Part shown: in pieces, positions 1 to 64,000 of the stretch
Layout of the letters: every line of letters starts with the position of its first letter
How positions within the stretch are numbered: the first letter of the stretch is position 1
Assembly: GCA_963576725.1 (NCBI GenBank)
Contig: OY755241.1
Coordinates: 76,317,701 to 76,381,700, forward strand
Direction: 5' to 3'
Source: Azorinus chamasolen
Taxonomy: Eukaryota > Mollusca > Bivalvia > Cardiida > Solecurtidae
Length of the DNA stretch: 64,000 nt
Made by a program: the position numbers and the translations under genes
Notes under the pieces: generated by a model
Database searches by the model: none
Told to the model about the DNA's origin: nothing
Seen by the model: only the letters and a program-made list of their open reading frames with translations

Positions 1-595
1 TTTTATGAAACTATATCCGAAACAAATACACTAATCTGTTATACTTTATCTGAAACAAAAGCATGGTAATTAACTTTTGTTAAACTCTGCTGAAACGGGG
101 AACTCTTTTGCAAATATGCCGATAAGAACACACACTTATTGCTCTAAAGATGTCGTTAACTCCTACATGAATTCAGCTGGGTTCAATACTATTGGTTTTG
201 ACAAACAGTAGGGAATCAGATCTATCACGAAGAAGCCAACACAGCGGATGAGATAACTGCTACAAGAGGGGTTTTGTGTGTGGATCCTCTCTGTTTGCTT
301 TGACGTCAAAAGACCCGTCTGCCTAATAAGTGTTCTAATTACGAGCGAAACAAAATTACTTTAGCTCAGCGGAATCCAGTGTGACTTACCACATATCCGT
401 TGGATGCCGCTAAATGTGCACTGTAGCTATGTCGTATTAGAAAGAAGGGACCTAGCTATGTGATAGTTCCGATGAAGTAAGCAGTACTAACTAAGACGAG
501 ACGAGAAATATGATTAAACTTTTCACCTCGAAAATATTGTACACGTTGGCATACAAAAACACCTCTCTTAAGCGACAACTTTGTAAATAAAGATG
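1..595. other. no recognisable gene
   Basis: I see no open frame of note and no clear repeat here. A palindromic TGACGTCA, the CRE-type octamer, lies near 301, but its context gives no reason to call a promoter. Confidence 0.4.
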
Positions 596-720
596 GAAGC
601 CTTTAAAAGTAGCTGAGCAGGAGCTTTCTGCATAACTTTCGTCCTGCATTAAGCTTCGATCAATGTACCTTCAATCCCCAGAATTAGACCAATAGTTGGT
701 AGGAGCTTTACTATACTGTA
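596..720. mobile_element. TA-family (F) MITE, right-half relic
   Basis: The segment holds the F-type palindrome arm (AGCTTTCTGCATAACTTT), then CCTGCATTAAGC and a right end reading TTTACTATACTGTA. The left half is not recognisable. It is a decayed non-autonomous element with no coding capacity. Confidence 0.5.
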
Positions 721-731
721 TATGGTTGTGG

Positions 732-945
732 TGTAACTCTTTACTTCAGAAACACACCATTGCAAACAGAGTATACCCAGATCAGACGGCTCCTATAGGA
801 GCTGTCTGTAAAGGGTCAGCTCTGTTTGCTAATAATGTAACATACATATGATTCTACAGTTTCTGCCATGTCTATGTGCAATTATAACAGTTGATCTTAT
901 CGATATCCATGGTGCCATTATTTCTTACATAAAGTGTATGGTTAA
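732..945 (+). mobile_element. TTAA family C MITE, degenerate
   Basis: The left end GTAACTCTTTACTTC and right end GTATGGTTAA are decayed family C termini. The middle has GCAAACAGAGTA, GATCAGACGGCTCCTATAGG and a partly lost right arm ending in CTCTGTTTGC. The C-specific right spacer (GATTCTACAGTTTCTGCCAT) is clear. No protein is encoded. Confidence 0.7.
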
Positions 946-1322
946 AGAGGAAGTCCCTACAATGAACGCATATTTTCAATAATGTCATCAAACTTAATAT
1001 TTGTTATGGTCATTCATTATTATGAAGATTGTCAATTGAAACTTGTATTGAACACAATGCCCCTGTGATGCCAAAACAACAACGTTTTCAAAAAAAAAAT
1101 ATTATCGACCTTGGTCGAACAGTTAACGACACTAAAACGCGAGCCGAATAAATACTAATGCATTGCCGAATAACATATCAAAAGTATGCAAGTTGTGTAT
1201 TCTTCGGTGTTTAGTCGATTGGTTTTCTTACGATATACTTCTTTTCAGCAAATAAACAAATGAGTTTTGTATATTTTAGGCACTTTTGAACACATGTCGA
1301 ATGTAGGGACTTCCCCTTTAAG
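942..1322. mobile_element. MITE with TTAAAG.GGAAGTCCCTACA inverted ends
   Basis: The ends TTAAAGAGGAAGTCCCTACA (942-961) and TGTAGGGACTTCCCCTTTAA (1302-1321) are inverted repeats about 20 bp long with one mismatch. The interior (1195-1260, CGATTGGTTTTCTTACGA) is also found at 46.55-46.69 kb, so this is a dispersed family. It abuts or overlaps the TTAA of the family C copy to its left. The superfamily is not assigned. Confidence 0.65.
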
Positions 1323-1648
1323 ACAATATAAATAATGTTCAGTTTTATGCCGCTATGCAGGACCTGACTGGCATTTGTACACAACAGGGATCAAGACGAG
1401 ACATTGATTAACTCGGTGTCTCATCAGGGTCCAGACAACTTGACACTCGAATAGTTGTTTCTCAAAAGCTACAACAAACCAGAAATAAGAAAATTCGCTC
1501 CGCATCAGACTTTGAGCAGATGTCATTTTTACAGGATGATATGAATTAAATCAAATAAATGGAATATAAATTTGAGTATTTGAAAGCAATATTGGTGACA
1601 TTTAAGATAATTAGAATTATAAATACAGTGCAACTCATGCTATTTATA

Positions 1649-1777
1649 CAGTAAAACCCTGCTAATGCGACCACCTAAAAGAGGTATAATTCTGGGTAGT
1701 AGAGGCAAGTGGTAGCTTAATGCAGGACAAAAGTAATGCAGAAAACTCCTAGATGAGCTTTCTGCATTACATGTAAT
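1649..1777 (+). mobile_element. F3 MITE, left portion
   Basis: The element starts at CAGTAAAACC after TA and carries the F3 terminal segment GCTAATGCGACCACCTAAAA. It runs through the palindrome arm and tip to GAGCTTTCTGCATTAC. The right half is missing and the sequence passes into an older repeat at about 1778. Confidence 0.75.
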
Positions 1778-2159
1778 AACTTTAAAACTGAAGGAGGAGT
1801 TTGTGACACCCAAATCTCCATGTTTCATGCCAAAATGACAAAAATACCCAAAGTATTATTGGAGATAATTCTGCAATGCCCTGTGATAAACACATTAAAG
1901 TTATGTCTTAAATATCTACCATGTGTGGTTATTTTGTACACTAAGTATACACCGAATAAGTTTAAGATTGAAGAAGAAACCAGCTCCACAAGTTACATGC
2001 CAAAAATATCCAAAGTTCAAGGGGAGATAATACTGCAATGCCCAGGGATAAACGAGTGAAAATTGCGTCTTGCACATCTACCATTCACGGTTATTATGTA
2101 TACCAAATATAAACTGAATAACTTTCAGATTCAGCATCTGATATCTCTGTCGGAGTCTG
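1778..2159 (+). repeat. mollusc-type dispersed repeat, tandem partial units
   Basis: Two diverged units share CAAAAATA.CCAAAGT, GGGAGATAAT.CTGCAATG and ATCTACCATT.A.GGTTATT. A third copy lies at 2618-2910 and ends with a run of GACCGACCAACC-type repeats and GGGGGTATAATAA. I recognise the style from bivalve genomes; the exact family name is not claimed. Short open frames here are incidental. Confidence 0.6.
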
Positions 2160-2617
2160 AGGACAGGGCTAAAGGGTAGGTACTTTGGACTATGTCTACA
2201 AGCATCTTTATTTATTTTTATTTCTTTAATTTTATTGTAGTTTTCTGCTAAGTCAATGAAATTAACTCATACTTAGGTAAGTTTGGAACTTGTATGAGTT
2301 ACTTCCCTTTGACTGTCGTACTGCCCTGTGCGATCTTATGACATTCTAATTTTTCATTGTAAATTTCTGTGATACATGTAAAATGGGCTCAGTGCTTTTT
2401 CCATAATAAATTATATTTTGCTGATCAATGAAACTATATGTGATATACTATTTATTTAAAATACTTTCTATTTTTACAGGTTTCTATTTTATAGGTTGTT
2501 TGTATGTATTGTTACTGGATAATCTGATTATGTCGGACAATAGCTTCAAAGCTAATGTTTATTTGTTGATGTAAACCGACTATAAATAAATATTATCTTA
2601 TCTTATCTTATCTATCT
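2160..2617 (+). mobile_element. 3' end of a non-LTR retrotransposon (probable)
   Basis: The segment ends TGTAAACCGACTATAAATAA followed by a pentanucleotide tail of TTATC units (2594-2617), typical of 5'-truncated LINE 3' ends. It separates two units of the surrounding dispersed repeat, as an insertion would. No reverse transcriptase sequence is present, so only an untranslated tail remains. Confidence 0.5.
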
Positions 2618-2911
2618 TAGATTGTAGGAGAAGTTCCCCACACTAATTCCCCATATTTCATACGAAAATGACAAAAATTAACAAAGTTCAAGGGGAGATA
2701 ATTCTGCAATGGCCAGCGATGAACACGTAAAAATTGCGACTTGCACATCTACCATTCATGGTTATTATTTATGCCAAATATAAATTCAGTAACTTTAAAA
2801 CTGAAAGAGTAGTTTGCGACACAAGCTACCTATGTTCAAATGCGGACAGACCGACCAACCAACCGCCCGACCGACCGACAGGATGATTCCAGTATACCCC
2901 CTAACACAAGT
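2618..2911 (+). repeat. mollusc-type dispersed repeat, third unit with tail
   Basis: Same family as 1778-2159, with AAGTTCAAGGGGAGATAATT and ACATCTACCATTCATGGTTA. It ends with a GGACAGACCGACCAACC-like run and AGTATACCCCCTAACAC. Its end GCGGGGGTATAATAATGGGG is the seed of the following 83-bp array. Confidence 0.6.
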
Positions 2912-3901
2912 TTGCGGGGGTATAATAATGGGGTTATCAAGTAATTAAAACTTATGGGATAATCAAGAACATCTTTTGTTCAAAGTTCAATCTTTTGCGG
3001 GGGTATAATAATGGGGTAATCAAGAAATTAAAACTTATGGGATAATCAAGAACATCTTTTGTTCAAAGTTCAATCTCTTGCGGGGGTATACTAATGGGGT
3101 GTTCAAGAAATTAAAACTTATGGGATAATCAAGAACATCTTTTGTTCAAAGTTCAATCTTTTGCGGGGGTATAATAATGGGGTGTTCAAGAAATTAAAAC
3201 TTATTGGATAATCAAGAACATCTTTTGTTCAAAGTTCAATCTTTTTCGGGGGTATAATAATGGGGTTATCAAGAAATTAAAACTTATGGGATAATCAAGA
3301 ACATCTTTTATTCAAAGTTCAATATCTTGCGGGGGTATAATAATGGGGTGTTCAAGAAAATTTTTTAAAACTTATGGGATAATCAAGAACATCTTTTGTT
3401 CAAAGTTCAATCTTTTGCGGGGGTATAATAATGGGGTTATCAAGAAATTAAAACTTATGGGATAATCAAAAACATCTTTTGTTCAAAGTTCAATCTTTTT
3501 CGGGGGTATAATAATGGGGTTATCAAGAAATTAAAACGTATGGGATAATCCAGAACATCTTTTGTTCAAAGTTCAATCTCTTGCGGGGGTATAATAATGG
3601 GGTGTTCAAGAAATTTAAACTTATGGGATAATCAAGAACATCTTTTGTTCAAAGTTCAATCTTTTGCTGGGGTATAATAATAGGGTGTTCAAGAAATTAA
3701 AACTTATGGGATAATCAAGAACATCTTTTGTTCAAAGTTCAATCTTTTGCGGGGGTATAATAATGGGGCTATCAAGAAATTAAAACTTATGGGATAATCC
3801 AGAACATCTTTTGTTCAAAGTTCAATATTTTTCGGGGGTATAATAATGGGGTTATTAAGAAATTAAAACTTATGGGATAATCAAAAACATCTTTTGTTCA
3901 A
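2912..3901 (+). repeat. 83-bp tandem array, 12 units
   Basis: Units begin at CGGGGGTATAATAATGGGG at 2915, 2998, 3081, 3164, 3247, 3330, 3418, 3501, 3584, 3667, 3750 and 3833. Spacing is 83 bp throughout, except for one 88-bp unit with five extra T/A. Each unit continues AAATTAAAACTTATGGGATA and AACATCTTTTGTTCAAAGTT. Units are over 90 percent alike by eye, so the array is young. No long open frame. Confidence 0.95.
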
Positions 3902-4949
3902 ATGTATTTGCAAAATTTAATTAGACCTCATGCAGCCGAACTCTTTTTCTGTCGAAGAAATTGTACTTCTTGCACTTATAAAAATTTATTGGCAATTTCA
4001 CTTCTAAACCTAAATTCAGGGATGGATGGATGGTGTTACATATAAACATAATGTTAATGCTTCTAAAAGGGTTAAACAGTCACTAAGAAATAATGTAAAG
4101 CGGAAACGATTTTTCTCATTTGTCTTTTTTGTGAAGATTGTTCAAAATAGTTTGTTACAAAGAACACTGTATTAACTCTTCACCACATACAAGCTCTTCC
4201 ATTTAGATATGTATGGGGTGCAAGAAGGCACTTTCAAATTTGGCAACCCACCCATAGAAGTTTTTTTACTAATGCACAAACCAATTAGTACCATCTTTTC
4301 TGCGAATTCTATCCATGCATAGCTATTTTTTAAAGTGACCCCCACCACAGTACATATTTAAATAGAACTGGTACTGCCCTAAGTAACTAGTGAGTGAGTG
4401 AGTGGGTTGGGTTTTACGGCACCGCGACACTAAGTAACTAGTGAGTTCTTATACCAGAAGCCATGTCATCATTAAATAATATCCAAAGCAACAAAAATAA
4501 GGACATACCGCCTGTTCTGGGGATTTCTTTATATGCCCCTTCTGGCCCCTTTGCTCCCTCTGCTCGCTGAATCTTTTAAGTAGTGTATTTAAACTGTCTT
4601 TGTCAGCTGTGAAAAAATGTGAAAATCATGAGTACACTACTGGCAAATACATAAAAAAGAAATGTGCAAACAGTTTGGATCCAGATAAGAGAATGAGTAA
4701 GTAAGCATCCCATATGTTTGAGAATTGAGAAATAATCTACTTTGAGAATAGCTGCATGAAAAAAAGATATTTTTATCAGGAAATTAAATACTCTGTGTGC
4801 TTATTACTATTGTATTATGAATGAAAAAACTATCAACACTTAACTATAACAATACAAACTGATTTGCATGAGTTTTCATCAAAGCAAATATTTGCCAACT
4901 TATACACACCCATCAATACATACAACCCTTTCATTCATGAATATTTATG
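3902..4949. other. mostly featureless; short relic at 4386-4440
   Basis: No gene or intact element is seen. At 4386-4430 is GAGTGAGTGAGTGGGTTGGG followed by TTTTACGGCACC, which resembles the head of an abundant mollusc short repeat. TAAGTAACTAGTGAGT flanks it on both sides (about 4379 and 4432), which could be a target duplication. A weak E'-like fragment (GCAAACAGTTTGGATCC) is at about 4667. Confidence 0.45.
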
Positions 4950-5040
4950 TAAGAAAGCAAGCAGGGCAGGGCCTGATCAGAAGACTCCTATAAAAGCCAT
5001 CTTATCTGGGTTGACTCTGTTTGCAAAGGCGCAGAAAGAC
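4950..5040. mobile_element. TTAA-family hairpin relic
   Basis: A decayed central palindrome: GCAGGGCAGGGCCTGATCAG, a tip near TCCTATAAAAG, then CATCTTATCTGGGT and CTCTGTTTGCAAAGGCG. The terminal TTAA sequences are not recognisable. Confidence 0.55.
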
Positions 5041-5364
5041 TGGTTCATTCGATTCTATTGACGAATTATGACACGTTTGTAAATGTTATTTGTTAAAACT
5101 ATTGTGATAAAATAAAGCATTTTATAAATAGGAGAAAATGCTCTATTTATCGCAAAGGTTTAAAAGAACTATACAAATATAAATGTTCCTTTTACGTTGT
5201 AAATAATCCTGTTTGATATATTGATTCAAAGAGGTGGGGTCTTAAACTAGTCTAGGACAGACTATGTGTTGCTAAGCTTACGTGGTGACAGCAGATTGCT
5301 AGCTGCTTCCTTACTTTTACTTATTCGTCTTTGAGATCTTATTGTAAATACATTTTATGTTTCT

Positions 5365-5518
5365 TAACCCTTTATCTGACATAGACACATTTTCATGTAT
5401 TTGCAAACAGAGTAGACATAAATCAGATGGCTCCTGTAGGACCCGTCTCATCGGGCAGAATGTAAGCAAACTGTATAGAAATGATGTTTGCATCATGCTC
5501 TATCATAATTGCTTAACC
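5365..5518 (+). mobile_element. TTAA-family MITE, shortened
   Basis: The left end TTAACCCTTTATCTGACATA is followed by GCAAACAGAGTAGACATAAA, a tip at GGCTCCTGTAGGA, and a decayed right arm ending GTAAGCAAACTG. It ends near GCTTAA at 5511-5516. Probably an internally deleted family A or C copy. Confidence 0.55.
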
Positions 5519-5707
5519 AATCTGGGTCCATGCTGATAAAGGTTTTAGTTGAGTCTGAGTTTCGTTCTCAAGCTTTTGATTGGTCAGATTTGAGTTCTCA
5601 AGCTTTTGATTGGTCAGATTTGAGCCTTTGGCTCAAATCTGACCAATCAAAAGTTTGAGAACGATCTCAGGCTCAACTAAAAGCTTTATAAGCATGGACC
5701 CTGGATT
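5519..5707. repeat. long imperfect hairpin with duplicated arm segment
   Basis: AATCTGGGTCCATGCTGATA (5519) pairs with TTATAAGCATGGACCCTGGA (about 5687). The arms converge on TTTGAGCCTTTGGCTCAAA at about 5620-5638. The left arm has a direct duplication of TTCTCAAGCTTTTGATTGG that the right arm lacks. Each arm carries GATTGGTCAG or its complement, an inverted CCAAT-type motif. Confidence 0.8.
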
Positions 5708-5739
5708 CTTGTTGAACTCTGTCATGGGAACCAAAAAAC

Positions 5740-6560
5740 TGTTAAACATTACTACTCCAAAATCGGTGATAAGAATTGAATGATATTTGATAGGAATAGT
5801 CTTCGTGTGACCCTCTACCAAACTTCTAAAATTATGTTGATATCTCAGTAAACATGGTCACCAGCTGGCGGAGCTAGATTTCCTTATATAACTTTAAAGA
5901 AGACCTTAAAAATCTTCTTCTTCATGGCCGGTAGTCCAATTTGAATATTATTTAGTAGGAAAAGTGGCCTGGTGGTTTTTTATCAAAATTGCTGAAACCA
6001 TGTTGAATTATCAAAAATCAAAACATTGCTAATAGGGGCGGGGTAAGATTTCCTTATATAAAAATATAGAAAACCTTTAAAAATATAGAAAACCTTTAAA
6101 AAATATTCTGCTCAACACCGGTGGTTCAAAATGAATGGCAGTTGGCAGGAATAGTTATCCTTTATCAAAATTGCTTAAACCATGTTGATATTTGAAGAAA
6201 AAAAACATTGGCCATAATGGACGGAACTAAATTTCCTTCAATGAATATTGGGAAAACTTTAAAAAATGTTCTTGCAAAAAACCAATGGTGATTCTGTATC
6301 AAACAAGCTCTGACAAATTTTGTCATCTGCAAACGTTGTTATCGGAAAAACCACGTCCACCATGAGTGGGGTTAATGTCCTTATATGATTATTAGCGAAA
6401 AAGTTATTATCTTCCTCAATACTGATGGTTCAATTTGAATGGGTTTTTGGTAGAAATAGTCATCTGTTGAGCATATTGAGAACTAATTACGACTACGATG
6501 CATTTTTAACAAACTGAATAATCTTCATATCTGGAGATCATTGTGCCTATCTCTATCTAG
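5740..6560. repeat. diverged tandem repeat block of about 170-190 bp units
   Basis: About four diverged units share AAACCATGTTGA, GGCGGAGCTAGATTTCCTTA, a stretch of A/T with AAAACTTTAAAAAT.TTCTT, and GGTTCAATTTGAA. This matches a repeat style I associate with mollusc genomes. No coding potential. Confidence 0.7.
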
Positions 6561-6793
6561 TGCAGTTGAGCGATATAGGGTCATAATGGCCCTCTTGTTT
6601 TTCTTTCTGTCCTTACAAACAATTGATTTGTTCTTTGGACTCTACAAATCAAAAAAAGAAGAATATTCACGAAGTCGTGAATTATTTTATAAATATTAAT
6701 GAGGTAAACGCTTAATCAAGTGTAGGTGGCTAGGAAGCTGTCGTGCGGCTATCGCGTAGTCAGAAAAACCCTCTAAAACCTGACGTTCAATTG

Positions 6794-6956
6794 CATAAAT
6801 ATCGGTCTTGATAACAGCTGGCAGTTTAATGGAGGGTGAAAGTCATGCAGAAAACTCCTCTTTGAGTTTTGTGCACGACTTTAACCCTGCATTCAGCATC
6901 CACCTGCCTAAATGTATCTAAATTCGTCTCTGTTCCGGTTTATAGGGGTTTTACTA
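6794..6956. mobile_element. F5-like MITE, right end preserved
   Basis: GGGTGAAAGTCATGCAGAAA and GCACGACTTTAACCCTGCAT are palindrome arms. The right end is TCCGGTTTATAGGGGTTTTA followed by CTATA. The left end is eroded. Confidence 0.6.
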
Positions 6957-7086
6957 TATATTCCTGATTCTTTATATTGTCAATAGTTTTTGTAACACCA
7001 CACATGGATATAGATCCCTTTTACTTATACAGTCAACCCTGTGTGCAGCGACCATCAAAATATTTGATTTCTACATCCTGCATTAG

Positions 7087-7293
7087 CTCTGTCGCTGACA
7101 AATGTTGTTATCTGCAAACTTTGTCATCAGCTACAAATTTCCAATTTTTATTTTTCTTCATGTTTGTTTCAAGACGCTGTCACAGTAACAAACAGTTTGG
7201 ATCATATGAGACACCAAGTTACTCGGCATCTCATCTGGATCTAAACTATTTGCATAGATAATCACAGATGCGACATTGGCAGCGAAAGAGTTA
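7087..7293 (-). mobile_element. TTAA family E MITE, reverse copy
   Basis: The left end CTGTCGCTGACAAATG and right end GGCAGCGAAAGAGTTAA match the family E termini seen intact at 52.08-52.28 kb. The central palindrome reads AACAGTTTGGATCATATGAG, a tip at CAAGTTACTCGG, and CATCTGGATCTAAACTATTT. Left TTAA is lost. Confidence 0.65.
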
Positions 7294-7758
7294 ATACCCC
7301 AACTTGCTCTTTAACACCCCATGTTTATTCAGTACAGGGTCGCTATAGACTGGTTCGTCTGTAGGATTTTACTATTAATACATTTTTATGAAACTACCAG
7401 GCCTTTTCATGGCAATTTTGGAAAAAATCAGTTTAATAACTGGGACTTTTTTCGCCAGTAAAACTCAATGATTTTGAAAGCATTTTTCGTCCGATTTTAA
7501 AATGTGCTCTATTTTCAGCATTTTAATAAAACATTGGTCTCTTAATGGGTCTTTTCCCCCAATTGGTAAAGTGTTACCTAATTTCCACTGAGAATAAATC
7601 GCTTTAATGGATCCGGCAGACACCAGAAAGGGCCTGACTACTTTATGACTACTGTATAATTATCCTTGTTTGCTTAATGTGTTGATGCAGGTTAATTTTT
7701 ATAACGTTTATTTTACATTATTTGTTCTGCTGAAATCTATGCACAGCGACAACCGAAA
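7294..7758. other. F relics and unassigned sequence
   Basis: A terminal fragment of an F element (TAGGATTTTACTATTA, about 7362) follows the E copy. From 7380 to 7758 no gene or structured element is recognised. Confidence 0.35.
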
Positions 7759-7832
7759 TTAACCATTTCCCTGTGCTATGTTTATTCCAAATTTCAAAAC
7801 CTACTGAATATTCGTGGACAAAATAATTATAA
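7759..7832 (-). mobile_element. TTAA family A end joined to F relic
   Basis: TTAACCATTTCCCTGTGCTA and CTACTGAATATTCGTGGACA are the family A distal end in reverse orientation. At about 7833 it passes directly into CCCCTATAAACCGGATTG, an F-type terminal fragment, and then the F palindrome arm at 7866-7935. Confidence 0.55.
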
Positions 7833-7937
7833 TAACCCCTATAAACCGGATTGTTAGAAGATTTAAGCTCCTTTGGCAGCTTTCTGCATGACTTAATGCC
7901 AGCAGCCTTAGCCAATAAACTCCCTGACCCCATACAC

Positions 7938-8785
7938 AGGTGTAGACCTAGATCAGAGGGACCTACTATAGGAGTCTGGGTGTAGACCTAGATCAGAGGG
8001 ACCCACTCTAGGAGTCTGGGTGTAGACCTAGATCAGAGGGATCCTCTCTAAGAGTCTGGGTGTAGACCTAGATCAGAGGGATCCTCTAAGAGTCTGGGTG
8101 TAGACCTAGATCATAGGGACCCACTCTAGGAGTCTGGGTGTAGACCTATATAAGAGGGACCCACTCTAGGAGTCTGGGTGTAGACCTAGCTCAGAGGGAT
8201 CCTCTAAGAGTCTGGGTGTAGACCTAGATCAGAGGGACCCACTCTAGGAGTCTGGGTGTAGACCTAGATAAGAGGGACCCACTCTAGGAGTCTGGGTGTA
8301 GACCTAGCTCAGAGGGATCCTCTAAGAGTCTGGGTGTAGACCTAGATCAGAGGGATCCTCTAAGAGTCTGGGTGTAGACCTAGATCATAGGGACCCACTC
8401 TAGGAGTCTGGGTGTAGACCTATATAAGAGGGACCCACTCTAGGAGTCTGGGTGTAGACCTAGCTCAGAGGGATCCTCTCTAGGAGTCTTGGTGTAGACC
8501 TAGATCAGAGGGAATCTCTGGGAGTCTGGGTGTAGACCTAGATCAGATGGATCCTTTAGGAGTCGGGGTGTAGACCTAGATCAGAGGGATCCTCTAAAAG
8601 TATTCGTGTAAAACTAGATCCGAGGGATCCCCTAGAAGTCTGGATGTAGATCTAGATCCGAGGGATCCTCTAGGAGTATTGGTGTAGACTTAGATCAGGG
8701 GGACCCTCTCTAGGAGTTTGGGTGTAGACCTAGATGAGAGGGATCCTCTCTAGGATTCTGGGTGTAGACCTAGATCAGAGAAGCC
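7938..8785 (+). repeat. 36-40-bp minisatellite, about 21 units
   Basis: The unit reads GGTGTAGACCTAGATCAGAG then GGA(C/T)CC(A/T)CTCTAGGAGTCTG. Most units are 40 bp and some 36 bp. GACC-AGATCAGAGGG and CTCTAGGAG resemble one arm and tip of the TTAA-family hairpin, so the array probably grew from such an arm. The 3' units are more diverged than the central ones. Confidence 0.9.
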
Positions 8786-9068
8786 CTGTTATCAAGGTCT
8801 GCACTGTTTGCTACATCAATGTATATTAACGGATTTCTTGGAACCCCTTGCATACAAATTAAACCAGTTCCAAATTTCAGTTTGAACGAATTCATTCGTA
8901 TAAAATATGGGAGATAAGACCGGCATTGAGACTAGTTTGAACATCCTGTGTAGAGGTGATTTACTATAGACTAAATAGTGGTTGCTTTCTTGTTGGTTTG
9001 TATTTAACCATTTTTGAATACGTTAAGCCTGCTAGGTCGATCAACAGATAAAGGTGTGCAGTCGAGTA
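8786..9068. other. no recognisable feature
   Basis: AT-rich sequence with no open frame of interest. GTTTGCTACATCAATGTATA at 8808 may be the worn end of a TTAA-family element. Confidence 0.35.
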
Positions 9069-9248
9069 CAGTAGAGCTCTTTAATAAGCTGTCATTAATT
9101 TATTGAACAAATGAATCCCCTAAACCCTAAGCCTGCTTAATGTAAGGCAAAAGTAATGCAAAAAGCTCCAAGCGTTGCATTAAGCTACAACCTGTCTTAC
9201 AGACCAATAATTAGACATTTTTATGACTACTCAAGGCAGGTTCTACTG
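9069..9248 (+). mobile_element. F2 MITE, full length
   Basis: CAGTAGAGCTC after TA at the left and GGCAGGTTCTACTG before TA at the right form F2 terminal repeats. The palindrome arms are CTTAATGTAAGGCAAAAGTA and GCATTAAGCTACAACCTGTC. About 180 bp; no coding capacity. Confidence 0.75.
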
Positions 9249-9621
9249 TACTATGCTGTGGCTCCTCTTTAGAATTGTCTCGATGAGACTAGTCTAAGGA
9301 GTGCTCAGTTGTTGGATATATAAAGGAACTTTTCCGAAATTGTTCAAATTTACGCATCTTGTATGACGCCTTCGAATGGGCGTCTTAATGTGTGTGACGT
9401 GGGTTGCTATTTTATTTCCTGTTAGTAATGAGACAATTATTATTTTCAAACAGTGTGGATCCAGATCAAGCGCCGAATGTGTCGGTTTCTGAAGATGCTC
9501 TGATATTGATGCCTCTAAAAATAAACAACAAGGAGAAGATGTGATTATTTCTTACATGAATATTCATCGAGTAAAGGGTTAGTCCTGATCCCGGCTTAGT
9601 TCCAAATGAGACGCCCATCTA

Positions 9622-10054
9622 CAATGCTGTTTGACACTTGGGCATTAATCATTCTCTTGCTGAATTTTAAAATACATTGCTCCTTCTTTACCCATGCCCT
9701 GTTGTATATTTATATATATATATATATATATCTTCACTGTGTACACATATTTCGCTATGCAGTCACTGCTGTGGAGTGCACTGGTTGCACAATCAACTTG
9801 TAGATAGTGCGGACCATGATGAGACAGATCCTGCAAGAGCTGTCTCATTTGGGTCTTCACTATTTACATGTAGGTATATTGACGTGAATAGCAAACGAAG
9901 GGTTACTATCCTGCAGGAGCTGCCTCATCTGGGTCTTCACTATTTACAGGTAGGTATATTGACTTGAATAGCAAGCGATCGGTTAATATCTCATCTGGGT
10001 CTTCACTATTTACAGGTAGGTATATTGACGCGAATAGCAAGCGAAGCGTTAATT
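9622..10054 (+). mobile_element. TTAA family D MITE with right end amplified three times
   Basis: CATTCTCTTGCTGAATTTTA begins the D-type body (a D copy at 25.06 kb is intact). A TA microsatellite lies at 9710-9730, then CTGTGGAGTGCACTGGTTGC. The right terminal stretch, GGGTCTTCACTATTTACAGG to AATAGCAAGCGAAGGGTTAA, appears at about 9842-9906, 9925-9986 and 9994-10053 with small changes. The tandem growth of a terminus is unusual. Confidence 0.75.
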
Positions 10055-10152
10055 TAGAACTCGCACCAGATTCAAATACAAGTAAATACTATTTTTTATA
10101 ACGGGGTAAGAGTTAAATTGTTTGACAAGCTCTTATGTTAACTGTTAGTCAT

Positions 10153-10236
10153 TAACCTATTCTCTCATTGACAACTTTTGGTGCCTCTGTAAAAGTCACT
10201 CTCTGAGACCATTGCAAATCTGATTCTCTTGTGTTG
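10153..10236 (+). mobile_element. TTAA family B MITE, left-end relic
   Basis: TTAACCTATTCTCTCATTGA, then GCCTCTGTAAAAGTCACT and GAGACCATTGCAAAT, is the left side of family B up to the start of the palindrome. The rest is absent. Confidence 0.6.
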
Positions 10237-10265
10237 ATTTAGAGAGAGAAAACAACATGCAAAAC

Positions 10266-10329
10266 ACTTATCTAGATTCGAACCGGAGATCTTTGATACT
10301 CATACGCGTTACCACTGAGCTATTAAACT
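10266..10329 (-). pseudogene. tRNA-like sequence (degenerate)
   Basis: On the minus strand a TAGCTCAGTGG A-box (10312-10322) and a GGTTCGAATC B-box (10275-10284) are about 28 bp apart, as in a tRNA gene. The D stem and the ends do not pair well. I call it a tRNA pseudogene or SINE head, not a working tRNA. Confidence 0.5.
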
Positions 10330-10337
10330 ACATGTAA

Positions 10338-11076
10338 TGGGCCCGTCACACCATGACGTTCTGGTCAGCGTTCTCTTGCGTTTGAGAAAACGTTGGTAGT
10401 CGCCCATGGTCGCTGGGATAGCGCCAGAAGAGCGTTGTGTGAACGCTTGTGAACGCGAGTGGACGTCGGTGATCGCCGGGAATCGGCTGAGAACGCTGGT
10501 CCAGAAAATGTTTTTTGAACATGCACAAAAGTTCTCACTGAGACCAGCGTTCTTCAACGTTTAATTTCAAACGCTGAAGAACGTTTAAGAACGTTAATGG
10601 AACGTTTTACTAACGTTAGATGAGCGTTCCACGCGTTCGGATATCGTTAGTCAGTCGTTACTCTAGCATTACTTGGTTGTTACTAATCGTTTGCTTTGCA
10701 TTCAACGACTCACTGGCGACCTGTCAACGACCGCTGAGCGGTCCCATAGCCCACGCAGCGTGTGAATAAAATCAAACAAACGTCAAAACGCTATTCTGTC
10801 GTTATTCACACGTTAGTCACACGCTCAACACGCTCGTCTAACGTTCACAAATCGTTCGTTGTGCGCCAGTGGCACGTCAGCACACGCTAATGGTTTTCAG
10901 GGATATCTTACTTGGCCGCCGTTACACGCTTCTCGCGCGTAAGACACGCGCTAGTCATGCGTTAGGTACACGTTTATCACACGCCAGATGTGTCATCCTC
11001 TTTCTAGAACGCTCAAAAATTGAACGATTGAATCGTTCAGAGAACGTTGACCAGAACGCCATGGTGTGACGGCCCC
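10338..11076. mobile_element. 739-bp MITE with GGGCCCGTCACACCATG ends and phased CpGs
   Basis: The termini, GGGCCCGTCACACCATGACG at the left and the reverse complement of GGGGCCGTCACACCATGGCG at the right, continue as inverted repeats for about 37 bp (GTTCTGGTCA.CGTTCTC). The interior is much richer in CpG than its surroundings. CpGs, mostly within CGTT, ACG or CGCT, recur about every 10-11 bp. There is no long open frame and no transposase motif. Target duplication and superfamily are not resolved. Confidence 0.75.
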
Positions 11077-11084
11077 TTTAGGTA

Positions 11085-11165
11085 AATACGCATGCACATA
11101 CGAACAAACACGCGCACACACTGACGTACATACGCACGCACGAACCCACGCATATATAAACGAAT
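11085..11165 (+). repeat. CA/ACGC-rich simple repeat
   Basis: Degenerate runs such as CACGCGCACACACTGACG and TACGCACGCACGAACC give a purine-pyrimidine alternating stretch. Low complexity; the short open frames here are incidental. Confidence 0.6.
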
Positions 11166-11194
11166 ATGTCCACATGTCCAGAAGAGTACCACTA

Positions 11195-11528
11195 CAGAGG
11201 CCTGTTCAGGAGCGCGGGCGCTTGATGAGCGCTTGCCCGAGCAAAAGTATCACTGCTGAACGCGATCGAGCGCCCTTTCTAAACATCAAGTAAATTTTTG
11301 ATCTGCGGTCGGGTTCTAGAGCATCAGTTTGTTAATTACGATTGTTGTCTTCCAGTCGGTTGCTTCTGTTACCGTGTTGGTAGCCATCTTGGAAACACAA
11401 GCGAATGTCAAAGCGATACACCTCGCGAGTAGGCTAGCTTGCGCTAGCTGGCACTAGGCGGGCGCCCTCGTTCAGAGTCCAAGCGCTCGAAGTGACATCG
11501 AGCGCCCACACTCCTGAACAGGCCTCAG
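11195..11528 (+). mobile_element. GC-rich MITE, family G, copy 1
   Basis: Inverted ends CAGAGGCCTGTTCAGGAGCG and CACTCCTGAACAGGCCTC bound about 333 bp, with subterminal GGCGCTTGATGAGCGCTTG. A second copy in the opposite orientation is at 46.20-46.53 kb, alike over most of its length. The CAG(A/G)GGCC-type ends resemble hAT elements, but an 8-bp target duplication is not evident. The interior contains GTAGCCATCTTGG, a YY1-like motif. Confidence 0.8.
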
Positions 11529-11556
11529 GTCTGTATCTCAAAATGTAATAGCAATC

Positions 11557-11818
11557 TATAGCTCGAATAATTTGACCTGTACTCTCACCTTTATGCAGAA
11601 TACATATATAATGAGAGAGATGACGCTGTATAAATAAAACTCCGCCGGAAAATCGTGAAGTCAATTCTCGCTGAAATTACGGGAGAGCGATAACCCGTGC
11701 ATATGTAAACCATGCAATCACGAGACTGTCCATGCATAGTTGCTTAGCGGGACACGCGCCGAGGATAACCCCGTGCAATGAAGTAGGTCAGGGTCCAGGT
11801 CAAATTGTTCGAGTTATA
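11557..11818. mobile_element. MITE family H, copy 1
   Basis: TATAGCTCGAATAATTTGAC at the left and TCAAATTGTTCGAGTTATA at the right are inverted ends, with CCAGG/CCTG next inside. A second copy, in the opposite orientation, is inserted in a family A element at 29.86-30.10 kb. Superfamily not assigned; TA duplication possible. Confidence 0.65.
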
Positions 11819-11965
11819 CCCAATACAATACTCTGTACACTGTACTATACACATGGAAGTCTAGACAAGGTAACTATATACATGCACGCAAACACACCCA
11901 TTTCTAGAAGACAAATACAGTATAAAATCTATTACAGTAAGATGCGACTGCTTACAGGATGAAGA

Positions 11966-12086
11966 TATGCATACAGCTCCTAGAGGAACTGGCTGCATGA
12001 CGTTCACCCTGCATTAAGGTACCACCTGTCTGTAAGATCGATTATGATACTTGTTTAGACTTCGAGCTGTCGAGGGCTTACTGTAA
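11966..12086. mobile_element. F MITE, right-half relic
   Basis: CATACAGCTCCTAGAGGAAC is a palindrome tip, followed by TTCACCCTGCATTAAGGTAC and CACCTGTCTGTAAGATCGAT. The right end is AGGGCTTACTGTA. The left half is gone. Confidence 0.55.
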
Positions 12087-12652
12087 TAAACAATACCAAA
12101 CAAGTTATTACTTAGGCTACTCACCGTATATTGATTCCATAATCCATGCGTACATCATATACCAAACTTAGCATTATCACTAGAAATATGTATACGTCAA
12201 TTGTTTGAAACGCTTAATATCCGTACGTGTATACGGTGATGTGTCTTTAATGCGGTCAACTTTCCAAGCAAATGACTCCACTGTATCCAGCTTGGGTATC
12301 CAGTGTGGATTTCCCCGGGGTGTTCATCTCGCGCGCGTCCCATGTAGATCAAGGTACACTAAATGTCTGCGCCGCATTTCTTACATTCTTGATGGGTTTG
12401 AATTTTATGTCACCTTATTTCTAAAACAAGACATGTTACAGTATGGTATTCTCCAGTTAATAAATGAATACAGTGTATCAAGTAGCTATTGCCAATCGTC
12501 GTTTCATACGATGTTTCAATCAATCTATCCCATGTTGGGTGCCAATTTCATAGGGTTTGTCATAAAAGGTCTGGTATAGATTTTATTCTAAGGGATCTGA
12601 AACAATGCAAAATACTTAAACAAAATGAATATTGGATTTTATTTATTTATTA
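12087..12652. other. unassigned sequence with a chance-length open frame
   Basis: An ATG-initiated frame of 109 codons runs 12250-12579. It has no recognisable domain, no evident splice context and a residue composition I cannot tell from chance. No transposon termini are seen in this stretch. Confidence 0.3.
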
Positions 12653-12856
12653 CATTAAAACCTCTCTATGTCGACCACTAAATTGTGTTTATTAATTGGT
12701 ATTTTGTGCAGGTGGTTGCTTAAAGCAAGGTGAAAGTATAACAGAACGCTCCTATAGGAGCGTTCTGTTTTACTTTCACCTTGCTTTAAGCATCCACCTG
12801 CGTTTAACACAAAATATTTGATGTATTTTAGTGGTCATTATAGAGAGGTTTTACTG
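12653..12856 (+). mobile_element. F1 MITE, full length, TA-flanked
   Basis: The left end CATTAAAACCTCTCTATG and right end CATAGAGAGG-type sequence closing in TTTTACTG are each flanked by TA. The interior is nearly one long palindrome: GCTTAAAGCAAGGTGAAAGT, the tip ACGCTCCTATAGGAGCGT, and ACTTTCACCTTGCTTTAAGC. A 204-bp element, the best F1 copy in the window. Confidence 0.9.
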
Positions 12857-13491
12857 TATCTGATTGTCGGAATCGACAGGCAGACAAACGTGCATGTATG
12901 GCGGTGCCTAGCATATTAACACACCCTACACACATCGTGCATAAACATTAACTGTAAAACAAGAATAATTATGGATGAAATGAAGATATAATTACCTCTG
13001 GGTAAAATGATAAATTTCCCCCAGATACAATGTATTTTATAAAAACTCTACCCAGTTTCTGAAACTGGATGCCGACTCGATGTATCGAAAAATACAAACG
13101 ACCCGCGATTCTCGTGCTTAGAGTTTGGTTTCAAAGTTAGTTGTTTTTTCCCTTTACCAAAACCACAATTTGTTAACTAATATTAATATGTAGTTACAGA
13201 AAGACATGTTTCAGTCTTGACTTATACATATTCATTTCTACGCTATGACAAACTTATTGATAGTTAAACAAAGCGCAAAAAGTACACGTAGATATGTATC
13301 TAAACCTGTATTTCATGAATATTTATGAAAGAAAAAAATGACATCATGGATATTAATTAGATTCACTTAAGTAGTCCCCTTTCGAGTAATGATTTGGACG
13401 TGTTAAACCTTTAAGTACTGCATGAGTATAATTATGTATGACAGACCCACCCATTATAAATACAAATTAACTAAATGAAGTTAGTAAAATA
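12857..13491. other. no recognisable gene
   Basis: AT-rich sequence. ATTTCATGAATATTTATGAA near 13311 recalls the family C spacer. No intact element and no convincing exon. Confidence 0.35.
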
Positions 13492-13953
13492 CAGCCAAAC
13501 CCCATTAAAGCGACTGTTCAGTTTGGTATAAATATAGGTATTGGGGACAGGTGACAGCTCCTTTAGGAAATTTCTGCACGACTATCACCCTGCATTGAGC
13601 AGCCCCTTGTCTAAAGGTATCTTAACCATTCTCTTGCTGACTTTTAAGAAACATTTCTCCTTTACCCATGTCCTGTCGTATAAATACATATATCTTCAAG
13701 TCATGCAAATATGCCTCTGTGCAATCACAGCTTTGGAGTGCACTGGTTGCAAAATCAACTTGTAAATAATGCAGACCCTGATTAGACAGCTCCTGCAATA
13801 TACCTGTCTGTAAATAGTGCAGACCCTGATGAGACAGTGCCTGCAGGAGCTGTCTCATCAGGGTCATCACTATTTACAGGTAGGTATATTGACGCGAACA
13901 GGAAGAGAACTGTTAATTCCTCTCCAGAATTCCTGCTTAGATGGGTTTTACTG
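13492..13953 (+). mobile_element. F MITE interrupted by a family D MITE
   Basis: CAGCCAAACCCCATTAAAGC after TA at the left and GCTTAGATGGGTTTTACTG before TA at the right are the two ends of one F element. They are separated by a family D insertion at 13622-13916. Palindrome arms CTGCACGACTATCACCCTGC lie left of the insertion. Confidence 0.75.
13622..13916 (+). mobile_element. family D MITE nested in an F element
   Basis: TTAACCATTCTCTTGCTGAC at the left and a worn AGGAAGAGAACTGTTAA at the right bound 295 bp inside an F element. The centre has a direct repeat of TGTAAATA.TGCAGACCCTG before the palindrome tip CCTGCAGG. It is younger than the F copy it splits. Confidence 0.75.
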
Positions 13954-13998
13954 TATACAACTACACAAAATAATATAGCATGAGATCTATGATATTCT

Positions 13999-14104
13999 AT
14001 AAGCAAATAGACACACTCTGATCAGACGGCTTTTTCATGAGCTGTCTCTTTAGGGTCTGCTCGGCGAAGATGTCAAGTGGTGTCCCTATCGCGTAAGGGG
14101 TTAA
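13999..14104. mobile_element. TTAA-family hairpin relic
   Basis: AGCAAATAGACACACTCTGA and GATCAGACGGC form a left arm, and GGGTCTGCTCGGCG the right arm. It ends CGCGTAAGGGGTTAA. The left terminus is lost. Confidence 0.5.
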
Positions 14105-14307
14105 ATCGATCGTTTAACTTATAACTAAAATCTGTGAACATCCACCAGACATGTAAAGCAGTGGGTGAAGAGACAACCGCGTCGAGGTTGTACAGAGCCG
14201 TGTAGTGGGTATCCTCGGTGGAACTGTAAACACTGAAGAGGCAGTCAAAAAGTCCAGAACCTTAAAGATCAGACCACAAATATCTAAAACAGTTCTTATG
14301 TGTATTA

Positions 14308-14496
14308 CAGTAGAACCTGTCTTAAGCGGCCATCAAAATGGTCTATTGATGAGCCTGTAAGACAGTAGGTAGCTTAATGCAGGTCAAGTTTCAGAAAGCT
14401 CTATATGGGCTTTCTGCATTACTCTTGCCCTGCATTAAACAACCACCTGGTTTTTAAGACCCCCGTGATCAATAAATGAATGACCGGTGAAGACAA
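14308..14496 (+). mobile_element. F2 MITE
   Basis: CAGTAGAACCTGTCTTAAGC opens the element after TA. The palindrome arms are AGCTTAATGCAGGTCAAG and ACTCTTGCCCTGCATTAAAC. The right end GACCGGTGAAGACAAC is diverged. A near-identical F2 with clean ends is at 54.92-55.11 kb. Confidence 0.75.
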
Positions 14497-14505
14497 CCAT
14501 TGTAA

Positions 14506-14802
14506 ACCCATACTATCTGCCAGTGTCTGCCGTGTTTGACACCTATCATACTGTCTGCAGTGTTTGACACCTATCAGACTACCTGTCAGTGTATGCAGTG
14601 TTTGACACCAATCAGACTACCTACCAGTGTATGCAGTGTTTGACACCTATCAGACTACCTGTCAGTGTCTACAGTGCTTGACACCTATCAGACTACCTAC
14701 CAGTTCCTGCAGTGTTTGACACCTATCAGACTACCTGTCAGTGTCTGCAGTGTTTGACACCTATTAGACTACCTGCCAGTGTCTGCAGTGTTTGACACTT
14801 GT
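14506..14802 (+). repeat. 38-bp minisatellite, about 7-8 units
   Basis: The unit is TATCAGACTACCTGTCAGTG followed by TCTGCAGTGTTTGACACC. Units differ at a few sites (TGTCAG versus TACCAG or TGCCAG). GTGTTTGACA resembles the tip side of the E' hairpin, so a transposon origin is possible. Confidence 0.85.
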
Positions 14803-15048
14803 GGAAATTTGTTCTCGTGGAAAAGGGTATAATTGCATTGAAAACAGTAAAGAATCAGATCAGCCTTTGGGGTCTGCACTGTTTAACATCCATCAGAATC
14901 TGTAGAAAGGTGTTATTTGTCTTTCCATACTGGCTTACACTTGACCGGATATATCATCATAGAGGTGCTGTGTAATCTGTATCTATACTATTTGCAATGC
15001 GATGAGACCATAAAATATATAACGTCAAATTATAACAACAGTTAACCC

Positions 15049-15116
15049 ATTCCCGCATACTGACGTCTCTGTAAAAGTCACTTTTTGAAACCATTCTGAT
15101 AAATAGAACACCGTGG
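15049..15116 (+). mobile_element. family B MITE left-end relic
   Basis: TTAACCCATTCCCGCATACT, CTGTAAAAGTCACTTTTTGA and AACCATTCTGATAAATAGA are the left side of family B. It stops inside the left palindrome arm and a 34-bp minisatellite follows. Confidence 0.65.
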
Positions 15117-15286
15117 ATCCAATACGTGGATAAACCTTTAGGCTGCTAGGCCCAACACGTGGATAAAATCTTTAGGCTGCTTGGCCCAACACGTGGATAA
15201 AACTTTAGGCTGCTTGGCTCAACACGTGGATAAAACCTTTAGGCTGCTAGGCCCAACACGTGGATAAAACCTTTAGGCTGCTTGGT
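15117..15286 (+). repeat. 34-bp minisatellite, 5 units
   Basis: The unit is CCCAACACGTGGATAAAACC followed by TTTAGGCTGCTTGG. TTTAGGCTGCT resembles the E' terminus (TTTAGCCTGCT), so the array may derive from that end. Each unit carries a CACGTG E-box palindrome. Confidence 0.85.
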
Positions 15287-15576
15287 GTACATTTCGTACA
15301 CTCAAAACATGTACATCACCACTTCCAAACACATCAGTGTTGATTTTGCCCTTAGGGATTAGTCAAAGGAAAGACTTGTTAGCCCTTAGCCTGTTAACCA
15401 AGACTTGATTAGCATTTGCAAACATCTAGGACCCAGATGAGACGCTGGGGATCCAAGCTGTTTGACACTCCGTCATTAGTTTTTCAAAAGCTTTTCAAAT
15501 CTGAACCGGTCAATATTGTACCACATCCTGATTGGAGCAGGCACTATTCTCTTTAATGCAAAGGGGTAAGGAATGA

Positions 15577-15810
15577 TTAACCCTTTACTTCGTATAAATG
15601 TGTTTCATGCATTTGCAAACAGAGTAGATCCAGCTATAGGAGCCGCCTGATCAGGGTATGCTCTGTTTTCTAATGGAATTGGAACGATCTGTTTCTTTAC
15701 TTTCTGAAATAACTACAATGCTCCACTTTCCATATTTCATTATGTTATATATATATAAAAAAAACACTAATTTGCCATTTGGAATAAACATACAACAGGG
15801 AAAGGGTTAA
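15577..15810 (+). mobile_element. TTAA family A MITE
   Basis: TTAACCCTTTACTTCGTATA to CAGGGAAAGGGTTAA, 234 bp. The centre is GCAAACAGAGTAGATCCAGC with a shortened left arm, the tip CTATAGGAGCC, and GCCTGATCAGGGTATGCTCT. The right spacer includes CTACAATGCTCCACTTTCCA and a TA-rich run. No protein. Confidence 0.85.
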
Positions 15811-15939
15811 CATGGGGACACTTATCCACGGCACGGTTATGTGTATACACCATACATGTACCTATCCTAAACTAGAAGAATTGTCGCTAGGGTTAAAGTT
15901 CAATTCATTCTCTAACAATCAGCACTGGCTGAATTTCGT

Positions 15940-16118
15940 GGAAAGGTGTGAAGTTTCGTGACATGTGTTCTGTCTATATTGCATTGGACACGACGAGATC
16001 ACGTGATAAGCATTGCGCGAATTCAAAACGTATTCTTGGCCATACAGATCGCATGTGTTGTAAAGATAGGAACAAAGATAGGAAACGGCGGACATAGCAT
16101 TACAGGAGAAACACCACC
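15940..16118 (+). promoter_or_regulatory. candidate promoter / 5' UTR, CpG-richer
   Basis: CpG is denser here than in neighbouring DNA (CACGACGAGATCACGTGATA, TTGCGCGAATT, GAAACGGCGGACAT), and a CACGTG E-box lies near 16001. No MITE termini are seen. It directly precedes a Kozak-context ATG. This is inference from composition and position; no TATA box or initiator was fixed. Confidence 0.3.
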
Positions 16119-16131
16119 ATGGGCCATTTGA
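16119..16131 (+). CDS. candidate first coding exon, partial (Met-Gly-His-Leu, then splice donor)
   Basis: ACCACCATGGG is a near-perfect Kozak context. After 13 coding nucleotides the sequence reads AGTAAGTGT, where GTAAGT is the consensus 5' splice site, so the exon would end in phase 1. Many animal genes start with such a tiny coding exon and a long first intron. The upstream stretch is CpG-richer and free of MITEs. I could not find the following exon, so the product is unknown. The alternative is chance, since both signals are short. Confidence 0.3.
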
Positions 16132-16226
16132 GTAAGTGTAAAATTGTTTGTGTTCGTTTCATGTTTTAGTACAGCCGTCCAGATGAGATGCGTAAATTAA
16201 AACATTTTCAAGAATAGCTTCTTTAT

Positions 16227-16312
16227 TTCTCCGCCAAACCCTTTGTTGTGACGCCTCTTGACTCGTCACACCACAGGGTTTGGTGCAGAGTGACGAGTTT
16301 AGTATTTGAGTA
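16227..16312. mobile_element. small palindromic MITE, family I
   Basis: TTCTCCGCCAAACCCTTTGT and CACAGGGTTTGGTGCAGAG are inverted ends around TGTGACG...CGTCACA. Other members lie at 23.63, 37.12, 49.06, 58.40 and 60.19 kb with the same CCAAACCCTAT.TTGTGAC arms. Length is only 60-100 bp. Confidence 0.7.
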
Positions 16313-16389
16313 CCCACCATTGCCTCTTGCTCTGAATGTTAAAATCAGTTTGGTTTTCTTATGTCTTATATTTGGCATAGATGATAAGA

Positions 16390-16516
16390 ACGGGCGGTTG
16401 CTTGATGCATAACTCCTATAGAAGCTTTCGTATAACTATCATCCTGCATTAAGCAAACACCTGCCTTCAAGACCCAGAATAAGACCTAATTGTAATGTAG
16501 ACATGATTTACTGTAT
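16390..16516. mobile_element. F MITE, right-part relic
   Basis: GGCGGTTGCTTGATGCATAA, the tip ACTCCTATAGAAGC, ATCATCCTGCATTAAGCAAA and an end of TGATTTACTGTA. The left terminus is not seen. Confidence 0.55.
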
Positions 16517-16791
16517 AATGGATGTTTTTCGCGCCTTTATTTGGTTTACCATTTGCCTATGTAATAATTGTGCCATATTTATAAAGTAGGATTAGCTGTT
16601 TGTAGATTAATGTTGTGTGTTCATATCGTTGGTCGGCTCTAAATGACCACCAGTGTCAATGGGACTAGTAAAACACCATTCATTCATTCATATTCTTGAG
16701 AGTAGTGATCCTTTCTCAGCCAAACATTTTCATTGGCTGCTAATGTTGTCCTTTACATCAGACTTTTGAAATATAAAGCTACAGTAAAACC

Positions 16792-16968
16792 TCTTTTAAC
16801 TGCCACTCTATTGTGTTAATTAGTTGGTATTTAGGGCAGGTGGCTGCTTAAAGCAAGGTGAACGTATAGGAGTGTTCTGTTTTATTTTCACCTTGCTTTA
16901 AGCAGTCGCCTGCATTAAACACTAAATAATTAATGTAGTTTAGTTACCATTATAGAGAGGTTTTACTG
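16792..16968 (+). mobile_element. F1 MITE with deleted palindrome arm, TA-flanked
   Basis: CAGTAAAACCTCTTTTAACT after TA and TATAGAGAGGTTTTACTG before TA. The left arm is GCTTAAAGCAAGGTGAACGT and the right TTTTCACCTTGCTTTAAGC. About 25 bp around the left side of the tip is missing compared with 12653-12856. Confidence 0.85.
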
Positions 16969-17107
16969 TATTGTGAAAAAAACAAACTCAAAAGTGATAG
17001 CTTGGTGAGCATTAATAATTATATATAGGCCGTTGCTTCATTCTGAAGGTCTTGGAGGACGATTTTAGAAAAATTGTTAAAAGGTTGCCAGTAGCCAGTA
17101 TTAACAA

Positions 17108-17109
<2 letters not shown>

Positions 17110-17197
<88 letters not shown>

Positions 17198-17199
17198 TC
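17110..17199 (+). repeat. CT/GA dinucleotide microsatellite
   Basis: More than 35 uninterrupted CT units followed by two short breaks. It creates open frames of Ser-Leu and Arg-Glu repeats that are not genes. Confidence 0.98.
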
Positions 17200-17338
17200 C
17201 TAATACATTTGTCTGCTATAGTTTCCCTCATTTCCTTTACAAGAGTGTAAAACAGTAGATATCCAGATGAGATATCATGGAATCTCATCTGGATGCAACT
17301 GCTTTTAAATATCTTGGATTGCCTGTGTGATGAAAGAT

Positions 17339-17771
17339 TTAACCCAGTCCCTCATAGGCTATTTTTAGATCCAGCCTCTTTGAATTAATCTACCGAAAAC
17401 GAGCATTAACCCTTTCCCTCATATAAACGTGCTTTCATGCATTTGTAAACAGAGTAGACCCAGATCAGACGGCTCCTAGCTAGAAGAGCCGTCTGATCAG
17501 GGTCTGCTCTGTTTGCTGATGGAATTTGATAGATCTATTTCCTTACTTTCTAAAATGGCTACAATGTTCCACCTTCCATTTTTCAATTTAACTACTTTGT
17601 TCATGAATATTCAACAGGTATGGATATTTGAAATAAATATAGAACAGGGAAAGGGTTAACTAGAGAAAAGGAAAAGTTTAGAATCTTGTTTATTTTTAAA
17701 ATCATTGTGATAAACAGAGGATTTGCATCTGCAGAGGCGTAGAAAGGCGTATTTATGGGGAAAAGGGTTAA
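17339..17771 (-). mobile_element. family B MITE, reverse, split by family A
   Basis: The left part TTAACCCAGTCCCTCATAGG to CTACCGAAAACGAGCATTAA resumes after the insertion at TTAACTAGAGAAAAGGAAAA and runs to GGCGTATTTATGG and GGGTTAA. Its palindrome (AAAATCATTGTGATAAACAG) has lost much of the second arm. The family A insertion occupies 17406-17659. Confidence 0.8.
17406..17659 (+). mobile_element. family A MITE nested in family B, TTAA duplicated
   Basis: Begins TTAACCCTTTCCCTCATATA and ends CAGGGAAAGGGTTAA, 254 bp. The hairpin is GCAAACAGAGTAGACCC-like with GATCAGACGGCTCC and AGCCGTCTGATCAGGGTC. Removing one TTAA and the element rebuilds family B (GAGCATTAACTAGAG). Confidence 0.9.
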
Positions 17772-18055
17772 AGACTTCGAATAAATACTGAAAAGGAGCA
17801 TTTAGTAATTTACCATAGAAAAGGAACATTTTAGAACTGCATAGTTTTGAAACCATTGTGATAGACTAAGAGCATTTGTCCCTATGGAGCAAATGCTTAT
17901 CACAATGGTTTTAGAAAGTAAAGAACAAGATCATTCAAATTCCATTAGCAAACAGAACAGGCCTGATAAGATGGTTCCTATAGGAGCCTTCTTATCTGGG
18001 TCTATTCTGCTTGCAAATTTGTGAAAACACATTTATATGAGGGAAAGGTTTAGAT
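17772..18055 (-). mobile_element. chimeric MITE: family B hairpin joined to family A
   Basis: The first part is reverse family B (GAATAAATACTGAAAAGGAG, then AACCATTGTGATAGACTAAG and the tip CCCTATGGAG). After TCACAATGGTTTTAGAAAGT it continues as reverse family A (CAAATTCCATTAGCAAACAG, hairpin, TTATATGAGGGAAAGG). The switch is at a stretch both families share (TTTTAGAAA). It has two hairpins in one unit. Confidence 0.7.
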
Positions 18056-18270
18056 CTATTCCTAATCCGTTGTACAAATAAAATTGGGTCCAATGCAGAG
18101 CAGTATTGTTCCTTTTTTTAAAAAGTTATATAACATCCGATTTTGATATAAACTATTTTGAAAGAGTTTGACCTCAGCCTGAACAGTAATTGTGGTTTAA
18201 CCCTTTGAGTGATGAAGTTTATCTCAACCTATTCAATATAAATCTTAGACTGATACTTTGCTAGAGTATT

Positions 18271-18524
18271 TTAACCCTTTTCTTCATAAATATACTTTTT
18301 CTAAGCCTTTGCAAACAGAGTATACCCAGATCATTCGGCTCCAATGGGAGCCATTTGATCAGGGTCTGCTCTGTTGCTTATGAAATAATTAAGATATGAA
18401 ATAATGATTCTACAGTTTCTTCTTTGGCAAATATTGTATGTGTTAATATGCCATCATAGAAATTAATCTAATTAATATTCATGTTTTCATTTCTTTCATG
18501 AATATCCATGGTGTAAAGGGTTAA
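18271..18524 (+). mobile_element. family C MITE
   Basis: TTAACCCTTTTCTTCATAAA to ATGGTGTAAAGGGTTAA. The hairpin is GCAAACAGAGTATACCCAGA, the tip GGCTCCAATGGGAGCC, and TTGATCAGGGTCTGCTCTG. The right spacer has GATTCTACAGTTTCTTC and TTAATATTCATG. Confidence 0.85.
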
Positions 18525-18675
18525 ATGACAAATGTATTTGCAAAGCTGCAACTGATACCATCCACCAGCAGGAAGTGTTTCTTACACAGACTGCAGCAAG
18601 ACAATACGACTTTTTTATTACTTTATTTTATGGTCTATTCAGTATAAAAAGATTGACTTTGCTTGAGGACTAGCT

Positions 18676-18896
18676 GTAACCCTTTACATCATAAATACAA
18701 AGAAAGTCGACAAATGAGATGGTTCCAATAGAAGCTGTCTGATCAGTGTCTACTCTGTTTGCTTATGATATGGTATAGAAATGATTCTACACTTTCTGCC
18801 ATGGCCAAAATTCCTGTGTCCATGTGCTATTATAACAATTAATCTATTCATGATGTCATTATTTCTTACATGAATATTCCTGGAGTAAATGGTTAA
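18676..18896 (+). mobile_element. family C MITE, left arm shortened
   Basis: GTAACCCTTTACATCATAAA at the left and CTGGAGTAAATGGTTAA at the right. The left palindrome arm is reduced (CAAATGAGATGGTTCC) while the right, GCTGTCTGATCAGTGTCTAC, is intact. The spacer is typical of C (GCCATGGCCAAAATTCC). Confidence 0.8.
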
Positions 18897-18984
18897 ATGA
18901 CAAACAGTTCAGACCCTGATCTCCCCAGGTACCCTCCTGTCTGTATCTACATTATTTACAAGTTCAATTGTTTCCCCCATTCAG

Positions 18985-19046
18985 ATGTCTAAAGAAAACT
19001 AGTCAAAAAGGTTGGATCTAAAAATAGCCTATAAGGGAATGGGTTA
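18985..19046 (+). mobile_element. family B right-end relic
   Basis: AAGAAAACTAGTCAAAAAGG, TTGGATCTAAAAATAGCC and TATAAGGGAATGGGTTAA are the right end of family B. The rest is missing. Confidence 0.65.
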
Positions 19047-19629
19047 AATCTTTTAGCCCTTCACCTCATGAACACTTATACTCCAATTCATGGCCTTAAA
19101 TATTTATTAGCTTAATTTTGATAATTGCCAATTATAACAAGGAATGTTTTGGCCATTTCAGAATCCGTAAAACCAGATCTACATGAAAAATGGATTATTT
19201 GGTCAAGGCAGAAACTAGAATCATAATCATCAGAGCAGACCCGTTATCAGATGACTCCTTTGTCTACACAGTAAAAGGTAAATCTATAGTAAATATCAAA
19301 TATTTTCTGTATTTCTCAGCCAGGCCCTATCTTGCTGGTAATTATTAGGAAAAAAGAAATTGAAGAAAACCCCACTTCAAAAATAATTTTAGCAGAAAAC
19401 ATTCTGTTTTGGAACCATGAGAATCAAATAAAGAATGTGTGCATTTTCAACAATATCCATTATGCCAGACAATTTAGCTTGTGTGTGTAAATACAATTGT
19501 CTTTCGCTAGCATTTCAGTTTGCAAAATGTGTTGCATGGTTAAAACAGTTTAGATTCTTACGACAATTTGAGTCACATGCATTTTATCTGGATCCAAACT
19601 GTTTCTAATTAATATGTCATCTTTTATTT
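19047..19629. other. no recognisable gene
   Basis: A possible worn TTAA end (TTAGCCCTTCACCTCATGAA) is at 19050. Otherwise no structure is seen. Confidence 0.3.
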
Positions 19630-19770
19630 ACAGTAAAACCCCTTATACTTGTGTAAGACCTTGGGATAGTCGAGGAGAGCTATGATGAAGTAGTGTTATA
19701 CTGACGTCGGACCTTGAGCTGGCCTATACTGATGAGCTACGATACAGTAGGCCTTTACTGGAGATGCCCT
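19630..19770. mobile_element. F MITE left-end relic
   Basis: ACAGTAAAACCCCTTATACT marks an F terminus at about 19631. The following sequence no longer shows the usual palindrome. ACAGTAGGCCTTTACTG at 19744 may be its eroded right end. Confidence 0.4.
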
Positions 19771-19904
19771 CCTACTTATCACACACATTTCAGTGACGTG
19801 TACCCTAATTGCCCTAAGTATTCAGACACATAATGTCACCTGTCCATGGGTTTGACAATTTCACATCTTTGTGCTTACTTTAAAATAGACATGAAATAAC
19901 ATAG

Positions 19905-19972
19905 CTAACAGTGCAGACTCAGATCAAAATGCCCCAGTTTGATCTAGGTCTGCACTATTTGCCCATGTTTGT
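19905..19972. mobile_element. hairpin relic of GCAAATAGTGCAGACC type
   Basis: CAGTGCAGACTCAGATCAAA pairs with TTTGATCTAGGTCTGCAC, with tip ATGCCCCAGT. Several such short hairpins occur (20243, 20480, 22322, 22542, 22948, 49870). They look like the palindrome of a further TTAA-type family whose ends I could not define. Confidence 0.5.
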
Positions 19973-20082
19973 CTTGTCCAATTGCACAGGGTAACTAACG
20001 TATACTCATTCACACATATACATATACACACAGATACACTTTTACCACTTTAGTTAAGGCTGATTCTTTGAATGCTGAATTA

Positions 20083-20195
20083 TCATAGCAAACAGCAGAC
20101 CCTGATCAAACAGCTCCTATAGGAAGGAGCCAACTGAACTGGATCTACTCTGTTTGCAAAGATGTAGAAAGGCGTATTTATGGAGTAAAGTGTTA
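20083..20195 (-). mobile_element. family C MITE, reverse, right part
   Basis: AGCAAACAGCAGACCCTGAT, tip CTCCTATAGGAAGGAGCC, CTACTCTGTTTGCAAAG, then TATTTATGGAGTAAAGTGTT and AA. The distal half is not recognisable. Confidence 0.6.
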
Positions 20196-20242
20196 AAAAT
20201 GATACCCATGAGGTATGAAATGATTAGTCGTTTGCTAGGGGA

Positions 20243-20585
20243 TTTTGAATGACAGTGCAGACCTTGATCAGAAGGGTTATGTAGGAGCCCTTTGATCTGG
20301 GTCTACTCTGCTTGTAAATGCCAGTTAACCCTGTTCCTGTATTCAGAGGGTTGAATTGAGAATAATAGATTGATGCTACTTAGGCTTGTCTGTCCAAATG
20401 GACTGAGAAACCAAAGACGGTTATTCTTTGTACGGAATTCTAGCCTCGAAGGATTTGGTGTGCTGGAGAATCTTGAATAACAAGCAGTGCATATCCTGAT
20501 CAGAGCTCCTCCAGTTGACCTCTGTCTTGGTCTACACTGTTTGCAAATGCTGGTTAATTCATCCTCCACTTTCAAGTGGTTAAAC
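20243..20585. mobile_element. two GTGCAGACC-type hairpin relics
   Basis: One hairpin (about 20250-20325) reads CAGTGCAGACCTTGATCAGA and CCCTTTGATCTGGGTCTACT. The other (about 20483-20556) reads AGCAGTGCATATCCTGATCA and GTCTTGGTCTACACTGTTTG. Both are followed by GCAAATGC.AGTTAA or TGGTTAA ends, which suggests a TTAA family. Confidence 0.5.
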
Positions 20586-21590
20586 CACTCTTAGTCACCT
20601 CTCTTGATTTTGTGATAGTTTGACTGTGGTCTTGAACTCTCGTGCCTATTCCAGTAAGCCCCAGAACCACATTGAGTTGTGCATGACTGTAAATGATTTA
20701 AATATGAACACCCAATTTTGACTGGTCATGGGGCAGATATCAAAAGCACAAATCCGCAAACCCACACAACAATAGATCAATTAGGGGTAAAGCTATAGAA
20801 GCCTGGCAAATCTCTGACGATTTACTTATGGGTTATTAATTTATCTCATGTTGGTAAACTGTTTTCTTTCAATCTGTACTTTGACATAGAAATGTGCTTC
20901 AAATTTTCTACAACCTTAATTAGTTATGCAATAATGTTGAAATCTGTAAGTACCCTTTTTTCCATCATGGGGTATGGAATTCATAAAACTTTCACGGTTT
21001 TAATTTGATTGTTCAGTCAATGACAAGTTACTTGAATAAAACAATTTGCCAACAAAGGTCTCCATGATATCTTGGTAGGGATAAGAACGCATTGGTGATT
21101 TTCATTTTTCTAGATCATTAATTTGAAGAAACATATTTTTCTATTAACAGTGTGATGATGCTTATCATCATGACATTGATGATGCTTATCATCATGACAT
21201 TGATGCTCAAAGTTACAGTGGCTGCAACTTTACATTATTTTAAATGCATTTTGCGGACTGAAACCTTTTTTAAAACCCTTTTATCATGTGGAAGGATATT
21301 AGAATATGTATATTCTGTTTTTAACACAGCACTTGTTTAACACACACGGTTTATACTGACTTAACATAATCATAACATTATCACTTATAACTTATACTTA
21401 ACTTAATATACATATTCTAAATTCCTTTTTTTGCCCACTCTAATTATTTCTATTTTTTTTGAGCCACTGGCAGCTTTGACATTTTCAAAATGCAGCAGTC
21501 TGTTTTTTTAAAAGGTATTTTTACAGATACATTATTTCAATGTCAATATATACTACACCAAGGAACAAATCCATTGTTTAGAATTTGGAG
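20586..21590. other. unassigned sequence; short TGATGATGCTTATCATCA repeat
   Basis: GTGATGATGCTTATCATCAT and its direct copy lie at 21152-21200; each is partly palindromic. No transposon termini and no convincing exon elsewhere. Confidence 0.35.
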
Positions 21591-21761
21591 ATGAAAACCC
21601 TCAACCATTCTTCTTGTATTCACCATGAAATCACGGAGGCCATTGATGGAGAATTGTTTTCTTCATATCACTTGACGGTGGCTAAGAATTTACTCCAAGC
21701 CCATGCACGTTTCAAGGGTTGGATGTTCCATGTTGGATTAGGATACCTGCCGGTTTCATGA
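21591..21761 (+). CDS. small open frame of 56 codons, unknown, doubtful
   Basis: An ATG at 21591 opens a frame to TGA at 21759-21761. The residues look more protein-like than other frames here: HHEITEAIDGELFSS near residues 11-25, a run AKNLLQAHARFKGW, and few low-complexity stretches. It lies in sequence without MITE termini. A TTGTTTAG that could be a weak splice acceptor precedes it. I recognise no family. It could be a piece of an exon or chance, since frames of this length are common in any sequence. Confidence 0.2.
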   Translation: MKTLNHSSCIHHEITEAIDGELFSSYHLTVAKNLLQAHARFKGWMFHVGLGYLPVS

Positions 21762-21904
21762 TTACTGTGTAAATATTTAAGGGTATACAGGGATGTGGGC
21801 AAAAATTTGAAGATAAAGCTTAGAAACTGTGATGCCAAGCTTCCATTGCTTCAAATCTAGTTGAGCGTCTGTTGGCAGGTGTTTGCAAAATCATGTTGTT
21901 AGCT

Positions 21905-22051
21905 TCGAAACCATCTGATCAGGATCTGCTCTGTTTGCTAATGGAAATTGAAAGATCTGTTTCTAAAATGGCTACAATGTTCCATCTTCCATGTCCATGA
22001 ATATTCAGTATGTATTGAAATTTAGAATAAACATAGAACGGGGAAATCTTT
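21905..22051 (+). mobile_element. family A MITE, right half
   Basis: CGAAACCATCTGATCAGGAT and CTGCTCTGTTTGCTAATGGA are the right arm; CTACAATGTTCCATCTTCCA and AACGGGGAAATC the right spacer and end. At 22053-22100 a separate left arm fragment follows (AAACAGAGTAAACCCAGATC). Confidence 0.65.
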
Positions 22052-22299
22052 CCCAAACAGAGTAAACCCAGATCAGATGGCTCCAATAGGATTTTCTATT
22101 TTTTTATGGGAAATCTTTAGTTTCTAGCGCGGCCGAAATTTGTTCATATGCTATTGTAAGTATCAATACAGTCGTTTGTAGCTCAACGTGGTTTCTAGGC
22201 TTGCTTGAAAGAACATGAGAGTTGAGGCCCCTGCCATACCCTTGCATGGTCATAAGAGGTGTCTAAGAGGGGTTTTACCCCTTAACTGTCGAGAACGAG

Positions 22300-22640
22300 T
22301 TAATTAGCATTATGCAAACATGCAGACTTTGATCAGAGGGCTTCTGTAGGAGCTGTCTGATCAGGATCTGCGCTGTTTGTTGTTCAAGATCCTCTTGTAC
22401 ATCTTATCCTTTGAGGCCTGGATTCCATATACAGGGTAACCCTGTTTGGTTTTTCGGCCCTCATGGGCAGATAAGTCTGATAGCACCAGTCTGCTATTCA
22501 ATATTTAGCCCTTTAAATGCAGGAAATAAGTTGAATGTCATTTGCAAATAGTTCAGATCCAGATCAGAAGGTTCCTAGAGGATCCCTCTAATCACGCTCT
22601 GCACTGCTTGTCTTTCAAAATCCTTTAGCAACTCTGATCC
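22300..22640. mobile_element. two hairpin relics of the GTGCAGA type
   Basis: First: CAAACATGCAGACTTTGATC, tip GCTTCTGTAGGAGC, GTCTGATCAGGATCTGCGCT (22315-22382). Second: GCAAATAGTTCAGATCCAGA, tip CCTAGAGG, TAATCACGCTCTGCACTGC (22544-22612). Both are followed by TTTCAAAATCCT or GTTCAAGATCCT, so they belong to one family. Confidence 0.55.
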
Positions 22641-22939
22641 TTTCACACTTAATGGCTCGTACTGTTGAACACTGTTGGACCATTCCACATTGTAATTTCA
22701 GCATTCAGTCTCAGGATTAACAAAAGTGGTCAATGTCATAATACCATGTGACATTATATGATGTTATGGTGCCGCTAGTATGATTCAAGTACTTGCTCAA
22801 TCCACCAACCTCCCGCAAGTGTCCATCACGAAGGGCTTTGAACTTACAAGTGAATGCAGCGGCTCCATAAGATACGAAAGGTAAATCACTAATTGTTGTC
22901 ATAATGATGTAAATATTATTCCATATCCTAATTACCCTA

Positions 22940-23020
22940 ACTATTCAGACAAGCAAATAGTGCAGAACTAGATCAAACGTCTCTTGAGAGTTCGTTTTTC
23001 AGGGTTTACATTGTTTTTTA
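22940..23020. mobile_element. hairpin relic of the GTGCAGA type
   Basis: AGCAAATAGTGCAGAACTAG, tip TCTCTTGAGAG, and TCAGGGTTTACATTGTTT. Strongly decayed. Confidence 0.4.
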
Positions 23021-23133
23021 CAATATCAGTCTAATTTTAAGTTATAAAATTGTGCTGAAGTGAATTATTCATCTCTTCAAACTATTGGAGAGAGGAGATT
23101 TGGTGTTTGAATAGTTTGGATAGTTAGGGTATT

Positions 23134-23220
23134 TAACCCATTCCCTCATATTGATGCCTTTTGACGCCCCTGCAAAAGCCACTTTTTAAAACCATTTTGA
23201 CATCGAGGATATTTGTACGT
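23134..23220 (+). mobile_element. family B MITE left-end relic
   Basis: TTAACCCATTCCCTCATATT, GACGCCCCTGCAAAAGCCAC and TAAAACCATTTTGACAT match the family B left part. The palindrome is lost. Confidence 0.6.
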
Positions 23221-23299
23221 TTATTTTCATTGTATAAGAAGGGAGATAACTCATTGTTCCCACGAGGCTTGTCTATTATTTGCAATACACCCCTTCTAT

Positions 23300-23512
23300 T
23301 CCATGAATATTCATTAAGAAATAATGACATCATGAATATTCATTGGCTGAACTTTTATTAGCTGAAATTCAAAAATGGAACTCAAGGAGTTTTTACTATG
23401 GCAGAAATTGTAGAATTAGATCTACATGTATACAATTCCATAAGCAAACAGAGAAGACCCTGATTTGACTGCACCTACCGTTACAAGATGTATTTATGGA
23501 GTAAAGGGTTAA
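23300..23512 (-). mobile_element. family C MITE, reverse, deleted
   Basis: The family C spacer (CATGAATATTCATTAAGAAA, GGCAGAAATTGTAGAATTAG) leads to AGCAAACAGAGAAGACCCTG. Most of the second arm is lost before TATTTATGGAGTAAAGGG and TTAA. Confidence 0.65.
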
Positions 23513-23628
23513 CATAAATAGTGCAGAACCTAATCAACAAATGCATTTCGGGTTGAAGTTACTGTTGCTAATACAGATCCTGACCAGAAACATAAATAGT
23601 AACAGCTCCAGATATCATGCACAGATTA

Positions 23629-23722
23629 AATTATTTTCACCAAATCCTATGTTGTGACCAATCTCTACGTAGACTTATCTCGAAGAGACAATTCTAAAGA
23701 TTGGTCACAACATCGAAATGAC
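23629..23722. mobile_element. family I palindromic MITE
   Basis: TTTCACCAAATCCTATGTTG, TGACCAATCT and AGATTGGTCACAACATCG form the arms, with TCTCGAAGAGACAATT near the tip. Same family as 16227-16312. Confidence 0.7.
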
Positions 23723-23817
23723 AATTTTAGTATTTTGAGTATGCATCTTTTTGTTTGCAGGATAAAACAGATGTAGCATGAGCAATGACCCCTTAGATAT
23801 GGACAATTGAGTTAATT

Positions 23818-23978
23818 GGCAGACTTGGACCCAGATCAGCACTGTTTGACATTAATAAAGATGGGACACAGACCCAGATCAGCAGTTTGACTTTAATTAA
23901 TATGGGACTCGGACCCAGATCAGCACTGTTTGACATTGATAAAGATGGGACTCGGACCCAGATTAGCACTGTTTGAAT
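23818..23978 (+). repeat. tandem repeat of about 57 bp, 3 units
   Basis: The unit contains GGACCCAGATCAGCACTGTT, TGACATT.ATAAAGATGGGA and CTC. ACCCAGATCAG...CTGTTTGA resembles a TTAA-family hairpin arm. A small minisatellite grown from a transposon arm is likely. Confidence 0.75.
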
Positions 23979-24085
23979 GTGTACGTGTTCATACTGAATA
24001 GACTGTACTGTTCAATAAGGTTGGAACCACTTGCTTCGCTAGTTTGAATTAGCAAGGTTTTGCTGTATTTTGATTAGTTGACTTG

Positions 24086-24321
24086 TTAACCCTTTCCCTG
24101 GTATAAACACTTTTTCATGCATTTGCAAACAAGGTAGACCCAGATCAGATGGTTCTTATAGGGGCCGTCTCATCAGTGGCTGCCCTGTTTGCTAATGGAA
24201 TTTGATAGACCTGTTTCTTTAGTTTCTAAAATGGCTACAACGTTCCACCTTCCATATTTCATTAAACGTATTCTGTCCATGAATATTCAGTAGGAATGAA
24301 TATAGAACAGGGAAAGGGTAA
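24086..24321 (+). mobile_element. family A MITE
   Basis: TTAACCCTTTCCCTGGTATA to ACAGGGAAAGGGTAA, 236 bp. Hairpin: GCAAACAAGGTAGACCCAGA, tip GTTCTTATAGGGGCC, TCTCATCAGTGGCTGCCCTG. Right spacer CTACAACGTTCCACCTTCCA and GAATATTCAGTAGG. Confidence 0.85.
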
Positions 24322-24337
24322 AGAGAATTATGAAATA

Positions 24338-24554
24338 TTACCCCATTCCCTCATATTGATGACTTTTGGTGCCTCTGTAAACTTTACTTCCTGAAACCAT
24401 TTTGATAAATAGAGCATTTGTTCCATAGCAGCAAATGCTCTGTTTATCACAATGGTTTGAATACTACACTAAAAAATTCCTTTCCTCTAGTTTCTGCTTT
24501 TTGGTAAATATACTCAGGTAGGAACTACAAACAGCCTATGAGGGAATGTGTTAA
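24338..24554 (+). mobile_element. family B MITE
   Basis: The left end TTACCCCATTCCCTCATATT and right end CTATGAGGGAATGTGTTAA bound 217 bp. Palindrome: GAAACCATTTTGATAAATAG, GCATTTGTTCC, tip ATAGCAGC, AAATGCTCTGTTTATCACAA, TGGTTT. Confidence 0.85.
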
Positions 24555-24633
24555 GGATCAGATCCTACAGCTTGTACCATAGTATCAGATTTCTTTGTTC
24601 ATGTAATCATAAAACTTCGTTGATAGTCAGTCT

Positions 24634-24813
24634 TTAACCCTTTCCTCCATAAGCCTTTCTACACCTTTGTACAATCAGTGGTAGACCCAGATTGGATGGC
24701 TACTTTAGGAGCTGTCTGATCAGGGACTGTTCTATTTGCCTTTGATGTAATAAAGGTATAATTCTACAGTTTCTGCCATGGCCAAACATTACTGTGCCCA
24801 TGTGCTGTTATAA
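24634..24813 (+). mobile_element. family C MITE, right end replaced
   Basis: TTAACCCTTTCCTCCATAAG, a hairpin (GGTAGACCCAGATTGGATGG, GAGCTGTCTGATCAGGGACT) and GTTTCTGCCATGGCCAAACA. At TGTGCTGTTATAACTAG it is cut and joined to the cassette that starts at 24814. Confidence 0.75.
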
Positions 24814-25055
24814 CTAGGTCTAGCTCTAGACACTGATGACAGGTACGTTTAATTGTGTATTTGCTCTATGGAGCTTAATAGATTTTATTTTATTTTTAAT
24901 TTTATTTTTTATATTTTTTTATTTTAATTTTTCCCGATATAGCCCCAGAGACCTTCCTACCTTGCCGTGGTTCTGGGGCCTAATTGCCAAAGGGGATGTC
25001 TCTGTTTATTTGACAGAGATTATCCCCTCTGCCAAGAACTAAAAGGAAGCCCCTG
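24814..25055 (+). repeat. cassette K copy 1: micro-exon-like segment plus double hairpin
   Basis: GTCTAGCTCTAGACACTGAT, GACAG and GTACGT form an acceptor-exon-donor-like string (CTAG / 23 nt / GTACGT). After a T-rich tract ending GATATAG come CCCCAGAGACC...GGTTCTGGGG (24943-24979) and AAAGGGGATGTCTCTG paired with CAGAGATTATCCCCT. The same cassette occurs at about 32.52-32.65 and 32.70-32.91 kb. Confidence 0.6.
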
Positions 25056-25275
25056 TTAACCCTTCGCTTGCTGAATTTTAAAATACATTTCTCCTTCTTT
25101 ACCCATGCCCTGTTGTATAATTACATATATTTTTACTGTGTACAAGTATATTGCTGTGCAGTATGTGCTGTGGAGTGTACTGGTTGCACACTCAACCTGT
25201 AAATAGTGCAGACCTCATCTGGGTCTTCATTATTTACAGGTACATATTTTGACATGAATAGCAAGCGAAGGGTTA
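25056..25275 (+). mobile_element. family D MITE, intact TTAA ends
   Basis: TTAACCCTTCGCTTGCTGAA to AATAGCAAGCGAAGGGTTAA, 220 bp. The central palindrome is short: TGTAAATAGTGCAGACCTCA and TCTGGGTCTTCATTATTTAC. A near-identical copy is at 32911-33129, in the same flanking context. Confidence 0.9.
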
Positions 25276-25760
25276 ATATTTTTAGATACACAATTCTAAC
25301 ATTTTCCTTTTCTCTGGAGGAAAGGGTTAATAAATGTATTATTTATATCCTTGTCCAATTTCTATCTTGTTGGTACTCACTAGAATTGGCTCGAGACAAA
25401 TCTAATGAGTACCAGCAAGAATGAGTTTGTCAGAGAAATTGAACCCTTTACTCCATAAATATGCCTGGTTTCTACACGTTTGCAAACAAAGTAGACCCAG
25501 ACTAGACGGTTGCTGTGCCTTTTATGAGTACCAGCAAGAATGAGATGGATATTTTAGCTGAAGTTTTATGATGTTAACTTTTTAAGGAATTTATTTTGAA
25601 TCAGACCTGTATCATGTCCAAAGCAAATATAGTAAACTCTGATCTGACAGCTCAAATATAGTAGACTCTGATCTGATGGCCCATATAGGAACCATCTGAT
25701 CTGGGTCTACTTTGTTTTCAATTGTGTGAAAGTGTGTTTATATGAGGGAATTGGTTATAG
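25276..25760 (+). repeat. duplicated segment with hairpin arms of families C and A
   Basis: It contains TTGTTGGTACTCACTAGAAT pairing with ATGAGTACCAGCAAG (25372-25425), a family C left end (TTTACTCCATAAATATGCC), and the right end of family A (TGGGTCTACTTTG, TTATATGAGGGAATTGG). The block 24814-25700 is repeated at 32704-33570 in the same orientation at very high identity. Confidence 0.75.
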
Positions 25761-25816
25761 ATCTGTAGCCGGATAGAGATTATGGTGAAACAGTTCAGTC
25801 ATAGGTTTAACTGTGT

Positions 25817-25888
25817 GGCTTGGTAGCTCAGTCGGTAGAGTGTTGGTCAGTAAGCCAGAGGCCCTGGGTTCGAATCCCAGTCGAGTCG
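25817..25888 (+). pseudogene. tRNA-like SINE head (tRNA-derived)
   Basis: A box TAGCTCAGTCGGTAGAG and B box GGTTCGAATCC are intact. The 7-bp acceptor stem (GGCTTGG / TCGAGTC) and the T stem (CTGGG/CCCAG) pair, with some G-U. The anticodon loop is a base short (CAGTAA between TTGGT and GCCAG), so a working tRNA is unlikely. The 3' sequence continues with non-tRNA DNA, as in a SINE. On the opposite strand this makes an open frame that is only its shadow. Confidence 0.65.
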
Positions 25889-26340
25889 CACACAATTTGG
25901 ATCCATATAAAACATCAAATAATGAGTTGACCTTTCTACACTGGGGGGCGAAGAAGTCTGTGTTTGCAGTATATTTGTAAAATCTACACTGATGAATTTG
26001 AAGAAATTTTTTTTTCGTAAATAATTTATGTTGAAGAAGTTTCCATAAACAAGAGCTGCGTGCGGCACCAACGCTCGTCTGATATGGTGCTTGTCCAGTA
26101 AAATTAAACATTTTGAAAAATATAAAGGGTCATATAACACCAAAAATTTCTTATGTAGGGGCTTTCCCCTCAATGAGATCTACTTACCTATTAAATTTCA
26201 TGTTGGTACCTCTTAATTTACTTTTCGAGTTATGGTCAATGTTAAGATTTCGGACTACAACGTACGATGACGACAACACAGACTCCGGAGTTACGACAAT
26301 AGCTCGTGATTTCTTCCAAGCAAAAAACTAAATTTCAAAC
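25889..26340 (+). repeat. putative SINE body and mollusc-type dispersed repeat
   Basis: AAGAGCTGCGTGCGGCACCA and GCTCGTCTGATATGGTGCTT (26050-26095), then CAATGAGATCTACTTACCTA and ACTTTTCGAGTTATGGTCAA, have the style of mollusc dispersed repeats. Whether it is one unit with the tRNA-like head is uncertain. Confidence 0.4.
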
Positions 26341-26608
26341 ATAATTACTAACTACGTTTATGTCTTGTATTCAGACTCTGCCTATAGGATTTGGACTACA
26401 TATTTTCTGTCTTTGATGGATGATACTGTCAGAATATTAGAATATATCTCCTTCCCTGTATCGTTTACACTGCTCTGTTGGCACATGCACTTAATATTTA
26501 ACCCATAACCATTGCACCTCAGCACTTGTACCCCTTAAAGGTGTTTACAGGAATATGCAAATATCTGCAGCAAACCCTTTATACATATACAAAATTTTAT
26601 TTAAACTT

Positions 26609-26880
26609 GCTTAACCCTTTACCCGGTAGTATTTTTATGCCTCTAAAAACAGTGGACACACATGTCAGATGGCTCCTGCAGGAACCGTCTGATATAAGTC
26701 TGTTCTGTTCCTGCAAATTATGTAGATATAATTCTGAAGTTTCATTAAAAAAAATAAGAAGTATTTGATAGAAACCTATTTGTGTAAAAAAAATTCATAT
26801 TTAAAACCTTTTCTTGGATGCCTTTGGTTCATGCAGGAACCGTCTGATCAGAGTTGGCTCTGTTTATTCCTTTACTTATT
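26609..26880 (+). mobile_element. TTAA-family MITE, decayed
   Basis: TTAACCCTTTACCCGGTAGT at the left, then GATGGCTCCTGCAGGAACCG as tip and CTGATATAAGTCTGTTCTG. A second partial right arm, CATGCAGGAACCGTCTGATC, follows at about 26830. The right terminus is not fixed. Confidence 0.5.
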
Positions 26881-26885
26881 GAAAT

Positions 26886-27025
26886 ATCATTCTATCAGCA
26901 AACAGAGTAGACCTGATCAGATGGCTCCTCTTGGAGCCATCTGATCTGGGTAAGAGGAGCCATCTGATCTGGGTCTACTCTGATTGCAAATAGGTGGAAA
27001 TGTGTTTATATGAGGGAAAGGGTTA
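26886..27025 (-). mobile_element. family A MITE right part with duplicated arm
   Basis: AGCAAACAGAGTAGACCTGA, tip CTCCTCTTGGAG, then the right arm GCCATCTGATCTGGGTAAGA, followed by the same arm again (GAGCCATCTGATCTGGGTCT). It ends TTATATGAGGGAAAGGGTTA. The repeated arm suggests slippage at the hairpin. Confidence 0.7.
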
Positions 27026-27359
27026 TGTAATTATGTAGATGTAATTCTGCATTTTTGATATCACTGGATCAAAACCAACAAGTTTTAAAATGTCTTTGAT
27101 AAGCTTTTTCTTGAAACTTTGAGTAAACTGAAGACTTAGTGTCACATATTTGCAGAATGAAACTTAGGAATTCTATGTATATTGATGTTCCATACTTCCT
27201 GTAAACAACTAAATTTATCTCAACTGTTTTAAAATATTCTGATGTTATATCTCCATAGTGACTGATTCCCAATCTCATCTGATCTTGCTTTGTGAGCAAA
27301 TTACTATTTTCTAGGTGGAGTCTTTTCAAGTCAAATTTTGAGTAACTAGTCTTAAACTA
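27026..27359. other. no recognisable feature
   Basis: AT-rich sequence. The open frame on the minus strand (27069-27329) has no recognisable domain and I treat it as chance. Confidence 0.35.
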
Positions 27360-27640
27360 ATTTTTAGAGTTTTAGCTCGTCTATTTCGAAGAAATCACTG
27401 GCTATTGTCGTTGTCGTCGTCCAAAATCTTAACATTGACCTTAACTTCAAATTTTCATTTACAACCTTCAATTTTAGTATGCATGTTCATCTATCCACAT
27501 ATACCAAAATGAGAACAGACGAGCGTTCGCACCCGCTTGCCCAGGTGTCTCTGTATCCTCTCTCTAGGGCGTCCAATTAGCCCATATAATGAGCAGAAAC
27601 GGACGTAAATCAACACAAAGCACCGGCTTGCGGTGCTCTT
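27360..27640. repeat. mollusc-type dispersed repeat plus family M copy
   Basis: GTTTTAGCTCGTCTATTTCG and TTGTCGTTGTCGTCGTCC are typical of an abundant mollusc repeat. At 27500-27625 the minus strand matches 39563-39660 (TGTGTTGATT.AC.TCCGTTTC, TGGACGCCC.AGAGAGAGG, ATACAGAGA), so a second dispersed family is fused here. Confidence 0.55.
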
Positions 27641-27775
27641 ATTTATTTGCATCTTATGAAAAACTTTCATGTATGGAAAAACCTGCACAAATGTTTTCAA
27701 GCATTCCATTAATTTTATTACCGGATACTTCACTATGGACAAAAATTCAACTCGGTTTCTTTTTAAATAAGGTAT

Positions 27776-28278
27776 TTAACCCATTCCCGCATATTGACGC
27801 CTTTTGACGCCCCTGTAAAAGTCACTTTTTTAACCCTTTCCCTGTTCATTACAATTTTCAAAACCTAATGAATATTCATGGACAAAATAGTTATAATGAA
27901 ATATGGACGGTTGAACACTGTAGCCATTTTACGAAGTATAGACACAGATTTGTTAAATTCCATTAGCAAACAGAGCAGACACTGATCAGACGGCTCCTAT
28001 AAGAGCCATCTGATCTGGGTCTTCTCTGTTTGCAAACACGTGAATACATGTTTATATGAGGGAAAGGGTTAAACCATTCTGATAAACAGAGCATTTGCTC
28101 CATAGGAGCAGAATAGACCCTGGCCAGGTGACTCTTGTATGAGCTGGCTGTCTGAACAGGATCTGCTGTGTTGAGTATGGAAATGTATAGATGTGATTCT
28201 ACAGTTTCAGTCATGATCAAAATATCTTGTGTTTATACGCCATTATAAAAAAATAAACAAATATTATAATATTATTTC
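27776..28278 (+). mobile_element. family B/C chimera split by family A
   Basis: The left part TTAACCCATTCCCGCATATT to AAAGTCACTTTT is family B. After the A insertion it continues ACCATTCTGATAAACAGAGC, ATTTGCTCCATAGGAGCA, and then switches to family C (AATAGACCCTGGCC, GATTCTACAGTTTCAGTCAT, ACGCCATTATAA). The switch falls at GCA(AA), present in both hairpins. Confidence 0.75.
27830..28072 (-). mobile_element. family A MITE nested in family B, TTAA duplicated
   Basis: TTAACCCTTTCCCTGTTCAT to TATATGAGGGAAAGGGTTAA, 243 bp. Hairpin: GCAAACAGAGCAGACACTGA, tip GGCTCCTATAAGAGCC, ATCTGATCTGGGTCTTCTCT. Removing it rebuilds family B (GTCACTTTTTTAAACCATTC). Confidence 0.9.
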
Positions 28279-28502
28279 TTAACCCTTTCCTCCATAAGTA
28301 TGCCTTTCTACGCCTCTGTAAAATTCACTTTTTAAAACCATTGTGATAAATAGAGCATTTGCTCGATGCTCTATTTATCACAATGGTTTCAAAGCTAAAC
28401 AATTCTAAAATTATTTTCTCTAGTAAATGTTCCTTTTCGGTAGATGTATTCAAAAAAGTTGGATCTAAATATTTATAGCTTGGGGGAGGGGGGGTTGGTT
28501 AA
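28279..28502 (+). mobile_element. family B MITE
   Basis: TTAACCCTTTCCTCCATAAG at the left and GGGTTGGTTAA at the right, with a G-rich run before the end. Palindrome: AAAACCATTGTGATAAATAG, GCATTTGCTCGATGC, CTATTTATCACAATGGTTT, nearly perfect. Confidence 0.85.
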
Positions 28503-29189
28503 ATGAATATTCATCAGGTAATGGGTGGATTAGAATTTACATTGTGTACAAATACAAAAAAATTGTCTTAGTGTTCTCTTATGTTTTATCTTAATTTTTG
28601 TGCCATTGTCTACTACATGTTTTGTGCAATGAATAAGATGTATCATGGGTGAAAGGACACTGTGACAGAGCAAACCCAAAGCCGAATTTTCAGAGAAATG
28701 GCCTACATTGGTTAATTATTCACTATGGAAGGCTTATTTTTTACTTTGCTAGATGATTTTAATGATAAACAATGCTGACTCTAGTCAGACGGTTCTTACA
28801 CTGTTTGCAACTGTCACTATACAGAATGTTACCCCTCTAAACCAGACATTGAATTAAGTATAGATATCGGTCTTGGAGACAGCTTAATGCAGGGTGAAAG
28901 TCATGAGGGTTTTTACTGTACATGTATATTTATACATGTACATTCAAAGGGTTAGCTAATTCCCTAGGAATTTTTCAATCTTTTCAACCTTTTTAGCTGT
29001 GGAATGTGATTATCAATGTAAGCACTTTGGAACAAAACACCATGAAATGTTGCATCTCATCAGAATACAAACTATTGACTATTTTAAGAAACTAGCAGAC
29101 AGCAACCCTTTGCAGACTATAATTAACTGAATTTGTATATTGGTCAGTGCCATTTAACAAACTGCATCTGATTAAACAGTAGTTTCTGA
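28503..29189. other. mostly unassigned; F relic at 28860-28920
   Basis: GATATCGGTCTTGGAGACAG, CTTAATGCAGGGTGAAAGTC and GGGTTTTTACTGTA (28865-28921) are worn parts of an F5-like element. The rest shows nothing recognisable. Confidence 0.4.
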
Positions 29190-29397
29190 TCAAATGGCTC
29201 CTACAGTGGCGGTCTGATCTGGGTCTATTCTGTAGGCAAAGGTCAAATGGTTCCTACAGTAGCTGTCTGATCTGGATCTACTGTTTGCAAAGGTTAAATG
29301 GCTCCTACAGTACTGTCTGATCTTGGTCTACTCTGTTTGCAAAGGCCAAATGATTCCTACAGCAGCTGTCTGATTTGGATCTACTGTCTGCAAAGGT
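29190..29397 (+). repeat. hairpin-arm tandem repeat of about 55-63 bp, 4 units
   Basis: Each unit has (A/T)AAATGGTTCCTACAGTAGC, TGTCTGATCTGGATCTACT and GTTTGCAAAGG. This is the right arm of a TTAA-family hairpin repeated head to tail, followed by TTAGAGAAAGGGTTAA at 29422. Confidence 0.8.
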
Positions 29398-29439
29398 GCC
29401 AAACAGCGTTTAGTTTACATTAGAGAAAGGGTTAAACAT

Positions 29440-29745
29440 TTTACAATTATGAGGAGCTTTCTGCATAACTTTTATCCTGCTTTAACCCTTTCCTCCATAA
29501 ATACGCCTTTCTACGCCTCTGTAAAATTCTCTTCTTGAAACCATTGTGATAGAGCATTTGCTCCTATAGGAACAAATGCTCTATTTATTGCAATGGTTCC
29601 AAGCTACAAAATTCTAAAATTTTACTTTCTCCAGTAAATGCTCCTCTTGGGTAGATTCAGTCAAAGAGGTTGGGTCTAAAAATAGTCTATGAAGTAATGG
29701 GTTAAGCTGCCACCTGTCTTACAGACAAATATTGATGCTTAGTAC
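29440..29745. mobile_element. F MITE split by family B
   Basis: GAGGAGCTTTCTGCATAACT and TTTATCCTGCTTTAA lie left of the insertion; TTAAGCTGCCACCTGTCTTA and CAGACAAATATTGAT lie right. Joined they give the normal F right arm. Its own ends are worn. Confidence 0.65.
29482..29705 (+). mobile_element. family B MITE nested in F, TTAA duplicated
   Basis: TTAACCCTTTCCTCCATAAA to CTATGAAGTAATGGGTTAA, 224 bp. Palindrome tip GCTCCTATAGGAAC; arms GAAACCATTGTGATAGAGCA and TGCTCTATTTATTGCAATGG. The target was the TTAA in CTGCTTTAAGCTGCC. Confidence 0.9.
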
Positions 29746-29746
29746 T

Positions 29747-30208
29747 TTAACCCTTTCCATATTCTGTATCTTGGCCAAATTTTAATTTTAATTTATAATT
29801 TATTTTAATATTCATTAACAAACTATTTTAAAGAAATATGGAAGGTGGGACACTGTATACCTGGACCCTGACCTTCTTAATTTTAATAAATAAAAATTCG
29901 TAACATTGTATAGGTTTATCTTCAGCACGTGTCCAGGTAAGCAACTATGCAATGGACACGCTCATGCTTGTATGGTTTACACATGCACAGGTTAATTTCA
30001 TTGATAATAGACTTCATGATTTACTGGCGGAGTTTTATTTATACAGCATCATCTCTCTCATTATGAGGGTCCAGGTCAAATTGTTTGAGCTATAGACATT
30101 TAAGATAGCAAAGAAATAGATCTATAAAATTTTATTAGCAAACAGAGCAGACCCTGATCAGACGGCTCCCCAATGAGCCGTCTGATCTTCTGTCTACTCT
30201 GTTTGCAA
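29747..30208 (-). mobile_element. family A MITE split by family H
   Basis: TTAACCCTTTCCATATTCTG to GGAAGGTGGGACACTGTA is the left part; ACATTTAAGATAGCAAAG and a complete hairpin (GCAAACAGAGCAGACCCTGA, tip GGCTCCCCAATGAGCC) follow the insertion. The right end is lost at GTTTGCAATTGTT, where the AT-rich array begins. Confidence 0.75.
29858..30095. mobile_element. MITE family H, copy 2, nested in family A
   Basis: It enters at CACTGTA/TACCTGGACC and leaves after GTCAAATTGTTTGAGCTATA. GGCGGAGTTTTATTTATACA and CATCTCTCTCATTATGAG match copy 1 (11557-11818) in reverse. The exact target duplication is uncertain (TA possible). Confidence 0.65.
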
Positions 30209-30569
30209 TTGTTAAAATTGTTAGCTCTCATTGTTAAATGTTATTGTTATATTGTTAATTGTTATTGTTGAGATATTTTTGTGGTTTGAGTTATTATTGT
30301 AATTGTTTTTTATTAGTTTTCAAATTGTTAAATTGTTAATTGTAAGCTCTCAAATTGTTAACTGTTATTGTTATATTGTTAATTGTTATTGTTGAGATAT
30401 TTTTGTGTTTTGAGTTATTATTGATATTGTTATTGTTAGTTCTGAAATTGTTAAATTGTTAGCTCTCAAATTGTTAAACTGTTAACTGTTAAATTGTTAA
30501 TTGTTATTGTTGAGATATTTTTGTGTTTTGAGTTATTATTGTAATTGTTTTGTATTTGTTCTTAAATTG

Positions 30570-30809
30570 TTAACCCTTTCCCTCATATAAACGTGTTTTC
30601 ACGCATCTGCAAACAGAGTAGACCCAGACTAGACAGCTCCTAGAGGAGCCGTCTGATCATGGTCTGCTCTGTTTTCTAATGGAATTTGATAGATCTGTTC
30701 CTTTACTTTCTAAAATGGCTACAATGTTCCACTGTCCATATTTAATTTTGTAAATGAATATTCAGTAGGTATTGGAAATTGGCTAAATATAAAACAGGGA
30801 AAGGGTTAA
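30570..30809 (+). mobile_element. family A MITE, array copy 1
   Basis: TTAA-bounded, 240 bp. GACCCAGACTAGACAGCTCC, tip CTAGAGGAG, CCGTCTGATCATGGTCTGCT. This 'CCGTC/CATGG' variant recurs in copies 3, 5, 7, 8 and 10. Confidence 0.95.
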
Positions 30810-30918
30810 ACTGTTAGTTATTTTTATGTTTTGAGTTATTATTGTAATTGTCTTTGAGCTACATGTATTTTTATGTTTTGAGTTATTATTGTAATTGTTT
30901 GTATTTGTTCTTAAATTG

Positions 30919-31160
30919 TTAACCCTTTCCCTCACATATAAACATGTTTTCACGCATCTGCAAACAGAGTAGACCCAGGCTAGACAGCTCCTAGAGGAGC
31001 CATCTGATCAGGGTCTGCTCTGTTTACTAATGGAATTTGATAGATCTGTTCCTTTTCTTTCTAAAATGGCTACAATGGTTCACTGTCCATATTTAATTTT
31101 GTCAATGAATATTCAGTAGGTATTAAAAATTGACTAAATATTAAACAGGGAAAGGGTTAA
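30919..31160 (+). mobile_element. family A MITE, array copy 2
   Basis: TTAA-bounded. The right arm reads CCATCTGATCAGGGTCTGCT, then GTTTACTAATGG and CAATGGTTCACTGTCCATA. This 'CCATC/CAGGG' variant recurs in copies 4, 6 and 9. Confidence 0.95.
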
Positions 31161-31357
31161 ATTGTTAGATATATTTTTGTGTTTTGAGTTATTATTGTAA
31201 TTGTTTTTTATTAGTTCTGAAATTGTTAAATTGTTAATTCTCAAATTGTTAAACTGTTAACTGTTAATTGTTATTGTTATATTGTTAATTGTTATTGTTG
31301 AGATATTTTTGTGTTTAGAGTTATTAATGTAATTGTTTTGTATTTGTTCTTAAATTG

Positions 31358-31597
31358 TTAACCCTTTCCCTCATATAAACGTGTTTTCACGCATCTGCAA
31401 ACAGAGTAGACCCGGACTAGACAGCTCCTAGAGGAGCCGTCTGATCATGGTCTGCTCTGTTTTCTAATGGAATTTGATAGATCTGTTCCTTTACTTTCTA
31501 AAATGGCTACAATGTTCCACTGTCCATATTTAATTTTGTAAATGAATATTCAGTAGGTATTGGAAATTGGCTAAATATAAAACAGGGAAAGGGTTAA
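31358..31597 (+). mobile_element. family A MITE, array copy 3
   Basis: Almost identical to copy 1 (one visible change, CCCGGACTAGAC for CCCAGACTAGAC). Same flanking spacer, so it arose by tandem duplication. Confidence 0.95.
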
Positions 31598-31700
31598 ACT
31601 GTTAGTTATTTTTATGTTTTGAGTTATTATTGTAATTGTCTTTGAGCTATTTTTATGTTTTGAGTTATTATTGTAATTGTTTGTATTTGTTCTTAAATTG

Positions 31701-31877
31701 TTAACCCTTTCCCTCACATATAAACATGTTTTCACGCATCTGCAAACAGAGTAGACCCAGACTAGACAGCTCCTAGAGGAGCCATCTGATCAGGATCTGC
31801 TCTGTTTACTAATGGAATTTGATAGATCTGTTCCTTTTCTTTCTAAAATGGCTACAATGGTTCACTGTCCATATTTA
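31701..31877 (+). mobile_element. family A MITE, array copy 4, truncated
   Basis: Variant 'CCATC'. Intact from TTAACCCTTTCCCTCACATA to CACTGTCCATATTTAG, then cut where the foreign segment 31878-33570 begins. Confidence 0.9.
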
Positions 31878-32092
31878 GTTTATTCTTGTTGGCGTTGTGT
31901 TTCAAAGGACAAAAATGACCTTCCATGGCATCTGATAGCACACAACAGATAATCTGTGGGTAATTCTAAGGGTTCCGCTCCTTAAGCTCCCGTTAGGTTA
32001 AACCCCTCCCCCTCTCTTCCTTCTAGGTCTAGATCTAACCACTTTTATTTTTATTCATTTTTATTTCATTTTATTTATTTTCCCCCATATAG
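31878..32092 (+). repeat. partial copy of exon-like cassette
   Basis: CACACAACAGATAATCTGTG, GGTAATTCTAAGGGTTCCG and AGCTCCCGTTAGG parallel 32389-32450. It then shows a CTTCCTTCTAG acceptor-like string and a long T-rich tract ending CCCCCATATAG. It looks like an older duplicate of the next segment. Confidence 0.5.
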
Positions 32093-32415
32093 CTCTCACT
32101 CTAGACACTCTCTGCATCAGGCCGGACTCTCTGAGAGGCATAGACAGTCTGTTGTCAGTTCAACCTTCTCGACTGCTTTGACCCCTGTGGTCACTCCAGT
32201 TTCAACACCAACTACGGCCGCCATGGCCCTTTCTGTTCCTACAGCTCCTACAGTTATTCCTGATATGTATACCCTGCAGTATTGGAGCCCAGAGGCCTTC
32301 ATTGAAGGCAATTCTCTGCTCCGGGGAACTCTGGAAGCGAGCCATTTCTTGCCAGCGTTATGTCTCAAATGTCCTATGCCATTTGACAGTGCACAACAGA
32401 TCTGTTTCTGCGGGT
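32093..32415 (+). CDS. exon-like open frame, possible captured gene fragment
   Basis: After the T-rich tract CCCCCATATAG, a frame is open for about 107 codons to a TAA at 32416, overlapping GCGGGTAATT, which can be read as a splice donor (G/GTAATT). The first half is rich in Ser, Thr, Pro, Val and Ala (LTPVVTPVSTPTTA). The last part has a Cys pattern, CLKCPMPFDSAQQICFCG, like a small zinc ribbon (inference). Parts are repeated upstream at 31.9 kb. No in-frame ATG opens it. It could be a duplicated or captured exon; chance is possible. Confidence 0.3.
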
Positions 32416-32703
32416 AATTCTAAGGGCTTTGCTCCCTTAGCTCCCGTTAGTTTTAAATGCCCTCCCCTTTCCCCTTCTAGAGCTCTAGATACTGGTGACT
32501 GGTAGGTTTTAATCTTATTTTATTTTTATTCTATTACTTGTGCCCCAGAGACCTTCCTACCTTGCCGTGGTTCTGGGGCCTAATTGTCAAAGGGGATGTT
32601 TTTGTTTATTTGACAGAGATTATCCCCTCTGGCAAGAACTAAAAGGAAGCTCCTGTTATTTTTAACACCCTCCCCTACTAACCCCATCCCTTCTTCCCCT
32701 TCT
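32416..32703 (+). repeat. intron-like sequence with micro-exon-like cassette and hairpins
   Basis: CCCCTTTCCCCTTCTAG (32464-32480) is a strong acceptor-like string. AGCTCTAGATACTGGTGACT then GGTAGGT follow like a 21-nt exon and donor. The double hairpin CCCCAGAGACC...GGTTCTGGGG / AAAGGGGATG...TTATCCCCT follows at 32546-32630. Repeated at 32.70-32.91 and 24.81-25.05 kb. Confidence 0.5.
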
Positions 32704-33570
32704 AGGTCTAGCTCTAGACACTGATGACAGGTACATTTTAATCATGTATTTGCTCTATGGAGCTAAATAGGTTTTATTTTAATTTTTCCCGATATAGCCC
32801 CAGAGACCTTCCTACCTTGCCGTGGTTCTGGGGCCTAATTGCCAAAGGGGATGTCTCTGTTTATTTGACAGAGATTATCCCCTCTGCCAAGAACTAAAAG
32901 GAAGCCCCTGTTAACCCTTCGCTTGCTGAATTTTAATACATTTCTCCTTCTTTACTCATGCCCTGTTGTATAATTACATATATTTTTACTGTGTACAAGT
33001 ATATTGCTGTGCAATAACTGCTGTGGAGTGTACTTGTTGCACACTCAACTTGTAAATAGTGCAGACCTCATCTGGGTCTTCATTATTTACAGGTACATAT
33101 ATTGACATGAATAGCAAGCGAAGGGTTAATTTTTATAGATACACAATTCTAACATTTTCCTTTTCTCTGGAGGTGAGGGTTAAGAAATGTATTATTTATA
33201 TTCTTGTCCAATTTATATCTTGTTGGTACTCACTAGAATTGGCTCGAGACAAATCTAATGAGTACCAGCAAGAATGAGTTTGTCAGAGAAATTGAACCCT
33301 TTACTCCATAAATATGCCTGGTTTCTACACGTTTTCAAACAAAGTAGACCCGGCCTAGACGGCTGCTGTGATTTTCATGAGTACCAGCAAGAATGAGATG
33401 GATATTTTAGCTGAAGTTTAATGATGTAAACTTTTTAAGGAATTTATTTTCTTTGACACAAACTGTAGAATCAGACCTGTGTCATGTCTAAAGCAAATAT
33501 AGTAAACTCTGATCTGACAGCTCAAATATAGTAGACTCTGATCTGACGGCTCATATAGGAACCAGCTGAT
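32704..33570 (+). repeat. duplicate of the 24814-25700 segment
   Basis: It carries the same order: micro-exon-like GTCTAGCTCTAGACACTGAT, double hairpin, family D MITE (32911-33129), GTACTCACTAGAATTGGC / GAGTACCAGCAAGAATGAG, family C left end, and GCAAATATAGTAAACTCTGA. Near CCAGCTGATCTAGAGGAGCC it joins family A array copy 5, at a shared hairpin arm. Confidence 0.85.
32911..33129 (+). mobile_element. family D MITE within duplicated segment
   Basis: TTAACCCTTCGCTTGCTGAA to AGCAAGCGAAGGGTTAA; 219 bp and nearly identical to 25056-25275. It moved as part of the larger duplication, not by its own transposition. Confidence 0.9.
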
Positions 33571-33740
33571 CTAGAGGAGCCGTCTGATCATGGTCTGCTC
33601 TGTTTTCTAATGGAATTTGATAGATCTGTTCCTTTACTTTCTAAAATGGCTACAATGTTCCACTGTCCATATTTAATTTTGTAAATGAATATTCAGTAGG
33701 TATTGGAAATTGGCTAAATATAAAACAGGGAAAAGGTTAA
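33571..33740 (+). mobile_element. family A MITE, array copy 5, right part
   Basis: Starts inside the palindrome (AGAGGAGCCGTCTGATCATG) and runs to AAAACAGGGAAAAGGTTAA. The left part was replaced by the duplicated segment 32704-33570. Confidence 0.9.
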
Positions 33741-33836
33741 ACTGTTTGTTATTTTTGAGTTATTATTGTAATTGTCTTTGAGCTATTTTTATGTTTTGAG
33801 TTATTATTGTAATTGTTTGTATTTGTTCTTAAATTG

Positions 33837-34078
33837 TTAACCCTTTCCCTCACATATAAACATGTTTTCACGCATCTGCAAACAGAGTAGACCCAGACTA
33901 GACAGCTCCTAGAGGAGCCATCTGATCAGGGTCTGCTCTGTTTACTAATGGAATTTGGTAGATCTGTTCCTTTTCTTTCTAAAATGGCTACAATGGTTCA
34001 CTGTCCATATTTAATTTTGTCAATGAATATTCAGCAGGTATTGAAAATTGACTAAATATTAAACAGGGAATGGGTTAA
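33837..34078 (+). mobile_element. family A MITE, array copy 6
   Basis: Variant 'CCATC', TTAA-bounded, right end AAACAGGGAATGGGTTAA. Confidence 0.95.
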
Positions 34079-34275
34079 ATTGTTAGATATATTTTTGTGT
34101 TTTGAGTTATTATTGTAATTGTTTTTTATTAGTTTTGAAATTGTTAAATTGTTAATTGTTAGCTCTCAAATTGTTAAACTGTTAATTGTTATTGTGATAT
34201 TGTTTATTGTTATTGTTGAGATATTTTTGTGTTTTGAGTTATTGTTGTAATTGTTTTGTATTTGTTCTTAAATTG

Positions 34276-34515
34276 TTAACCCTTTCCCTCATATAAACGT
34301 GTTTTCACGCATCTGCAAACAGAGTAGACCCAGACTAGACAGCTCCTAGAGGAGCCGTCTGATCATGGTCTGCTCTGTTTTCTAATGGAATTTGATAGAT
34401 CTGTTCCTTTACTTTCTAAAATGGCTACAATGTTCCACTGTCCATATTTAATTTTGTAAATGAATATTCAGTAGGTATTGGAAATTGGCTAAATATAAAA
34501 CAGGGAAAGGGTCAA
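34276..34515 (+). mobile_element. family A MITE, array copy 7
   Basis: Variant 'CCGTC'; the right TTAA is mutated to TCAA (GGAAAGGGTCAAACTG). Because the left TTAA is intact, this is a point change after insertion. Confidence 0.95.
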
Positions 34516-34618
34516 ACTGTTAGTTATTTTTATGTTTTGAGTTATTATTGTAATTGTCTTTGAGCTATTTTTATGTTTTGAGTTATTATTGTAATTGTTT
34601 GTATTTGCTCTTAAATTG

Positions 34619-34858
34619 TTAACCCTTTTCCTCATATAAACGTGTTTTCACGCATCTGCAAACAGAGTAGACCCAGACTAGACAGCTCCTAGAGGAGCCG
34701 TCTGATCATGGTCTGCTCTGTTTTCTAATGGAATTTGATAGATCTGTTCCTTTACTTTCTAAAATGGCTACAATGTTCCACTGTCCATATTTAATTTTGT
34801 AAATGAATATTCAGTAGGTATTGGAAATTGGCTAAATATAAAACAGGGAAAGGGTTAA
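34619..34858 (+). mobile_element. family A MITE, array copy 8
   Basis: Variant 'CCGTC', TTAA-bounded, 343 bp after copy 7. Two 'CCGTC' copies in a row break the alternation seen elsewhere. Confidence 0.95.
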
Positions 34859-34961
34859 ACTGTTAGTTATTTTTATGTTTTGAGTTATTATTGTAATTGT
34901 CTTTGAGCTATTTTTATGTGTTGAGTTATTATTGTAATTGTTTGTATTTGTTCTTAAATTG

Positions 34962-35203
34962 TTAACCCTTTCCCTCACATATAAACATGTTTTCACGCAT
35001 CTGCAAACAGAGTAGACCCAGACTAGACAGCTCCTAGAGGAGCCATCTGATCAGGGTCTGCTCTGTTTACTAATGGAATTTGATAGATCTGTTCCTTTTC
35101 TTTCTAAAATGGCTACAATGGTTCACTGTCCATATTTAATTTTGTCAATGAATATTCAGTAGGTATTGAAAATTGACTAAATATTAAACAGGGAATGGGT
35201 TAA
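34962..35203 (+). mobile_element. family A MITE, array copy 9
   Basis: Variant 'CCATC', 1125 bp after copy 6 and sharing its AAACAGGGAATGGGTTAA end, so they are duplicates of one unit. Confidence 0.95.
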
Positions 35204-35400
35204 ATTGTTAGATATATTTTTGTGTTTTGAGTTATTATTGTAATTGTTTTTTATTAGTTCTGAAATTGTTAAATTGTTAATTGTTAGCTCTCAAATTGTT
35301 AAACTGTTAATTGTTATTGTGATATTGTTAATTGTTATTGTTGAGATATTTTTGTGTTTTGAGTTATTATTGTAATTGTTTTGTATTTGTTCTTAAATTG

Positions 35401-35640
35401 TTAACCCTTTCCCTCATATAAACGTGTTTTCACGCATCTGCAAACAGAGTAGACCCAGACTAGACAGCTCCTAGAGGAGCCGTCTGATCATGGTCTGCTC
35501 TGTTTTCTAATGGAATTTGATAGATCTGTTCCTTTACTTTCTAAAATGGCTACAATGTTCCACTGTCCATATTTAATTTTGTAAATGAATATTCAGTAGG
35601 TATTGGAAATTGGCTAAATATAAAACAGGGAAAGGGTTAA
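35401..35640 (+). mobile_element. family A MITE, array copy 10
   Basis: Variant 'CCGTC', TTAA-bounded, 1125 bp after copy 7. It retains the intact right TTAA that copy 7 lost. Confidence 0.95.
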
Positions 35641-35743
35641 ACTGTTAGTTATTTTTATGTTTTGAGTTATTATTGTAATTGTCTTTGAGCTATTTTTATG
35701 TTTTGAGTTATTATTGTAATTGTTTGTATTTGTTCTTAAATTG

Positions 35744-35969
35744 TTAACCCTTTCCCTCATATATAAACATGTTTTCACGCATCTGCAAACAGAGTAAATC
35801 CAGATCAGACGGCTCCTCTACCCAGATCAGATGGCTCCTAGAGCTGTCTGATCAGGGTCTGCTCTGTTTGCTAATGGAATTTGATAGATCTGTTTCTTTA
35901 CTTTCTTTTGTCAATGAATATTCAGTAGGTATTGAAAATTGGCTAAATATTAAACAGGGAAAGGGTTAA
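35744..35969 (+). mobile_element. family A MITE, array copy 11, with rearranged hairpin
   Basis: TTAA-bounded. The left arm is doubled (CCAGATCAGACGGCTCCTCT, then CCAGATCAGATGGCTCCTAG) and part of the right spacer is deleted (CTTTACTTTCTTTTGTCAAT). Confidence 0.9.
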
Positions 35970-36156
35970 ATTGTTAAGAGTTTTTTTGTATTTTAATTAT
36001 TGCTTAGTATTAGTTCCTAAATTGTTAAATTGTAGAGCTATTTTTGTGTTTTATTTTGTATTAGCTTTCAACCCTTTGCATTTACAAGTTTGGGTCCAAT
36101 TGAGACACTGTCCAAATTAAATAAAATATTTACCAACACCGAAATACTGTTTGTTA

Positions 36157-36794
36157 TTAACCCTTTCCCTGTTCTTTGTAATAGATACAGTATGAGTCTT
36201 ACTACCAAAGTGTCTTCTTACAACCGTTATCAGGACAGTTTGTTCGCATGACCGAAGACGTGTCTGAGGCGTAGCCGAGGACACTTGTCTGAGGTCATGC
36301 GAACAAACTGTCCTGATAACGGTTGTAAGAAGACACTTTGGTAGTAAGACAAGTACATATATCTTGTACGACAGTACGTTGTAGACTTTTAATTTTGATT
36401 AAAAATGAATATTTCACAAATGAGTACAAAATGTTTTCCGCTTGGTTCACCCAATTCAAATCCTAGGTAGATAGGTTTTAACCACAAGAATCACGTGCGT
36501 ACAAAAGTGTCCACTTACAACCGTTATCAGGACACTTTTTCAATAGCTTTGCTGGGGGTCTGTCGTACAAGTTTATTTCAAATGTCAATACCTGAATATT
36601 ACAATATTGAGTACTGAATATTCATAGACAAAATATGTACATTATGGACACAGTAGCCATTTTAGAAAGATCAAACAAACAGATCAGTTCAATTTCATTT
36701 GCAAACAGAACAGACCCTGACCAGTCTGCTCCTCCAGGAGCCGTCTGATATGGGTCTACCCTGTTTGCAATTTGTTTATAGGAAGGAAAAAACC
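36157..36794 (-). mobile_element. family A MITE split by an inverted-repeat element
   Basis: TTAACCCTTTCCCTGTTCTT is the left end. Family A resumes at about 36567 (TTTATTTCAAATGTCAATAC) and carries a full hairpin (GCAAACAGAACAGACCCTGA, tip GCTCCTCCAGGAGC, CTGTTTGCAATTTG). The right end is worn to AGGAAGGAAAAAACCTT. Confidence 0.75.
36178..36567. mobile_element. inserted element with 58-bp perfect inverted repeat
   Basis: 36196-36253 and 36293-36350 are exact reverse complements over 58 bp (GTCTTACTACCAAAGTGTCT...GCATGACC). The 39-nt loop itself folds (GTGTC...GGC GTA GCC...GACAC). A third copy of part of the arm (AAGTGTCCACTTACAACCG) lies at 36505. CTTGTACGACAG at 36362 and CTGTCGTACAAG at 36558 form outer inverted repeats. 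Confidence 0.8.
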
Positions 36795-37080
36795 TTTAGC
36801 CTGCTGCGGTAAATTGCGTCTGTGCAACATTTGGTACGATTTGGCATTAGTACTCTGGCAAACAAATTAAGGCAAATAGTGCAAGGAGCAGTTTTATCAC
36901 TATATGTTCATAATTTGAAGTTATCAAAATGTTGCCAGATTGAATTAATTTGTGGAGATTATGTGTCGGAGGGTAAACATCATGGGATCTGACGAGATGT
37001 CAGGATACATAATGTTTAATGGGAATCCAAACTGTTTGAAACAGTAATTAAAAATTCGCCCGTAATAGGCTAAAGGTTTG
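36791..37080 (+). mobile_element. family E' MITE, worn
   Basis: CTTTAGCCTGCTGCGGTAAA at the left and CGTAATAGGCTAAAGGTTTG at the right are E' ends. The central palindrome is decayed but ATGGGATCTGACGAGATGTC and ATGGGAATCCAAACTGTTTG remain. Confidence 0.6.
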
Positions 37081-37123
37081 TTACTGTACAGAGGTCCAGT
37101 AAAGGTAGAGGTCATTCTCCACC

Positions 37124-37180
37124 AAACCCTATAATGAGACGATTCTAAAGAGTGGTCACAGTATAGGGTTTAGTGGAGAA
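37124..37180. mobile_element. family I palindromic MITE
   Basis: TTCTCCACCAAACCCTATAA and ACAGTATAGGGTTTAGTGGA (then GAA) are inverted ends around GAGACGATTCTAAAGAGTGG. At 57 bp this is the shortest copy. Confidence 0.75.
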
Positions 37181-37386
37181 ATGATGAGGGGTAGTTCAGA
37201 GACGTATACATTGATTTCGTGTAAATGAAATGGTATGATGGGTCTCCTGTCTCCCTTCCTTAGACACCAACAATTTACACATGTGTCAAACCAGACTACC
37301 ATAGTAGCCATAGACTGCCCTAATTATTCGGACTTACTTACGCAAATATTGCCAAACCAAAAGGACCAGTTTGATTTTTGCTTCTA

Positions 37387-37529
37387 CAGTAAAATACCAC
37401 TAATACGACTACCTAAAATAGATATAATTCTGGGTGCTAGATGCAGGACAAAAGTAAAGCAACCACCTGCTTATAAAGACACCCATGTTTATTCATTAAG
37501 TAGTCCCATTTGAGGGGTTCTACTGTGCT
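37387..37529 (+). mobile_element. F3-like MITE, internally deleted
   Basis: ACAGTAAAATACCACTAATA, GACTACCTAAAATAGATATA and a right end of TTGAGGGGTTCTACTG. The palindrome is reduced to GATGCAGGACAAAAGTAAAG. Confidence 0.6.
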
Positions 37530-37549
37530 GTGCCTTCTGAGCTGGCTCT

Positions 37550-38005
37550 GCACTATTTCACACACATCAGTATCTACCTTATTTTATATGAAGCAAACAG
37601 TATTATATATATATCGCTACTTATCAGATGTGTAGATGATGGAGAATTTAATCTGGGTCTACACTGTTAGCTGCACTATTTCACACACATCAGTATCTAC
37701 CTTATTTTATATGCAGCAAACAGTATTATATATATATATCGCTACTTCTCAGATGTGTAGATGATGGAGAATTTAATCTGGGTATACACTGTTAGCTGCA
37801 CTATTTCACACACATCAGTATCTACCTTATTTTATATGCATCGCTACTTCTCAAATGTGTAGATGATGGAGAATTTAATCTGGGTATACACTGTTAGCTA
37901 TTTAATCTGGGTATACACTGTTAGCTATTTAATCTGGGTCTACACTGTTAGCTATTTAATCTGGGTATACACTGTTAGCTATTTAATCTGGGTCTACACT
38001 GTTAG
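37550..38005 (+). repeat. two-level tandem repeat (about 123 bp x3, then 27 bp x5)
   Basis: The large unit holds CACTATTTCACACACATCAG, TATCTACCTTATTTTATATG and AGATGTGTAGATGATGGAGA. At its end the 27-bp piece TATTTAATCTGGGTATACAC / TGTTAGC is repeated five times (37898-38005). This part makes an open frame of YLIWVYTVS repeats that is not a gene. Confidence 0.9.
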
Positions 38006-38007
38006 CT

Positions 38008-38218
38008 TGTTATCAACCCTTTACTCAATGAATATTCATGTAAAAATTAATGACATCATAGTAATCTTTAAAATGGCATATTAACACAGAATCTTTTTAT
38101 ATCATAAGTATTAAGTAAACAGAGCAGACCCTGATCGGACGACTCCTTTAGCTAGAGGAGCCGTCTGATCTGGGTCTACTCTGTTTGCAAAGGCGCAGAG
38201 AGGCGTATTTATGGGCTA
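38008..38218 (-). mobile_element. family C MITE, reverse
   Basis: CAACCCTTTACTCAATGAAT, TTAATGACATCATAG, then AGTAAACAGAGCAGACCCTG, tip CCTTTAGCTAGAGG, GCCGTCTGATCTGGGTCTAC, and GCGTATTTATGGGCTA. Terminal TTAA sequences are mutated. Confidence 0.7.
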
Positions 38219-38332
38219 TAGCTTATTCATGGATTGGCCCATCTATATGACATGAAGTTTGGCTTTCAAAGTCACCATATGGTTATAAAATAACATCTAA
38301 TCACATATGAGATTATACTAAACTTTTTCCTA

Positions 38333-38558
38333 CAGTTAGCGGGATTTCATTCTAAACCGGAATTCTGGTAGAGAAGAATTTAGATAAATTGTACTTTTAG
38401 GCAGGTAGCTGCTTAATGCAGGATGAAAGACATACAGAAAGTTCCTAGAGGAGCTTTCTGCATGACTTTCAACCTGCATGAAGCTGCCATTTGTCCCCAA
38501 GACCGATACTTACACTGAATTTAACGTTAAGCCGGGTTTAGAGATGCTTTATTGTAAA
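38333..38558 (+). mobile_element. F5 MITE
   Basis: CAGTTAGCGGGATTTCATTC at the left and AGATGCTTTATTGTA at the right. Arms: GCTTAATGCAGGATGAAAGA, tip TTCCTAGAGGAG, TGACTTTCAACCTGCATGAA. CCGGAATTCTGGTAG and TTAAGCCGGG are subterminal. Confidence 0.65.
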
Positions 38559-38898
38559 TACGTACTGGCCAATTAATATTAACGAAATGCATAGCTCAAA
38601 TGATTTAAAACTATCAGCATTGTGTTGTTAATTACACAACATGTGGTTCGCATATTTTTTGAAGGAATTATTCCTGAGGAAAGCAAAGGGTTTGATTTAT
38701 CATTTAGGGCAATAAAACAACCCATACACCACAAAAACTCCTGCCGGTCAAATCTGATCTGTGTGGCTCGTCTATTTAGAATTTTATTTATATGAAATCA
38801 ATTTTTAAGAAAGATATTTGCTTGTACACAGCATGTTTATTGTTTTGCCATTGAAACTAGGGAAAAATAGTAATAAAATGTCTGACAGATATGTACAT

Positions 38899-39138
38899 GT
38901 TTACTCCATATATATGCCTTTCTACCCTTTTGCAAACAGAGTAGACTCAGATCAGACGACCCCCATGGGAGCCGTCTGATCAGGGTCTGTTCTATTGGCT
39001 TATGATATAGTACATATATGATTCAACAGTTTCTGCACTGGCTTAAAATTCCCGTGTCCATATGCGGACCTGAATCAGATCTGGGTCTGCCCTGTTTGCA
39101 AATGCATGAAAATACGTTTACATGAAGAAAAGGGTTAA
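38899..39138 (+). mobile_element. chimeric MITE: family C left, family A right
   Basis: The left part GTTTACTCCATATATATGCC, a complete C hairpin and CCCGTGTCCATATGC are family C. It then switches to the family A right arm (ATCAGATCTGGGTCTGCCCT) and A end (CATGAAAATACGTTTACATG, AAAAGGGTTAA). Confidence 0.75.
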
Positions 39139-39362
39139 CTGGTGATAGGCTATTTTTAGACCCAACCTCTTTGAATAAATCTACCGAAAAGGAGCATTTA
39201 CTAGAGAAAAGGAAAGTGTTGTGTAGCATTGAAACCATTGTCATAAATAGAGCATTTGCAGCTTTGGAGCAAATGCTCTCTATTGATCATATAATGGTTT
39301 CAAGAATTGACTATTTATATTACAGATGCGTAGAAAGGCGTATTTATGGAGGAAAGGGTTAA
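39135..39362 (-). mobile_element. family B MITE, reverse
   Basis: TTAACTGGTGATAGGCTATT to TATTTATGGAGGAAAGGGTT and AA, 228 bp. Palindrome: TGAAACCATTGTCATAAATA, tip GCAGCTTTGGAGC, CTCTATTGATCATATAATGG. It shares its two TTAA sites with the neighbours on each side. Confidence 0.85.
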
Positions 39363-39562
39363 CTCCTTCTCTGTTCTACGTTTATTCCTAATTTCAATAC
39401 CTATTGAATATTCATGGGAAAATAGTAACAACGAACTATGGAAGACGGATCATTGTAGCCATTTTAGAAAGTAAAGAAAAATATATTTCAAAGTCCATTA
39501 GCAAACAGTAGACTCTGATCATACGGCTCTATAGTTTGCATATGGGTGAAAACACATTTTTT
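39359..39562 (-). mobile_element. family A MITE, reverse, right end lost
   Basis: TTAACTCCTTCTCTGTTCTA, CTATTGAATATTCATGGGAA, then AGCAAACAGTAGACTCTGAT with a shortened hairpin. It is cut after GAAAACACATTTTTTTG, where repeat M begins. Confidence 0.75.
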
Positions 39563-39720
39563 TGTTTGTGTTGATTAACATCCGTTTCTGTTCCCTATGG
39601 GCAAAATGGACGCCCCAGAGAGAGGTGAGGATACAGAGAAATCCGGGTGCATTATGCCCTACTCTTATTATCAACAGAGTTTCTCTGGTTCTTTCAGATG
39701 CCAAGTGTAAAGCACTGATA
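39563..39720 (+). repeat. dispersed repeat M
   Basis: GTGTTGATTAACATCCGTTT, ATGGACGCCCCAGAGAGAGG and CAGAGAAATCCGGGTGCATT. A reverse-strand relative is at about 27500-27625. Family unknown to me. Confidence 0.5.
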
Positions 39721-39736
39721 TATCGGTACTCGGTTT

Positions 39737-39906
39737 AACCCTTTCCCTATTCTATGTTTATTTCAAATTTCAATACCTACTGAATATTCATGAACAAAAT
39801 AGTTATAATAAAATATTGAAGTTGGAACCTTGCTTTAAGCAACCACATGCCCTAGATACCAGCTAATTAACACAATTTAGTGGCCGTTATAGAGAGGTTT
39901 AACTGT
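39737..39906. mobile_element. fusion of family A end and F1 end
   Basis: TTAACCCTTTCCCTATTCTA to ATTGAAGTTGGAACCTTG is reverse family A. At CCTTGCTTTAAGCAACCACA it turns into the right end of F1, closing CGTTATAGAGAGGTTTAACT and GTA. The junction lies at CCTTG. Confidence 0.7.
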
Positions 39907-39919
39907 ATATACATTTGTA

Positions 39920-40133
39920 CATGTAATAGTTAACGAACCCTTAGTCTGCTATAGAAATAATGTCAACATTTTCATGTGCATCCGTTTCGCTCAAGCTTTT
40001 GAGAAACTGTCAAACAGCTTAGATCCTGATGTAATGCCGAGTTACTCGGTGACGTCGGTGTCTCATCTGGATCAATGATGTTTGCAAATGCCTACTAGTA
40101 TCTGATCACCCTTAGCAGGCAGAAGGCCAACAA
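39920..40133 (-). mobile_element. family E' MITE
   Basis: AACGAACCCTTAGTCTGCTA and CACCCTTAGCAGGCAG are worn ends. Hairpin: TCAAACAGCTTAGATCCTGA, GCCGAGTTACTCGGTGACG, GTCTCATCTGGATCAATG. An ACGTC-containing stretch is added at the tip. Confidence 0.65.
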
Positions 40134-40199
40134 CAACAACAGAATCGACACATCAGTTGATATTTTTATTAAGCATTTTACATACAGAGATGAATGTTT

Positions 40200-40340
40200 T
40201 AGATTAACACTAAATCTGGCTTAAGCGACCAATTACAGATCAACCATAGGGTATAAAAAAGCAGGTGATTGCTTAATGCGAGAACTGCTTAAGCAGTGCA
40301 TTTAGCTACTACCTGTGAATACTTTACCTCTCAATGTATA
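40200..40340. mobile_element. F MITE relic
   Basis: GATTAACACTAAATCTGGCT, TAAGCGACCAATTACAGATC and GCAGGTGATTGCTTAATGCG are F2-like. The palindrome is mostly deleted. Confidence 0.5.
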
Positions 40341-40394
40341 TACTGTAGATCATGCTTTCATAGATATACAAACTTATATTTATAATGATCAATA

Positions 40395-40531
40395 AATAGA
40401 AACTGTAGCAACAGATCTCTATAATTTTATAAGCAATCGGAGCAGATCCTTTTCAAACGGCTCCTATAGGAGCCATCTGATCTAGGTCTACCCTTTTTGC
40501 ATTAAAATATGTCGCGAGTAAATGGTTAAGG
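40395..40531 (-). mobile_element. TTAA-family MITE, right portion
   Basis: AGCAATCGGAGCAGATCCTT, tip GGCTCCTATAGGAGCC, ATCTGATCTAGGTCTACCCT, and an end GCGAGTAAATGGTTAA. Probably family C in reverse. Confidence 0.6.
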
Positions 40532-40619
40532 ATCAAATATTAGACTTATGTAATGGGACACTTAAATGAGGGTGTACTGTGGCTATAACTCTTGATATGA
40601 ACCACAATCAGGTATAGAA

Positions 40620-40965
40620 GAAACTGCCATAAGCGATGAATTATTCATTGAATATAATAATCTTATGATGAAGGCGGCTGCTTAATGCTTAATACATGGT
40701 AAATGTAATGCAAAAAGTCACCCGTTGAAACCATTGTGATAAATAGAGCATTGCTCCTATAGGAGCAAATGCTCTATTTATCACAATGGTTTCAAACTAC
40801 AAATTTCTAAAAATTTTCCTTTTCTCTAGTTAATGCTCCGGTTCGGTAGATTTATTCAAAAAGGTTGGATCTAAAAATAGCTTATGAGAGAATGGGTTAA
40901 GCCAGCCCCGCTTTAAGATTCAGAATTAAGCCTATTTAAAATGGTCGCTTAAGATCGGCTCTACT
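40620..40965. mobile_element. F element carrying a family B MITE (left end deleted)
   Basis: GCGGCTGCTTAATGCTTAAT is the F arm. Family B begins without its left end at GCAAAAAGTCACCCGTTGAA, has a near-perfect hairpin (tip TTGCTCCTATAGGAGCAAA) and ends GAGAGAATGGGTTAA at 40903. F resumes at TTAAGCCAGCCCCGCTTTAA and closes CGGCTCTACTGTA. Confidence 0.65.
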
Positions 40966-41249
40966 GTATGTGCAATGTTCAAACAAAGGTGAAACAAATT
41001 GATGCAGTTAATCCCCTCTACAGTGTGCACTCACAAGTATTATGTGTTTTTAAATGGACTATTCTAAAATTCATAAGGCCAATCATACAGTGAATGTTCG
41101 GAAATATTTTTCGCAGAACTGTACTATGATAAACAGTGCAGACCCTGCTGAGAGGTCTCCTCTAGGAACTCTCTATTCCATGTCTACAGTGTTTACAAGT
41201 GGTATTGATGATCCGTTTTTCGCACCAAATTGTTAAAGAAAGGAGTAGC

Positions 41250-41365
41250 AGCTTCATGCTGAACTGATAGAATATTCTATGCATTACATTAGTTCTGTAT
41301 GAAGCCGCCAACTGCTTTTAAATAAACACAAAATTGCCCAGTAAGACGTTACTGTAGAGAGGGTC
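41250..41365. mobile_element. F MITE relic
   Basis: GCAGCTTCATGCTGAACTGA and GTATGAAGCCGCCAACTGCT are worn arms; AGTAAGACGTTACTGTA the right end. Confidence 0.45.
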
Positions 41366-42281
41366 TTCTGTTGATTTATTTAGACAGAATTCAAAGTCGT
41401 TCTCATGCAAAACTTCACATTTTTGCTAGAAAATGAGTACAAAATTGTAATATATATATTATACGTATGTCTACCCTAAACCACAGGGGTCTGGACCGCT
41501 TCATGGGGGTCTATATGTACTATATAATATAACTAGCAGAACGGATTTCCGTGTACCACAGACTGTAACTCTTACAATTTAAATGACAATTTCGTAAGTC
41601 TTTCGTACGGTGGCACTGAGGTGACATATGCAAGAAATTTTTTTCAAGTTTGTTTTCCCGAGATATTTTTTTTTATTATCTCGAGAAAACGAAACAAAGT
41701 TCGTTTTCCTGAGATAATATTTTTTATTATCTCAAGAAAACGAAGTAGTTCGTTTTGACGAGATAAATAAATTTATTATCTCGAGAAAACGAAACAAAGT
41801 TCGTTTTCCTGAGATAATATTTTTTATTATCTCAAGAAAACGAAGTAGTTCGTTTTGACGAGATAAATAAATTTATTATCTCGAGAAAACGAAAAAAGTT
41901 CGTTTTCATGAGATAATTTTTTTTATTATCTCAAGAAAACGAAGTAGTTCGTTTTAACGAGATAAAAAAAATTATTATCTCGAGAAAACGAAATAGTTCG
42001 TTTTAACGAGATAAAAAAAATTATTATCTCGAGAAAACGAAACAAAGTTCGTTTTCCTGAGATAATTTTTTAAGTCGTGCGCACGACTTAATAAGCCAAT
42101 CAGAACCCTCCATCAGAGTCAACAGTTTTCGCAAGTATTTGAGGCCTATGAGAACATGGCCGAGACAGGGGATGAACTTTTATGACGTCATAATTGCGTT
42201 CATCTTACCTCCTACAAAATTCTTGTCATTCCATTGGTCAATAAAGGTCACGAGAAACCCCTATAGATTCCTTATGAGGGT

Positions 42282-42690
42282 ACTAAAATCCTTATCATGG
42301 CTTTACAAGAGTTACTTCCCTTATTTGACAGCCATATGCTTTTCTGTTATTTATAATAATATTTTATGTTTATCCACTACAGTTTTAAAAATGCATACAT
42401 ATAATTTATGCTTTAATTGAGTTGAAATATAAAAATTAATTAGTTTTCCAGTGATAAAAAAGAAAAAAACAAATATATAAACGAGATTTTAGGCAATTAC
42501 AAAATATTTTATTTAATTCTACTAAAGGGAGGTAATTCCCTTGCTTCCCTAGGGCAAGCCATACACGTAGACCTATGATGCAAACATGCGTATAAATACT
42601 TGACATTTTCGCCTCGTCCCATATAAATATTTGCTGGCAGTGTATAGTCCATATTAGGGACACTAAGCCCTGCATAACTAATAATAACGT
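42282..42690 (-). repeat. dispersed repeat N, copy in foldback interior
   Basis: CCTTATCATGGCTTTACAAG, GAGTTACTTCCCTTATTTGA and ATATTTGCTGGCAGTGTATA match 45716-46158 in the opposite orientation. Similarity spans over 400 bp with small indels. Family unknown. Confidence 0.65.
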
Positions 42691-42721
42691 TACCGTGACG
42701 TATCAAACATCACTATGACGC

Positions 42722-42749
42722 GTAGTAGTAGTAGTAGTAGTAGTAGTAT
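42722..42749 (+). repeat. GTA trinucleotide microsatellite
   Basis: Nine or so GTA units (GTAGTAGTAGTAGTAGTAGT). It gives a poly-Thr frame on the minus strand that is not a gene. Confidence 0.9.
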
Positions 42750-42876
42750 GACGTTGAGTAGTTCTAAATAAGGCTTGTAATTGGTTTACTATACAAAAGC
42801 AGTGAATCAGATTGGTTAGATATGAGACCCCTATACAATTTTCAATAGACGCAAATGTTAGTCGCGTTGATACGCT

Positions 42877-42994
42877 AACCATTTCCTCCATAAATATTAA
42901 AGAGAGTTTCTACCCTTATGAATGCATGTAAATCTATATAACTAGATCTACCTAAAGTTAAGTTTTAATAGAAACTATGAAGGAAAGGGTTCAA
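42877..42994 (+). mobile_element. short TTAA-family MITE in foldback interior
   Basis: CTAACCATTTCCTCCATAAA to ATGAAGGAAAGGGTTCAA, about 118 bp, without the usual palindrome. Probably an internally deleted B or C copy. Confidence 0.55.
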
Positions 42995-43082
42995 TTGTTT
43001 ATGGATAGCGTCCATCCGTTTCCCATATGTCGAATACACCTTCCCGGCTTTCAAAAGGTTTATACACAACTGCGATTCTTCA

Positions 43083-43600
43083 TATTAACCCATGCACTCC
43101 TACATGACTATTCGTGAAAGCCTCCATCACTATGAATATACCGATATAATAAATATTTAGTTAGGAGCAAACTGATAAGATTTTTGAGGAAGTAGATCTA
43201 GCCTATATTCTATATTTTAGTATATGTTCTAAGCAAACATAGAAGACCCTGGTTAGACAAATCCTTCAGGAGCTATCTGTTCAGGGCCTACTCTGGCGTA
43301 GAAAGTTAAAATCTTGATTTATGACATTTTCTAAGGAAACATAATAGACCCTGATCTGGTAGCTCCTATAGGAACTGTCTGATGCGGGTCTTCTTTGTTT
43401 GCAAAAGTGGTGATAAAATGCAGCAATCACGCAGCAAAAATAATTCACTTCCACATAAATTCGTAACTTCTTCTGATTCGCTTACTTTGGGAAAATTATA
43501 TTGCCCGAGTATCAAACAGCTTAGATCCTGATCAGACGCTTGTTACTTGTTGTCTGATCTAGGTCAAAAGTGTTTGCAAATCTATCGAGCCTCGCTAAGC
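43083..43600. mobile_element. three hairpin relics in foldback interior
   Basis: First, TTAACCCATGCACTCCTACA to a hairpin with TCCTTCAGGAGC (43226-43300). Second, AATAGACCCTGATCTGGTAG, tip CTCCTATAGGA, GATGCGGGTCTTCTTTG (43345-43404). Third, an E'-type hairpin AAACAGCTTAGATCCTGATC (43513-43583). Confidence 0.55.
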
Positions 43601-44202
43601 GGGAAACGAGAAACCCCATAGATGAACAATTGACTCTGACGGAGGGTTCTGATTGGCTTATTAAGTCGTGCGCACGACTTAAAAAATTATCTCAGGAAAA
43701 CGAACTTTGTTTCGTTTTCTCGAGATAATAAAAAAAATTATCTCGTTAAAACGAACAGTTTCGTTTTCTCGAGATAATTTTTTTTTTTATCTCGTTAAAA
43801 CGAACTACTTCGTTTTCTTGAGATAATAAAAAAAATTATCTCATGAAAACGAACTTTTTTCGTTTTCTCGAGATAATAATTTTTTTTATCTCGTCAAAAC
43901 GGACTACTTCGTTTTCTTGAGATAATAAAAAAAATTATCTCAGGAAAACGAACTTTGTTTCGTTTTCTCGAGATAATAATTTTTTTTATCTCGTAAAAAC
44001 GAACTACTTCGTTTTCTTGAGATAATAAAAAAAAATATCTCAGGAAAACGAACTTTGTTTCGTTTTCTCGAGATAATAAAAAAAATTATCTCGTAAAAAC
44101 GAACTTTTTTTCGTATTCTCGAGATAATAAAAAGAATTATCTCGGGAAAACAAACTTGAAAAAAATTCTTGCATATGTCACCTCAGTGCCACCGTACTTT
44201 CG

Positions 44203-44510
44203 GCTATTGAAAGCCAATATATTTTTCTATCAAATGAATATAATCTTATAACGGTAACTTATGAACAAGTATCAATCCAACAATGATTTCCTCAAATTTT
44301 TTAGTTTTTTTGGTCATTGACAAACGTTCGTTCACCCCGGTTTCACTGTATCACAGCAATAACCTGGCAATTTGCAGTTAAAAAATGGCGTGGTTTAATA
44401 AAACGAATAAATTCTATCACCCACCTCCAATTTTAGTCTTCAGCATCAACAGAATGATGTAAAACTAGCGAGTTTTGTCAGTTTGCTTCAAAAGGTGGAG
44501 CCTTCTGCAT
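44203..44510. other. no recognisable feature
   Basis: Sequence between the foldback element and the 60-bp array. I see no repeat ends and no open frame of note. Confidence 0.4.
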
Positions 44511-45066
44511 TACTTTTGTCCTGCATCTAGCACCCAGAATTATACCTCTTTTAGGTGGAGCGTTCTGCATTACTTTTGTCCTGCATCTAGCACCCAGAAT
44601 TATACCTCTTTTAGGTGGAGCGTTCTGCATTACTCTTGTCCTGCATCTAGCACCCAGAATTATACCTCTTTTAGGTGGAGCGTTCTGCATTACTCTTGTC
44701 CTGCATCTAGCACCCAGAATTATACCTCTTTTAGGTGGAGCGTTCTGCATTACTTTTGTCCTGCATCTAGCACCCAGAATTATACCTCTGTTAGGTGGAG
44801 CGTTCTGCATTACTCTTGTCCTGCATCTAGCACCCAGAATTATACCTCTTTTAGGTGGAGCGTTCTGCATTACTTTTGTCCTGCATATAGCACCCAGAAT
44901 TATACATGTACCTCTTTTAGGTGGAGCGTTCTGCATTACTTTTGTCCTGCATCTAGCACCCAGAATTATACCTCTTTTAGGTGGAGCGTTCTGCATTACT
45001 TTTGTCCTGCATCTAGCACCCAGAATTATACCTCTTTTAGGTGGTCGCATTAGCGGGGTTTTACTG
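44511..45066 (+). repeat. 60-bp tandem array (9 units) inside an F3 MITE
   Basis: The unit is GGTGGAGCGTTCTGCATTAC, TTTTGTCCTGCATCTAGCAC, CCAGAATTATACCTCTTTTA. Only one unit has a 6-bp insertion (ATGTAC). The array ends in the normal F3 terminus GGTGGTCGCATTAGCGGGGT and TTTACTG before TA. 60 is a multiple of 3, so it opens frames of 192 and 190 codons on the two strands; neither is a gene. Confidence 0.95.
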
Positions 45067-45169
45067 TACTTCTAAAATTTATTGCAATAAACTTTCTGCT
45101 GACACTATGATTGATGGCATGGGAAGTGTTAATGCACCTAATTCAATGGTTCAGGCATATATGTAACAA

Positions 45170-45235
45170 GTACGGTAAACTTCCCCTAAATCAGCCGGTC
45201 TTCTAAATGCCATGCAGAAAACTCCCAGAGGATAA
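45170..45235. mobile_element. F MITE relic
   Basis: GTACGGTAAACTTCCCCTAA, ATCAGCCGGTC and ATGCAGAAAACTCCCAGAGG are fragments of an F element. Confidence 0.4.
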
Positions 45236-45300
45236 GAACTTCATGAATATTTATAAGATGGAAATTTATTCTGGCGTTTGATCACAAGAGAGTTTGGTAC

Positions 45301-45420
45301 CGATAGATATAGATCTGTCATAATTTCATAAGCAAACAGATGAAACCCTGGTCCAAAGGGGTCCGTCTGATCTAGATCTACTATGTTGTGAAAAGGCGTT
45401 TATATAAAAGAAATGATTAC
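45301..45420 (-). mobile_element. TTAA-family MITE relic
   Basis: AAGCAAACAGATGAAACCCT and GGGTCCGTCTGATCTAGATC are decayed arms; AAAGGCGTTTATATAAAAG leads to a lost end. Confidence 0.5.
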
Positions 45421-45520
45421 GCGGTCACTGTAGAGAGAATTCACTATACAAGAAAACACAAGTGGCTGCTTAATGAGAGAAAACACACTAATCAGTATAA
45501 ACCAGATATACAGTAAAACC

Positions 45521-45704
45521 CATCTTAACCGGAACTCTAGAAGAGGAGAATATATATACATGTAGGCAAGTGGCTGCATAATGAAGGATGAGAGTCATGC
45601 AGAGGAGCTTTCTACATGACTTTCATTCTGCATTAAGCTGCCATCTGTCTCCATGATCGACAGTTATACTAAATTCAACTTCCGGTTCAGATGAATTTTA
45701 CAAC
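45521..45704 (+). mobile_element. F5 MITE
   Basis: CAGTAAAACCCATCTTAACC after TA, GGAACTCTAGAAGAGGAG, arms GCATAATGAAGGATGAGAGT and ACTTTCATTCTGCATTAAGC, right end CCGGTTCAGATGAATTTTAC. Part of the left arm tip is deleted. Confidence 0.75.
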
Positions 45705-45715
45705 ATTATTACAAT

Positions 45716-46158
45716 GAGTTATGCAGTGTTTAGTGTCCCTAATATGGACTATACACTGCCAGCAAATATTCATATGGGACGAGGCGAAGCCATATAGTTT
45801 AATTTCAAGTATTAATTGCATCATAGGCCTACATGCATGGCTTTACGTGGGGAAACAAGGGTAGTAAGTCTTACAAACTTGATATTACAATAAGAGCAGA
45901 ATAAATTACCTCCCTATAATAGAATTAAAAAAAAATTAATTGCCTCAAATCTCGTTTATATATTTTGTTTTTTCGTTTTTATCACTGTAAAACTAATTGA
46001 TGATTATATTTCTACTCCAATTAAGGCATAGCTTTATGTATGTATTTTTTTTTAAAACTTTAAGGATAAACATAAATGATTATTATAAGTAAGAGAAAAC
46101 ATATGGCTGTCAAGTAAGGGAAGTAACTCTTGTAAAGCCATGATAAGAATTTTGATGC
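45716..46158 (+). repeat. dispersed repeat N
   Basis: TAGTGTCCCTAATATGGACT, AGCAAATATTCATATGGGAC and CTTGTAAAGCCATGATAAGA match 42282-42690 in reverse orientation. Ends not defined. Confidence 0.65.
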
Positions 46159-46199
46159 AGCTTTACCTAGAATTTACAGTGTACAAATGTTGATATTCC

Positions 46200-46529
46200 T
46201 GAGGCCTGTTCAGGAGTGTGGGCGCTCGATGTCACTTCGAGCGCTTGGACTCTGAACGAGGGCGCCCGCCTAGTGCCAGCTAGCGCAAGCTAACCTACTC
46301 GCGAGGTGTATCGCTTTGACATTCGCTTGTGTTTCCAAGATGGCTACCAACACGGTAACAGAAGCAACCGACTGGAATAAAACAATCGTAATTAACATAT
46401 TTTGCTCTAGAACCCGACCGCAGATCAAAAATTTACTTGATTTTAGAAAGGGCGCTCGATCGCGTTCAGCAGTGATAATTTTGCTCGGGCAAGCGCTCAT
46501 CAAGCGCCCGCGCTCCTGAACAGGCCCTG
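46200..46529 (-). mobile_element. GC-rich MITE, family G, copy 2
   Basis: GAGGCCTGTTCAGGAGTGTG and CGCGCTCCTGAACAGGCCC are the inverted ends. It matches 11195-11528 in opposite orientation almost throughout, including CCAAGATGGCTACCAACACG (YY1-like AAGATGGC). The open frames it contains are incidental. Confidence 0.8.
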
Positions 46530-46552
46530 GTCTGCGATATAAAAAAACATGC

Positions 46553-46692
46553 AAATTTTCCTTCCTCGGCATTTATTCGATTGGTTTTCTTGCGACATAC
46601 TTCTTTTCAGCATACAAATTTATAATGTATGTTATGTAATGTATCTATAGGCAATTTTAAGACGCGCTGCGAGTACAGACTACCACTTTAAT
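46553..46692 (+). mobile_element. partial copy of the TTAAAG MITE
   Basis: TTATTCGATTGGTTTTCTTG, CGACATACTTCTTTTCAGCA and an end CAGACTACCACTTTAA correspond to 1195-1322. The left half is absent. Confidence 0.55.
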
Positions 46693-46893
46693 CTGCTGAG
46701 CAAATTATTTTTACAGAATTGTTCACCTACTACATTTCCAAAATTCAAACTATGATCAATTTGTCTATCAAAATGCAATCAATGTGTCAAACAGTTTGGA
46801 TCCTGGTGAGACGCCGAGTTACTCGGCGTCTAATCTGGATCAAAACTGTTTGCATAGGTATTCACTCATCCGCCATAGCAGGCTAAAGGTTAA
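46693..46893 (-). mobile_element. family E' MITE
   Basis: The right end CATAGCAGGCTAAAGGTTAA is clear. Hairpin: AAACAGTTTGGATCCTGGTG, GACGCCGAGTTACTCGGCGT, TCTGGATCAAAACTGTTTGC. Left spacer TCAATTTGTCTATCAAAATG. Confidence 0.8.
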
Positions 46894-47065
46894 AATGTAA
46901 AACACCAATACATCGGTCATCTGAATCAGATTTTATACAAACAATAAAACGTACAACCAATATCATGAGACATGCCCTAATTTGCTCTTAGTCCTTACAA
47001 CGTCGTACAAAAACAATGCCTGCTCAAATTTATATCTGTTACCACTTTTACTACTTTCTATTTGA

Positions 47066-47205
47066 TCCAGTTTTCAAGGAACAATTGACCAAGTGTCAAA
47101 CTGCTCGGATCCTGATGAGATGCCGAGTTACCCGGCGTCTCATCAGGATCCAAGCTGTTTTCGAATGCGATTTTGGTCGCTGTTATTGCGATAAAGGTGC
47201 ATGAC
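47066..47205 (-). mobile_element. E-type hairpin MITE
   Basis: GTGTCAAACTGCTCGGATCC, GAGATGCCGAGTTACCCGGC, GTCTCATCAGGATCCAAGCT, GTTTTCGAATGCGATTTTGG. Ends not resolved. Confidence 0.65.
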
Positions 47206-47364
47206 AGCTTTATAGCAAATAAAACGTTTTGTCTGGATGGTTATAGTATTGATTCCATGTTTATGTTCTTATTTATTTCCCTTGCCTATCAAAATAGTGT
47301 CAACTTAAACTCCGATATGTAACAGTCTGATTTACTTTATGATTCGTTTATGCTATCGAGACAG

Positions 47365-47465
47365 CATTAACCGAGTGTCATATAGCTTGGATCTGATGAG
47401 ACGCCGAGTTACTCGGCATCTCATCTAGATCCAGACTGTTTTCAAAATCCAGCTTGGTCGAGATT
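47365..47465 (-). mobile_element. E-type hairpin MITE, second copy
   Basis: GTGTCATATAGCTTGGATCT, GAGACGCCGAGTTACTCGGC, ATCTCATCTAGATCCAGACT, GTTTTCAAAATCCAGCTTGG. Same subfamily as 47066-47205 (GTTTTC...TTGGTCG). Confidence 0.65.
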
Positions 47466-47504
47466 ACTATACAAAGGGATATATTACAGGCGGGTCCACG
47501 GTTG

Positions 47505-47603
47505 CGTTCGAAAACAGTTTGGATCCTTACGGACTGATTAGATAATAGATGTGTCATATGGATCCAAGCTGTTAGATACTCTGTTTATGTATTTGAAGAG
47601 ACA
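47505..47603 (-). mobile_element. E-type hairpin relic, third copy
   Basis: CGAAAACAGTTTGGATCCTT and CATATGGATCCAAGCTGTTA are the arms; the middle is decayed (ACGGACTGATTAGATAATAG). Confidence 0.5.
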
Positions 47604-47810
47604 ATGGGAGACATCCTGCTACGAAATCCGAAATCAAGACTGTTTATGTGGGAGAATATTTGCTCAGCATGTTATAGGCCAGGGAAGGAATTAAGTCATA
47701 AACTGCAGTTCTTGTTCGAGTTAAGGAAAACGAGTGACAATAACTTTTATTATAGAAATGAAAAGACGTTTTGTGACTGTCTGGAAGACGTATATAAGAT
47801 ATATTTCTAA
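47604..47810 (+). CDS. open frame of 68 codons, unknown, doubtful
   Basis: An ATG follows AGAGACA and the frame runs to TAA with mixed residues (ENICSACYRPGKELSHKLQF, FCDCLEDVYKIYF). It sits between transposon relics, with no splice signals or homology I can name. A frame of this length is expected by chance. Confidence 0.15.
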   Translation: MGDILLRNPKSRLFMWENICSACYRPGKELSHKLQFLFELRKTSDNNFYYRNEKTFCDCLEDVYKIYF

Positions 47811-47835
47811 ATGCAAATGTGCTGAGTCTGCAGAC

Positions 47836-48062
47836 TTTAACCATTTACTTGGTAGAAGTGGCTGTGGCGCGTTTGCAAACATAGTAGATCCAGATCAGAC
47901 GGCCCCTAAAGGAGTCATCTGATCATGGTCTGCTTTGTTTGCTGATGGAGTTGTATAGATTCTAGATCTAATTATAGTTTCTGCAGAGCTAAACTTGCCT
48001 TTGATCACACGTCATTATACTCATTCATATTCATACAGTTATTAATTCCTACATGATATATA
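47836..48062 (+). mobile_element. family C MITE
   Basis: TTTAACCATTTACTTGGTAG, then GCAAACATAGTAGATCCAGA, tip GGCCCCTAAAGGAG, ATCTGATCATGGTCTGCTTT, spacer AATTATAGTTTCTGCAGAGC. The right end is cut near TCCTACATGATATA. Confidence 0.7.
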
Positions 48063-48205
48063 TCTGATCTAGATCTGCAGGAGCTCTCTATTCCAGATCT
48101 GCTTTGTTTGCAAAGGCACGGAAAAGTGTTTCTACATGTATGAGGGTAATTGTTAAATTACGTTCTATGATTATGTTCGTGCAAGATCCTCGATGTCTGA
48201 TTTAT

Positions 48206-48451
48206 TCAACCCTTTCACCGCCACAGTCGAGTAAATCCACCACGACAAATAGTGCAGTCCCAGATCAGACGCCGCCTTTTCAAGGCGGCGTCTGATCAGG
48301 GACTTCACTATTTGTTTCAATCTCTAGTTCTATATATGTGCTTTATTCCTTTGAAATTTGCATTCATTTATCTCATTTCCTTATTTTACTGAATGATTTA
48401 ACAAACTTAGATTGCAGACGACAATTAGAAATTTGGCGCCGAAAGGGTTAA
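48206..48451 (+). mobile_element. family E-like MITE with CG-rich perfect hairpin
   Basis: TCAACCCTTTCACCGCCACA to TTGGCGCCGAAAGGGTTAA. Hairpin: CAAATAGTGCAGTCCCAGAT, CAGACGCCGCCTTTTCAAGG, CGGCGTCTGATCAGGGACTT, CACTATTTG. Arms pair over about 30 bp with one or two changes. Confidence 0.8.
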
Positions 48452-48519
48452 ACCACGAAGCTCATCTGTTTTTCTACATCGCATTTTTTCACGAAAACCG
48501 GTCAGAAATGTCACATTTC

Positions 48520-48945
48520 CTGATAGCTTAATACAAGACAAAAGTTATGAAGAAAGCTCTTGTTGAAGGTTTCAACATTACTACTACCCTGCATTAACCC
48601 TTTTCCTGATAGAAGCGGCTTTAAGCGAGTTTAATATATTCCTCCACTGAAGAAAATAGTTCCAATTTTTACAATAATGAACATATAGCATCATAAATAG
48701 TTTCTATATTCTAGGAGGTGGTAGCTTAAAGCAGGCTGAAAGTAAAGCAGAATGCGCATTAAGGCGCATTCTGCTTTACTTTCAACCTACTTTAAGTGGT
48801 CATCTGTCTTCAAAACTAGAAATAGGCTATTGGGTAAAGGGTTAAGCAACCGCCCTATTTGTCCTGCACCTGATTGTATAGACTCAATGTTGATACACTA
48901 TGTGGTCTCATTATCGAGAATTTACTGTACAGCAATAAACAGCAG
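48520..48945. mobile_element. F MITE split by a TTAA element
   Basis: CAAGACAAAAGTTATGAAGA and CTACCCTGCATTAA lie left; TTAAGCAACCGCCCTATTTG and TCTCATTATCGAGAATTTAC (then TGTA) lie right. Confidence 0.65.
48594..48845. mobile_element. composite TTAA element carrying an F-type hairpin
   Basis: TTAACCCTTTTCCTGATAGA to CTATTGGGTAAAGGGTTAA, TTAA-bounded inside an F element. Within it is a palindrome, GCTTAAAGCAGGCTGAAAGT, AAGCAGAATGCGCATTAAGG, CGCATTCTGCTTTACTTTCA, typical of F elements. An F copy probably inserted in the TTAA element, or the palindrome was exchanged. Confidence 0.6.
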
Positions 48946-49059
48946 GTACAAGGTCTTAGAAAAATGGGACCTATCTAAACCCAACCCCATCGAACAAACA
49001 CATAACAATTAAAGTGACAAATATGATTACAAGCTTCACATGTTTGTGAAAAAAAACAG

Positions 49060-49100
49060 CGTGGTCACAACATAGGATTTGGTAGAGAAATGGAGAAGTT
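49060..49100. mobile_element. family I relic
   Basis: GCGTGGTCACAACATAGGAT and TTGGTAGAGAAATGG are one arm of family I; the other is missing. Confidence 0.45.
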
Positions 49101-49339
49101 ATTTTTGAAAGTGTTTTAATTTACGCATCTTATCTGAAGCTCTAACTGACACATTCGTCTCTTCATTTGATTGTCAGTGTATGAACAATGTTCGGATTAT
49201 CTATGAATGGCCCAAGTTACATTTAATTTTTTGGCCGTAAAATAAATTTTCATCTGTAAAGTTATCAAATGGAATTTATTTTCTTCAATTTCTTTTAAAA
49301 CAAAGGTTATTAGATTGTCAAAGAGAATTACTCGGCCAA

Positions 49340-49415
49340 TCATAAGGAACCGTCTGATCTGGGTCTACTCTGTTTACAAAGGCATGGAAAGCGTATGTAT
49401 GGAGTAAAGGGTTAA
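49340..49415 (-). mobile_element. family C right-end relic
   Basis: AGGAACCGTCTGATCTGGGT, CTACTCTGTTTACAAAGGCA, GTATGGAGTAAAGGGTTAA. The rest is lost. Confidence 0.6.
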
Positions 49416-49795
49416 CCCGATCCCCGTTGTATATTCATGTCAGATATATCGACATCATGAATATTTATGAGCTGCATTTTTGATAATGACATACAGTAAA
49501 ACCTCTCTATAACGGCCACTAAATTACATCAAGTATTTTGTGTTAAAGGCAGGTGGCTGCCAAGGCAAGGTGAAAGTAAAACAAAACGCTCCTATAGGAG
49601 CGTTCTGTTTAACTTTCATCTTGCTTTAAGCAGTCAACTACCCTAAATACCAACTAATTTAACACAATTTAGTGGCCGTTATAGAGAAGTTTTACTGATA
49701 TACACAATATTGTTTGGTACTAATACAAACTACAGAGTCAGATCTATCATAATATTTCATAAGCAAGCAGAGCAGACCCTGATCAGCAGATAGAA
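49412..49795 (-). mobile_element. family C MITE, reverse, split by F1
   Basis: TTAACCCGATCCCCGTTGTA, ATCGACATCATGAATATTTA and TTTGATAATGACATA lie left of an F1. TATACACAATATTG, CAGAGTCAGATCTATCATAA and AAGCAAGCAGAGCAGACCCT lie right. The palindrome's second arm is lost at CAGCAGATAG. Confidence 0.65.
49494..49697 (+). mobile_element. F1 MITE nested in family C
   Basis: CAGTAAAACCTCTCTATAAC after TA and GGCCGTTATAGAGAAGTTTT (then ACTG). Arms GGCAAGGTGAAAGTAAAAC and ACTTTCATCTTGCTTTAAGC; tip ACGCTCCTATAGGAGCGT. 204 bp. Confidence 0.9.
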
Positions 49796-49867
49796 ATTAT
49801 CATCGTGGTTTTCTAGGAGTATTTGAAACACAAACATACCCTCATTAGTCTAAGTATTCAAAACAGA

Positions 49868-49950
49868 CAGACGCTTGCAGATAGTGCGGACCCGGATCAC
49901 ACTTCTGCTGGAGGAACTGTTTTATCTTGTTCTTCACTATTTTTCAGTCT
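49868..49950. mobile_element. GTGC-type hairpin relic
   Basis: GCAGATAGTGCGGACCCGGA, tip TCTGCTGGAGGA, and ATCTTGTTCTTCACTATTTT. Confidence 0.45.
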
Positions 49951-50020
49951 AATATAAACCTAGCAACGTGAGTTCTACAACTTTACAAACCCATAGAGAG
50001 GGGCAATTTGGATTCTGAAA

Positions 50021-50185
50021 AAAGTAGAACCTTTCTTAAGCTGGCATTTATTTATTGAACATAGCAGTTTAAAAAAGCATTTGGTTGCTTGATGCAGTGC
50101 AAAAGTAATACAGAAAGCTCCACTAGGAGTTTTTTTCATTTACGTTTGACCTGCATGAAGTTACCACCTGCCTTACAGACCGATG
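50021..50185 (+). mobile_element. F2 MITE, right end worn
   Basis: AAGTAGAACCTTTCTTAAGC, GGTTGCTTGATGCAGTGCAA, tip GCTCCACTAGGAG, TTGACCTGCATGAAGTTACC. The right terminus is not clear. Confidence 0.6.
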
Positions 50186-50522
50186 GCGCACGGATTCTGC
50201 TGCATTGCGGGTAATTTGAGTACGCATGAATGACATTGATTGCGCCCATGTGCCACGGAAGAAACCATTGATTGTACGTTTGGTTCGACAAGGGCCCATC
50301 AATATCCATACAGCTATGCATGAAGCACAATTGCGTTATGTGCTGTGACGATAAAGCAAATATTGAGTCGTTTCTCGAACTAAAACGTCTTTTGTATTTC
50401 TGCTCAGATTTGGTAATATTTATAGTCGAAATGTTTATGTTTTGTGTGTCAGACGAAACAGGTAAACACTTCACATGCAGAGAAGTGACACTTGAGCCAT
50501 CTTACTAGTACAACCCAATTCT

Positions 50523-50760
50523 TTATCACTTTCCCTTTTCTATGTTTATTCTAAATTTCAATACCTACCAATACTAATTTACAAAATAGTTGTAATGGAA
50601 AATGGAAGGTGAAACACGGTAGCCAATTTAGAAAGCAAAGAAACATATCTATCAAATTCCATTTGCAAACAGAGTAGACCCTGATCAGACGGCTCCCATA
50701 GGAGCCGTCTGGTCTGGGCCTGCTCTGTTTGCAAATGCGTTATATAAAGGAAAGGGTTAA
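50523..50760 (-). mobile_element. family A MITE, reverse
   Basis: Left end TTATCACTTTCCCTTTTCTA, right end TATATAAAGGAAAGGGTTAA, 238 bp. Hairpin near-perfect: GCAAACAGAGTAGACCCTGA, TCAGACGGCTCCCATAGGAG, CCGTCTGGTCTGGGCCTGCT, CTGTTTGC. Confidence 0.85.
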
Positions 50761-50989
50761 TGTGGCATGTCCGCTGTTTCGAAGAGGTACATGACGTTGT
50801 GCAATATTCATCGCCGGAATAATAAAGTATGTTACATGGAAAACTCCATTACAAGTTTTACAGTACTATTATTCGTTTGTTCAATTTACATGTATATATA
50901 AAGAAACAAATGAGCGATAGTCACCCAGCTTGGATCTTGATGGGACACACGGACATGTTGAAGACAAGCTATGGTACATGAACACATGC

Positions 50990-51130
50990 TGTGTTGGCTA
51001 TGACAGAAGCTGTAGAATCATGTCTATATTATTAAATAAGCAAAAAGAGCAGATCCTGATCTTGTAGGAGCTATCTGATCTGGGTCTACTATGTTTGCAA
51101 AGGCGTAGAAAGGTGTGTTTCAAGAGTATT
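50990..51130 (-). mobile_element. family C MITE relic, reverse
   Basis: GACAGAAGCTGTAGAATCAT, AAGCAAAAAGAGCAGATCCT, TAGGAGCTATCTGATCTGGG and GCGTAGAAAGGTGTGTTTC. Confidence 0.55.
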
Positions 51131-51136
51131 CAAGAC

Positions 51137-51364
51137 TTAAGCCATTTGCTCCCACGATCAAATACATGGGACGTAGGCAAACAGTGTAGACACTGATCAG
51201 ACGACGCATAATGCGGCGTCTGATCACCGTCTACACTGTTTGCTGATAGGAATTTCAATATAAAACAAAAAGAAACTGAACATTAAGGCCAGGCACCCCT
51301 TAGATAAAAATGGACAAATCCAATATATAAACATGGAAGAATCCACTGGGAGCAAATTGGTTAA
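51137..51364 (+). mobile_element. TTAA family Q MITE, 228 bp
   Basis: TTAAGCCATTTGCTCCCACG and CTGGGAGCAAATTGGTTAA are inverted ends unlike A-E but still TTAA-bounded. The hairpin is almost perfect: GGCAAACAGTGTAGACACTG, ATCAGACGACGCATAATGCG, GCGTCTGATCACCGTCTACA, CTGTTTGC. Confidence 0.8.
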
Positions 51365-51424
51365 TATTGTACAAGATTCATCATTCTATCACCACCCAAG
51401 TCGCCGGAGAGCGACTCACAGGGC

Positions 51425-51575
51425 TTGGTGCAACAGGTGAATATGTGGCGACATTAAGGAACAATTTGTATCCAGGAGAAACGCCGAGTAACTCGGCATC
51501 TCTCGGCATCTCATCAGAACCGAAACTACGCACGTCACGTGCGTCTAAGAAATGAGATAGAAATAAGGGTTACTC
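51425..51575 (-). mobile_element. E-type MITE relic
   Basis: CAATTTGTATCCAGGAGAAA, CGCCGAGTAACTCGGCATCT followed by a 9-bp echo CTCGGCATCT, then ATCAGAACCGAAACTACG. Confidence 0.5.
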
Positions 51576-51807
51576 TGAAACTTACAGCAGACGACATTGT
51601 TTGCAGACAAAAACTATTTAGCGCCACAAAGTTCAGAACAACTTTCCATAACCAAAACAGACTGGTCATTTTGTATCTATCGCCGACCAGACAGATATGA
51701 ATATCTTTACCTTATATATTTATCATCTCCAAGTACATTTTGTTTTTATTACTCAGTACATTATTCTATTCCGTGAAGCAAGTGGAACTGGAAAGCTCAA
51801 TTCTGTA

Positions 51808-52033
51808 TTAACTATTTCCCTGTTTTGTATTTATTCCAAAGTTCAATACGTACTAAATATTCATGGACAAAATAGTTCAGTCAATTTAATATGGAATGTA
51901 AAGAAACAGATCTAGCAAATTGCATTAGCAAACAGAGCAGACCCTGATCAGACGTATCCTATAGCAGCCGTCTTATCGGGATCAACTCTGTTGCAGATGC
52001 TTGAAAAGGCGCTGATTTGAAGGAAAGTGTTAA
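51808..52033 (-). mobile_element. family A MITE, reverse
   Basis: TTAACTATTTCCCTGTTTTG to GATTTGAAGGAAAGTGTTAA. Hairpin GCAAACAGAGCAGACCCTGA, tip TATCCTATAGCAGCC, GTCTTATCGGGATCAACTCT. Confidence 0.8.
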
Positions 52034-52075
52034 TATACTTAAATTCGCAGAGGACCACAATGGAATTAACCCTTT

Positions 52076-52279
52076 CGCTGCCAATGCTGGATCTGTGGTT
52101 TCCGATGCAAACAGTTTGGATCCAGATTAGACGCCGAGTAACTCGGCGTCTTCTCATGATCCAAACTGTTTGTTACTGATACTATATTTTTGAAATAAAA
52201 ATGAAGAAAATCAAAAGAGTAAAATTTGTAGCAGACGGCAAAGTTAGCAGACGACAGAGTTTGGCAGCGAAAGGGTTAA
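52076..52279 (+). mobile_element. family E MITE, best copy
   Basis: TTAACCCTTTCGCTGCCAAT to GAGTTTGGCAGCGAAAGGGT (then TAA), 204 bp. Hairpin AAACAGTTTGGATCCAGATT, AGACGCCGAGTAACTCGGCG, TCTTCTCATGATCCAAACTG, TTTG. Confidence 0.9.
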
Positions 52280-52779
52280 GAGTATTCCTCTTTTTTGTAT
52301 TATCCTCGATATGGCTACTGTTGTCATGGATTATTGTTGTATTCTATAATGATTATAAAATGGTGGTTTTTTTTTTATAAAACAAAGTTGATTCATTTTA
52401 TAGTATGCTAATTTTGCAAATTGATGCTCAAACGGATATTGTCTATTATTTCATAAACACAATGTTCTGTATGCATCTGTGCTGAAATTATTTTTGTTCC
52501 ACATCTGTGTCTGTCAATATCTCGTATATGTAACAGTATGTGATGCACTGACATAAGACACCAGCGAATAACGCTTTAATGAAGTCATTCGGTTTAAAAT
52601 TAGATACAACAATTGGCAGGAAAATAAAAAACAATAGCAGTTTGTTTGATCCATGCCATAAAACCTCATAAGCCTGTGCAACTGCTAATTACCAGGGTTT
52701 TGTCTCTTCACAATATTACCATAAGTGGTTTAAGTGAAGATTGCGAAACATAGGTACATGCAGAACATGTCTCAACACA
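52280..52779. other. no recognisable feature
   Basis: AT-rich sequence. No MITE ends and no exon-like frame. Confidence 0.4.
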
Positions 52780-53000
52780 TTATCCCCTAGTGACGCATTT
52801 TTGCGCATCTATAAACGTCACTTTATGAAACCATTGTGATAAATAGAGCATTTGCTCCTATAGGAGCAAATGCTCTATTTATCACAAAGGTTTCAAACTA
52901 CAAAATTCTATTGTTTTCCTTTCCTCTAGCTAATGCTCCTTTTCGGTAGATACATTCAAAGAGGTTGGGTCTAAAAATAGCCTATGAGATATTGAGTTAA
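52780..53000 (+). mobile_element. family B MITE
   Basis: TTATCCCCTAGTGACGCATT to CTATGAGATATTGAGTTAA. Perfect hairpin around TTTGCTCCTATAGGAGCAAA with arms GAAACCATTGTGATAAATAG and CTATTTATCACAAAGGTTTC. An F relic follows directly at TTAAGCGACCATCAAAAGAG (to 53155). Confidence 0.85.
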
Positions 53001-53186
53001 GCGACCATCAAAAGAGGTGATATTATGGATCTGTAGACAGACGGTAACTGATGAAGGAGCTTTCTGCATAACTGTCACCCACTATTAAGCTACCGCGCGG
53101 CTTTAAACGCCATATTTATGCCTCTTTTAGGTGGTCGCTTTAGACAGGATTTCTCTGCATACTCCACCCTTGACCAGTTAGAGACA

Positions 53187-53298
53187 CCTGACAGAGTAGA
53201 CAGAGATCAGACAGTTGTTGCGCCTGACAGAGTAGACAGAGATCAGACTGTTGCTGCACCTGACAGAGTAGACAGAGATCAGACTGTTGCTGCGGGTG
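53187..53298 (+). repeat. 36-bp tandem repeat, 3 units
   Basis: The unit is CCTGACAGAGTAGACAGAGA, TCAGACTGTTGCTGCA. ACAGAGTAGACAGAGATCAGAC is a TTAA-family hairpin arm. The frame gives DRVDRDQTVAAP repeats, not a gene. Confidence 0.85.
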
Positions 53299-53413
53299 AA
53301 GACTGACCAGGGCATGTACTTTTGCTTATTGAATGCTATGTTATATCTTATTTGAATGGATCTACCATAACCAACAAATTCATGTGCTCATACGATGGCA
53401 TAAACACCTAGCT

Positions 53414-53733
53414 ACAGTTGAACGTCGACATCTCGAACAGCAAGGGACCATACATTACTTCGAGATATCAGAAAGTGGAGACATCCCATTTCTAAATTGG
53501 ACACTTTCTCACATTTACTGCTTAATGCAGGTCTAAAGTAATGCTGAAATCTGCTATAGGAGCTTTCAGCATTGCTTTACACCTATATATATATATGTGT
53601 CACCTGTGTTACCAAATATGCGTAAGAATACATTTTAGAACTATTCTGTATTGTAAGTTTTTGGACGGACGAAACATTTACTTCGAGTTAAATCGAAGTT
53701 CGAGTTATCCGAGATCGATATATTGAAGTTCAA
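53414..53733 (+). mobile_element. F4 (pogo/Tigger-like) MITE
   Basis: CAGTTGAACGTCGACATCTC after TA at the left; GATCGATATATTGAAGTTCA at the right. The middle has TGCTTAATGCAGGTCTAAAG, TAATGCTG and tip GCTATAGGAGC. Subterminal ACTTCGAGATATCAGAAAG and GTTCGAGTTATCCGAGATCG are typical of pogo-like ends. Confidence 0.75.
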
Positions 53734-53805
53734 GTTTATTTTGATATTAACTATGTCATATTTTTCTAACATAAATATGCATTAGGTGAAGACTGACTAT
53801 TCTTT

Positions 53806-53975
53806 TAACCCTTTCCATATTTATTATTCATGACAGAAATAATTACATCGTGAGTATTGCCGAGTCGTAAGTATTTACAAAAATGCATATTGACTGTAAG
53901 AGAGAGTGTAGAATCAGATCGCTTTAATTCCGTAAGCAAACAGAGCAGACCCTGATCAGATGGCTCCTACAGGAT
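53806..53975 (-). mobile_element. family C MITE, reverse, cut at palindrome tip
   Basis: TTAACCCTTTCCATATTTAT, ATTACATCGTGAGTATTGCC, GTGTAGAATCAGATCGC, AAGCAAACAGAGCAGACCCT, GATCAGATGGCTCCTACAGG. It stops at the tip and unrelated E-type sequence follows (CTTGGATTCTACTTAGACTC). Confidence 0.7.
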
Positions 53976-54186
53976 CTGACATTTCCAAATGTTAAAGAAA
54001 CTTGGATTCTACTTAGACTCAGCCATACTCGGAATCTCATTTGGATCCAAACTATTCGTAGATATTAGTGATCAGAGCGAGGGCACTTTCGTTTGCTATA
54101 ATTATACCTAAGCAGTCAGTAAAGATAAATACTAACCCATTAAGCAACAGTAAGCAATTAACCAAATATTTTCATAACGCATTAAG

Positions 54187-54271
54187 CCTTAACCCATTCC
54201 CTCATACTGACGACTTTTGACGACTCTGTAAAAGTCACTTTGTGAAACCATTGTGATAAATAGAGCATTAA
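54187..54271 (+). mobile_element. family B left-end relic
   Basis: TTAACCCATTCCCTCATACT, GTAAAAGTCACTTTGTGAAA, CCATTGTGATAAATAGAGCA. Cut inside the left arm. Confidence 0.65.
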
Positions 54272-54525
54272 TGTTGCTGCTGAAATCCATTAAACCGTTT
54301 TGATTTTGACGGCCTCTATATTAAGTTGTTATTTATAGAAACTGTTGACACAGGTGTCGTTTTTTTTTGCAATGAATGCATTTTTTAGATTTCGCCAAAA
54401 ACGTCAACCCTTACCTCGTAGTGAAAACAGTTGTCAGTTCAAAACTTAATCCAGTGTAATTTTAATTACACTCGATTTGATCAAGCTTTTAAAAACTGCC
54501 AAGCAGCTGGGGTTCTGGTGAGACG

Positions 54526-56440
54526 CTAGACAATGGAAAATGAACTGGAGTAGAGTAGAAGGGTGGAGTAGGATAAAATCGAGTAGAATGATCTGGAGTA
54601 GAGTAGAAGGGTGGAGTAGGATAAAACAGAGGAAAATGAACTGGAGTAGAGTAGAAGGGTGGATTAGGATAAAATAGAGTAGAAGGGTAGAGTAGGATAA
54701 AGCAGAGGAGAATGAACTGGAGTAGAGTAGAAGGGTGGAGTAGGATAAAATAGAGTAGAATGAACTTGAGTAGAGTAGAAGGGTGGGGTAGGATAAAACA
54801 GAGTAGAATAAACCGGAGTAGAGTAGAAGGGTGGAGTAGGATAAAATAGAGTAGAATGAACTGGAGTAGAGTAGAAGGGTGGAGTAGGATAAAGCAGAGG
54901 AGAATGAACTGTAGTAGAGTACAGTAGAACATGTCTTAAGCGGCCATAAAAAGAGGTCTAATTATGGATCCCTAAGTCAGGTGGTAGTTTAATTTATGTC
55001 AAAAAGCTGTAGGAGCTTTTTGCATTACTTTTGCCCTAAATTAAACAACTGTCTCTTTTTAAGATTTCTGTTTTCAATAAATGAATAACCGCTTATGACA
55101 GGTTCTTCTGTAGAAGAGTTGTGTAGGATAAAACAGAAAATAGACGGATGTAGGGTAGTTCTAAGAGTACTGCATGATAAGGCGAGAGAGAACAGATTAA
55201 AGTAGGGTAGAAGAATGATGTAGGATATAGCGGGAGAGAATAGACAGAAGTAAGTTAGAATAGTGATGTAGGATAAAGCGAGAGAGAATAGACCGAAGTA
55301 GGGCAGAAGAGTGATGTAGAATAAAGCGGGGAAGAATATACTGAAGTAGGGTAGAAGAGTAATGTAGGATAAAGCGGGGAAGAATATACTGAAGTAGGGT
55401 AGAAGAGTAATGTAGGATATAGCGGGAGAGAATAGACCGAAGTAGGGTAGAAGAGTGATGTAGGATAAAGCGGGGAAGAATATACTGAAGCGGGAGAGAA
55501 TAGACTGGAGTCGGGTAGAAGCGTAATGTAGGATATAGCGGGGTGGGGGACTAATGCTAATGAGAATGGATTGGAGTAGTGTAGGATAAAGCAGAGGAGA
55601 ATAAGCTGAAACAGAGTAGAGGAATTATATAGGATAAAACAGTGGAAAATAAACTGAAACAGAGTGGAGGAATTATACAGGATAAAACAGTGGAACTATA
55701 CTGCAATATAGTAGAGGAATTGTGTAAGATCAAGCAGAGGAGAATAGACTGCAGTATAGTAGAGGAATTGTGTAAGATAAAGCAGAGGAGAATAGACTGC
55801 AATATAGTAGAGGGAATGTGTAATATAAAACAGAGGAGAATAGACTGCAATATAGTAGAGGAATTGTGTAATATAAAGCAGAGGAGAATAGACTGCAATA
55901 TAGTAGAGGAATTGTGAAAGATAAAGCAAAGAATAGACTGCAATATAGTAGAGGAATTGTGTAATATAAAGCAGAGGAGAATAGACTGCAATATAGTAGA
56001 GAAATTGTGTAAGATAAAGCAGAGGAGAATAGACTGCAATATAGTAGAGGAATTGTGAAAGATAAAGCAGAGGAGAATAGACTGCAATATAGTAGAGGAA
56101 TTGTGTAAGATAAAACAGAGGAGAATAGACTGCAATATAGTAGAGGAATTGTGTAAGGTAAAACAGAGGAGAATAGACTGCAATATAGTAGAGGAATTGT
56201 GTAAGATAAAGGAGAGGAGAATAGACTGCAATATAGTAGATGATTTGTGTAAGATAAAGCAGAGGAGAATAGACTGCAATATAGTAGAGGAATTGCGTAA
56301 GATAAAGCAGAGGAGAATAGACTGCAATATAGTAGAGGAATTCTGTAAGATAAAGCAGAGGAGAATAGACTGAACTAGAGGAGTAGTATATAATCAAACT
56401 AAGGAGACTATACCGAAGTAGCATAGAAGGGTTGTGTAAG
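54526..56440 (+). repeat. 48-bp satellite, three sequence stages
   Basis: Three consecutive blocks keep the same 48-bp register. 54530-54921: TGGAGTAGAGTAGAAGGGTG / GAGTAGGATAAAATAGAGTA. 55111-55560: GAAGTAGGGTAGAAGAGTGA / TGTAGGATAAAGCGGGAGAG. 55560-56400: GCAATATAGTAGAGGAATTG / TGTAAGATAAAGCAGAGGAG. The last block is the most homogeneous. The 48-bp period is a multiple of 3 and opens long frames on the minus strand (up to 269 codons), which are not genes. Confidence 0.95.
54922..55110 (+). mobile_element. F2 MITE in the satellite, TA target duplicated
   Basis: CAGTAGAACATGTCTTAAGC to GACAGGTTCTTCTG, 189 bp, flanked by TA on both sides (54920-54921, 55111-55112). Removing it and one TA restores the satellite text GTAGAGTAGAAGAG. 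Arms: GTAGTTTAATTTATGTCAAA and CCCTAAATTAAACAACTG; tip GCTGTAGGAGC. Confidence 0.95.
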
Positions 56441-56559
56441 ATAAAGCATTGTACATTAGGCACCTGTTTGTGGTCCCGAATGTCGACCATTCCCACTTTA
56501 TACATGTACTCGTCCTTGTGTTAGGTACGTGTAAACTGTTTACATTATTGCGCATACAG

Positions 56560-56760
56560 TACAAACCGTTTATCTTTAGCCATTTGGACAGAAGTTTTCA
56601 CCCACTCCATTTTCAAAATTCAAGCTGTGACCAGTTTGCCCACGACACTGTCAAACAGTTTGGATCCTGATGAGACGCCGAGTTACTCGGCGTCTCATCT
56701 GGATCCAAACTGTTTGCATAGGTAATCAATCATCCGCCTACAGCAGCCTAAACTTTAAAG
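56560..56760 (-). mobile_element. family E' MITE with near-perfect hairpin
   Basis: Hairpin 56652-56716: CAAACAGTTTGGATCCTGAT, GAGACGCCGAGTTACTCGGC, GTCTCATCTGGATCCAAACT, GTTTG, one mismatch in about 30 bp. Right end CTACAGCAGCCTAAACTTTA. Left spacer as in 46693-46893 (AAAATTCAAGCTGTGACCAG). Confidence 0.85.
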
Positions 56761-56930
56761 CAACAATTACAAGTGGTCCTATTCTTGGTCTTAAAGACAG
56801 ATGGAAGCTTAACGCAGCACGAGCGTTATGCAGAAAGATCATGCGGGAGTTTTCCTGTATTAAGCAACCACCTGTTTTAAAGGCATCTGTGTTTATTCAC
56901 GAAGTGGTGGCTATAGAGGGGTATTAATGG
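56761..56930. mobile_element. F MITE relic
   Basis: GTGGTCCTATTCTTGGTCTT, GGAAGCTTAACGCAGCACGA, CTGTATTAAGCAACCACCTG, AAGTGGTGGCTATAGAGGGG. Confidence 0.5.
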
Positions 56931-56974
56931 ACATGTTACCTAGCTGGGGTTAACTAGAAAAAACTATTACATGT

Positions 56975-57308
56975 ACAGTTGAGCTTCGATACATCGAACT
57001 TCAAGGGACCACACAAATTAGTTCGAGATAACAGAAGTTCGATTTATCTGATTTCTGATCTCGATAATTTCTGGATAATAATCTGGATAACAAGTTCACG
57101 TCCTAATGCAGGTCTAAAGTAATGCTGACAGCTCCTATAGGAGCTTTCAGTATTACTTTAGACCTGTATTAAGCTGGCATACGTTTATCTAAATATGCGT
57201 GGGTAAATATTTTAGAGCATTTCTATATTGTGAGTTTTGGAAGGACTGGACTTTTAGTTCGAGTTATCCGAGTTTGAGTTACCCGAGTTCGAGAAATCGA
57301 AGTTCAAG
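56975..57308 (+). mobile_element. F4 (pogo/Tigger-like) MITE
   Basis: CAGTTGAGCTTCGATACATC after TA, and GTTCGAGAAATCGAAGTTCA at the right. A palindrome of CCTAATGCAGGTCTAAAGTA, tip GCTCCTATAGGAGC, ATTACTTTAGACCTGTATTA. 334 bp, about the same length as 53414-53733. Confidence 0.85.
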
Positions 57309-57849
57309 TAAATTACAGCGACATGCATTGTGTAATTAAAATAAGCATACTCGTACAGCTGTAGTACAATTATGCAATTATTGCAATTAATAGAAGATTT
57401 CAGATGTCAAAATTAAACAGATATTTGACGTTAATTTCCATGTATCGTGAACGTAGTTAAAACATTACCCATAATTGAGTAAAAAGACTGCATTAAAACC
57501 GCCCGTTCTGATGTTTCCTGATTTTTATGTTTTAACTGCATTCCCCTTTACGCTCTTTGAAAGAGGTTCTTAAAGTTCGGTGCACTTGTTCAATTCTAAC
57601 GCCGTTTGAAAGTGTTTTTGTTTCAAGCTTAATTTATAATACAAAGTGCTTTGTTATCACACATGACTATTCAAAAAAGGGATGATGTTTCTCCAATTTT
57701 GTTTCATTTGTTTTTCTCTTTTATTCCTTTACTCTATGCCAATAAACCCGATTAGTATCACAGACCAAAGATATTAAACCTTAATGAATTTATGTACATT
57801 TTACCCTGAGAACGTATCACAATTAATTTAGTTTGCAGCACGAAGTTTC
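57309..57849. other. no recognisable gene
   Basis: AT-rich sequence with TATTGCAATTAATAG-type simple text. No transposon ends or exons found. Confidence 0.35.
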
Positions 57850-58010
57850 TTAACCGTTTACTTAATACTCCCTTCTAAGCATTTGCAGACAGAGTAGACC
57901 CAGATCAAATGGCTCCCGTAGGTGTCGTCTGGTCAGGGTATGACGTGTTTGCTTACAATATAGTATAGACATGATTCTACAGTTACTGCCATTTACGGAA
58001 ACAATATTAT
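57850..58010 (+). mobile_element. family C MITE, right end replaced
   Basis: TTAACCGTTTACTTAATACT, GCAGACAGAGTAGACCCAGA, tip GGCTCCCGTAGGTG, GTCTGGTCAGGGTATGACGT, spacer GATTCTACAGTTACTGCCAT. It runs into the TAGCATAAT minisatellite. Confidence 0.7.
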
Positions 58011-58670
58011 TACGGAAATAGTAATGATGTAGCATAATATTCCTTACGGTAAAGTGATATTGTAGCATAATAGTTCTCATGGTAATACATGGAGTAATTT
58101 TCAGGCATAATATTCCCTACGGTAATAGTAATGTGGTAGCATAATATTCCTTACGGTAAAGGTATGTTGTAGCATAATACGAGTATGTCTCATGTTAATG
58201 CATTGAGTAATGTTGTAGCATAATGTTCCTGACGGTGATAGTAATATTGGAGCATAATGTACTACGGCAATAGTTATGTATGTTGTAGCATAATGTGTCT
58301 TACGATAGTAATAATAAGGTTAAGCATTATGCTTCTTATGTTTTACAGCAATCGTTATGCTTTACAGAGCTACAGATAAAAGTGTGTGCCCAAATACTAA
58401 AATAGTCATTTCGCCACCGAACCCTATACTACGATCACTCTTCGGAATCGTCTCTCCGAAACGATTCTCAAGAGTGGTCACAGTATAGGGTCTGGTTGAG
58501 AAATAAAAGAGCTATGGTGGAACATGTCAAAATTTACAGATCTTATCTGGACCTCTGTTTCAGCATAATGTTTCTTATGGTAATAATAATGCTTAGCATA
58601 ATACGTCTTATGGTAACACTAATGTTTCAGCATAATATTTTAGCACAATCGTTTAGCATAATGCTTCCAT
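58005..58670 (+). repeat. degenerate TAGCATAAT minisatellite, interrupted
   Basis: About a dozen variable units of 35-60 bp share TGTAGCATAATATTCCTTAC and GGTAATAGTAATG. The array is split at 58405-58505 by a family I MITE and resumes at 58565 (CAGCATAATGTTTCTTATGG). Confidence 0.75.
58405..58505. mobile_element. family I MITE, longest copy
   Basis: TTTCGCCACCGAACCCTATA and CAGTATAGGGTCTGGTTGAG are inverted ends. GATCACTCTTCGGAATCGTC and GAAACGATTCTCAAGAGTGG continue the arms around TCTCCGA. Confidence 0.8.
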
Positions 58671-58808
58671 ATGAACTTTCTGCATGACTTCAACCCCGCA
58701 TTAACATGCCACCTGTTTTAAAGACCACCATTTACCCTAATTACCACGTGCATTGTAGAGAAATCTTACTGGACCGACTGTAGAAGCTTTAGCAGGTGCA
58801 AATATAGA

Positions 58809-58946
58809 GAATAATAGGTTAGTGCCGTAGATGGGACGCTTTATCCGACGAGGGGAGAAAACGTTGAGGCGACGCTTGCCGAGCCTCAACTGTTTTCTCT
58901 CCGAGTCGGATAAAGGCGTCCCATCTACGGCACTAACCTATTATTC
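58809..58946. repeat. 138-bp long hairpin
   Basis: 58809-58870 and 58883-58946 are inverted copies over about 62 bp, with two small indels and three or four changes near the loop. Arm text: GAATAATAGGTTAGTGCCGT, AGATGGGACGC, TTATCCGAC, GAGAAAACGTTGAGGC. The 12-nt loop is GACGCTTGCCGA. TTTATCCAGTCA (58949) and TGACTGGATAAA (59804) form wider inverted repeats about 850 bp apart, so it may be the end of a larger element. Confidence 0.85.
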
Positions 58947-59482
58947 GATTTATCCAGTCAATATAGTTAAATGTATTTTTATAGACTCATAACACTCTTG
59001 AAATAATTTACATTGAAAATGCAGTTTTTCGATCAACGGATCCCTCCCTTTTCACTTCCATTTAGACGTAAATAGATCTAATGAGCTACCGCAGAGGAAT
59101 ATAGTTTCGATACTTGTATTACTAGAAGGGAAACGTGGTTGAATTTGAAAAATAAGATGATTTGAATCGAGGGTCGATAAGTTATTTCAAACAGACATGA
59201 TCTATATTCTTTGGTCAAATTCTAGTTACGTAGTCTCGGTTTCTATTTTTAGATTCTACCTAACGTCACTCAGAAATCGATGGAACTGAACAGGCTATAT
59301 TTAGGTTTATGACTATCACCGCCCCTGTAAGAGTTTATCAATGAAATAATCATGAGAGTGAAAAGAAAACATTTACTATTTATCTGTCAATCTTTGCTTC
59401 CAGGTTTGATTTTATCAAAAACGGGTTTTGCCAGCGGTGGATTAAATTAATAAAAGTGATAAATCAACGTCATTTTGTATGT

Positions 59483-59577
59483 GGCCTCAGTGGCGTAATC
59501 GGTAAGGGCGACGTCTCTAGAGAGATTAGAATTAGTTTTTGTAGGATCAGGCGCGGGTTCGAATCCAGCTGTAGCCA
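59483..59577 (+). pseudogene. tRNA-like sequence with long variable region
   Basis: TGGCGTAATCGG matches the A box exactly and GGTTCGAATCC the B box. They are about 63 bp apart, so the middle is longer than in a normal class I tRNA. The acceptor (GGCCTCA / TGTAGCC) has two mismatches. GTCTCTAGAGAGATTAG could be an intron or an extended arm. Leu/Ser-like pseudogene or SINE head. Confidence 0.5.
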
Positions 59578-59879
59578 ATTATTTTTATTTTTTCCCATTT
59601 GAATAATTCTTCTGGTGACCAAATAGATCTGTTAGATCTATTCCATCAACATGTTTATGAATATTTACAGAAAACTAAAATAGTTCCATGGTTATAGAAT
59701 CATTACGCCTATCTACTAACCTAATAAACCTTCCACTACCGGAAGTAACCAAATAAACCTAAGTTTATTTGCACCCCCTTTATTATGTCACTAGAGAAGC
59801 CTGGTGACTGGATAAATTATGATTAATTCATTCTTTATGAAAAAGACTTTGCATTGTGGTGCCATAAATTTACGCCACT

Positions 59880-60025
59880 GACGCACCAATTCGGAGAGAT
59901 AATATTACAAATGATAAACCATTTCAACATTCATGGCCAATTCGTGACGACATTTGCAAACCGTTTGGATCCAGATGAGACGCCGAATAATTCGGGTTTT
60001 CAACTGGATCCAAAATGTTTGACTT
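59880..60025 (-). mobile_element. E-type MITE
   Basis: ACATTTGCAAACCGTTTGGA, TCCAGATGAGACGCCGAATA, tip AATTCGGG, CAACTGGATCCAAAATGTTT. The ends are not resolved. Confidence 0.65.
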
Positions 60026-60189
60026 CAGTTCACTACGTTGCAGAATGGATGGCAACTCGTCCTTTTAGAATGTAGCAGGCTTTTCTACTGACGTAGTTAC
60101 TCAGTGTTGCAATGACGAAACAGGTATCTTATATACTTCAGAGGTCCACGTAGTATGCGTAAAGAAAAGCAATTTTCGAGAATAACTTC

Positions 60190-60258
60190 TATATTTCTCC
60201 AACCAACCCTATGTTGTGACCAATGAGTGGTCATAACAGAGGGTTGCGTGGAGAAAGG
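60190..60258. mobile_element. family I palindromic MITE
   Basis: ATTTCTCCAACCAACCCTAT, GTTGTGACCAATGAGTGGTC, ATAACAGAGGGTTGCGTGGA form a short hairpin. Confidence 0.7.
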
Positions 60259-60720
60259 ACGACTTTAGTGTTTCAGTACACGCCTTAACTGTTGATCTGC
60301 ATTGTGTCTGTTTCTTACAAATTCTTCTCCTGGGTGATAAATCATAGCTTTCCATCATAAATAATAAGACAGGTTTACAGGTCGGAGAGAAAATAATGTG
60401 ATGACCGAGTGAAAGGCGTAGTATCTGAGAACCTTTGTTACTATTAGACTGATTTACAACATCCCCAGAACAGATAACTAGAAAAGACAGAATAATAAAG
60501 AGCTCAGATTTCCGCGATAATTGATCAACATTATCTCAGTTATTTAAACATAGGGCTTAAAAAAGACTGATGATATGTTCTGTATGCCAAAGAATATAAA
60601 CCTTATGGATTTCTAAGAATAGAAAAATACTTACTCCTCGTCAATTTTGAATATTGTCGGCTTAAATTCTGATTTTGAGCTGTCTTTATTAAGTAAGTCT
60701 AATTCGATCAAGTAATCTGG
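60259..60720. other. no recognisable feature
   Basis: No gene, repeat end or hairpin recognised. Confidence 0.35.
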
Positions 60721-60800
60721 AGATTGCAAACAGATTGGATGCAAATGAGACGCCGAGTTACTCGGCGTCTCATCTGGATCCAAGCTGTTTGCATATGCAA
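60721..60800 (-). mobile_element. E'-type hairpin, near-perfect
   Basis: TTGCAAACAGATTGGATGCA, AATGAGACGCCGAGTTACTC, GGCGTCTCATCTGGATCCAA, GCTGTTTGCATATGC. Confidence 0.75.
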
Positions 60801-60898
60801 ATCAGTTTGCACTTAGCATGAGAAAGGTTGGTGTTTATATAGTGTTACATGTAAATTGCTACACACAAATGGGATTCAAACAGAACCCACTATTTGTC

Positions 60899-61154
60899 AT
60901 AACCCTTTCCATCATTAATATATATACAGGAAGTCGTAATATTATGGATATTAGTTTCATGATTTTTTATTATGGCATATGGATAAATGTACATGGATTT
61001 TGAGCCCTGGCAGAAATTGTAGAATCAGATCAACATAAATGTTATAAGCAAACAGGATCGATCCTGGACAGACGTATCATACATAGTTGTCTGATTTGGG
61101 TCTACTCTGTTTGCCAATGTGTTAAAAGCTAGTATAAATGGAGCAAAGGGTTAA
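60899..61154 (-). mobile_element. family C MITE, reverse
   Basis: ATAACCCTTTCCATCATTAA to AAATGGAGCAAAGGGTTAA, 256 bp. Hairpin GCAAACAGGATCGATCCTGG, GACAGACGTATCATACATAG, TTGTCTGATTTGGGTCTACT, CTGTTTGC. Confidence 0.8.
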
Positions 61155-61364
61155 AGACTAAATAAACTTCTAGAAAATGGTTATTTACAGATTAAAAAAC
61201 AGTCAAATAATTTACAGACGTCGCTCAATATATAAAACTTATGAATATTCGTGTAAGAAATAATGCCATTCTAATAGTATTGAGCTAAGATTAATACTGA
61301 TATATAAAACATAGACGTTTTGGGCAATGCAGCATGCCAATGCTATCCATAAGAAAACAACATA

Positions 61365-61568
61365 CAGTAAACCCCGCTAGTGCGACCACTTAATAAACAG
61401 CCACTGGTGTCATTTAAAGCAGGTGGTTGCTTAATGCAGGACGAAAGTTATGCAGAAAGCTCCTAGAGGAGCTTTCTGCATAACTTTCGTCCTGCATTAA
61501 GCTACCGTCTGCCTCTGCCACCCAAAAGTATGCCCCTTTTTGGTGGTCGCATTAGCGGAGTTTTACTA
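61365..61568 (+). mobile_element. F3 MITE with 60-bp perfect palindrome
   Basis: CAGTAAACCCCGCTAGTGCG after TA, and GTGGTCGCATTAGCGGAGTT (then TTACTA) before TA. 61437-61496 is an exact palindrome: GCAGGACGAAAGTTATGCAG, AAAGCTCCTAGAGGAGCTTT, CTGCATAACTTTCGTCCTGC. 204 bp; the youngest-looking F copy. Confidence 0.95.
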
Positions 61569-61619
61569 TAGACCTTGATCACACAACCCCTACATAAGCT
61601 GTCAGGGCATGGTCTATCT

Positions 61620-61835
61620 TTGACGCCTTTCCAAACAGAGTAGACCCAGATGAGACAAACCATGCGGAGCTGTCTGGACAGTGTCTACTCTGTTTGCCTA
61701 TTGATTTATACAGATCTGATTCTGTAGATCTTATTACATGTATACACTGTCCGCCATGACCAAATAATCCCGTGTTCATATGCTAATACAGAAATCCTTA
61801 ATTAATATTCACGATGTCGTTCTTTTTAACAAGGT
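61620..61835 (+). mobile_element. family C MITE, ends worn
   Basis: TGACGCCTTTCCAAACAGAG, TAGACCCAGATGAGACAAAC, GCTGTCTGGACAGTGTCTAC, GATTCTGTAGATCTTATTAC, CCGCCATGACCAAATAATCC. TTAA ends are lost. Confidence 0.6.
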
Positions 61836-61859
61836 TTTCCACGGAAAATCCGGTTATTG

Positions 61860-62230
61860 AAATGGTGATGTACGTCGGGCGGGCGGCGGCTGCCAATCTT
61901 GTAAGCGCAACTCCTCAGAAACTGTTCAACAGATTTTCATAAAACCTTGCAGGTATCAAGGACACACTATGTAGATGTGCAGATTGTCGGAGTTTTTCCT
62001 TCTGCAATCTTTCGCAGAGTTATGCCCCTTTTAACTTAGAAATCAAATCACTAAGTCTTTTGACCCTATCCTTGTAAGCGCAACTCCTCTTAAACTGTTC
62101 AACAGGATTTCATAAAGCCTTATATGTAGTAAAACACAATATGTAGATATGTGCATATTGTCGGAGAATTTTCCCTCTGCAATGTTTCTGGGAGTTATCC
62201 CCCTTTGAGCTTAGAAATCACCATTTAATA
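61860..62230 (+). repeat. tandem dimer of a mollusc-type repeat, 177-bp spacing
   Basis: CTTGTAAGCGCAACTCCTC at 61900 and 62077, each followed by AAACTGTTCAACAG, ATTTTCATAAA and TTGTCGGAG, then GAGTTAT.CCCCTTT and TTAGAAATCA. I recognise the style from mollusc genomes. Confidence 0.7.
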
Positions 62231-62439
62231 GTGAAGGAACTTCCGATTTGATATTGTGTCGACATTTCTTGTTTGAACATGTATTTATTCATATACGTAG
62301 ATGATCGTTTGGCAGATGCGCTATTGTAGGCAGCGTACATAAGTAGAATGTGCATGCTTGTGTGTTCGAAGTGCAGGTGTTCAATTGCAGAATGCAAAAC
62401 CACTCTATTGGTTTAACCATCCACCCTTAGCACACAAAT

Positions 62440-62550
62440 AATTACCTAACTTGCATTTGCAAACAGCTTGGATCCAGACGAGACACCGAGAAACTCACCA
62501 GTAACCAAGCTGTTTGACACTGGGTCATCAATTTCTCAAAAACTGGATCA
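62440..62550 (-). mobile_element. E'-type hairpin MITE
   Basis: TGCATTTGCAAACAGCTTGG, ATCCAGACGAGACACCGAGA, AACTCACCAGTAACCAAGCT, GTTTGACACTGGGTCATCAA. Worn. Confidence 0.6.
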
Positions 62551-62672
62551 AAGAAAAAATAATGACTGCACTAATTTTTTAGTATTTTCTTCAGCCTAAT
62601 AATAGTTCAGCATGATGAGCACACTTTTTGTCAATAGACAATATCTTCTACTTCAAATTGTCAAGCAGTATT

Positions 62673-62712
62673 ACCCCCCCCCCCCCACACACACACACAC
62701 ACACACACACAC
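62673..62712 (+). repeat. C-run and AC microsatellite
   Basis: About 15 C followed by about 13 AC units. Low complexity; it makes a run of Pro and Thr-His in one frame that is not a gene. Confidence 0.95.
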
Positions 62713-62729
62713 CTTTTTTGAAATATATA

Positions 62730-64000
62730 CATGTATCACACGGGTGGCTGGAGGGTCAATCGGGCTGGAGACATTACGGAAACCCAACGACACTACCATT
62801 CAGATAACGTTAATTTTAAGAAAGGGCGAAGATTGCTCATTTTGGGGTTTGGTACGGATTGGTCTGCACGCCTTTCTGGCTCCAAACACTGTCTCAGCGA
62901 GCTCTGGTTGGTCTTATATTTTCGGGCAGGGACTCAGCTTTACGCCCATGTATCACACGGGTGGCTGGAGGGTCAATCGGGCTGGATACATTACGAAAAC
63001 CCACGACACTAGCATTCAAATAACGTTCATTTTCAAAAAACGGACGCAGTGGGTCCCATGTGTTTCAAATTGCGCGCTCGTTACCAATCGCCCGCAAGTG
63101 TTTGAGGGCTTAAAATGATGCTGACATCTTGGCAAAAAATAATCACCAACATATTCCAATGGGACATAATTTTTACAGCCGCTATAGTCAAAAGAGCAAT
63201 CGAAGAAGGGTAGAAATGTAAGTTTTTATGGAATTTGTGTCTGGTACGAATTGGTTTGCATGCCTTTCTGGCTCCAAACAATGTCCCATCGAGCTGTGAT
63301 TGGTCTTATATTTTCGGGCAGGAACTCAGCTCCACGCCCATGTATCACACGGGTGGATGGAGGGTCAATCGGGCTGGAGACATTACGGAAACCCAACGAC
63401 ACTACCATTCAGATAACGTTAATTTTAAGAAAGGGCGAAGATTGCTCATTTTGGGGTTTGGTACGGATTGGTCTGCACGCCTTTCTTGCTCCAAACACTG
63501 TCTCAGCGAGCCCTGATTGGTCTTATATTTTCGGGCAGGGACTCAGCTTCACGCCCATGTATCACACGGGTGGTTGGAGGGTCAATCGCTGGAGACATTA
63601 CGAAAACCCACGACACTAGCATTCAAATAACGCTCATTTTCAAAAAACGGGCGCAGTTGGTCCCATGTTTTTCAAATTGCGCGCTCGTTACCAATCGCCC
63701 GCAAGTTTTTGAGGGTTTAAAATGACGCTGACATCTTGGCAAAAAATAATCACCAACATATTCCAATGGGACATAATTTTTACAGCCGCTATAGTCAAAA
63801 GAGCAATCGAAGAAGGGTAGAAATGTAAGTTTTTATGGAATTTGTGTCTGGTACGAATTGGTCTGCATGCCTTTCTGGCTCCAAACAATGTCCCATCGAG
63901 CTGTGATTGGTCTTATATTTTCGGGCAGGGACTCAGCTCCACGCCCATGTATCACACGGGTGGCTGGAGGGTCAATCGGGCTGGATACATTACGGAAACC
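62730..64000 (+). repeat. 608-bp tandem repeat, at least 2.1 units, cut by window end
   Basis: CATGTATCACACGGGTGG occurs at 62730, 62947, 63339, 63556 and 63946. Alternate spacings of 217 and about 391 bp give a 607-609-bp unit made of two related halves. The longer half has about 175 bp extra (GTGGGTCCCATGTGTTTCAA to TTTTTATGGAATTTGTGTCT). Units are nearly identical, so they are recent. Frames of up to 168 codons stay open but carry no domain I recognise. Confidence 0.9.

Follow-up and report, generated by a model that had tools for sequence, protein, structure and literature searches.

The locus described here, a 64-kb stretch of animal-like DNA (the window) whose repeats suggest a bivalve-like mollusc, raises the question of why MITEs with two kinds of termini, TTAA ends on the one hand and CAGT ends flanked by TA on the other, should carry the same core at the centre of their long palindromes. 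An earlier note had proposed either an exchange of cores between the elements or selection by a host process. The core copies it cited from both kinds of MITE are indeed present: exact copies of CTCCTATAGGAG start at 790, 12749, 40461, 40754, 49589, 52855 and 57132, and the copy at 61460 is a one-base variant. With up to two mismatches allowed, the window contains 47 core sites, whereas 100 shuffles average 1.77; ten of the 47 fall in 30.6-35.5 kb and are not independent, since nine of them are copies of one tandemly repeated element. Steadier than the 12-mer itself is a GCTCC/GGAGC stem around a 4-nt loop; the loops of five folded examples are TATA, TAGA or CATA.

A centre scan blind to the core sequence detected 63 palindromes in the window and none in two simulated sequences. 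A census of half arms by edit distance, which replaced a regex census that caught only part of the copies, gave 266 halves forming 79 left/right pairs. The window is dense in palindrome-bearing MITEs, and the 79 paired palindromes comprise four arm families: A (46), E (15), F (10) and B (8); no pair has mixed arms. With up to 3 mismatches in 14 nt allowed, the tip GCTCCTATAGGAGC is present in 19 of 37 A palindromes (a count that leaves out nine copies at 30.96-35.44 kb), 5 of 10 F, 3 of 8 B, and 0 of 15 E palindromes, while 8 of the 15 E copies lie within two mismatches of E's own tip. The shared core therefore recurs in A, B and F as proposed, but E is not, as had been claimed, the sole exception: the A-arm copies 48246 and 51178 and the F-arm copy 48724 bear other tips, and the centre scan shows that the shared tip is also absent from palindromes with other arms (5627, 16258, 25392, 33245, 37147, 58455 and 60224) and from the arrays at 41.7-44.0 kb.

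Families A, B and E have TTAA at both ends and start with CC[C/T]T. Family A is represented by palindromes at 763-828 (exact core 790-801; paired in the census, and folding as a DNA hairpin with a TATA loop) and 40434-40499 (exact core 40461-40472), by an element at 17406-17659 (forward strand) with exact TTAACCCTTT / AAAGGGTTAA ends and an extra TAGCTAG in its tip, and by a stretch of nine repeated elements at 30570-35640 (forward strand; core CTCCTAGAGGAG) that are separated by AT-rich spacers and arranged in two blocks, eight of the elements being well ended. At 20089-20196 (reverse strand) an A palindrome adjoins a TTAA end that matches the B left end over 44 nt. Family B includes palindromes at 40728-40792 (exact core 40754-40765) and 52828-52893 (exact core 52855-52866; found by core search, census and fold), and a TTAA-ended element at 29482-29705 (forward strand) inserted at the TTAA within the right arm of an F element, with the F arm before 29482 and the F remainder after 29705 read by eye. 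Family E has a TTAA-ended element at 52066-52279 (forward strand; ends CCCTTTCGCTGCC, tip GCCGAGTAACTCGGC) and a palindrome at 56652-56716 (census and fold; tip GCCGAGTTACTCGGC), both arms of which are unedited relative to the E arm pattern. Two further TTAA-type elements on the forward strand have A-like arms: 48206-48451, with a left end that now reads TCAA and the tip GCCGCCTTTTCAAGGCGGC, and 51137-51364, with different ends and a third tip, ACGCATAATGCGG. A TTAACCCTTT-like match (at most one mismatch in ten) lies within 330 nt on both sides of 21 of the 79 palindromes, although such a match may belong to another element's end; eight of these 21 start at 30.96-35.44 kb in one repeated stretch, one F palindrome (48526) spans two elements, and another (48724) is the F-arm case discussed below. 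Of 500 random 330-mers, 10 came within 0-1 mismatch of such an end on one side. Among the 20 open reading frames of at least 110 aa in the window, no transposase was recognised by eye.

The F elements carry CAGT inverted ends with a TA duplication, and we take them to be pogo-like (Tc1/mariner). The F1 element at 12651-12858 is a near-perfect palindrome (107-nt arms, 81% complementary) with CAGT-type ends flanked by TA and an exact core at 12749-12760; CAGT-type ends are found likewise in a second F1 element at 49492-49699 (exact core 49589-49600), in an F3 element at 61363-61570 (ends flanked by TA; core variant CTCCTAGAGGAG at 61460-61471), and in an F element with a damaged centre at 16780-16970. 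An F4 palindrome at 57101-57174 (exact core 57132-57143) has a different CAGT-type left end (CAGTTGAGCTTCGATAC), and a second palindrome of the F4 type, at 53520-53593 (end coordinate approximate; right half beyond the census threshold), has a core with one mismatch (CTGCTATAGGAG). Both CAGT ends lie within 3 of 14 mismatches in two of the ten F pairs (12651 and 61363), and both were found by edit distance for the unpaired 16780 and 49492; the remaining members have one CAGT end only or are decayed.

Not every F-arm palindrome lies between CAGT/TA ends. The element at 48594-48845, which is inserted within another F element's right arm, has TTAA ends (19-nt inverted ends, 84%) and carries an F-arm palindrome at 48724-48797 with the tip TGCGCATTAAGGCGCA. 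The two groups that the earlier note had separated by their termini, TTAA for A, B and E and CAGT/TA for F, are thus not cleanly distinct, and palindromes cross the divide between them. The tip itself is not caught moving here, because that of the 48724 palindrome is a variant. The flanks of this palindrome within its element have no firm match to any F element: the best of six matches is 13 of 16, and on the right flank the best is reached in 8 or 10 of 200 shuffles and the other five in 27 to 119 of 200. That TTAA elements occupy TTAA sites within F arms (29482, 48594), and that TTAA stands at the junction of the inner and outer parts of the F arm (GCTTAATGCAGG), might suggest nesting, with the F core originating as a TTAA element that had landed in a TTAA site of a TA element. 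We reject this most improbable origin, since GCTTAATGCAGG looks like F's own end (CCTGTCTTAAGC) in inverted orientation, the inner F block has no CCCT terminus, and the 19 loose matches include nothing that resembles an empty site.

The consensus half tip GCTCCTA is identical in three arm families, two of TTAA elements (A and B) and one of TA/CAGT elements (F). Past these 7 nt, no two of the three families have arms more alike than shuffles: of 5000 shuffles, 953 to 1111 attain the similarity of A-F, 556 to 5000 that of F-B and all 5000 that of A-B. Any homology between A and F arms outside the tip was accordingly dismissed as not significant. The arms of A and E are alike (score reached by 0 of 5000 shuffles) although their tips agree at only 2 of 7 bases, and B shares with the A copy at 20089 the end (38 of 44 nt matching the B left end at 29482; 0 of 200 shuffles) and the tip, but not the arms. 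Arm and tip are therefore separable, and arms, tips and ends assort separately. For an internal region better conserved across families than the ends, as in the coral CMITEs compared below, the evidence is divided: the 14-nt tip of A, B and F shows it and the arms do not.

Such sharing could be a coincidence if GC-rich hairpin tips came in few kinds and one 64-kb window had sampled three matching families. The independent families do number only three, and when the letters of nine tips were permuted two identical tips arose in 2107 of 300,000 trials. Three identical tips arose in 0 of 300,000, in a set of nine that are not all independent (three come from one arm type, and E has A-like arms); the TA beside the stem also agrees in the consensus, where the innermost tip base is conserved only at 0.5-0.7 in A and F. 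We consider coincidence very unlikely.

Common ancestry of the whole palindrome, in which the three families' arms would have diverged in concert past recognition and the tip changed least, draws support from the F copies: between F1 (12754) and F3 (61465), 8 of 44 columns changed symmetrically in both arms and 6 asymmetrically, and three of the four half tips are GCTCCTA. Read by eye, the consensus half arms of A and F both give CAGANNGCTCCTA at 11 of 13 positions, and the likeness of B to one A copy extends to the end as well as the tip. Such a descent is nonetheless unlikely in view of the shuffle-level likeness of all three arm pairs beyond the tip, of family E, which would have retained A's arms and lost the tip, and of the pattern of substitutions within families.

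That pattern runs against a protected tip. Over 70 palindromes, substitutions number 173 in 1063 nt of tip and 191 in 1570 nt of inner arm (p 0.0027), with the tip rate exceeding that of the inner arm in all four families. Indels show no significant excess in the tip (23 in 1063 nt and 23 in 1570 nt, p 0.12; p 0.09 in a laxer run), and the tip was rejected as an indel hot spot. The 33 copies with a modal tip give a mixed picture: in F and the left halves of A the tip has a lower identity than the arm, in the right halves of A it roughly equals or exceeds the arm (0.87 for the innermost seven against 0.81), and in E and B its identity is the same or higher. There is no clear sign of the host preserving the tip after insertion; selection may be confined to master elements. 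A functional convergence, whereby transposition, or a host factor binding the cruciform or an RNA hairpin, favours masters with a GCTCC-N4-GGAGC tip, would suit the presence of the tip in elements with different ends, the steady stem with its variable loop, the modal copies whose tip identity matches or exceeds that of the arm (E, B, right halves of A), and the suspicion of the coral CMITE authors, in the available part of their paper, that a shared internal region had a role in transposition (PMC2872659). We regard it as quite unlikely: the tip is more substituted than the inner arm, other tips have spread too (that of E in 8 of 15 copies), and Rfam at gathering scores reports from the window one tRNA and no other RNA family, so the tip was not retained as a known RNA family. 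Of the two alternatives first proposed, then, exchange (or shared descent) is favoured by the independent assortment of arms and tips, by the end and tip that B and an A copy have in common under different arms, and by the F palindrome in a TTAA element; the more heavily substituted tips lend little support to selection acting on copies once inserted.

At a rough probability of 0.45, our main reading is that these MITEs consist of ends and a central long palindrome whose outermost GCTCC-N4-GGAGC tip is a common module of shared descent, which recombination between palindromic masters would have spread; the tip was probably passed between elements and not chosen by the host. As to how it spread, we infer that palindromes could extrude hairpins during replication or repair, that template switching or gene conversion between masters of different families might then carry the tip, and sometimes the whole palindrome, across transposon types, and that transposition would multiply the new master, its copies decaying afterwards with no clear protection of the tip. 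This shared-module reading draws on GCTCCTA in A, B and F with arms unlike beyond the half tip, on the permutations of nine tips, on the like arms of A and E under unlike tips, on the end and tip common to B and an A copy, on the F-arm palindrome between TTAA ends, on the eight columns changed in both arms at once between F1 and F3, and on the surplus of substitutions in tips. It also draws on mollusc satellite DNA, where, in the part of the source available, a 12-bp palindrome lies at 13 of 16 breakpoints of one satellite (PMC5139131). Against it, in a comparison limited to the 64-kb window, stand the 79 palindromes, none of which pairs an A arm with an F or B arm; the variant tip of the one F palindrome between TTAA ends, together with flanks that match no F element firmly; the lack of indel concentration at the tip; the 14 other F copy pairs, in which asymmetric columns outnumber symmetric ones; and the A arms, which are not freely homogenised, since all 12 A elements printed have A in one arm and T in the other at one position. 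More doubtful is the bolder proposition that hairpin tips are transferable modules, and that tip-first recombination between cruciforms moves the 14-bp tip across superfamilies, so that unrelated elements are invaded by a tip with no transposase of its own. If true, tips and palindromes that cross superfamilies would make MITE families untraceable by their interiors, palindrome repair would be a route for the exchange of parts among unrelated mobile elements, and the locus would offer a copy-dense test bed for palindrome recombination in animal genomes.

Searches with five exact patterns gave no relatives in viral_contigs. In genome_contigs a pattern search gave 10 matches in bacterial records, which we read as chance because the opposite A arm does not occur within 80 nt of any of them (best edit distance 7 to 10 of 19). 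A protein search with two open reading frames that span palindromes had no match. Among the literature matches listed, judged mostly by title and abstract opening and largely from outside the subscription journals, no report describes a tip common to TTAA and TA MITEs.

The assertion that no described system explains the pattern was too strong. MITEs of the piggyBac/TTAA kind resemble A, B and E in their ends and TTAA, and pogo-like (Tc1/mariner) MITEs resemble F in its CAGT ends with TA, but neither definition includes an internal tip common to both. Closer are the coral CMITEs, which, in the available part of their description, are TTAA MITEs, most with CCCTTT-type ends, that form whole-element tandem arrays and have a conserved internal region in common among families whose TIRs differ (PMC2872659). 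They differ in that all are TTAA elements of about 100 bp, and the strings "palindrom" and "hairpin" are absent from the main text; in the window only the hairpin tip is common, and it reaches TA/CAGT elements. The CMITE internal consensus has no match in the window, where it scored 15 on either strand against 14-16 in ten shuffles. From the clam Lucina pectinata, the accessible text of PMC4732748 describes a MITE-like consensus 1 of 210 bp with 30-bp imperfect inverted ends and a 77-bp self-complementary centre, a likeness by description only; no target duplication was found for it there, and similar fragments are reported from other molluscs. The Pearl-family modular MITEs of bivalves, including DTC84, share a modular interior and a conserved palindrome near a repeat junction, and differ in having internal tandem repeats instead of one long palindrome, as far as the available text of PMC5139131 goes. 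The coral CMITEs and the palindromic MITEs of clams are close precedents, and the pattern in the window is a modest twist on them.

The paired palindromes of the MITEs in the window fall into four arm families (A, B, E and F). Three of these, A, B and F, have the consensus half tip GCTCCTA, two such halves forming the hairpin end; in E the half tip reads GCCGAGT. The 12-mer at the palindrome centres is present where the earlier note placed it, with seven exact sites in the window. A further 40 sites carry one or two mismatches, and the total of 47 (shuffle mean 1.77) overstates independence, because nine of the ten sites at 30.6-35.5 kb are copies of one repeated element. A core-blind scan for palindrome centres returned 63 in the window, and two simulated sequences yielded none. 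A census by edit distance used half arms stripped of the tip, with thresholds set against one simulated sequence. It recovered 266 halves and, among them, 79 pairs in facing orientation (A 46, E 15, F 10, B 8); no pair among the 79 combined arms from two families. The tip differs from GCTCCTATAGGAGC at no more than 3 of 14 positions in 19 of 37 A pairs (excluding nine copies at 30.96-35.44 kb), in 5 of the 10 F and 3 of the 8 B pairs, and in none of the 15 E pairs. When the letters of nine tips were permuted, three were identical in 0 of 300,000 trials, the nine being not all independent, since the arms of E resemble those of A and a single arm type supplied three of the tips. Seven palindromes were folded as single-stranded DNA and gave long hairpins; the five that contain the core or a close variant of it end in a GCTCC/GGAGC stem closed by a 4-nt loop.

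Of 5000 shuffles, 953 to 1111 equalled the arm similarity of A and F beyond the half tip, 556 to 5000 that of F and B, and all 5000 that of A and B. None equalled that of A and E, whose tips agree at 2 of 7 positions. Over 44 nt, the left ends of B (29482) and of an A copy (20089) agree at 38 positions, a score that none of 200 shuffles reached. Therefore A and B have the end and the tip in common and differ in their arms; A and E have common arms and different tips.

The elements of A, B and E end in TTAACCC...GGGTTAA, and F lies mostly within elements with CAGT...ACTG ends plus TA. Decay is common: by our count from the end-match table, TTAACCCTTT-like matches with no more than one mismatch lie on either side of 21 of the 79 pairs. 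Of these 21, 8 are at 30.96-35.44 kb and one spans two elements. CAGT-type ends within three mismatches flank 2 of the 10 F pairs on both sides. Arm type does not fix the kind of end: an F-arm palindrome lies within the element 48594-48845, which is bounded by TTAA ends with 19-nt inverted repeats. This element is inserted at TTAA in another F copy, in its right arm; it and the TTAA element 29482-29705 both sit at TTAA within F palindrome arms. Outside the palindrome, the F kinship of the 48594-48845 element is weak: of six F elements, the closest agrees with its right flank at 13 of 16 bases, a score reached by 10 of 200 shuffles (27 to 119 of 200 for the other five). Its outermost 15 bases match an A end at 14 (14 of 200 shuffles). 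Nor is E alone in having another core, as had been claimed: other tips occur at 48246 and 51178 (A-like arms) and at 48724 (F arms). Palindromes with other arms at 5627, 16258, 25392, 33245, 37147, 58455 and 60224 lack the core, as do the arrays at 41.7-44.0 kb. The arrays 41647-42065 and 43681-44158 repeat a palindromic unit, TTCGTTTTC...GAAAACGAA, that is roughly 49-51 bp long and unrelated to the core.

A common tip could reflect exchange between elements or selection by a host or replication process, both proposed in the earlier note. We located 70 palindromes by their outer anchors (A 33, F 15, E 13, B 9), omitting the A copies at 30.9-35.45 kb, and aligned them. Substitutions amounted to 173 of 1063 nt at the tip vs. 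191 of 1570 nt in the inner arm (z 3.0, p 0.0027), with the tip higher in each of the four families; copies with other tips were scored as substituted, so part of this excess is tip turnover, not decay. The 33 palindromes whose tip has the modal length (A 17, E 7, F 6, B 3) gave a mixed picture. In F and in A left halves the tip had lower identity than the arm; in A right halves the two were about equal (0.87 for the innermost seven vs. 0.81), and in E and B the tip equalled or exceeded the arm. Indel enrichment at the tip was not significant in the aligned palindromes of the window. There is no clear sign that the tip is protected after insertion. Of the two explanations, exchange (or shared descent) is favoured.

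Between F1 (12754) and F3 (61465), two F subfamilies, 8 of 44 columns are altered in both arms and 6 in one only; therefore some arm change is concerted, as hairpin-templated correction would predict. The remaining 14 pairs of F copies have 0 to 8 symmetric columns, always fewer than asymmetric ones. Concerted change is not unlimited, because at one position all 12 A elements compared (e.g. 17446, 30610, 50666) have A in the short-side arm but T in the opposite arm, a persistent mismatch in an otherwise palindromic hairpin; four further complete A elements were left out, among them 51178, with T in both arms by reading. Palindromic master elements might exchange tips and palindromes via template switching or gene conversion. 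Such a trade is the likeliest reading, at a probability somewhat under one half (about 0.45), tip transfer being deduced rather than caught.

Several junctions were noted by eye. At 28071-28175 the B left arm plus tip (GCTCCATAGGAGC) directly abuts an A palindrome, adjoining an A element inserted in the left part of the B element; judged by eye, this junction beside the tip may be recombinant or a deletion junction. The A palindromes 33523-33606, 26899-26986 and 35786-35870 carry additional arm pieces, and the joins fall at the tip or no more than a few bases from it. The units of four minisatellites seem built from palindrome parts, from the F right arm in 44493-45044 (joined near the tip) and from A arms in 7939-8780, 29190-29397 and 53187-53294. 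In the A palindromes 17446-17515 and 38116-38187 a similar additional TAGCTA stretch separates the tip halves. The window (GC content 37%) also holds a tandem repeat of twelve 83-bp units (2911-3902), a tRNA-like sequence (25817-25888; Rfam RF00005, 49 bits) that is possibly a SINE head, and 20 ORFs that span 110 codons or more, 12 of which by reading overlap tandem repeats.

No relatives beyond the window were found in viral contigs, in genome contigs (bacterial matches were read as chance) or by protein search with two ORFs. Among published systems, inverted ends flank a palindromic centre of 77 bp in a Lucina MITE (PMC4732748), the breakpoints of one mollusc satellite are concentrated at a palindrome (PMC5139131), and the coral CMITEs, all TTAA, have an internal region common to families with different ends and occur as tandem arrays (PMC2872659). 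The whole A elements repeated in tandem rows with AT-rich spacers at 30570-35640 resemble these coral arrays (PMC2872659). The CMITE sequence has no match in the window. On the basis of one 64-kb window, what is new relative to known systems is a tip common to TTAA and TA/CAGT elements.
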